The position numbers and the translations under genes were made by a program. Shown piece after piece: positions 1-28,510 of a DNA stretch of 28,510 nucleotides. Under the pieces are notes generated by a model. It was not told the origin of the DNA. It saw nothing but the letters and a program-made list of their open reading frames with translations, and searched no databases. Source of the DNA: a virus. How positions within the stretch are numbered: the first letter of the stretch is position 1; each line of letters opens with the position of its first letter. The stretch spans positions 1-28,510 of the IMG/VR virus record IMGVR_UViG_3300034283_000281; one strand, given 5' to 3'.

Positions 1-3000
1 CTTCCAGACCGCCTTAATTTGTTTCTCGCGGATGGTCTTCTTGCCTTTAAACGCAGCGACCTGCCCCTTGCTAACGGTTGGGTCCTTTATTGCGTCATTG
101 TACCAAACCATAATAGGGTCGTTCTGGAGCGCATTATCTAACGACGAGAAGTCCGAGGGGGAGAACTCGTTGATGCGTGCCGCATGCATAGTCGTTGCAA
201 GGACACGCTGCCCTGTACGGTTGACGAACTTCGTAAAACGCCGGTCTAGCTTCCCAAATTGGGCACGCATCCTGTTTTGCGCCCCACGGATGTTAGCTTC
301 AATCGTCTCCATACGCCGCAATGGCGGTAACCGGCCCTTATCAATATCGTTAATAATGAACGAGCTGGTCAGTGCGGGCAGTATATATTCACGGGTAGCG
401 TCATTGAAGGAAGCCCATCCTTCTTTTATCGAGGGGAGGAAGAAGCTGCCGTCGCGCCCGTCGATAGCCGCACTGAGACCATCGGTGAACTCCAGCATGT
501 CCGCTGCCATTTGTGCTTGGGCCACACCACGATTAATCTCTGCTTCGCCGGTAGCGACCCTCTCTTGTGCACTACCTTTACCTTTAGGAGCAGCCTTTTT
601 CCGCTGCTCAAAAGTGCCCGATACATACTCCATACGGTCGATGTTCTTGGACGCGGCAATTAGTTTAGCGCCAGCTTTTAGTACGTTATCCAGTTGAGGC
701 TGGAATTTAGGTTGCAGCTTAAGCAGCTTCCGCACTAACGCTACGAAACGCGTCCACAGGTTACCCTTCTCCAAGAATTTTTGGAAGCTCGGTTGGGTCA
801 GTCCTTCAGCGATGAACTCGTCTAGGTTTTTCATGCCGTACGGGGATGCCTTGAGCAGTAGGTCCGCCGAACTCTCCACCTCAAACATGGTGTTGTATGC
901 ATCAATCAAGTTATAGACTTCATCGCGTAATGCAAGCATTTCTGGGTCAGCGTCAGGGCCAAGGTCTGTTAAACGCTTAAAGTCCGAGCCAAACTTAGCT
1001 ATCAAAGCAATGTGAACTGCCTCGTGAAGGAGGGTTACAATGTTTGCTGCGGTTGACACCCCGCGCAAACGAACGTCGGGGGCTGCGCCGTCATAAACAG
1101 TGGCAGTTCCTAAGGTAAAAGCTTCTTGGGGGCTAAAGTTAAGATTGCCGATATAGACGTCAACGTCGTCATCTATGACATCCGCCAAGGCAGCAGCAAG
1201 CCCCCGCTGCGCAGGATTCATTTTGCTGAGAATGTCTGGGTCGCGCAGCAAATCTGCTAACCTAGCATTGGCCAGTATAGGCTTACCAGTAAGCACCTTC
1301 CACGCATCCTGCATCCGGTATATAAGACCTTGAAGCCTTTCGCTCGGAGTTGCACGTTCACTATTGGAAGCACCCATGGCTCGCTCAGCACTTCGCGTGC
1401 GGGCTACATCAAGTTGAGCTTCAATTTTTTCTAACGGCAGGCGGCGTTCTACTGCCGAGGTAAGCAGCTTATGTGTCCTTGCATCAATCGCCTCGTCGGC
1501 TAGCGCTGCCTCAATGTCCGCAAGTACGCCAGCATAAGGATCGACTTCTGGTGCTGCTTCCTCGATAGGTGCAGTAACTACCTCAGGTGCAACCTCTTCG
1601 GCTACTGGCGCAGCTTCAAGTGCGGCTGCTTCGGCTACTGGCGCAGCTTCTTCTTGCTGCTTACGCGCTTCAATCTCTTGCCGTAGGTTAGCCTCGGCTT
1701 CAACATCCGCAGCCTCTTGTGCTGCTAGTTCTTGCTTCCGCGTATCAACATAACCTTGTACAGGTTCCTGTACAGGCGCAGCTTCAAGTGCGGCTTCTTC
1801 GGCTACTGGCGCAGCTTGTACGGCTGCAACCTGTTCTTTCCCCCACTGCTGGCCTTCTTTGTAAGCGGCAAGAACTTCGGGGCTACCCCGCTCAAGGGAA
1901 AGGACTTGTTCGTCAGTTAGAGGCTGGATGTCGGGGTTCTTTGCTTCCCGTACACCTTCACCAAACATACCGTTTTCAGCGGTGTTAAACACATAACCAC
2001 GGCGCTCGGCTTCTTTGTACCCAAAACGTGTTAGGTTGTCGTAGATTTCCTGTGGGGTGTAGTCTGCGGGGTCATAAACCGGTTTCTCTTCACGGCTAAG
2101 CGGGGCCACTTCAGGCGCAGCCATTTCGGGCGCAGCTTCAGGCGCAGCCGTAGGTGTAATACCCAACTGTTGTGCACTTGCTTGAGCCAAGGATGGGATA
2201 GGGCTAGCGTCAGGAGCAGGGGTAGTGACCGATTCAATCGCCGTCTTAACAGGAGCCGTAGCTTGCACATCCAATGGGGGTGTAGTGACTTCAGGTGCAG
2301 CCGCAAGTTTCGCTTGATTTTCCTCAATCCCTTGGATGAAGGACTTAATTTGCGCTTGATTTTCCGCAATTCCTTGGGTGACAGCGTCGAGCCCCCCTTG
2401 GATTTCTTGTGTGTTCACATCCTCAACAGTCGTGTTGACGTCGAGAGGAGCAGCAAACTTCTTGCCTGTAACCGCTTCCAGCGCAGCCACGGGGTCACCA
2501 TTGTATTTACCATTCGCAAGCTGCTTCTTAGCCGCATCGAACTGCTTCTGGTCAACGTCATTCACACTGACGAGGGGGTTGTTGAGTATCGTGTCGTTCA
2601 GTAGCTGCCTAGCTACATTAACGCGTTCAGTCAGTTTGACTTTCTTATCGGCAAGGATTTGCTTAGTTTCGTCTAGTGAACTGACTCCCGCTCCCTCGCC
2701 AACATCAGTAGTTGATACGCCAGAAACAGCCCGCTCCAGTCCTCCTCCGACAGTCTCTCCAACGTCTGTAGCACCGGATATGGACGGAGTGGTTCCGATA
2801 TCAGAAGCAGTGCCTGCGTCAGTTCCTCCGAAGTCATCCACTCCGGTATCAGCATCGGGGACATCCGTATCTCCTTCTTCGCGTGCGCGTCCGAGTTGTT
2901 GTTGGGCGTATAGCGCTGCTTTCTCTGGGGTAATTCCGTAGCTTTCCACCATACGTTCAACGATGGTATCGAAAGCGGCATCGTCGTTCGGGTTCTCTTG

Positions 3001-4395
3001 CAACCGCATAGTTGCAGCGATAAGCTTTGCGTCCGACTTAATTTTATTAGCGGTTTCTACGCCGCCTGTTACTTTTGTAACTAGCTCAGTAAGCCCACGT
3101 ACGCCGCCACCAACAACCGCACCGTAGATAAAGTTCTCTGCGACCCCTTCGGTTACATCCTTTTCGGAGTTGTACGCCGTTTTCTCGAGGACATTCTGTG
3201 CGAACTGAGCGGTACCTTCCTGCGTACCTTCTTCCAGCATAGCGACACCCACACGGCCTCGGCCAGTTTTCTGGATGTCAGCCATAAGGGTGCGTACTTC
3301 TGCTGCCGCAGCTTTCGGCGATATGCCACCGGCTTCTATACGCTCCACAAGACCTGCAAGTTTTGAAGTCATAGACCCACGCAACTTGGAAGGTACCCGC
3401 GCCATCATAGCGTCTAAGGTGAGAACTTCTGTAGCCCCAATGGCTGCACCGCCAGCCTGCGCAAGCGCACGTACGAGAGGGTTAACGACCTTCCCTGTCT
3501 CAGCTTCGTATTGCTCGATTGCCTGACGCTGTTGCTGAGCACCGGGACCCGCACCTAATGCAAGTTGTGCTGCTTGTTCTGTCCTTGTAAGTATCGGAAC
3601 AGCGCGTGGACCAGCAACAGCCATACCTGCACGAGACGCGCCACGAGTGGCAAACGCAGGTAGGACGCTACCTGCTACTTCAGAAAGTCGCCGACCCTGC
3701 TGCGCAAACGTACCAAATTGGGCTGCATCGCTCTCATCAGGTGCAAGGTTACGCTGAATAAATCGTTCGGCTGCTTGCTCGGATGCTTTACCCGGACTTT
3801 CTATACCTACAGCACCCAACAGGCTCGGTATACCCGCAACTGTACGGAGCGCACCGGCACCAAGTCCTTTAAGTGTATCTGTGGCAATCTCACCAAAGGA
3901 CCGTTCGGGCACAAGCGTACCCGTGCGCTGCATGTACCCTTTTTCATTTGCGATGTTCGCAAGGGTTTTGCGGTATTCTTCTATGGCTACGTTAGCTTTT
4001 TCCCGCATGCTTGCTGTCGCGCCGGGTAGCTTAGATAAGCGTTGGGTTTCAGCAATCATCCGATTAAGGCTCGCGGCACTCTCATCGAGTTCTTTTGTGC
4101 GTTTGCCGATTTCAACCGCTGCTTTAGGTGTGGGCTTGACCGGTGCTGGTGGTTTGCCAGCCGTCGGCTTCTGCCGAATTACAGCCGCAGCAACTTCCTT
4201 CTGGGTAGCATTCTTAGGCCCTTCGATCGCATACGTATTGCCATCAGGTGCCTTTATTTGATGCGTAACTTTAGCTACACCCGCCGATGGGTTCTGCCTC
4301 ATTACTGCAGCGATTACATCGGCTTGAGACGCGTTGGGTGGCCCCTCTATCCGGTAGGTGTTACCGTCAGGGGCTTTGATCCGGTATGTAGGCAT
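1..4395 (-). CDS. Giant polyvalent-type virion protein with metallopeptidase motif, 3' partial
   Basis: The frame starts at ATG 4395 (AGGGG before it) and stays open to base 1, giving 1465 residues without a stop. Residues 4-38 and 45-79 are two copies of an IKAPDGNTY...EGP...A-x-x-x-AAV-x-RQ-x-P unit. Next come hydrophobic Gly/Ala patches (about 175-215), an EEGTQEGTAQFAQNV helix (about 385-400), a long Ala/Glu/Pro linker (about 650-950), and a domain with H1124-E1125-A-V-H1128 and a likely third ligand in DEFIAEGL (E1193 or E1197): a zinc metallopeptidase layout. It resembles large polyvalent proteins injected with phage DNA. By position it parallels T7 gp16 but with a protease, not a transglycosylase, in the part visible here. 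Confidence 0.85.
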   Translation of the reverse strand, partial: MPTYRIKAPDGNTYRIEGPPNASQADVIAAVMRQNPSAGVAKVTHQIKAPDGNTYAIEGPKNATQKEVAAAVIRQKPTAGKPPAPVKPTPKAAVEIGKRTKELDESAASLNRMIAETQRLSKLPGATASMREKANVAIEEYRKTLANIANEKGYMQRTGTLVPERSFGEIATDTLKGLGAGALRTVAGIPSLLGAVGIESPGKASEQAAERFIQRNLAPDESDAAQFGTFAQQGRRLSEVAGSVLPAFATRGASRAGMAVAGPRAVPILTRTEQAAQLALGAGPGAQQQRQAIEQYEAETGKVVNPLVRALAQAGGAAIGATEVLTLDAMMARVPSKLRGSMTSKLAGLVERIEAGGISPKAAAAEVRTLMADIQKTGRGRVGVAMLEEGTQEGTAQFAQNVLEKTAYNSEKDVTEGVAENFIYGAVVGGGVRGLTELVTKVTGGVETANKIKSDAKLIAATMRLQENPNDDAAFDTIVERMVESYGITPEKAALYAQQQLGRAREEGDTDVPDADTGVDDFGGTDAGTASDIGTTPSISGATDVGETVGGGLERAVSGVSTTDVGEGAGVSSLDETKQILADKKVKLTERVNVARQLLNDTILNNPLVSVNDVDQKQFDAAKKQLANGKYNGDPVAALEAVTGKKFAAPLDVNTTVEDVNTQEIQGGLDAVTQGIAENQAQIKSFIQGIEENQAKLAAAPEVTTPPLDVQATAPVKTAIESVTTPAPDASPIPSLAQASAQQLGITPTAAPEAAPEMAAPEVAPLSREEKPVYDPADYTPQEIYDNLTRFGYKEAERRGYVFNTAENGMFGEGVREAKNPDIQPLTDEQVLSLERGSPEVLAAYKEGQQWGKEQVAAVQAAPVAEEAALEAAPVQEPVQGYVDTRKQELAAQEAADVEAEANLRQEIEARKQQEEAAPVAEAAALEAAPVAEEVAPEVVTAPIEEAAPEVDPYAGVLADIEAALADEAIDARTHKLLTSAVERRLPLEKIEAQLDVARTRSAERAMGASNSERATPSERLQGLIYRMQDAWKVLTGKPILANARLADLLRDPDILSKMNPAQRGLAAALADVIDDDVDVYIGNLNFSPQEAFTLGTATVYDGAAPDVRLRGVSTAANIVTLLHEAVHIALIAKFGSDFKRLTDLGPDADPEMLALRDEVYNLIDAYNTMFEVESSADLLLKASPYGMKNLDEFIAEGLTQPSFQKFLEKGNLWTRFVALVRKLLKLQPKFQPQLDNVLKAGAKLIAASKNIDRMEYVSGTFEQRKKAAPKGKGSAQERVATGEAEINRGVAQAQMAADMLEFTDGLSAAIDGRDGSFFLPSIKEGWASFNDATREYILPALTSSFIINDIDKGRLPPLRRMETIEANIRGAQNRMRAQFGKLDRRFTKFVNRTGQRVLATTMHAARINEFSPSDFSSLDNALQNDPIMVWYNDAIKDPTVSKGQVAAFKGKKTIREKQIKAVWK
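1607..1817 (-). repeat. 43-bp direct repeat in the Ala/Glu linker of the giant protein
   Basis: Bases 1607-1649 and 1775-1817 match except at one position. Both encode Ala/Glu/Pro/Val-rich sequence (AAPVAEEAALEAAPV type) in the same frame. The nearly identical DNA, in contrast with the diverged fibre repeats, suggests recent duplication or slippage in a linker where length is not critical. Confidence 0.8.
4023..4386 (-). repeat. Tandem N-terminal unit of the giant protein, two copies 123 bp apart
   Basis: Two units of about 35 residues start at residues 4 and 45 and share IKAPDGNTY, a central I-EGP, an A-x-x-x-V-x-AAV-x-RQ-x-P helix and a final x-A. The offset is 41 residues. The unit resembles small repeated domains at the start of other phage polyvalent proteins and may anchor the protein to the virion. 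The coding span of the two copies lies in bases about 4386 down to 4159; the rest of the stated range is the following Pro/Lys linker. Confidence 0.75.
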
Positions 4396-4410
4396 AAAAA
4401 CCCCTTGCTA

Positions 4411-5754
4411 TTAATTATCGACCTGAGCTTCGCCCCAACCATCACCGCTACTGTTTGCCCCTTGGCTACTCTTTGCTTTACCTTCTGAAAAAGTGGTAAA
4501 CCCAGCCGCAAAATCACCGTTACCTAACCGCTCGATAATACGTTCCGTGGCAGACGGGGCGTTTGCTACTTGTAACTGCACTTGATGGCCTGCCCTTGCA
4601 GTGGCGGCCTGCATCTGAGCGATGAGCAGTTGAACTGCATTACTCCGCTTCGAAAGTTCTATTTGAACAGCCCGGTCCTTCATAGCTTCAGCCAACGTAC
4701 CATATTTCATGGTCATTTCCATAGCCAAATTCGCGGCTTCTCGAGCAGCTTTATTACTTACCCCCTCCTGCTCAGCCAGCGCCTTAACAGCGTCACGCAC
4801 TTCAGCACGCTGCTCCTTAACCCCAGCCTCAAAATCGGGCAGTGCTGCGCCGACACCTGCGGTAGCAGATTGAAGTATAGAGCCCGGTGCATTTGCCATT
4901 GCAACACCGGCCCTAATCATCGCCATGTCGAGATTTTCCCGAGCACGTTTTTTCTGCTCTCCTTCGTCGAGGGACTTTTCCAGTTCCTTAGTAAGTCGCT
5001 CACTGTACTTAGTCTGCTGTGGGGCCAACTCCCTAATCATTGCCAAGTTATCCTTCGGCAACCTTGATACACCATACATAGCTGCCGGTATGCCTGAAAA
5101 CTCTGGGACGTTAAGCGGTATCGGAGCTTTAGCAGGTGTCGCGCCATAAACGTCAATCGGACTAGCTGCGCTCGCAGGTGGAACATATTCGCTGTCTAGC
5201 TGAGCTAGATATGCCTTTTCTGCTTCTTCTGCTGCTATTTCTTCCGGTGTTTTTTCCTTAACAGGACCACCCTCAAAAAACGCGACCAATCCGCCGCCAG
5301 CATAGCCGTCGTTAAATCCGCCGTTGCTAGGTTCATCGAACATACCGTCAGGAAGCGGTATATCAGAAAGACCACCGCCAGCCATATATGGGGGAACCAT
5401 ACCGCCTTCGGCCATAGCAGGCATTTCACCTTGTGGGGGGACCGCACCCATAGGTGGCGCAGCGTTCATAGGCGGCATAGCCGCAGCTTGTGGTGTAGCA
5501 CCAAGACCCGCAGGGGCACCCATGGGCGGCTGGGGTGGAGCGGGAGGCGCAAACGTCTGTTGAGCTACAGTCTGCTGGGGAGCGGCTTCCATCTGAGCAG
5601 CAGAACGCATGCGGTCAATAAACATACCAGCCAACGTACCAGCGGTAGGGTCAAGAATGCCCATCTGCATAGCTTCAGCGATCTTCTGCTTATTACCACC
5701 ATAGTCCTTAGCAATTTGCTCAGGGGACTGTAGATCGTACGGTTTCGTTTCCAT
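4411..5754 (-). CDS. Pro/Gly-rich and helical phage protein, internal-core candidate, 447 aa
   Basis: N-terminal helix (PEQIAKDYGGNKQKIAEAMQ, GILDPTAGTLAGMFIDRMR) is a conserved start. A disordered Met/Pro/Ala region follows (55-115), then three GG tags: MAEGGMV (114-120), MAGGGLS (124-130) and YAGGGLV (151-157), with FFEGG soon after. Residues 245-420 are mostly helix (KYSERLTKELEKSLDEGEQK, EVRDAVKALAEQ, NLAMEMTMKYGTLAEAM) with an inner Gly/Ala-rich hydrophobic patch (GVAMANAPGSILQ...). The start is one base after the previous stop (TAAgATG). Function is unknown; its neighbours suggest it is packaged in the virion. A DNA ejection role is inferred from the order, not shown by motifs. Confidence 0.74.
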   Translation of the reverse strand: METKPYDLQSPEQIAKDYGGNKQKIAEAMQMGILDPTAGTLAGMFIDRMRSAAQMEAAPQQTVAQQTFAPPAPPQPPMGAPAGLGATPQAAAMPPMNAAPPMGAVPPQGEMPAMAEGGMVPPYMAGGGLSDIPLPDGMFDEPSNGGFNDGYAGGGLVAFFEGGPVKEKTPEEIAAEEAEKAYLAQLDSEYVPPASAASPIDVYGATPAKAPIPLNVPEFSGIPAAMYGVSRLPKDNLAMIRELAPQQTKYSERLTKELEKSLDEGEQKKRARENLDMAMIRAGVAMANAPGSILQSATAGVGAALPDFEAGVKEQRAEVRDAVKALAEQEGVSNKAAREAANLAMEMTMKYGTLAEAMKDRAVQIELSKRSNAVQLLIAQMQAATARAGHQVQLQVANAPSATERIIERLGNGDFAAGFTTFSEGKAKSSQGANSSGDGWGEAQVDN

Positions 5755-5755
5755 C

Positions 5756-7774
5756 TTAAATTAACCCCGCCCGGTTAGCCGTGTTGTATATACCAGCCGC
5801 AGCAAGTCCGCCGCCCATAAGCTGGGAACCTAGAGAAGCACTCGGTGCATAAGCCGTCCTACTCACATTAGGTTCTACAGGGACACCACGAAGCAGGCTG
5901 CTATACTGCTGCAACTGTTCCATCGGATAACCCTGCTGACGCAGGAAGTCTTGATATGCCGTGTCGAGGTACTGCTGTTGTAGCGCCTGCTGCTGCGCCG
6001 CAGTCTGTGTCTGCTGACCGAACCGCGCAAGGTCTGCCTGCGAGCGTGCCGAACCGATATTGGTAAGGGTCTGACCCATCTGACCGGCCTGCCCAAGACC
6101 TGCAAGGCGCTGCTGCGCTCCAAACTGACGGGACTGCTCACGCATACGCTGGCGCTCAAGGTCTGCCTGCTGGTTGGCCCGAAGAGCTTCAAGTCCTGTA
6201 GTTGCACCCAGACGCTGAGTATCCAGCGCGGCGCTAAGGTTCTGCTGGCCCGTCGTAAGCTGTGCCTGCTGGTTGGCCAATGCTGCACGCATCGCCTGCT
6301 CGGAGTTAAGCCCTTGTGTCTGGAGTTGTGCTGCCAAGTTCTGGACGTTAGCCTGTGAAGCAGCGTCAAGGTTAGCAAGTGCCGTCTGCATACCCGTCTG
6401 AGTGCTAAGCTGCTGAGCCTGCATCTGGGCTTGTTGGTTTGCCTGCGCCCGTGTGACGTCCACACCCTGATTGGCCAATGCTGCCTTGAGCGCGTTGTCG
6501 GCGTTCATACCCTGAGCTTGGAACTGCTGGGCTTGGTTATTAACCGCAGCCTGCTGCTCGTTCGATAGGTTCTGCATCGCAACCTGAAGACCCTGCTGCG
6601 CACCAAGTTCTTGTACGCCGAGACGCGCCGCAAGGTTCTGTTGGCCTGTGGTGAGACCAGCTTGCTGATTAGCCAATGCTGCCCTCATGGCGTTATCCGC
6701 AGACATACCCTGTGCTTGGAACTGCATGGCCTGATTATTTACGTTGGCTTGCTGTTCGTTGGATAAGTTAGCCAGAGTCGCCTGTAGACCTGTCTGGGTG
6801 CCAAGCTGCTGCTGTTGGAGCGCTGCTTGGAGGTTCTCACGTCCGGCTGTCATACCCGCTGCACGGTCACGCTCAAACTGCTGCTGCGCACTTTCGTACG
6901 CTGCCTGACGACCACGAGCGTCGATATCACCAAGTTGAGTGCCAAGATTGCGTTCGCGCTCCAACCCAGCAAGAAGCTGACGAGACCCGCCATAGGTACC
7001 CTGACGCGCAGCGCCGAGGTCTTGGACAAGCTGCGACTGCTTCGCACTACGGATAGCTTCGCGCTTCTGTGGCTCCATTACGGCTTCCGCAAAAGGCGAC
7101 ATGTACTGCTGGGCCTGTGCTAAACCAAAAGCTTGCGGCCCTTCCATGCGGAACTGCTCAAGCGGCCCTTGGCCGTAGCTTGTCTGCGCAGCCTGCATCA
7201 TGGGAGCATTGACATCGTATCCACCAATGCGTTCGGCGGGGCTCATCTGGAATGCTTCGAGGTCTGGGCGGTAGCCCGACTGCGCGGCCTGCATATCCTG
7301 TGCCGACACGCCCTGTGCACCAACATCACGAGCGCCACCCATCATGTAAGCTTGTACCTGTGGGCTGAAGCCAGTCTGAGCAGCCTGCATCTGAGGCGAG
7401 CCGTATTGCTGCGCTTGTACGTTAGATGGCCCACTCATGCTGTACTGTTGGAGGTTGGGCATCCCGATCTGCTGTGCACCAAACTGACCGGCGTTATATT
7501 GCGAAGCTTGTAGTGAACCAAGACCTGCAGCGGAAGCCAAACTGCCAGCTTGCCCGAACTCACCCGGAGTCTGCTGGTTAAGGATGTTCTGTTGAAGCTG
7601 CTGCTGCTCAGGTGTGAACCCAGCAATGCGCTCTTGGCCATAGGTCTGATAAGGTGTAGTAAGCGCTGTACTTGCGCGCTGCATCATCCCTTCAAAATAA
7701 GGACGTGCATATTCAGGGAGAGTTGACTGGGTTATCTCCTGTTTAACCGGTTGACTGCTACCACCCTTAGCCAT
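5756..7774 (-). CDS. Gln/Ala-rich repeat protein, internal-core candidate, 672 aa
   Basis: The start MAKGGSSQPVKQEITQSTLP, then PYQTYGQERIAGFTPEQQQL, is a conserved opening in many phages. Residues 129-224 hold three 32-residue units beginning MQAAQ; 312-509 hold three exact 66-residue units, mostly helix of Gln, Ala and Asn (66 is 6x11), with a partial fourth (510-542). The C-terminus (AAQQQALQQQYLDTAYQDFL, GYPMEQLQQYSSLLRGVPV) is a recurrent phage signature. No membrane helix. A TTG-started longer frame (7786) was rejected: ATG 7774 has GGAGGA ahead and overlaps the upstream gene by 8 bases. The size and composition suit a long coiled-coil core protein such as T7 gp14 or gp15 (inference). 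Confidence 0.78.
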   Translation of the reverse strand: MAKGGSSQPVKQEITQSTLPEYARPYFEGMMQRASTALTTPYQTYGQERIAGFTPEQQQLQQNILNQQTPGEFGQAGSLASAAGLGSLQASQYNAGQFGAQQIGMPNLQQYSMSGPSNVQAQQYGSPQMQAAQTGFSPQVQAYMMGGARDVGAQGVSAQDMQAAQSGYRPDLEAFQMSPAERIGGYDVNAPMMQAAQTSYGQGPLEQFRMEGPQAFGLAQAQQYMSPFAEAVMEPQKREAIRSAKQSQLVQDLGAARQGTYGGSRQLLAGLERERNLGTQLGDIDARGRQAAYESAQQQFERDRAAGMTAGRENLQAALQQQQLGTQTGLQATLANLSNEQQANVNNQAMQFQAQGMSADNAMRAALANQQAGLTTGQQNLAARLGVQELGAQQGLQVAMQNLSNEQQAAVNNQAQQFQAQGMNADNALKAALANQGVDVTRAQANQQAQMQAQQLSTQTGMQTALANLDAASQANVQNLAAQLQTQGLNSEQAMRAALANQQAQLTTGQQNLSAALDTQRLGATTGLEALRANQQADLERQRMREQSRQFGAQQRLAGLGQAGQMGQTLTNIGSARSQADLARFGQQTQTAAQQQALQQQYLDTAYQDFLRQQGYPMEQLQQYSSLLRGVPVEPNVSRTAYAPSASLGSQLMGGGLAAAGIYNTANRAGLI
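6248..6841 (-). repeat. Three 198-bp units encoding 66-aa helical modules
   Basis: Three consecutive modules of exactly 66 codons, with a half module after them. Each ends ADNAxxAALANQ or SEQAMRAALANQ followed by a short linker. The period is a multiple of 11 (hendecads), consistent with right-handed coiled coil packing. Confidence 0.88.
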
Positions 7775-8201
7775 TCTGTCCTCCAAGACCCATTACGGGT
7801 AACTCATATACCTGCCATAGCATTTTATATCCATCGTCTTTGAAAGCACGGGCAAATCCGGGCCTACCCGAAGACTCGATGACATCGCAACTATTATCAC
7901 GTGCCCAACGTTGCAAAGTTTCAAGCATTGGGTCTTTCCAACTAAAACCTTCATCGCCACCGATAAATAGCATATCGAGGCACTTCTTGCGAGGGTACTG
8001 CCAAAAACGAGTAATGGTAACCCCAAGAATATCTTCGCCTTCAATCACTACCCACAGGTGTGCTGCTTCGTCGAGCACCGCATCAATTATATCTTCTGGT
8101 TCATACCGACCAAATGTATATTCCGCAGCCTTACTTATATGCGGGAACAGCTTGGGTAGAAGACCACCTACAAACTCAGCAGGGATGAGGCTAACTTCCA
8201 T
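7767..8201 (-). CDS. GNAT-like protein, T7 gp13-type internal virion candidate, 144 aa
   Basis: The fold looks like N-acetyltransferase: an N-terminal helix, a strand pair (HLWVVIEGEDILGVTITRFW), a mid strand (CLDMLFIGGDEGFSW), helix DPMLETLQRWARDNSC and a final SSGRPGFARAFKDDGYKM. The usual acetyl-CoA loop (Q/R-x-x-G-x-G/A) is replaced by GGDEGF, so catalysis is doubtful. The family I recall for T7 gp13 (internal virion protein A, DUF2833) is GNAT-like and structural. Gene order supports this: the next genes are a Gln/Ala-rich helical protein and a giant protein, as with T7 gp14 to gp16. It is coupled by TAATG and overlaps the next gene by 8 bases. An active host-modifying acetyltransferase is the alternative. 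Confidence 0.7.
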   Translation of the reverse strand: MEVSLIPAEFVGGLLPKLFPHISKAAEYTFGRYEPEDIIDAVLDEAAHLWVVIEGEDILGVTITRFWQYPRKKCLDMLFIGGDEGFSWKDPMLETLQRWARDNSCDVIESSGRPGFARAFKDDGYKMLWQVYELPVMGLGGQNG

Positions 8202-9796
8202 TATACAAGTCCACGACGCACTTTAGTGTCTTGGCCACGCTTGGCTTTCTTACGGGCTTTATGGGCCTTATTCATAAGCGAGTATAGTTTGTCCGCGCCC
8301 TTTTTTGGGTTGCCTTTACCAAGGCGGCGTACTGCATCTGCAGGCATCAGTACCTCATCACGTGCAACACGTGCTGGCTGGTCACGGCCTATACGAGCAG
8401 GGATACTATCACTTACTCCATCGCCCGGGCCGTTAATTGGACGCCCGCCAATTTTACGAAGCGCCTCCATGCCAGCATTGCTGCTGCCGTTGCCAATTTC
8501 AGATACCGTACGCGCATCAAGCACAAAGGCTCCGTCGGCTAGTTCGACTTCACCGCCCTTGGCGTAGTCTCCCTCCTCGGGGTCAACGCCACCCATATAC
8601 GGGGTGAGTATCTGACTGTAGCGGTTCTCGCCCTTCTTGGCCTTGGGATTAAGAACATTCTGCAGGATAGGTGTGCCCCGCTTAGTGCTGGAACCCGGCT
8701 GCACGACTTGCCCCTGCACGTTGTAAACTTCAGGCATATCTACGTCGAAGTAACGACGCTCCTTAGACGAGCCAAGTATATCGGCAGTGGAGTCGGCAAA
8801 CGTAGCTTTGCGCTGCTGCGCCGTGTATGGACCCTGATAAGCATTATCTATAACGCCGTCCGAACCTATACTGCCGCCTGAAGGGGTGGTTGCACTGGAT
8901 ATGTTGTTTAGGACGCCCATGCCTGCCATCATAGGCGCAGCTTTGGAAATCATACTCGGAGTGCCAGCGGGGAGGCCAGCGCGCACAGCTTGGCCGAAGC
9001 GCGAGCCTAAGCCACCTGTGAACTGTGCACCTGTTGTTGCCGTGGGCGCTACGCCTGTCATGGCCGCTTGTGTTCCTGAGCCAATGACGTTCCCACCCAT
9101 TATTGCTTGTGTCTGCACAGGGTTTAGCGCAGCCGCAGCCGGAGCACCGGGCATAGAGCCAGTTACGTTGATGGCATTTTCAACAGGAGCCGTACCCATT
9201 TTAGCTAGCCCTGCTGCGGCATTTGCACCTTGAGAAAGTCCCTGACCCATATTAGCACCGAAGAAACCAGCTTTATCTCCGAGCAAGCCAAAACCTGTTT
9301 CAGAAAGCTTACCACCAAGACCCGCCATACCAGCCATACCAGCGCCACCGAAGGCACCGAGACCGGCCATCAAGCCTTTCTTCAAGCTACCAGTACGTGC
9401 AAACTGACCTGCGCCTACGATACCAGCAGCAAGTGGGGCACCGACACCAGTAGCCGCTAGGGCTGCGCCAAGAATAGTGGGTAGGAGTTTACCAAGCCAG
9501 CCAGCTTCGGGGAGACCTGTTTGTGGGTTAATTGTGAGAGAGCCGCCTGTCGCCATAGCCAGACCTTGGAGGCTACTAACCTCACCGGGTGTCATATGAA
9601 CCAACATCTTGTCGTCACCGCGACCCATACTTTGCAGTTGTTGAGCCATTGGGTTGGCAAGAACCGAGAGACCGCCCTGCGAAGGCAGACCGCCAGACAT
9701 GCCCGGAACCTGCTGTCCAAGCACGGGAGGGTTACCAACTGGGGGCTGCCCAGTGTTTATTTCTGCGTATGTTGGCGGAGCAGCCTGCATGTCCAT
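8201..9796 (-). CDS. Gly/Ala-rich internal or tail protein with conserved ends, 531 aa
   Basis: Visible in order: a Pro-rich start; GDDKMLVHMTPGEVSSLQGL (60-79) with SLTINPQTGLPEAGW (86-100); a Gly/Ala/Leu-rich region (103-165) with hydrophobic stretches that could span or perturb a membrane; a low-complexity middle; YAKGGEVELADGAFVLDART (411-430); GPGDGVSDSIPARIGRDQPARV (457-478, conserved); MPADAVRRLGKGNPKKGADK (484-503) and a Lys/Arg-rich end. The MTPGEV...SLTINP...TG and GDGVSDSIPA...DQPA...V strings are common in phage proteins I know by sight. Function is unknown; position before the GNAT-like gene and the hydrophobic core suggest an ejection or internal-core protein. Stop overlaps the next start (TAATG at 8201). 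Confidence 0.75.
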   Translation of the reverse strand: MDMQAAPPTYAEINTGQPPVGNPPVLGQQVPGMSGGLPSQGGLSVLANPMAQQLQSMGRGDDKMLVHMTPGEVSSLQGLAMATGGSLTINPQTGLPEAGWLGKLLPTILGAALAATGVGAPLAAGIVGAGQFARTGSLKKGLMAGLGAFGGAGMAGMAGLGGKLSETGFGLLGDKAGFFGANMGQGLSQGANAAAGLAKMGTAPVENAINVTGSMPGAPAAAALNPVQTQAIMGGNVIGSGTQAAMTGVAPTATTGAQFTGGLGSRFGQAVRAGLPAGTPSMISKAAPMMAGMGVLNNISSATTPSGGSIGSDGVIDNAYQGPYTAQQRKATFADSTADILGSSKERRYFDVDMPEVYNVQGQVVQPGSSTKRGTPILQNVLNPKAKKGENRYSQILTPYMGGVDPEEGDYAKGGEVELADGAFVLDARTVSEIGNGSSNAGMEALRKIGGRPINGPGDGVSDSIPARIGRDQPARVARDEVLMPADAVRRLGKGNPKKGADKLYSLMNKAHKARKKAKRGQDTKVRRGLV

Positions 9797-9863
9797 TGCG
9801 ATATCCTACCTTGTACCTACGCTTATAGCGCCAATATGTCTAAAACTAAAGCCCTTACGCATA

Positions 9864-10544
9864 TCAAACTGCCTTTGACACAAAGTTAGCCTGCACAATG
9901 GCAGACGGAGTAGCGGGAATAGCAGGAGTTACGCCCGCTGAGTAAGCCACTGCTGGAAGATGTTCCATCACCACACTGGTGTTGGTTGTGGCCCACATAA
10001 TCTCGACATAGTCACCGGTACCCGCAGCTAAACCGGTGAACGCTGCTGTAGCAATCAGGTACGAGGGAGTTCCTGTTGATTTGCGCGGCGCTATCGTGAA
10101 GCGGCTGTTAGAGTTCGCAACGTCAACGCCATCATACCGGAACCAGATGTCTATTTCTTGGTTGTCGTTCGTTGTGTTTTTAAACGCTAAGCTAAACACC
10201 AAGGTGTAGATGCCGCCCACGCTGAAGGTAATCCGCGTCTCGTTTACGCCTGTAATAGAGATACCATTTGCGAAGGTTGTCTCTTCCAACTTGACCGCAA
10301 CCGACTGGTCAATAGCGGGCACTGTCTGGTCAACCATACTATAAAACTGGTTGTAAGGCACATAGATGCCGGTGCCATTCCCATAGAAAAAGTCAGCCGT
10401 GTAGCTCTGAGCGTAGTTCGGCGTGCTGCTGTCCAACTGCGAGAAGTAGGTTTCAAGTACGCGGATAAGTTGCCGCACATATTGTGAGTCGTATTCCGCT
10501 GGGGGGTTGGGTAGCGGGGCTGCCTTGAACTTCGTAAGTGCCAT
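9864..10544 (-). CDS. C1q/TNF-like jelly-roll structural protein, 226 aa
   Basis: The N-terminal 60 residues (MALTKFKAAPLPNPPAEYDS, QYVRQLIRVLETYFSQLDS) form a helix likely to trimerise or attach. From about residue 85 onward the pattern ITFSVGGIYTLVFSLAFKN, EIDIWFRYDGVDVANSNSRF, SYLIATAAFTGLAAGTGDYV and EIMWATTNTSVVMEHL is a C1q-like beta sandwich, as found in virion surface proteins that contact glycans or receptors. No catalytic residues are seen. It starts at TAATG 10544 and ends 67 bases before the next gene. That gap (9797-9863) holds only a weak ribosome site and no terminator. Confidence 0.78.
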   Translation of the reverse strand: MALTKFKAAPLPNPPAEYDSQYVRQLIRVLETYFSQLDSSTPNYAQSYTADFFYGNGTGIYVPYNQFYSMVDQTVPAIDQSVAVKLEETTFANGISITGVNETRITFSVGGIYTLVFSLAFKNTTNDNQEIDIWFRYDGVDVANSNSRFTIAPRKSTGTPSYLIATAAFTGLAAGTGDYVEIMWATTNTSVVMEHLPAVAYSAGVTPAIPATPSAIVQANFVSKAV

Positions 10545-12466
10545 TAGCGCCTCCCGTCAGGACGCGCATCGAGGCGGGGTGCACCTAGCTGCCACTGGAC
10601 GCCAAGGGTCTCGGACCTAATCTTAAGCGCCATCTGGCGTGCGCGGGCACGCATGAAGACCTGATCGGTATAGACGCCAACCGAAGTCTCAATGACGCGC
10701 TGTGTATCAGCAGCATCTGCACTAAACGCACTGCCGGGGAAGTTGCGTGGGCGGATAGTCAGAGTGACCTCAGGAGATGCAGCAGTCGAACCATCAAAGC
10801 CAACGTCAGGTAGTATGCGTCGAGCCAGCATGAAGTTGTCGCCGTCGTCGAGGTCAAAGTCTGACGACTGGATGTAGCTATCCATGGCTAACACATCGTC
10901 GTCGATACCGTTCTCATGGTTATAAACGAAGCCACCACCAGTGGTCACTGTGCTACCATCAACTGTAATTGGTGTGTTCGCAGCCTGCGGATACTGGCGG
11001 ATTGGCGTATCGAGCCAAGCCGTGCGGTCAAGCGTACCGTAATACCATATGCGTTCGAGGTGGTTATAAATGACGTAAGCGTTGTTGTAGTCGCTATCAG
11101 CCGTTGGGTAGAACCACCAGACTTCGTTCCACTGCTCGTTGGTGCCGCAGACAATCTGGTCGGATTGGTCGAAGTTGATGTTGTTGAACACGTGGTTACG
11201 CAGGGTGCAAGGCAGCGTCTCGACGCGGCCAGTGTAGGCATAGAACTTGTCTTGGCCCATCCAGTAGGTGATGTTTGCAGCCGACGCCATGGAGCGCGGC
11301 GAGGCAACCGAGATATTGTCCGCATATTCCTGCAAACCGAACACGTCGGTCGTGCCGAGGAACTGAAGCGTATAGAGGTTGGTGTCAGTCCAAACCAAGA
11401 TTTCCTGACGTGTTGGCAGTGCGCGCACGATACGCGAACCACGCGAGACGCGTAGGTCACCGGCAGTGTTGGTTGTGGATGGCGTCCAGTCACCCGGCGT
11501 ATCTTGGTCAGCCCAGCGGATCAACAGCGGGTCAAAGTCAGCCGTGCTTGTCGAACCAAATGGCACCGCGCCAAAAGCGATAAGATGCTTGTCCTGCTGC
11601 GATACCAGCAACTGCATAACCTGCACAGGGACGGAGGCAGCCGTGTAACCTTCACCTGACGCGTAATCCTGTAGGGTAATAGCGTGCGTACCAAGCGCAG
11701 TCTGTGGGTCGTCTGTGGGACCGCGAACCCACCAGTAAGGTGCACCGTTGCGGATATTCAGCACAAGGTCATTGTCGAAGTTGTCAAACCACCAGTCGCG
11801 CTGCGGAAGGTTGATACCGCCCGTGGTGCTACCCAGACCCCAAGCGTCACGCCCCCAAGTCCCTGCACCCCAACCAAGACCTGCGATTGTAATGGCGTTA
11901 CCGGGTTCGATTTCAGCTTTAACCGTGTAGCCTGAGCCAGTTACGGACGTGGTGGAAGATGCAGGTGTCGCTACCGTAAAGGTGAAACTGTTTGCTCCGG
12001 TCTTCGTGATTACGTGCGTTGTGTTCAGTTCGATGATGGGGATACCACCAAGAGCCGACACAAACCCAGCCACAAGCACAGGCTCACCCGTTACCAGCCA
12101 AGATGGGAGCGCAGCGGTCGTCGTAACCGTGACTACAGCCGAGGTGTTGGTTACCGCAAAGGTATTGGACCCAGCAAGTGCTTCACCAAACGGCGTGATG
12201 TCGTAGTAATAACCACCGTTCTCGATATAGGCTTTGGTATCGGTCCCAAGCGCCAGCAAGTTATCATTGAACGTCGTGATCCAGTTCCACATCTGGCGGC
12301 ATACACCATCAAACGCAGTCGGAGTGGTCTTTACCCAGCCGCCAATCTTCTCCGGATAGCCTGAGCGAAACCGTATCTTGTCGCACTCGTACCAGCCACC
12401 CTCGTTGGAGTAGTCGGTCTGATCGCGGTTCACACCGGGTTTAAACTGGAGTTTGATGAAGGCCAT
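10544..12466 (-). CDS. Large tail hub/nozzle or stabilisation protein, beta-propeller-like, 640 aa
   Basis: It starts MAFIKLQFKPGVNRDQTDYS then GGWYECDKIRFRSGYPEKIG and GGWVK, a conserved opening for a large phage tail protein. The rest is beta-rich with recurring blade-like units (LIAFGAVPFGST, EILVWTDTNLYTLQFLG, ASAANITYWMGQDKFYAYTG, EVWWFYPTADSDYNNAYVIY). This order resembles P22 gp10-type stabilisation proteins, or the nozzle of T7-like tails, which share a propeller-like fold; I cannot decide between them. An inserted Ig-like segment (about 105-185, AVTNTSAVVTVTTTAAL) may be a host-range or decoration domain. Coupled by TAATG at both ends. It is probably the tail tube closure. Confidence 0.72.
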   Translation of the reverse strand: MAFIKLQFKPGVNRDQTDYSNEGGWYECDKIRFRSGYPEKIGGWVKTTPTAFDGVCRQMWNWITTFNDNLLALGTDTKAYIENGGYYYDITPFGEALAGSNTFAVTNTSAVVTVTTTAALPSWLVTGEPVLVAGFVSALGGIPIIELNTTHVITKTGANSFTFTVATPASSTTSVTGSGYTVKAEIEPGNAITIAGLGWGAGTWGRDAWGLGSTTGGINLPQRDWWFDNFDNDLVLNIRNGAPYWWVRGPTDDPQTALGTHAITLQDYASGEGYTAASVPVQVMQLLVSQQDKHLIAFGAVPFGSTSTADFDPLLIRWADQDTPGDWTPSTTNTAGDLRVSRGSRIVRALPTRQEILVWTDTNLYTLQFLGTTDVFGLQEYADNISVASPRSMASAANITYWMGQDKFYAYTGRVETLPCTLRNHVFNNINFDQSDQIVCGTNEQWNEVWWFYPTADSDYNNAYVIYNHLERIWYYGTLDRTAWLDTPIRQYPQAANTPITVDGSTVTTGGGFVYNHENGIDDDVLAMDSYIQSSDFDLDDGDNFMLARRILPDVGFDGSTAASPEVTLTIRPRNFPGSAFSADAADTQRVIETSVGVYTDQVFMRARARQMALKIRSETLGVQWQLGAPRLDARPDGRR

Positions 12467-13032
12467 TAGAATACGTTTGCCTCAAGGGTGATTGTTGCGG
12501 TGTCGAGTACGGTACTCGTGCCAATCTTGCGTATTTGTACGGTGAACTCACAGAAATTTGAACCCCCCGGAGTAAACTCTTCAACGTACCAACTCCTTGT
12601 GGTGGACAACGCGACGTAGCTACCTACGGTGCCGCCCGACAGCGTACCAAATACTAAGGTTACCAGTGCTTCATAGTTTGACGATTGTGCTGTCGGCGTA
12701 CACCACTGTTCAAGGTTCGTGGGGTTGATGCCCCCCGCATCTGTGGACTGCTCAACCTGCCCTCCGGCTGTGAGGAAGTAAAAAGCGTAAGCGTCACTAA
12801 CACCAGACCCAGATATATACTGATCGGTTATGGAAATAACGACGTTACTCGTACCGTAAAAGTTCCGAATGCTGATTGCACCAGATGAAGGCACAGCACC
12901 GTAAGTGCCGCTTGTCCCAGCCGGAACGTAAGCGCCACCAGCGTAATACTCGCTCAGTGAGATTGGGTTCGAACCACCAAACTCAGTCTGGATGTCAGCA
13001 AGGGTAAGAGGGCCGCTGCTTGGTAGGGTCAT
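12466..13032 (-). CDS. Tail-associated structural protein, 188 aa
   Basis: The start MTLPSSGPLTLADIQTEFGG followed by SNPISLSEYYAGGAYVPAGT and a SSGAISIRNFYG string is a conserved N-terminal module seen next to fibres in many phages. The module is itself a small repeated anchoring motif. After it comes a beta-rich domain (VVISITDQYISGSG, YEALVTLVFG, CEFTVQIRKIGTS, TATITLEANVF) without known active residues. It is coupled to both neighbours by TAATG (13032 and 12466). I infer a tail tip or fibre attachment role from this context. The exact function is not known. Confidence 0.78.
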   Translation of the reverse strand: MTLPSSGPLTLADIQTEFGGSNPISLSEYYAGGAYVPAGTSGTYGAVPSSGAISIRNFYGTSNVVISITDQYISGSGVSDAYAFYFLTAGGQVEQSTDAGGINPTNLEQWCTPTAQSSNYEALVTLVFGTLSGGTVGSYVALSTTRSWYVEEFTPGGSNFCEFTVQIRKIGTSTVLDTATITLEANVF

Positions 13033-14972
13033 TAGATGCTCCCATAGGCTGTGACGTTGTTAAGCGCGGTGAACGCACCGTTGCTTTCTAGCTTAGCGAT
13101 GTTGGTGCTGCCATACTTAAAGTACAGGACGCCACCGCTCTCCACGATGGAGAAATTGGTCGTTGCCAGACTTCCTGCACTACCAGTGGTGTTCTGGTTA
13201 AGCGTCGGGAAGGTACAGTTTGTTAACGTGCCGGACGAGGGCGTACCGAGTGCGCCACCGGGCGCGACATAGTCAGTACCTGCGGTAGCAGCGCTAAATG
13301 CCGACGTGCCGTTACCCTTCAAAATACCTGTCAGGGTCGTAGCACCACTACCGCCATTGGCAACAGGGAGCGTTCCTGTGACGTTAGCCGTGAGGCTGCA
13401 ATAAGTAGTCGAAGTAGACCCAGTACCACCGTTGGCGATAGGGAGCGTGCCACTGACTTGCGTCGTGAGGCTAACGCCAGAAAGCGAGCCGCCAAGTGTA
13501 AGACTGCCCGAGCTAGTGACGGTCCCGCTAAGCGTAATGCCGTTGACTGTACCCGTGCCCGCCACGCTTGTAACTGTACCCGTGCCGCCAGTGGCAGCAA
13601 TAGTAATCGACCCTGCGCCGTTAGTGACGCTGACGCCAGAACCAGCCGTGATTGTAGCAGCGGTGTAACCCGTACCATTACCAATCAGAAGTTGGCCGTT
13701 TGTCGGTGTGGATGTGATACCTGTGCCCCCGTTGCCGATTGGGAGCGTGCCTGTGACCTGAGACGTAAGGTTGACGCCTGTTAGTGTGCCACCAAGAGTA
13801 AGCGAACCAGATGACGTTACCGTGCCTGTCAGGGTGAGGCCGTTGACCGTGCCGGTGCCAGCAACGCTGGTAACAGTGCCTGTAGTTGAGCTAGTGCCCG
13901 CACCGATTGCACTCCGGAAAGTCGCGGCATCCAAAGCAGAGACCGTGTTATCCGCGTTAAAGCGTGGGAATGTAACCGCACTTGGGTTAGTGATTGTGAA
14001 GAGATTACCACCGAGCGTCGTAGCCCCAAGCTCCGTGCGCGCACCCCCAGCCGTCGTGGCGTTCGTACCGCCATTAGCAATCGGAAGTGTGCCGGAGACT
14101 TGCGAGGTCAGGCTGACGCCGGAGAGCGTGCCGCCAAGTGTGATCGAGCCAGACGAAGTAACTGTGCCGGTGAGCGTGAGACCGTTGACCGTGCCTGCGC
14201 CAGCAACCGAAGTGACCGTGCCAGCGCCGAGGTTAGTCCGAGCAGTCGCCGCATCGGTTGCGCCTGTGCCGCCATTGGCTACCGCCAGAGCGGTGCCAGA
14301 CCAGTTGGTGTTATTAATCGAAGAGAGAACCGCCAAAGAGCCGAGACCCAGATTGGTCCGTGCATCCGCAGCAGTTGAAGCGCCTGTGCCCCCGTCAGCC
14401 ACAGCAAGGTCAGTAATACCCGTGATCGAACCACCAGTGATGGTGACAGCGTTTGAGTTCTGCGTGGCGATTGTGCCAAGACCGAGGTTGGTCCGTGCAC
14501 CCGAAGCAGTATTGGAGCCTGTGCCGCCTGAGAGAACAGGGAGCGCCGTGGCAAGCGTGAGCGACGTGAGATGGGTGGTGACATCCACTACATCCGTGCC
14601 GTTGCTATACACCCACATGGTCTTACCCGCAGGGACGGTGATACCGTTACCAGCAGAGGTCTTAACAAGGATGCTGTCCGCGCAATCGTTCAGGACGATG
14701 TACGGCTTCTCGATGCTGGGAACCACGAGGTTACGGGTCGAGCCACCAGTTGTGCCGGTGCAGCGTAGGCGCATGTTGCGCGCAGCCTGTGAAGCATTGG
14801 TATTGGATAAGGTCAGCGTGACGTTGGCACTGGCGAAAGTAACATCGCTAGAACCAACAATGGCCTCTTCGAGCGCCGTGCCGAGATTGACGTTTGTAAC
14901 GTCGCCCCACGTGGTCGAGTTCTCACCCGTGGTCATTAACTGGATTTTGAGATTGCTATACGTACTTGCCAT
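13032..14972 (-). CDS. Second tail fibre, Gly/Thr repeat type, 646 aa
   Basis: The N-terminus (MASTYSNLKIQLMTTGENST then TWGDVTNVNLGTALEEAI) is a conserved phage fibre start. The middle is built of NGGTG-x-x-T-x-x-x-AR-TNLG motifs (seven NGG/GGTG-type copies between about residues 150 and 590) and three near-identical blocks of about 46 residues with SVAG-x-GTVNG-x-TL-x-GTVTSSGS (about 14075-14220, 13735-13880 and 13430-13575). The C-terminus has AALGTPSSGTLTNCTFP-like fibre sequence and ends YFKYGSTNIAKLESNGAFTA. No S74 chaperone or enzyme motif is seen. ATG 14972 has AAGGA before it; the stop overlaps the next start (TAATG). It probably forms a trimeric shaft. Confidence 0.85.
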   Translation of the reverse strand: MASTYSNLKIQLMTTGENSTTWGDVTNVNLGTALEEAIVGSSDVTFASANVTLTLSNTNASQAARNMRLRCTGTTGGSTRNLVVPSIEKPYIVLNDCADSILVKTSAGNGITVPAGKTMWVYSNGTDVVDVTTHLTSLTLATALPVLSGGTGSNTASGARTNLGLGTIATQNSNAVTITGGSITGITDLAVADGGTGASTAADARTNLGLGSLAVLSSINNTNWSGTALAVANGGTGATDAATARTNLGAGTVTSVAGAGTVNGLTLTGTVTSSGSITLGGTLSGVSLTSQVSGTLPIANGGTNATTAGGARTELGATTLGGNLFTITNPSAVTFPRFNADNTVSALDAATFRSAIGAGTSSTTGTVTSVAGTGTVNGLTLTGTVTSSGSLTLGGTLTGVNLTSQVTGTLPIGNGGTGITSTPTNGQLLIGNGTGYTAATITAGSGVSVTNGAGSITIAATGGTGTVTSVAGTGTVNGITLSGTVTSSGSLTLGGSLSGVSLTTQVSGTLPIANGGTGSTSTTYCSLTANVTGTLPVANGGSGATTLTGILKGNGTSAFSAATAGTDYVAPGGALGTPSSGTLTNCTFPTLNQNTTGSAGSLATTNFSIVESGGVLYFKYGSTNIAKLESNGAFTALNNVTAYGSI

Positions 14973-14981
14973 CTTCGTTCC

Positions 14982-15944
14982 TTACGTCGGTATCTGAGCC
15001 CAGACTACTGTGTTTCCGTCTACCACTTGCACCCAATCCCCAGCTTGGGAATCGTCAACCGTCTGCCAGCTTGGTGTTTGATTGTCGTTCACTTGGGCCC
15101 AAGTTCCTGTCTGGCTATCATCAATCGGCACCCAGTTTGGTGTTTGGTTATCATTAATAATACCCCACACTAACGGAGTTGTAACTAGTGCAGCGGCTTG
15201 TACACCAGAGACAAGGACTTTACAACCAGCTACTACAGTAGTGGTTCCCACCTGACCGGTAGCTTCTACCCCTGTGACAGGTACAATTTTCGGTATGCGG
15301 ACAACGACGCTGCCAAGATCAACGGTGGCGCTGACGCCAGTAACGGAAACAACGGCTTTACCTGAGGTAGTCGCCGTGCCGACCGCACCTTGAGCTTCTA
15401 CGCCTATGGAGATTACATTGGCTGCGCCTGCGACGTTCACCGTGCCTGTTTCGCCAAGAGCTTCAACGCCAGTGACAACCACGCTTCCGGAGGCTGCGAC
15501 ATTGACGGTGCCAGTTTCACCAAGGGCTTGAACGCCAGTGACGGAGACAAAGGCTTTACCCGAAACTTCAGCCGTACCGATTGCGCCTGAGGCCCCTACG
15601 CCTGTGGTAATTACATTGGCTGTGCCTGTGGCGTTAGCTGTACCGGTTTCGCCAAGAGCTTCGACACCAGTTAAAACAGTGGATGCGGCGGCAGATACGG
15701 CAACAGTGCCAACTTCACCAAGAGCTTCAACGCCAATTACGGAGACGCTAACAATCGACCGAGCATCGACGTGCCCGATGTCTCCTGTGGCTTCAACACC
15801 AGTGACAGAGATATTAACTGCGGCTGTGACCGCAACGGAACCAAGAGAGCACGTGGCTTCAACGCCAGTTACATTCTGGTTGGCCCGGTTAGTTTCAAGG
15901 AGGTCCGCAAAGGCGGAAGCCGCAAAAGGAGAGAAACCAAACAT
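14982..15944 (-). CDS. Repeat-built structural protein (22-aa and 11-aa arrays), 320 aa
   Basis: After a leader starting MFGFSPFAASAFADL, residues 25-244 are ten exact 22-residue units with a TGVEALGETGTVNV-like core, followed by a partial eleventh. Residues 263-317 then hold five 11-residue units of a [DN]DNQTP-x-W or DDSQ-x-G-x-W type, with one Trp per unit. No enzyme motif is present. Such protein is likely a long beta-solenoid or fibre-like shaft, and the Trp array could be a stacking or carbohydrate-contact surface. GGAGGGAGG lies before ATG 15944. It sits between the lysis genes and the second fibre. The N-terminal leader is familiar from phage genes at this position; I know no function. 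Confidence 0.75.
   Translation of the reverse strand: MFGFSPFAASAFADLLETNRANQNVTGVEATCSLGSVAVTAAVNISVTGVEATGDIGHVDARSIVSVSVIGVEALGEVGTVAVSAAASTVLTGVEALGETGTANATGTANVITTGVGASGAIGTAEVSGKAFVSVTGVQALGETGTVNVAASGSVVVTGVEALGETGTVNVAGAANVISIGVEAQGAVGTATTSGKAVVSVTGVSATVDLGSVVVRIPKIVPVTGVEATGQVGTTTVVAGCKVLVSGVQAAALVTTPLVWGIINDNQTPNWVPIDDSQTGTWAQVNDNQTPSWQTVDDSQAGDWVQVVDGNTVVWAQIPT
14994..15158 (-). repeat. Five tandem 33-bp units encoding 11-aa Trp repeats
   Basis: Five 11-residue units alternate between a DNQTP form and a DDSQ form, so the true period may be 22 residues. Each has one Trp at the same place. They form the C-terminus of the 320-aa protein. Confidence 0.88.
15213..15872 (-). repeat. Ten tandem 66-bp units encoding 22-aa repeats
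   Basis: Ten in-phase 22-residue units run without a length change. The core is VTG-V-[EQ]-A-x-G-x-x-G-T-V. Synonymous sites differ between units, so the array is old or maintained by selection on protein, not a fresh DNA expansion. Confidence 0.9.
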
Positions 15945-15988
15945 TACTTAGCCTCCCTCCTTTCTGCGATTAGGGTATTAGGCGAATA

Positions 15989-16165
15989 TTACTCCGCAGG
16001 TGCAGCGCGCTTCGAACGGACAGACCATACGGCAACGATGATTGTGGTTGCAGCACCGGCAACGGCCATAGCAGTTTCAGAGTCTACGAGACCTTGGCCA
16101 GCTACAAAGCCAGCTACTGCAGCTAGCACGGCGCGTACTACACCAAACATTTCGTCTTTATTCAT
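15989..16165 (-). CDS. Holin candidate, two membrane helices, 58 aa
   Basis: The 58-aa product begins MNKDEMFGVVRAVLAAVAGF. Two hydrophobic segments are visible, about residues 9-27 (VVRAVLAAVAGFVAGQGLV) and 32-51 (TAMAVAGAATTIIVAVWSVR), joined by a short acidic turn, with a basic C-terminus (SVRSKRAAPAE). That is a class II holin layout. An in-frame ATG at 16186 lies inside the endolysin gene; I prefer ATG 16165 because AAGGAA sits just before it and the endolysin stop lies between. The position next to the endolysin supports the call, though small size and lack of homology evidence leave room for another membrane protein. Confidence 0.78.
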   Translation of the reverse strand: MNKDEMFGVVRAVLAAVAGFVAGQGLVDSETAMAVAGAATTIIVAVWSVRSKRAAPAE

Positions 16166-16175
16166 AACAAATTCC

Positions 16176-16658
16176 TTATGCTTCATTTGCGGAGACTTTT
16201 CCGCCCTTCATAAAAACATACTTGCCAAGCACCGGCTCATCTTTGGGCCAGCGGCATGCGACAAGACGGCTTTTACCAAGCTTCATTATATTTACAGCAT
16301 TTCCTTGGTTTCCACCAAGCACATAATAGTGCCCAGCATCTTCACCCACATAGAAGCCCACATGTCCGCCACCTGCACGGTCAAAGACAAGGATAGCACC
16401 GGGTGCTACGCGGTCAGGACGTAGGAGCGAACCATAAGTAGCCCACTCTTTTGCCCGCATATAAAGCTTGGGGTAAGGAAGCCCTGCTTCAGACATGCAG
16501 TGTGCAACGAACACACCGCACCAAGGCGTCTCATCGTCCCGCCACCAAGCACGTAGTTTTGCAAGCCAGCCCTGAATAACTTTGCTGTGGGTAGGGCCGG
16601 GAATTTCCTTAGTACCCACAAGTTTTTCAGCGACGATGAGCCACCGGGGATCAGACAT
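16176..16658 (-). CDS. Endolysin, CHAP/NlpC-like cysteine peptidase (TIGR02594-like)
   Basis: The enzyme should cut peptidoglycan cross-links or stems at lysis. In 160 residues it shows the usual papain-like layout: C47 in TPWCGVFVAHCMSEAGLP, H99 in GGGHVGFYVGED, and a likely third residue N117 in VLGGNQGNAVN. The WLIVAEKLVGTKEIPG opening and the P-W-C-G-x-F-V string match TIGR02594-type phage endopeptidases as I recall them; the length is normal for the catalytic domain alone, with no extra wall-binding domain and no signal peptide. Export therefore needs the holin. It is coupled to the upstream small gene by TAATG, and the holin gene follows 10 bases later. Confidence 0.85.
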   Translation of the reverse strand: MSDPRWLIVAEKLVGTKEIPGPTHSKVIQGWLAKLRAWWRDDETPWCGVFVAHCMSEAGLPYPKLYMRAKEWATYGSLLRPDRVAPGAILVFDRAGGGHVGFYVGEDAGHYYVLGGNQGNAVNIMKLGKSRLVACRWPKDEPVLGKYVFMKGGKVSANEA

Positions 16659-16852
16659 TAGTTTGTCCGCTGCTGCTGCGGAATTTGCTCATTAGCCTGT
16701 GTGTAGACCTTACGAATAAGAGCGTCCGACACACGGTGTGGCAGTTCAGCCAGCGCCGCAAGGATGGTGTTTAGTTCTTGGATAGACAGGACAACCGTAA
16801 TTTCCGGCGCTTCCTGCTTATCAACGTCATACTTATCTAGTTCGGGGTTCAT
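16658..16852 (-). CDS. Small helical phage protein upstream of endolysin, 64 aa
   Basis: The 64-aa product has an acidic N-terminus (MNPELDKYDVDKQEAPEI), then VVLSIQELNTILAALAELPH, RVSDALIRKVYTQANEQIPQ and a short polar tail. The ELN-x-ILAAL-x-ELP-x-x-VSD-x-LI-x-K-x-x-x-QA pattern is a common small phage protein of unknown function. AGGAGAA precedes ATG 16852 at good spacing. The stop overlaps the endolysin start (TAATG at 16658), which would tie endolysin synthesis to translation of this gene. Confidence 0.72.
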   Translation of the reverse strand: MNPELDKYDVDKQEAPEITVVLSIQELNTILAALAELPHRVSDALIRKVYTQANEQIPQQQRTN

Positions 16853-16864
16853 ACTATTTCTCCT

Positions 16865-17242
16865 TTAGGTAACGGGGGGTGTTGGTGGTGTTGGGGTCGG
16901 TGTTGGGTCCCATGGGAAATCGCCTTCAGGGACGTCCACTACTGGGTCTTTGATTAGCGCAATCTGCTTGTTGATTTGCGCATCGACGTGCTCCTTGTAA
17001 GAACCGACAACAACGGCTTCTATCCAACCAAGGACGTCAGCCTCGGTCAAATCTTCATAGGGGATGAACGTAGCGGGGTCTACGCTTGAAAGCGGAAAGG
17101 GCGTAGCGCCGTTGAACGTGCCGCTGTCGCCATCTTCGTCCGTGCCGGTGCAGGTCCATGTGGATTGCACAACGACGTTGTCAATGCTGCCATCTGTGGT
17201 TTTCTTCAAGGACGTGATCGCCCAAGTGTACGTAAGTGCCAT
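16865..17242 (-). CDS. Conserved phage protein, 125 aa, fibre-associated candidate
   Basis: The product starts MALTYTWAITSLKKTTDGSI, continues with VVVQSTWTCTGTDEDGDSG, TFNGATPFPLSS and YEDLTEADVLGWIEAVVVG, and ends with a Pro/Thr tail (WDPTPTPTPPTPPVT). The N-terminal beta part followed by LTEADVLGWI-x-AVV and a short helix with HVDAQINKQI is a familiar small protein beside phage tail fibres. I do not know its biochemical role. It begins one base after the fibre stop (TAAtATG), so it is translationally coupled to the fibre and could be a fibre cap or an assembly partner. The Pro-rich end is probably disordered. Confidence 0.72.
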   Translation of the reverse strand: MALTYTWAITSLKKTTDGSIDNVVVQSTWTCTGTDEDGDSGTFNGATPFPLSSVDPATFIPYEDLTEADVLGWIEAVVVGSYKEHVDAQINKQIALIKDPVVDVPEGDFPWDPTPTPTPPTPPVT

Positions 17243-17243
17243 A

Positions 17244-20200
17244 TTACTTTCCTTCCAATTCGGCCACGCGGGCTTCGAGTTCCTTGATTGCTTCTATTAA
17301 TACACCAACAAGGTTACCATAAGCAACAGAGAGCGTGTCGTCGTCACCCGTGCCTTGATGAACCACTTCAGGTATAACTTCCAACATCTCCTGCGCGATG
17401 ACACCGACGTTGCGTTTCTCAGTGTCTATGCGAGTATACCGCACGCCGCGCATCTTACCGACGAGACCAAGCGCGTCACCAATGGTCTCAACGTCCTTCT
17501 TGAGGCGAGCATCTGAATATGCGGTGACGTTTGCTGTGGCTACGACATTTCCAGAGCTATCAATCGTCATCGTGGTGCTGCTGGACGTGTTGCGGAAGTA
17601 GTGAATACCAGCATTGTAATAGTTGTTTGGGTCGCCGCTCCCACCAAGCCACAGTTTGGTAGACCCGTTAACGTCGCAAAACTCCGTCCACGTAGAGCCG
17701 TTAAGTGTGATAGCCCTGTTACCAGACGAGTGTTGGATTGTCGCCGCACGAACGGTGCTAAGAACCGAAGTGCTGTTAGGATCAACGAAGAACGCGCTAT
17801 TGTCGTTGTCGTACATGATTGGCGCGTAGAAAGCGACGATTGACCGAGTGAAACTGCCTCCATTAGCCATGTCAAACACGACACCATTCGTGTTGAAGTC
17901 AATGAATTGAAAACCGCCATAAGAAGCGGACGCCTTAAAACGCTGCCCTGTGTAAAAACGAAACTCAAGCGGCTGCGTCCACGCCCCAGCGGGCTTGCCT
18001 ATACGGTAGTTAGTGTCGCCGTCAGAGTGGAAGTTGATCCATAACGAGCCACTTGTGGTGACGTTTTGACCCCCAAGGTAAATGGACGATGCTGATGTAT
18101 CGGTAGATTGAGCAATAAAGTTAGCACGGTTAAGATTGCTGAAACCGTTAGGGTCTAAGTAATAGCCAGTGTCGTTCTGGTCATAGAATATGGGTGCGCG
18201 GAAAGATGCTTCGTTTACAGCGTATTGGTTGAAGTTAAAATAACCGGCGTCGAGTATTTTAAATTCACCCCCAGTTGTTTGGTTATACAACGACATATAG
18301 CCGCCGTAGCGCCCAACGAAATCCAATGTGTCACCGCGAAAGCGGATGCCACACTCTGTAGCACCAGTGATAACAGAGATATTGCCTAGGATAGACCTGC
18401 TGGCGGGGTCGAGGTAATACGCAGTGTTGTTACTGTCGTAATATATGGGCGAGCGGATATCGACTTCGGCGGTGACGTTGCCGCTCCCGTTGATGTTTAA
18501 GCGATTAAACCCGCCTGTCGGGTGCGTGGCAGTGGTCGCCGTATAAAACGCGATATAGGTAGCGGGATTGGCTTCGTAGATGTTGCCGCCGATGCTAAGG
18601 CTGTTGTTCCCAGAAGCCGAATACGAACCAATAAGCATCACGCCCTTTGGTTCTGATGACCCTGCATAGTGCGCCCCAGTCAGCACAGACCATTTCGCGG
18701 TGTTTACGTCCTTGTCACCAAGCTGCAAATTGCCGCCGTTGCTGTTACCCGCGCCTGTTATGGACACTAGCCTATTAAGCACCGAACCCGACGCTGGGTC
18801 TACGTAATACGCAGTGTTATTGCTGTCGTAGAAGATAGGTGCGCGGAAGTCGCCTGACGCCGCAAACGTAGCACCACTTGGAGCGTCGGCCCAGCCAGCA
18901 TAAATCTTTGACCATGCGCTCCAAGTACCGCTTTCACGGAAGCGAACAGATGGATACGGAAGTCCGCCTACTGCGGTACGAGGCCAGTAAAATTGACTGC
19001 CAAAGTCCGAATACGGATAGTTTGACCCCAAACCGAGGCTAAACCCATAGTACTGGGTAGCACCAGAAATGCCGGGGCCATTTGCACTGCCTTGCACATA
19101 CCTTACGCCGAAATTAGTAATCGCGTTAAAGTCACTTTGCTGACCATGCGTTTGGTTCATGTTATTGAACGTGGCGATTGCGCCAAGGACGTTTCCACTC
19201 GCCACATTTAGGTCATTAAGGTTCGATGTGCTGGCCGGATCAACGTAGTATGCGCCGTTCTGGCTGTCGTAGAAGATTTGCGCGTACATCTGGTTGGCTG
19301 TTATGGACGCTTCAACCAACAAAGAATTTGTTCCGCTGGCAGACGCAGCGATCCCGCTTCCGATGGTTGTCCCACCGTTAATATGCAGTTTTTTATTGGC
19401 AACAACCGATCCACCGCCGCCGATGGCGAACGTAGATGTGGAGCCGTTGTACCACATGTTGTCGCTGCCACTGACATCCGTCCACTGGATACCAGCCCAC
19501 GACGTTCCATTCCCGTTCAGGTATAGCTGCGCGTCATTGGTGGATTGTGCCGTGATGATCCCAAGCACGCTGGAGCCAGCAGGATCAAGGTAGTAGCTGG
19601 TATTATTGCTGTCGTAGAAGATCGGCGCACGCATATCGACGTTGGCCGTGACGTTGCCGCTGCTGTTGATGGACAGGCGTTCTGTGTTGCTGGTAAAGAA
19701 CGTCATGGGTTGCGCGCTGACGGTATTAAGTTTGATGGCGCAGCCACTTTCAGCTTCGATGGCGATTGTAGAGCCGTCCCCGTAGAAATAGCCACGATTT
19801 GAACCAGATGTCTGAAGCGAGATTATGGCGGAGCTAGTGCCATTGACGTTGAATACGGTGCGTCCACTGGTGGTGTAGGGTATGGCAGCGTTACCAATAC
19901 CTACGTTCGTACCGTCGTCATAAATAACCGACGCGCTGGTGGGCGAGACGCCGTTACCCTTGAGGAGATAGCCCGACGTCAGCGTGGAGTTGCCCGTGCC
20001 GCCGCGTGAGACGGCAAGCTGGCCTGACCAGCCCGCAGTTATGGATGTTGCTGCAAGCAGTGCAGTCGATGGGCTTCCGCCCAACGTCAAGGTGACGTTA
20101 GTGTCGTCTGCCTTGGTTAGAGCCGCGCCAGTGATATCACCACTTGGTATCGTAGCCGACGCAGTGAAGGCCGACGTGCCGTTGCCCTTGAGGTAACCAG

Positions 20201-21890
20201 TCAGGGTCGTAGCACCCGAACCACCGTTGCTTACAGGCAGCGTGCCGCTGACATGCGTCGTGAGGCCAATCTTGCCCCATGATGGAGGGTTGCTGACGCC
20301 GCCAGAGATGAGCGCGTTGCCGGTCGCCACATCAGCCAAAGAGCTTAGCGTGGTAGTCGCAGAGGCGTAGAGGATGTCGCCAACGGTGTAGCTGCTTATC
20401 CCAGTACCACCATTACCTACACCAAGGGTGCCGCTGACCTGCGTGGTGAGGCTGATTGTACCAGACAAGGCGCTGGTCGGAATAGTGGCCGTAGCCGTGA
20501 ACGCAGAAGTGCCGTTGCCGACGAGATAGCCCGTTAGCGAAGTTGCACCCGTACCACCGTTACCAACAGCCAGAGTGCCGGTAATATGCGTGGTCAGGCC
20601 GATTTTGCCGTAGGAAGGATCAGCGCCAGCACCGCCAGAGATAAGTGCGTTACCAGTGGCTACGTCAGCTATTACACCTATCGTCGTAGACGAGGTCGCG
20701 TATAGCAAGTCGCCAGCCGTGTAGCTGCTCTGCCCTGTGCCGCCTGCCGTTGCGGGTAGCGTGCCTGTGGTTAGCGTACTGGAAGACGTCGCGTAAACCG
20801 CGCCGCCAGTTGTAAAACTGGTGAGACCTGTACCGCCTAGCGTCGTAGCTACAGGTGAGGTGAGGCTGAATGTCGTGCCAGTCAGTGTCAGGCCGGTGCC
20901 AGCACTGTAAATCTGCGCAGATGAAATCTGAGCAAACGTGATTGCCGTCGTACCAAAGACAATCGTGCCAACGGTGTTGCAAGTATAGGTCTCGCCTGCG
21001 CCGGTCGTACCCTGTTGGACAAAGACAGTTGAGCCTTGGCTCAGACCATCTGGGCTAGCGTTGACGTAAGTGTCCGCGTCACTGGAACGCGTCAATACCC
21101 AGTTAGTCGAGCCACTACCTACGCTTGTCACGACGTAGATGCCGTTCTGGGTCTCATCGGTCTGTTCGTAAACCAAGACACGGTCAGCGACACTAAGCGT
21201 CACACCGTCAATAACCAGTGCAGCTTGAGTGCCTGCATTGGTCAGGGTAGCGCCAACGCCAGACGAACCATTGTTGTATGTCGCGTTCAGGTTGATCGGT
21301 GACTCGACGCGCACTGGCTGGTGGAAGTGAATACCGGCGGACGTCTGGGTGTCTACGTACTGTTTGGTCGCCACTTGCAGGTTAACGGTCGGGTCACCAG
21401 CAACGGTAACCTGCGTCAGCGACGGAGACATCGTATATGACGGAGTTGTGCCGCCAATCAGGACGCCTGTACCTGTCGCAAGCATCGCTGTGGTGTTGGC
21501 CGCAGTCTGGTAAGGAATGGAACCCGCTGCACCGCCAGCTAGGTTAGCCGCAGTGGTTGCGGCTAGCGCATTGCCATAGTCTTCCGTGACAGCCTTTTCG
21601 GATGGGTAAGTGACGAAAACGTCCTTGGTGCCCGCAGCAAAATCTACAAGCGCACCACCATTGCTCGACGCCAATACCGTGTTACGCGCTAGGGTCGTAC
21701 CGGAAGACGTGTAGGTGCCAACGCCGACTTCCCACTGGGTGTCGCTGTTAATCGTATAATACGTCGTGTTACCGTTACCGATTACCGAAAAGTTCTGATA
21801 CCCGGTCGGCGCGGTCCCGCTGAGCGTTACCGTACCTGTACCAGTTGTAGCAGTGGTATCCCTAACGCGGTCAGCGAGGACAAGAGCCAT
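17244..21890 (-). CDS. Large tail fibre with C-terminal S74 intramolecular chaperone, 1548 aa
   Basis: This is the receptor-binding fibre candidate. The N-terminus (MALVLADRVRDTTATTGTGT) is a conserved virion-attachment type. Residues about 320-640 hold Gly/Thr repeats of the LxxxNGGTG and GNGTSAF kind. From about 750 on, a YD-x-x-N-x-x-Y-x-x-DP motif recurs six times (A755, A870, A1017, S1147, A1232, A1356). A module near 910-1000 (GVRYVQG, FYWPRT, SVRFRESGTWSAWSKIYAG) looks like a pyocin-knob-type binding domain. The last 90 residues are peptidase S74: S1459-D-A-R-L-K1464 gives the Ser-Lys dyad, followed by NVGVIAQEM and a terminal coiled coil. Trimerisation and self-cleavage before S1459 are expected. 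ATG 21890 follows AAGGA. Confidence 0.88.
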   Translation of the reverse strand: MALVLADRVRDTTATTGTGTVTLSGTAPTGYQNFSVIGNGNTTYYTINSDTQWEVGVGTYTSSGTTLARNTVLASSNGGALVDFAAGTKDVFVTYPSEKAVTEDYGNALAATTAANLAGGAAGSIPYQTAANTTAMLATGTGVLIGGTTPSYTMSPSLTQVTVAGDPTVNLQVATKQYVDTQTSAGIHFHQPVRVESPINLNATYNNGSSGVGATLTNAGTQAALVIDGVTLSVADRVLVYEQTDETQNGIYVVTSVGSGSTNWVLTRSSDADTYVNASPDGLSQGSTVFVQQGTTGAGETYTCNTVGTIVFGTTAITFAQISSAQIYSAGTGLTLTGTTFSLTSPVATTLGGTGLTSFTTGGAVYATSSSTLTTGTLPATAGGTGQSSYTAGDLLYATSSTTIGVIADVATGNALISGGAGADPSYGKIGLTTHITGTLAVGNGGTGATSLTGYLVGNGTSAFTATATIPTSALSGTISLTTQVSGTLGVGNGGTGISSYTVGDILYASATTTLSSLADVATGNALISGGVSNPPSWGKIGLTTHVSGTLPVSNGGSGATTLTGYLKGNGTSAFTASATIPSGDITGAALTKADDTNVTLTLGGSPSTALLAATSITAGWSGQLAVSRGGTGNSTLTSGYLLKGNGVSPTSASVIYDDGTNVGIGNAAIPYTTSGRTVFNVNGTSSAIISLQTSGSNRGYFYGDGSTIAIEAESGCAIKLNTVSAQPMTFFTSNTERLSINSSGNVTANVDMRAPIFYDSNNTSYYLDPAGSSVLGIITAQSTNDAQLYLNGNGTSWAGIQWTDVSGSDNMWYNGSTSTFAIGGGGSVVANKKLHINGGTTIGSGIAASASGTNSLLVEASITANQMYAQIFYDSQNGAYYVDPASTSNLNDLNVASGNVLGAIATFNNMNQTHGQQSDFNAITNFGVRYVQGSANGPGISGATQYYGFSLGLGSNYPYSDFGSQFYWPRTAVGGLPYPSVRFRESGTWSAWSKIYAGWADAPSGATFAASGDFRAPIFYDSNNTAYYVDPASGSVLNRLVSITGAGNSNGGNLQLGDKDVNTAKWSVLTGAHYAGSSEPKGVMLIGSYSASGNNSLSIGGNIYEANPATYIAFYTATTATHPTGGFNRLNINGSGNVTAEVDIRSPIYYDSNNTAYYLDPASRSILGNISVITGATECGIRFRGDTLDFVGRYGGYMSLYNQTTGGEFKILDAGYFNFNQYAVNEASFRAPIFYDQNDTGYYLDPNGFSNLNRANFIAQSTDTSASSIYLGGQNVTTSGSLWINFHSDGDTNYRIGKPAGAWTQPLEFRFYTGQRFKASASYGGFQFIDFNTNGVVFDMANGGSFTRSIVAFYAPIMYDNDNSAFFVDPNSTSVLSTVRAATIQHSSGNRAITLNGSTWTEFCDVNGSTKLWLGGSGDPNNYYNAGIHYFRNTSSSTTMTIDSSGNVVATANVTAYSDARLKKDVETIGDALGLVGKMRGVRYTRIDTEKRNVGVIAQEMLEVIPEVVHQGTGDDDTLSVAYGNLVGVLIEAIKELEARVAELEGK
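17758..19640 (-). repeat. Six-copy YDxxNxxYYxDP motif inside the large fibre
   Basis: Six copies of a motif of about 22 residues, roughly [AS]PI-x-YD-x-N-x-[ST]-x-YY-[LV]-DP-x-x-x-S-x-L, lie at residues 755, 870, 1017, 1147, 1232 and 1356 of the fibre. The spacing is irregular (115, 147, 130, 85 and 124 residues), so they are boundaries between variable modules and not a tandem array. Several copies are preceded by an SSGNV or GSGNV string. The motif is familiar from fibres of other aquatic phages. Confidence 0.85.
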
Positions 21891-21899
21891 TAGTTTTCC

Positions 21900-22379
21900 T
21901 TATGCGATACGGATAATGGCCGTCGTGTTTGTGGCCGTCGGGAAGATAATCGTAAAATCACCATCCGTCGAGGTCTTATCCGAACCAAAATCTAACACAG
22001 CCACAGCAGCGTTCGTCAGCGTAGTGTTCGCGTTCGAGTTAGCCGAAGGAGTCGTGTTATAAATCAGCGCGCCACGAGCCGTAATCGTCGCGTTAGCAAA
22101 GGTCAGGTCACCGAAATCGGTAAAGCCCGTACCAGACGAAGCTGTATTATCCGACGTCACAACACCAAGGCGCGTCAGCGTACCGCCGCCAGCGGTGTAG
22201 TTCGTACCCGAAGATGAAACTTCTTGGCTGGATGTATACGCCGTAGTGTTGGCATCTAGCGAAGCGGACGAAGTGTACAGCGACAGCTTGAAAGTGTCGC
22301 CGCCGGTAACCCGGAAATCGTGCACGGCCAGCATAAGCTCGGCCTTAAAGCTGGTGCACATCGCTTGAGTAATTGGCAT
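21900..22379 (-). CDS. Beta-rich phage tail or head structural protein, 159 aa
   Basis: The 159-aa product starts MPITQAMCTSFKAELMLAVH and continues with DTFKLSLYTSSASLDANTTA, AYTSSQEVSSSGTNYTAGGG, ARGALIYNTT and AVAVLDFGSDKTST then FTIIFP. Every one of these strings is typical of a widespread small phage structural protein that I know by sight but not by function. Few charges, many Thr/Ser/Gly and alternating strands suit a beta-sandwich virion component. A strong AAGGAGG precedes ATG 22379. It lies directly upstream of the large tail fibre, so it may be part of the tail or fibre base. Confidence 0.78.
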   Translation of the reverse strand: MPITQAMCTSFKAELMLAVHDFRVTGGDTFKLSLYTSSASLDANTTAYTSSQEVSSSGTNYTAGGGTLTRLGVVTSDNTASSGTGFTDFGDLTFANATITARGALIYNTTPSANSNANTTLTNAAVAVLDFGSDKTSTDGDFTIIFPTATNTTAIIRIA

Positions 22380-22391
22380 CTTAAGGCCTCC

Positions 22392-22673
22392 TTATGTATC
22401 GAGTATGGCGGTTAGCTCTGGATGCCCCGCCTGTTTGAATTTATTAACCAGAGTTACGTTATGGGACCGCACAGCCTCGTGCATATAGTGGATGAGCACC
22501 TGACGGATGCTGTCCTTGAAGGCTTCGGCCTGATCGCGGATAGCAGGGTGTGCCTGACTGCCCACATAGATGATTTTGTCGAGTGCGCGCTCAGCAGTTT
22601 CCTCGGGCGTGAAACCACGTCCTTCGGTCGCCATGACCATCACATTTCCGACGTCGCTGAGTCCGTTAAACAT
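22392..22673 (-). CDS. Conserved small helical phage protein, 93 aa
   Basis: The product begins MFNGLSDVGNVMVMATEGRG, continues FTPEETAERALDKIIYVG then AHPAIRDQAEAFKDSIRQVL, IHYMHEAVRSHNVTLVNKF and ends QAGHPELTAILDT. TEGRG-x-TPEE-x-AE-x-ALDKII-x-VG is a familiar string from uncharacterised phage structural clusters. It is all alpha-helical and near neutral in charge, unlike the basic small proteins upstream. TAGGAG lies six bases before the ATG at 22673, so it can initiate alone. Function unknown; its place between adaptor and tail genes suggests a tail assembly helper. Confidence 0.72.
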   Translation of the reverse strand: MFNGLSDVGNVMVMATEGRGFTPEETAERALDKIIYVGSQAHPAIRDQAEAFKDSIRQVLIHYMHEAVRSHNVTLVNKFKQAGHPELTAILDT

Positions 22674-22682
22674 ATATAGCTC

Positions 22683-23363
22683 CTACTGGACCGGGTAGCG
22701 GGCTTGACCGCTACGATACATATCCTGACGGTTTTTGCCTTCACCAAGCTGTTTGAGCATCGCCATCGCTTCGTCATACCGCTTCTGGTAGCCTGCGATG
22801 ATATCTGCTTCGCCCTTCATGAAAGTGTACGCTTCGAGCAGTGATCCGTAAAGCAAAACGCTATCGAAGTTATCACCCAACCACGACGTACCTGCCGTCA
22901 CAATCGAAGGCGGGTAGTAGAAATAGTGTAGTTCGACTGCATAGTTCGAGTCCGGCGTCGGCCCCAAGATGTACGAGTTCTCGTCAAAATAAGCATAGTG
23001 TGTGGGTATGCCTGTCGTGCTTGGGTTCGGAAACGCTTGCCGGATGTAACTCACATCCTTGTTCAGCAAATACTCATACCGTCCGGTCGCGTCGATAACG
23101 GCCAGAGAGAAGTTGGCCAGCCAGTCTGAAGGTACCGAAAGGTACTTGTTGCCCGACGTCATGTTACCCGTAACGTTCTTGCGGAGGTCAAGGAGTTGCA
23201 CCGTATTGAAGATGCGTTGCTCGGCCTCCTGAATGAACGTGTTGATCTGTTCGGTAGACGTCAGCGTCACCGTGCTGGAGCCGTCAGAGCCGGTCCATGA
23301 GGTGTTGGGGAAGTCGTTTTCGACGTACCCTTTGATCGTTTCGAACAGTTCAGCGTAATTCAT
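22683..23363 (-). CDS. Phage adaptor protein (SU10-type head-tail adaptor)
   Basis: This 226-aa protein should form the ring joining the portal to the tail nozzle. It starts MNYAELFETIKGYVENDFP, then has an N-terminal helix (INTFIQEAEQRIFNTVQLLD), LRKNVTG, a strand block (YLSVPSDWLANFSLAVID, YEYLLNKDVSYIRQAFPNP), ILGPTPDSNYAVELHYFYYP, WLGDNFDSVLLYGSLLEAYT and a C-terminal helix with R-x-D-x-YRSGQ. The order and the strings AEQRIFN-x-VQ, LNKDV-x-I-x-x-AFP and LGDNFDS-x-L match the SU10 adaptor family as I recall it, and the length is usual. Translation is coupled to the 46-aa gene by TAATG. This is one of the surer calls in the window. Confidence 0.85.
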   Translation of the reverse strand: MNYAELFETIKGYVENDFPNTSWTGSDGSSTVTLTSTEQINTFIQEAEQRIFNTVQLLDLRKNVTGNMTSGNKYLSVPSDWLANFSLAVIDATGRYEYLLNKDVSYIRQAFPNPSTTGIPTHYAYFDENSYILGPTPDSNYAVELHYFYYPPSIVTAGTSWLGDNFDSVLLYGSLLEAYTFMKGEADIIAGYQKRYDEAMAMLKQLGEGKNRQDMYRSGQARYPVQ

Positions 23364-23503
23364 TATGCCAACTTCTTGCTGCTATGCGTGCCCTTAGTCG
23401 CCGCACCGGTTCCGCGTGTTTTCACGGTCTGGGTGTTAGGTACGTTGTTCGGATAACCGTTATTGTTCTTCACAATCGGCACCGTTTTTGGTTTATAGTC
23501 CAT
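23363..23503 (-). CDS. Very small basic protein, 46 aa
   Basis: The 46-aa product reads MDYKPKTVPIVKNNNGYPNN then VPNTQTVKTRGTGAATKGTH and SSKKLA. A longer frame from a TTG at 23548 exists, but it would overlap the upstream gene by 44 bases, whereas ATG 23503 sits one base after the upstream stop (TAAtATG). Its own TAA overlaps the adaptor start (TAATG at 23363). No domain is recognisable. The NG-x-NNVPNT-x-TVKTRG-x-GAATKG string is familiar from similarly placed small phage genes. It may be a small virion component or help couple translation into the adaptor gene. Confidence 0.65.
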   Translation of the reverse strand: MDYKPKTVPIVKNNNGYPNNVPNTQTVKTRGTGAATKGTHSSKKLA

Positions 23504-23504
23504 A

Positions 23505-23696
23505 TTATTTACCCCGCGAAGATTTCTTCTGGTTGGCGATTTTGGCAAGATTGCGACCTAGAGCCTTCATCTGTGCGTTGGTCTTACCGCCTTTAGCAAG
23601 CTTAGTTAGGGGCTGGCCCTTGTGTTTCGCACGCTCGTGTTTGTGCACGGCCTTTGCCACAGTAGCCTTGTCCTGCTTCATGTCTTTCTTATCCAT
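23505..23696 (-). CDS. Small Lys/His-rich basic protein, 63 aa
   Basis: The product starts MDKKDMKQDKATVAKAVHKH and continues ERAKHKGQPLTKLAKGGKT, ending ANQKKSSRGK. It is strongly basic with several His. LAKGGKT matches the GG tag found in its neighbours. The VHKHE-x-x-x-H-x-G-x-PLTKL-x-KGG core is a conserved small phage protein of unknown function that I recognise. I choose ATG 23696, preceded by GGAGA, over an in-frame GTG at 23699 that overlaps the upstream TAG. One base separates its stop from the next ATG. A DNA-binding or head-internal role is possible from charge only. Confidence 0.7.
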   Translation of the reverse strand: MDKKDMKQDKATVAKAVHKHERAKHKGQPLTKLAKGGKTNAQMKALGRNLAKIANQKKSSRGK

Positions 23697-23698
23697 CA

Positions 23699-24091
23699 CT
23701 AATTCTCCGTCTCAATCGTTACGGTCCCTACTTGACCATTACCTAATAGCGTATTTGGAAGACCAAATAAACCCAAAGGATTATTTAACCCTACCGGGTC
23801 CCACCCCCACTGAATTACGCGACTACCGTCAGTAGGGTTATTGTTCACGTTCAGACCCGCTTGAAAATAGCTGTTGTCCGGACGTGGGTCGCGCAACGCT
23901 TGTGGGTCGTCCACTGGATACATACCCAACTGAAGCTGCGGCTGGTCCGGCTCCCAGCATGTAGGGCACACGAGAATATTGATATTCTTGGTCTTAATGA
24001 CGAGCCGCTTGAGCTCTTTCAGCTTATAGCGAAAGTTACAGCGGTCGCACTGGGCGATTGCCCATTTACCAGATGCAAACCGATTAGGCAC
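23699..24091 (-). CDS. Zinc-ribbon phage structural-cluster protein, 130 aa, GTG start
   Basis: Residues 1-55 read as a two-knuckle zinc ribbon: C15-DR-C18 and C42-PT-C45, separated by a Lys-rich stretch (RYKLKELKRLVIKTK). The start string PNRFASGKWAIAQCDRC and the following WEPDQPQLQLGMYPV-DDPQALR are conserved in a phage family I recognise but cannot name. The C-terminal half is Asn/Gly/Pro-rich without clear motifs. GTG at 24091 is the only sensible start: it lies two bases after the previous TGA and gives the conserved N-terminus. The Shine-Dalgarno is weak, so it probably depends on reinitiation. A role in head or neck assembly or DNA contact is inferred. Confidence 0.75.
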   Translation of the reverse strand: MPNRFASGKWAIAQCDRCNFRYKLKELKRLVIKTKNINILVCPTCWEPDQPQLQLGMYPVDDPQALRDPRPDNSYFQAGLNVNNNPTDGSRVIQWGWDPVGLNNPLGLFGLPNTLLGNGQVGTVTIETEN

Positions 24092-24094
24092 AAA

Positions 24095-24805
24095 TCACCG
24101 GAAATACTGACGAGGCGCGATGCGCAGTGGCGCTTTCTCGCGGTCCTCATCAGCAGCCTGTTGCCAGAGTTCTTCATACTGCGCTTTAAGGCTCATAGAA
24201 CGCTCAAGCGCACCGGGTACCTTCAGGGATAGGTGATACGCGAGACCAGCCACCAGACAAGGGAGGAACCTAAACGGTATATCTTGCGTAGTAACACCAT
24301 CACCAGCATCCTGTAAGCGGCGCAAGCGCCAGTAGACAAAGGTATAATAGTTGCTCTGGTCTGGCGCTGGCCACACGTTGATCTGCGGATTTGCAACGCC
24401 ATCCACCGGATAGTCTGCACCTGACTGGCGGTTAATCCATACTTGGATAGGCCGACCCTGCGCGTTCTTATTCGGGATGGTCGAGTATGTGTCGATGCTG
24501 ATACGGTTGATGGTGATATCAGTCTGTTGCTGCCCAGTCTGGGTGCGCACGACATGCTCAAGTAAGTCGATGGTGTCGATGGGTAAATCGTAAACAATCT
24601 GCCCCTGCACAAGTGGTATCGAGCCCTGCTCGATTGTCCACAGGTTTATGCCACGGTTTGCCCACTCGATGGTAAGCAGGTTCAGGCTGCGCCGCGCCGT
24701 ACGCAGGTCATAGCCCGTGCGGAGTTCTGCACCGCAGCGCTCAAAAGCCTCTTCGACTAGGTCGTTGAGGTTCAGGTTAAATGCTGTAGTGCCACTTGTG
24801 GTCAT
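24095..24805 (-). CDS. Head-tail connector or tail accessory-like protein, 236 aa
   Basis: The 236-aa protein starts MTTSGTTAFNLNLNDLVEEA, continues with FERCGAELRTGYDLRTARRS and LNLLTIEWANRGINLWTIEQ, then a beta-rich middle (VYDLPIDTIDLLEHVV, GRPIQVWINRQ, NPQINVWPAPDQSNYYTFVY) and a C-terminal helical part (PCLVAGLAYHLSLKVPGALE and YEELWQQAADEDRE). The layout of N-terminal helices, a central barrel-like part giving W-P-x-PD, and a C-terminal helix matches the gp4/gp6/adaptor-like connector proteins of short-tailed phages. Its position just upstream of the adaptor (22683-23363) agrees. Family name is by fold resemblance and memory. It probably sits between portal and tail nozzle. Confidence 0.72.
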   Translation of the reverse strand: MTTSGTTAFNLNLNDLVEEAFERCGAELRTGYDLRTARRSLNLLTIEWANRGINLWTIEQGSIPLVQGQIVYDLPIDTIDLLEHVVRTQTGQQQTDITINRISIDTYSTIPNKNAQGRPIQVWINRQSGADYPVDGVANPQINVWPAPDQSNYYTFVYWRLRRLQDAGDGVTTQDIPFRFLPCLVAGLAYHLSLKVPGALERSMSLKAQYEELWQQAADEDREKAPLRIAPRQYFR

Positions 24806-25080
24806 TACTTACCTTTCTTGAAACCCTTCAAGAGTTGAGCAAACCGTGCACGTTGACCTAGCTTACCGGGAGCCTTGGCGGCTTTGGCAAGCTTTGCTGC
24901 TGGGATTTTCTTTCCCTTAGGAGTGCCAAGCTCCGCACGGAGTGCGCCGGGTTTCTTGATCGCTTTTTGGATGAAGTTCGTGCTACCGCCTTTTTTAGCA
25001 TAACCCATCTTATTCCGCACTTCTGTGGGCAGTTTTGCCAGCCCGGGATTGGCTTTTTTGTCGGTCGGTTTCAGTGCCAT
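24805..25080 (-). CDS. Small Lys/Ala-rich basic protein, 91 aa
   Basis: Function unknown. The 91-aa protein has MGYAKKGGSTNF (25-36), KKPGALRAELGTPKGKKIPA, an Ala/Lys helix (AKLAKAAKAPGKLGQRARF) and ends AQLLKGFKKGK. The KPGALR...LG...KG-x-KIP then GK-x-GQRARFA pattern recurs in small phage proteins I have seen, always unannotated. The amphipathic Lys/Ala helix resembles histone-tail or nucleoid-type sequence, so nucleic acid binding is a fair guess but unproven. Both ends are in TAATG overlaps (25080 and 24805), coupling it to the connector-like protein that follows. Confidence 0.72.
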   Translation of the reverse strand: MALKPTDKKANPGLAKLPTEVRNKMGYAKKGGSTNFIQKAIKKPGALRAELGTPKGKKIPAAKLAKAAKAPGKLGQRARFAQLLKGFKKGK

Positions 25081-25334
25081 TATCTAAACCCTTTCGTCTT
25101 TTTTGCAATAGTCTTAGGCTGCTTTACGAACTGCTTCCCCTTAGCCTTACCAACCCGCTTAGCTTTTGTCGTGGCTGCATATTCCGCAGGGGACAAAGAC
25201 TTTATAGCGTTCTCAGGTAGGTACCGCTCACCTGTCGCCTTGGACCCCTGCGTCGATGGTTTACCGCTTTTGGTCCGCCACTTCTGCTTGGTCCAATTCT
25301 TCAGGCTCTGCTGGGATTTAGCAAGTCCGCTCAC
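25080..25334 (-). CDS. Small basic phage protein, KWRTKSGKPS family, 84 aa
   Basis: The start codon is GTG at 25334, overlapping the previous TGA (GTGA). The protein opens SGLAKSQQSLKNWTKQKWR, then TKSGKPSTQGSKATGERYLP, SLSPAEYAATTKAKR and a basic tail ending KQFVKQPKTIAKKTKGFR. This ordered set is a conserved module I remember from uncultured phages and from proteins of large eukaryotic viruses, sometimes fused to the GQWSARKAQ module encoded just upstream here. Function is unknown. Its conserved W, R and K residues suggest binding to nucleic acid or a polyanion. The TAA overlaps the next ATG at 25080 (TAATG). Confidence 0.75.
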   Translation of the reverse strand: MSGLAKSQQSLKNWTKQKWRTKSGKPSTQGSKATGERYLPENAIKSLSPAEYAATTKAKRVGKAKGKQFVKQPKTIAKKTKGFR

Positions 25335-25609
25335 TTGTATCCGCCGCCCTTCTTCTTATACTGCATCGCCAACATCTGGGCTTTACGGGCTGACCACTGA
25401 CCCGGTGCGCCGCCTTTACCGCCCGCTTTGATCGCGTTAAATAAAGACTTGCGCATACCGGGCTTCGTGTAATTGCCAGCTTCGTTGACCTTGGACTCGC
25501 CGCCCTTGGCGTACACCTTCACTTCGTCGGGATTATCCTTACGACGAATTGTTTTCGCCCCCGGCATTTTTGAGGGGTTTATGGCCCCCATACCCCGACA
25601 AGCGCGCAT
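25331..25609 (-). CDS. Small basic protein with GGxPGQWSARKAQ motif (DUF5872-like), 92 aa
   Basis: The 92-aa product starts MRACRGMGAINPSKMPG, has YAKGGES (33-39) and NYTKPGMRKSLFNAIKAG, and ends with GGAPGQWSARKAQMLAMQY and KKKGGGYK. The string GQWSARKAQ followed by a K-x-GGGY end is the signature I remember for DUF5872-like proteins, found in phages and in giant viruses; no function is known. The start is the ATG of a TAATG overlap at 25609. Its TGA overlaps the next start, a GTG, as GTGA. Net charge is strongly positive. Together with its neighbour at 25080-25334 it appears to be one half of a two-part conserved unit. Confidence 0.75.
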   Translation of the reverse strand: MRACRGMGAINPSKMPGAKTIRRKDNPDEVKVYAKGGESKVNEAGNYTKPGMRKSLFNAIKAGGKGGAPGQWSARKAQMLAMQYKKKGGGYK

Positions 25610-25989
25610 TAGCAGGTTTTCCCACCACGCTTGTAACCAGCCATGCCGCCCATTGCCAGCATCTTGCCTTTGGTCTTGCCCTTCTTGGCAATACCATCAG
25701 CCGACTTGTGGCCAGCAACAAGACCGCCCGAAGCGTAACATTTGCCACCACCGGCCTTCTTGACCATTGCACGGCCCTTGGTGTCAGCCGATTTCTTTTT
25801 CATAGCAGCGCCAAACTTAGTTGCCATTTTTCCACCTTTCGCCATACCTGTAGAACGATTTCCACGCCCGATAGCCGCAGCATTTTCTGGCGTAACCTTG
25901 AGGTCCTTTACAGACTTACGGAACTTAGCATCCGACGCACGATCAGCAGCAGTTGGCTGCGGGGGCATCGACTTTTTCTTCTTATCCAT
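25609..25989 (-). CDS. Lys/Gly-rich small protein with repeated GG tags, 126 aa
   Basis: Function unknown. An N-terminal basic leader (MDKKKKSMPPQPTAADRAS) and a helical segment (DAKFRKSVKDLKVTPENAAA) precede a basic, Gly-rich tail with MAKGGKM (49-55), YASGGLV (85-91), ADGIAKKGKTKGKML (97-111), AMGGMAGY and KRGGKTC at the end. I place the start at ATG 25989, which overlaps the upstream TGA as TGATG; a GTG three bases earlier is in frame but less likely. The stop overlaps the next start as TAATG. The ADG...KGKTKG string is shared with the 117-aa protein at 26499-26852. Two cysteines lie in the tail. DNA condensation or packaging is a guess from charge only. Confidence 0.7.
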   Translation of the reverse strand: MDKKKKSMPPQPTAADRASDAKFRKSVKDLKVTPENAAAIGRGNRSTGMAKGGKMATKFGAAMKKKSADTKGRAMVKKAGGGKCYASGGLVAGHKSADGIAKKGKTKGKMLAMGGMAGYKRGGKTC

Positions 25990-26237
25990 CACGACTTTGT
26001 CCTTCCTATCTCTTCTACTTTAGCTTCAAGGCGCTCGAAGGCCCGGTCGAACCGATCCCCCAGCTTATCGACCAGTGTGTTCATCTCCGAACGAGTCACA
26101 TGATCCCGAGCAACTTCCTCGCGGGTTTTATTGAGTAGGATGCCAATACGGTCCAACTCGTCAATCTTGCCCTTAAACAAGAAGCCCATAACCGCCACCA
26201 CTGCGCTCAGTACGATGTTCCATATCATCATTTCCAT
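25989..26237 (-). CDS. Membrane-anchored coiled-coil protein, 82 aa
   Basis: The N-terminus (MEMMIWNIVLSAVVAVMGFLF, residues 1-21) is one hydrophobic helix. The rest is charged and heptad-like (DELDRIGILLNKTREEVA, then MNTLVDKLGDRFDRAFERLE), predicted to be a long coiled coil. The layout resembles XhlA-type accessory lysis proteins and a small phage family with the string LLNKTREE-x-ARD that I remember, but no catalytic motif is present and the lysis genes are 9 kb away. It could be a membrane-tethered oligomer acting in lysis or in genome entry. The gene begins one base after the previous stop, and its TGA overlaps the next ATG as TGATG. Confidence 0.65.
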   Translation of the reverse strand: MEMMIWNIVLSAVVAVMGFLFKGKIDELDRIGILLNKTREEVARDHVTRSEMNTLVDKLGDRFDRAFERLEAKVEEIGRTKS

Positions 26238-26238
26238 G

Positions 26239-26499
26239 TTAGCAGTCCCACTTACGTAACGATAGAGCTTTACGAGTAGGACGACCTTTCTCGTCCTTCA
26301 TTGGCCCCGGCATACCCGACATACGTGCACAAAAGCTCTTGCGTCGTGCAGCGGACTTAGGTGACTTCTTTGCCTGCTTGGCCGAGACTGGAGGTTTGAG
26401 GTTCATCCCCTGCGCCTTTGCAGACGCACGACCCTTAGCGTTCAAGCCGCCCTTGGGGTTCTTACCTTCCTTACGTGTCCAAGCAGGCGTCTTAGCCAT
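26239..26499 (-). CDS. Small basic phage protein, DUF6321-like, 86 aa
   Basis: This Lys/Arg-rich 86-aa protein begins MAKTPAWTRKEGKNPKGGLN and continues with AKGRASAKAQGMNLKPPVS, RRKSFCARMSGMPGPMKDEKG and a C-terminal SLRKWDC. This ordered set (W-x-RKEGKNP-x-GGLNAKGR, then RRKSFCARM, then SLRKW-x-C) is how I remember the DUF6321 family, seen in many phages and some large eukaryotic viruses, with no known function. The family name is from memory. The ATG at 26499 shares its A with the upstream TAA. A single base separates its stop from the next ATG (TAAcATG). The strongly basic character suits binding DNA or an acidic virion surface. Confidence 0.75.
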   Translation of the reverse strand: MAKTPAWTRKEGKNPKGGLNAKGRASAKAQGMNLKPPVSAKQAKKSPKSAARRKSFCARMSGMPGPMKDEKGRPTRKALSLRKWDC

Positions 26500-26852
26500 T
26501 ATACAAACCGCCCTTTCGTCTTACCCTTGGTAGCGCAGCCATCGGCGCGCTTGGAGGCAGTTGAACCGCCCTTAGCCATCTTCTTAACCTTGCCACCCTT
26601 GCGCATCATCGGTGCGCCTGCGGGAACTTCCTCTGCCATCATGACTTCTTCCGCCATAGGACGACGGCGCATACCGCTTCCTTTAGCTGCCTCGCGGGCG
26701 AGGAGTTTCTTGCGCTGGTTAGCAGCTAGCATTGGCATAAGGCCACCCATAGGACCCATGGCATTACCCAGTTTGGCCAGTCCTTTGCCGAATAAACCCT
26801 TACCGCTTATGGCACCTGCCATGGGGGAGATGTCGCCTAATTTAATACCCAT
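26499..26852 (-). CDS. Small basic protein with KGG and ADGxAxKGKTKG tags, 117 aa
   Basis: Function unknown. The N-terminal 45 residues are Gly/Met/Leu-rich and mildly hydrophobic (GAISGKGLFGKGLAKLGNAM, then GGLMPMLA). A basic segment NQRKKLLAREAAK follows, then an acidic Met/Glu patch (PMAEEVMMAEEV, 66-76). The basic tail carries RKGGKV (84-89) and MAKGGST (92-98) and ends ADGCATKGKTKGRFV (103-117). The same ADG-x-A-x-KGKTKG string occurs in the 126-aa protein three genes downstream. Start and stop are both in TAATG overlaps (26852, 26499), so translation is coupled on both sides. The C-terminal tag is a motif I remember from many uncharacterised phage proteins. A virion or DNA-binding role is inferred. 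Confidence 0.7.
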   Translation of the reverse strand: MGIKLGDISPMAGAISGKGLFGKGLAKLGNAMGPMGGLMPMLAANQRKKLLAREAAKGSGMRRRPMAEEVMMAEEVPAGAPMMRKGGKVKKMAKGGSTASKRADGCATKGKTKGRFV

Positions 26853-27589
26853 TATGCTGCTTCCTTCTGTGTGGGGACAATCATTGGATAAAGAATGTCA
26901 TCGCCGTAGTTACCGACATATTCCTGTACGCCCATGTGGCCCAATGTGATTGTGGGGTCTACCCACACTTCAAAACCGAGTTCCCGTGCCCGGTCGCAGA
27001 AGAGGAAGTCCTCTCCGATATAACCTTCGTCGGTAACAAGGAAATCAAACATAGCGTTTAGCATGCGGTCAGACCGCGTGTCGTAGTAGCTCCACTCTGG
27101 GTGGGCTGCAGACATCTGCTCGAACACTTCGCGGCGTACCAGCATAAATGCTGTAGCTACACGCTTAGCCCGGACCAGACCCATATTGTTCATAGTGAGC
27201 TGGTTATTCTCGTCGTGGTCGAGAGTAGCAATATAGTTTTTGGTTTCGCTGCGCGTACGGGGCACGGCAGCTACAATACCCTTCTTAGGGTCGGTGCCCC
27301 ACGCCATAAGGCGGAACACATCTTGCGGCTCGAAATTAATGTCCGAGTCGATGAACATTAGGTAGTCGCACTTTGACTCAAGTAGGTCTTGCGCCAGCAG
27401 GTTGCGCGCACGAGAAACAACCGAACACCCGCATATGCTGCCGATGTGAAGTTCAATTCCGTGCTGCGCAGCTTGCTGAGCAAAACGTGCGAGAGAAACA
27501 GCTAGCTTCAAGGACACCTTGAAGTCGTACGCTGGAAGAGCGATGAAGACGCTCTTACCAGCTAAATCGTAGCTTTGTTCCTGCTGCAT
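26852..27589 (-). CDS. Glycosyltransferase-like protein, GT-A fold (family 2 type)
   Basis: This 245-aa protein would transfer a sugar from a nucleotide-sugar donor. What is visible: an N-terminal strand (VFIALPAYDF, about 13-23), a conserved NLL helix after SRAR (59-65), a DxD metal and nucleotide-binding motif FIDSDINF with D81 and D83, and a C-terminal acidic pair G-E193-D194 followed by FCDRARELGF and an H218 in LGHMG. This is the GT-A order and the length is normal for a single-domain enzyme. No membrane helix is present, so it is cytosolic. It lies among structural genes and its stop overlaps the next start as TAATG. It may modify a virion protein or host surface glycan; the acceptor cannot be told from sequence. 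Confidence 0.8.
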   Translation of the reverse strand: MQQEQSYDLAGKSVFIALPAYDFKVSLKLAVSLARFAQQAAQHGIELHIGSICGCSVVSRARNLLAQDLLESKCDYLMFIDSDINFEPQDVFRLMAWGTDPKKGIVAAVPRTRSETKNYIATLDHDENNQLTMNNMGLVRAKRVATAFMLVRREVFEQMSAAHPEWSYYDTRSDRMLNAMFDFLVTDEGYIGEDFLFCDRARELGFEVWVDPTITLGHMGVQEYVGNYGDDILYPMIVPTQKEAA

Positions 27590-27592
27590 ATG

Positions 27593-27901
27593 TCACCCGT
27601 AGAAAATAGTAATGGACGCTGTATTGGTGAGCGTACCATATAACCCATTTTCTGCAAGTACACCTTGGTCTGGGACCGGGATATAGAAATCACCCGTGTC
27701 AGCGGAGGGGGAAGTTTCAAGTGTAAACAATACGCTTCCACCCTGACCATCCGCCACAACCACCGAACCAGCCGAGGCACCGTTCTTAACGTAGATGCCT
27801 TTAACACGTGCGCGGAAAGCCATGTTAGCATCCGTCTGTGTTTTAAACACACCGGTAGCAGTCAGGGGCTTGGTTACCTTGACGTCACTTTGCATTGCCA
27901 T
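27593..27901 (-). CDS. Small beta-rich phage structural protein, 102 aa
   Basis: This 102-aa protein starts MAMQSDVKVTKPLTATGVF and ends SITIFYG. Both ends match a conserved small protein I remember from head-gene neighbourhoods of uncultured phages. Predicted strands (VKGIYVKNGASAGSVVVADG, SVLFTLETS, DFYIPVPDQG, ASITIFYG) suggest a compact beta sandwich. The ATG at 27901 follows AAGGAG at about 7 bases, the best Shine-Dalgarno in this part of the operon, which suggests high expression. A 28-base gap separates it from the gene before, and two bases of spacer plus a stop separate it from the glycosyltransferase. A head-decoration role is plausible but unproven. Confidence 0.72.
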   Translation of the reverse strand: MAMQSDVKVTKPLTATGVFKTQTDANMAFRARVKGIYVKNGASAGSVVVADGQGGSVLFTLETSPSADTGDFYIPVPDQGVLAENGLYGTLTNTASITIFYG

Positions 27902-27929
27902 CGGATTTCTCCTTCTTAGAGGTTACCGA

Positions 27930-28295
27930 TTACGATGCAGTAGTTACGGCAACCCAAGTCGTGCCGCCATCCGAGACGTACAAACGTGTCGAAGCAGACG
28001 AACCGTCGCTACGCAGGTAGATTGAACCCTTAGCAGCTGCAACAGTTGGGGCACCCGAACCAAAGTAAATGCCCATGCCAGCAGCGACGTTAGTGCCGAT
28101 AAAACCAGCAGCGCCGCCAGCGGTGAGACCCGAAGCGCTACGTGCGGTAACGGTGCCGGTAGCAGCAACCGTAGCGACCGAGGTAGCTGAACCAAGCGTA
28201 GCGTTAACAGTTACAGCACCAGTCGTAGCGTCGATAGAGATGCTCTGGAAGCCGTTTTCCGAACGGACTGGACCGTTAAAGGTAGTATTAGCCAT
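27930..28295 (-). CDS. Small phage structural protein (head or decoration type), 121 aa
   Basis: The 121-aa product begins MANTTFNGPVRSENGF, a start I recognise from small structural proteins near capsid genes in many uncultured marine and freshwater phages. It is rich in Ala, Thr, Gly and Val and low in charge, with no signal peptide or membrane helix. The C-terminal half (GSIYLRSDGSS, then LYVSDGGTTWVAV) looks like a short beta-strand unit typical of phage fibre or head-decoration proteins. ATG at 28295 is preceded by GGAGAAA at good spacing. It is the first gene after the terminator, so it may be strongly expressed. The exact role (head fibre, decoration or neck) is not determined. Confidence 0.75.
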   Translation of the reverse strand: MANTTFNGPVRSENGFQSISIDATTGAVTVNATLGSATSVATVAATGTVTARSASGLTAGGAAGFIGTNVAAGMGIYFGSGAPTVAAAKGSIYLRSDGSSASTRLYVSDGGTTWVAVTTAS

Positions 28296-28468
28296 AATAT
28301 TTCTCCGTGTAGTAGCACTCGTCCGTACCGTCTCTACTAAGTCCGCTGGGCCGGTCGGTACGAATAATATCCCTAGTGACGTGGATATAGCATATATAAA
28401 AAAGAAGGGAAGAGATTTCTCTCCTCCCTTCCCCCCGTTCCCTTGAGCTACGCTCTCGGGGAAACTTA
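28296..28468 (-). other. Intergenic leader, the longest non-coding stretch in the window
   Basis: These 173 bases hold the terminator at 28398-28431 and a weaker imperfect hairpin at about 28436-28467 next to the stop codon (GAGC and GCTC arms around a 3-base loop, then further G-C pairs after a 2x2 mismatch). Beyond them is a leader of roughly 100 bases. Just past the U tract, on the minus strand, is an AT-rich TATATATGCTATATC string (about 28399-28385) that loosely resembles an extended -10 element, but I see no matching -35 box. The 3' end carries GGAGAAA, a good ribosome binding site for the ATG at 28295. No small gene is evident. Confidence 0.5.
28398..28431 (-). terminator. Rho-independent terminator after the incoming gene
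   Basis: Read on the minus strand, a 12-bp stem (bases 28431-28420 pairing with 28415-28404, one G-U pair at 28424/28411) closes a GAAA tetraloop and is followed by six U residues (28403-28398). The U tract is on the minus-strand 3' side only, so it serves leftward transcription. It lies about 40 bases past the stop at 28469. It should end or reduce transcription from the incoming gene before the 28295 gene. Confidence 0.85.
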
Positions 28469-28510
28469 TTAGGCTGCGCCTTCGCTGCCGTACATACCCA
28501 GAGGGTCTGA
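28469..28510 (-). CDS. C-terminal end of incoming structural gene (possibly major capsid protein), partial
   Basis: An open frame enters from the right edge and ends at a TAA at 28471-28469. Its last residues read SDPLGMYGSEGAA. The 5' part lies outside the window. A strong terminator follows the stop, and small head or decoration-type genes come next. That position is where many podovirus-like phages carry the major capsid protein, and the acidic Gly/Ala-rich tail with a DPxGMYG string resembles capsid C-termini I remember. Thirteen residues cannot establish the identity. That this is the end of a real gene is well supported by the stop and terminator; the capsid call is inference from position. 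Confidence 0.6.
   Translation of the reverse strand, partial: SDPLGMYGSEGAA

What the first reader, a model, noticed from the sequence alone, without database searches (positions are those of the whole stretch)
4411..26852. One short [M/Y]A-x-GG tag recurs in at least eight unrelated virion-cluster proteins
Seen directly: YAGGGLV, MAEGGMV and MAGGGLS in the 447-aa protein; MAKGGSS at the very start of the 672-aa protein; MATGGSL and YAKGGEV in the 531-aa protein; YAKGGES in the 92-aa; MAKGGKM and YASGGLV in the 126-aa; MAKGGST and RKGGKV in the 117-aa; YAKKGGST in the 91-aa; LAKGGKT in the 63-aa protein. The proteins share no other obvious homology and differ in charge and length. A shared short tag among proteins of one operon suggests a common use: docking to a shared partner, a packaging signal into the capsid, a hinge, or a processing site. 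I know such strings occur widely in uncultured phage proteins but know no assigned role.
Basis: partly seen in the sequence, partly recalled or inferred. Interest (0 to 1): 0.82.

Follow-up and report, generated by a model that had tools for sequence, protein, structure and literature searches.

The report
Shared tag on phage cargo proteins
A group of water-borne bacterial viruses puts the same short protein tag on many unrelated proteins that are probably carried inside the virus particle; it may be an address label for cargo injected into the host cell.

Summary
[YMFLW]A-x-GG occurs 14 times in 32 window proteins against 2.3 by shuffling; 0 of 2000 shuffles reach it. In nine relatives outside the discovery genome the tag is at chance in shell/tail proteins (8 vs 7.7) and opposite-strand proteins (7 vs 8.0), but enriched in putative ejection proteins (42 vs 9.4) and in the small-gene island between capsid and tail adaptor (52 vs 5.9). 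In most, not all, orthologue families its GG is among the best-kept columns; in the two proteins modelled it lies in low-confidence segments. In the island it is often half of a C-terminal cassette (AKGGS-x(n)-ADGxAxKGKTKG) that ends 304 ORFs with roughly 100 body clusters. Best reading: a lineage-specific address for proteins carried inside the head, working like, but not shown homologous to, the T4 capsid-targeting sequence. Against it: 12 of 16 named relatives show little or no excess, several with the same head genes; no partner and no particle proteomics are at hand.

The parts
4411..5754 (-). 447-aa putative ejection protein with three tags
   Evidence: Position after the stabilization-protein gene and next to the giant protein; no Pfam/PHROG match. 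Tags in pLDDT<50 linker 102-165.
5284..5304 (-). tag YAGGGLV (res 151-157)
   Evidence: tag at the same column in 22 of 24 non-redundant orthologues, GG columns 100%
5365..5385 (-). tag MAGGGLS (res 124-130)
   Evidence: 21 of 24
5395..5415 (-). tag MAEGGMV (res 114-120)
   Evidence: 12 of 24
5756..7774 (-). 672-aa putative ejection protein, tag MAKGGSS at residues 1-7 (7754-7774)
   Evidence: tag in only 7 of 19 orthologues
8201..9796 (-). 531-aa putative ejection protein with two tags
   Evidence: tags fall in (81-85) or at the edge of (411-415) pLDDT<50 segments
9536..9556 (-). tag MATGGSL (res 81-87)
   Evidence: 38 of 41 orthologues, GG invariant
8546..8566 (-). tag YAKGGEV (res 411-417)
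   Evidence: 33 of 41 orthologues
23505..23696 (-). 63-aa Lys-rich protein, tag LAKGGKT at 23580-23600
   Evidence: 15 of 19, GG invariant
24805..25080 (-). 91-aa Lys-rich island protein, YAKKGGST at 24979-25002
   Evidence: tag in 14 of 26
25331..25609 (-). 92-aa island protein (phrog_17747), YAKGGES at 25493-25513
   Evidence: 8 of 14; YKxGG forms in further members
25609..25989 (-). 126-aa island protein with MAKGGKM, YASGGLV, LAMGGMA, YKRGGKT
   Evidence: YASGG column 29 of 32, the best-kept part of a fast-changing protein (median column 0.38)
25669..25737 (-). cassette YASGGLVAGHKSADGIAKKGKTK
26499..26852 (-). 117-aa island protein with MRKGGKV and the C-terminal cassette
   Evidence: tag in 15 of 23
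26502..26579 (-). C-terminal cassette MAKGGSTASKRADGCATKGKTKGRFV
   Evidence: same cassette ends 304 ORFs in related loci
25080..25334 (-). 84-aa Lys-rich island protein without tag (phrog_14910); counter-example
   Evidence: tag in 0 of 12 orthologues
26239..26499 (-). 86-aa DUF6321 island protein without tag; counter-example
   Evidence: PF19846 E 7.4e-26; tag in 1 of 8 orthologues

Best explanation
The tag, core [YMF]-A-x-G-G-x-[VATLI] (A sometimes K), is a short linear motif that marks proteins to be carried inside the head of this lineage of roughly 60-kb, short-tailed-phage-like viruses. In the procapsid an internal component (most likely the scaffold, or the portal barrel) would bind the tag in flexible segments of otherwise unrelated proteins, so that ejection proteins and a changing set of small basic or multidomain proteins are enclosed before DNA enters and leave with the DNA at infection. 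In the island genes the tag has grown into a C-terminal cassette, AKGGS-x(n)-ADGxAxKGKTKG. It works like the T4 capsid-targeting sequence: constant address, variable cargo. Shown: enrichment, confinement to these gene classes, conservation, cassette on many bodies. Inferred: that these proteins are inside the particle, that the tag puts them there, and the partner.
For: Excess over shuffling. Class test in nine genomes without the discovery genome: ejection 42 vs 9.4, island 52 vs 5.9, shell/tail 8 vs 7.7, other same-strand 12 vs 5.9, opposite strand 7 vs 8.0 (with the discovery genome). GG columns at the 85th percentile or above in 10 of the tag sites. Distinct cassettes: 95, of which 86 have the tag within 25 residues upstream and 77 lie within 15 residues of the C-terminus. 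280 distinct bodies fall into 102 clusters (74 singletons; one chained cluster of 103). Copies within a locus keep residues but differ in codon at 49% of identical residues; 8 of 285 pairs are >=95% identical in DNA. Tag codons are free at wobble positions. Nearest solved precedents, from passages read: T4 internal proteins are diverse defence proteins with only the CTS in common (PMC3012670), and P22 scaffold is needed for ejection proteins to enter the procapsid (PMC4992974). In a neighbouring group the tagged proteins carry ART-PolyVal, InPase, M15 and GNAT domains, the kinds that Iyer et al. predict to be packaged and injected (PMC5512222, passages).
Against: 12 of 16 named relatives show little or no excess, among them CRP-901, HTVC023P and Caulobacter RW, which have the same GroES/capsid gene block; phiM5, whose internal proteins were detected in particles, lacks it in them. 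So such phages fill their heads without it. Tag kept in only 7 of 19 of the 672-aa family and 14 of 26 of the 91-aa family. Two island families and the giant 2315-aa protein lack it. Distant InPase proteins are near chance (18 vs 10.0) as are their neighbours (20 vs 9.4). No partner, no proteomics of this lineage. The class labels 'ejection' and 'island' rest on position and relatives' annotation.
Confidence: 0.45

Rival explanations
1. Flexible spacer or unfolding break: the tag is a small-residue hinge between modules that lets cargo be threaded through the portal and tail; no specific partner.
For: Tags in low-confidence segments of both models; 25 of 25 core tags outside matched domains in 11 proteins, 8 of them exactly 23 residues after the M15 match and 4 exactly 13 before the ART match (the proteins are mostly homologous, only the best stretch per family was located). 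crAss001 gp45, a mass-spectrometry-confirmed cargo protein, has loose tags at residues 17, 260 and 559, outside the resolved parts 214-245 and 425-552 (3 vs 0.66 expected, weak).
Against: Aromatic/Met and Ala/Lys before GG are kept; many tags sit at a protein end, where nothing is linked; a general mechanical need would not be limited to one lineage.
Confidence: 0.2
2. Nucleic-acid or phosphate binding: the island proteins are histone-like counter-ions for packaged DNA and the cassette (GxxxxGKT) is a phosphate-binding loop.
For: Net charge +15 to +25 in window tagged island proteins; GxxxxGKT in the cassette by definition; T4 internal-protein lysines touch DNA phosphates (PMC3012670 passage).
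Against: Position x is often D, E, G, A, S, H or T and ejection proteins with tags are acidic or neutral; no P-loop or DNA-binding family matched in ten tagged proteins from relatives.
Confidence: 0.15
3. Neutral module traffic: the cassette spreads by recombination among island genes and the 5-residue tags are its remnants, without a function of their own.
For: Island genes look like shuffled modules; the cassette scan by its nature finds only copies that kept the residues.
Against: Codons differ at half of the identical residues and tag columns outlast their surroundings in most families.
Confidence: 0.1
4. Processing site: a protease cuts after GG, as adenovirus protease (recalled consensus (M/I/L)xGG) or a prohead protease would.
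For: GG and interdomain position.
Against: 0 of 10 genomes match Peptidase_S78 and S49 (controls rang); S77 and C48 also 0 of 10 but no control rang, so those two are inconclusive. The residue two before GG is A/K, not M/I/L. Tags at residue 1 and near C-termini would free only tiny peptides.
Confidence: 0.06

Closest known systems
T4 capsid-targeting sequence (CTS) on internal proteins
   Same: short shared signal on otherwise diverse, Lys-rich proteins of a changing gene set (passages of PMC3012670, PMC9391042)
   Different: tag is internal, N- or C-terminal here; no T4-type prohead protease found (search inconclusive); no sequence relation tested; packaging not shown
P22 ejection (E) proteins gp7, gp16, gp20 and their scaffold-dependent entry
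   Same: putative ejection genes lie behind a stabilization-protein gene; a separate scaffold gene is present
   Different: no sequence match of the tagged proteins to P22 proteins was found; no such tag is reported in the passages read
Polyvalent proteins of phages (Iyer et al. 2017)
   Same: in MW202675 and IMG/VR relatives the tags lie on proteins with ART-PolyVal, InPase, M15, GNAT domains
   Different: window proteins have none of these domains; distant InPase proteins have the tag near chance; the paper's text has no 'glycine' or 'linker'
Encapsulin cargo-loading peptides (recalled)
   Same: C-terminal peptide that sends unrelated cargo into an HK97-fold shell
   Different: no encapsulin here; sequence unrelated as far as recalled; not tested

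Membership tests
T4 CTS | N-terminal position | tested here: not met
   Tags are mostly internal or C-terminal; only the 672-aa protein and some 'MKK[YF]xxGG' island starts are N-terminal
T4 CTS | cleaved by a gp21-type prohead protease (PF03420) | tested here: inconclusive
   0 of 10 genomes, but no control genome rang
T4 CTS | shared by diverse proteins that are packaged | tested here: inconclusive
   diversity met; packaging not testable here
Polyvalent proteins | several disparate effector domains in one polypeptide | tested here: not met
   window tagged proteins: no Pfam domains; met only in relatives MW202675 and L315-L341
Adenovirus/ASFV-type GG processing sites | M/I/L two residues before GG (recalled consensus) and a C5/C48-type protease | tested here: not met
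   A or K in that place; Peptidase_C48 0 of 10, control silent
P-loop NTPase | Walker A within a P-loop fold | tested here: not met
   GxxxxGKT string present but no P-loop family in ten proteins scanned; fold not modelled
P22-like short-tailed phages | tail adaptor, stabilization protein, portal, separate scaffold, ejection genes | tested here: met
   tblastn to records annotated tail adaptor / stabilization protein; gene order; scaffold and ejection roles inferred

The most novel reading that the evidence does not exclude
The lineage runs a T4-internal-protein-like system with its own, undescribed address: one short motif/cassette encloses ejection proteins, multidomain effectors and a fast-changing island of small effectors, so the tag alone predicts, from sequence, which dark-matter proteins these phages inject into their hosts.
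Probability: 0.28. Interest if true: 0.82.

Novelty: new variant of a known kind. Interest (0 to 1): 0.62.

Why it matters
If the tag is a cargo address, it gives a sequence rule to pick out proteins delivered by uncultured aquatic phages, most of which match no family, and it opens a direct test: fuse the cassette to a reporter and ask whether procapsids enclose it. It would also add a second, independent example of a constant address with variable cargo beside T4. If it proves a mere spacer, the strict confinement to interior-class genes would still need explaining.

Tried and rejected
Composition: rejected by shuffles. DNA-level element: wobble positions of the tag codons are free. Recent copying: 8 of 285 within-locus cassette pairs are near identical in DNA (overlapping contigs are in part counted twice, and the pattern itself selects kept residues). 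General trait of polyvalent proteins: distant InPase proteins 18 vs 10.0 and their neighbours 20 vs 9.4, near relatives of MW202675 (>=66% identity) 16 vs 2.3 and neighbours 57 vs 6.3 (I gave it 60 of the 80 loci). Protease. Solved structures: 447- and 531-aa proteins nothing convincing; cassette profile hit only designed repeat proteins through 'KFETGGSV' repeats. Fold searches of the two weak models: 0 matches at E<=0.001. Window peptides by tblastn in phage records: no match or 3 records covering under half. Papers: 0 for ejection proteins with glycine-rich motif; 182 hold one of six tag strings, 30 listings seen, none on this tag; listings likewise; absence in print is claimed for these searches only. 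First gene caller lost small genes and was replaced; the second still clips some starts and misses some genes.

Dropped or weak rows: class test one search leaves out G001 as discovery genome; for G012 the MCP-adaptor interval was wrong (contig permuted), so its island genes count as 'other'. Genomes G003 and G009 are 87% identical in the stabilization protein, the widest pair 42.5%. Cassette loci L099 and L122 were not re-scored (82 of 84 scored; 81 carry lineage genes, L298 none).

Full report
What was found. The window is a 28.5-kb IMG/VR virus record. Its genes, nearly all on the minus strand, match a group of about 60-kb phages; a 63.7-kb relative, G001, is 100% identical in the 640-aa protein and shows the whole order: terminase, portal, GroES-like, a 316-aa acidic protein that I take for the scaffold, capsid protein, small genes, adaptor, tail, stabilization protein, then three proteins and a 2315-aa protein. 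Named relatives at 30-48% identity include DSL-LC04, Pag-Yong1, CRP-901 and HTVC023P. I call the 531-, 672- and 447-aa and giant proteins putative ejection proteins from position and relatives' labels ('DNA transfer protein', 'internal virion protein'); no family matched the first three.

Is the tag above chance? Yes: 14 against 2.28 expected, 0 of 2000 shuffles; the narrower [YMFL]AK(K)GG 7 against 0.11; GG alone is not in excess. Gene calls are mine.

Where is it? Across nine relatives (G001 left out) the core [YFM][AK]x(1-2)GG gives: ejection 42 vs 9.4 (23 of 35 proteins), island between capsid and adaptor 52 vs 5.9 (28 of 84), shell/tail 8 vs 7.7 (7 of 155), other same-strand 12 vs 5.9 (11 of 114), opposite strand 7 vs 8.0 (7 of 327). 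The 'other' excess includes the 63-aa family behind the adaptor and G012, whose interval could not be set. With G001 and homology labels: 49 vs 10.6, 66 vs 6.5, 10 vs 8.9, 5 vs 5.6, 7 vs 9.8.

Is it conserved? In non-redundant orthologues: 447 aa 22, 21 and 12 of 24 for its three tags; 531 aa 38 and 33 of 41; 63 aa 15 of 19; 126 aa 29, 17 and 13 of 32; 117 aa 15 of 23; 92 aa 8 of 14; 91 aa 14 of 26; 672 aa 7 of 19. The GG columns are at or above the 85th percentile of their protein at most sites, but at the 76th, 73rd and 42nd for MAEGG (447), YAKKGG (91) and MAKGG (672). Consensus over 453 distinct contexts: Y/M/F, A, any (K in 40%), G, G, any, V/A/T/L/I; Gly and Ala codons vary at the third base. 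Models of the 447- and 531-aa proteins are weak (mean pLDDT 63.6 and 57.6, 24 and 32 sequences); the tags lie in, or in one case at the edge of, segments below 50, which fits a linear motif in a flexible segment but may partly reflect shallow alignments.

The cassette. In island proteins the tag is often followed by ADGxAxKGKTKG near the C-terminus: 95 distinct occurrences, 86 with a tag within 25 residues, 77 within 15 residues of the end. A 32-row alignment has invariant G8, G9, D17, G18, G23, K24, T25 (rows were chosen by me). Over two locus sets 304 ORFs end in it; their 280 distinct bodies form 102 clusters at E 1e-3 or 135 at 1e-6, with one chained cluster of 103 or 95. Within loci, copies agree in residues (median 0.80; the search pattern fixes several) yet use different codons at 1065 of 2193 identical residues. 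In 84,980 cellular genomes 4 of 29 stretches were confirmed, three beside lineage genes.

How far it reaches. Of 16 named relatives, four show an excess: DSL-LC04 (tags at the start of a PcfJ-family protein, in two putative ejection proteins and small genes), MW202675, MW202545 and, weakly, Pag-Yong1. Twelve show little or none: CRP-901, HTVC023P (8 vs 3.8 with the widest pattern, largely Gly runs), HTVC027P (loose form 11 vs 5.1), Caulobacter RW, phiM5, OspP_OH, MW202879, MW202711, MW202496, Octadecabacter DB2, MJing1, CV-1-33. In MW202675 four large neighbouring proteins near the portal are tagged (loose form); two carry GNAT-M15-ART-PolyVal and InPase domains, and homologues with M15 and ART-PolyVal keep tags between domains: 25 of 25 core tags outside the matched stretches in 11 proteins (p 0.0008 if independent, which they are not). 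Distant InPase proteins are near chance. So the tag belongs to a lineage, not to injected proteins in general. In crAss001 (97,065 of 102,679 bases scanned) only gp45 had more than one loose tag, 3 vs 0.66; that protein is seen in particles (PMC10172136, passages). I count this as weak.

How it most likely works. Confinement to interior-class genes, freedom of position, conservation in flexible segments, and a constant end on changing bodies are what a packaging address would show. T4 is the model: internal proteins differ while the CTS is kept (PMC3012670 passage), and they carry counter-defence functions (PMC9391042 passage). In P22 the scaffold is required for ejection proteins to enter (PMC4992974 passage), which makes the scaffold the likeliest reader. 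Shown: enrichment, class confinement, conservation, cassette spread. Inferred: presence in particles, signal function, partner. Related phages that lack the tag show that it is not a general need, and two island families without it (0 of 12, 1 of 8) show that it does not mark all neighbours.

Verdict. A real, lineage-specific motif confined to putative cargo genes; packaging address most likely (0.45), spacer next (0.2). No paper found in the searches made describes it.

Noticed in passing
window 26239-26499 (-): DUF6321 protein; the same domain forms the C-terminus of long PHROGs (e.g. phrog_3477, 928 aa), so it looks like another mobile end module of phage proteins.
   Followed up: no
L118:7831-8316 (+), residues 1-56: N-terminal module MPSTSAKQAKFMRAVAHSP... 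matches the start of two PHROGs labelled virion structural protein.
   Followed up: no
window 26502-26579 and 25669-25737: The cassette contains a GxxxxGKT string like a Walker A motif, without a P-loop family match.
   Followed up: partly
G007:37717-38652 (-): A homologue of the 316-aa presumed scaffold carries FAEGGSAK near its N-terminus.
   Followed up: no
L301:316-8978 (+): MW202675 has four consecutive large tagged proteins after the portal with GNAT, M15, ART-PolyVal and InPase domains.
   Followed up: partly
window 1-4395 (-), continued in G001:17255-24202: 2315-aa protein without the core tag; weak match to phrog_2206 'virion RNA polymerase' over residues 1057-1238, no Pfam match in the part scanned.
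   Followed up: no
window 26852-27589 (-): A glycosyltransferase-like gene sits at the head of the island.
   Followed up: no
L298:6252-8090: Cassette in a Patulibacter MAG contig without lineage genes, possibly a chimeric contig.
   Followed up: no
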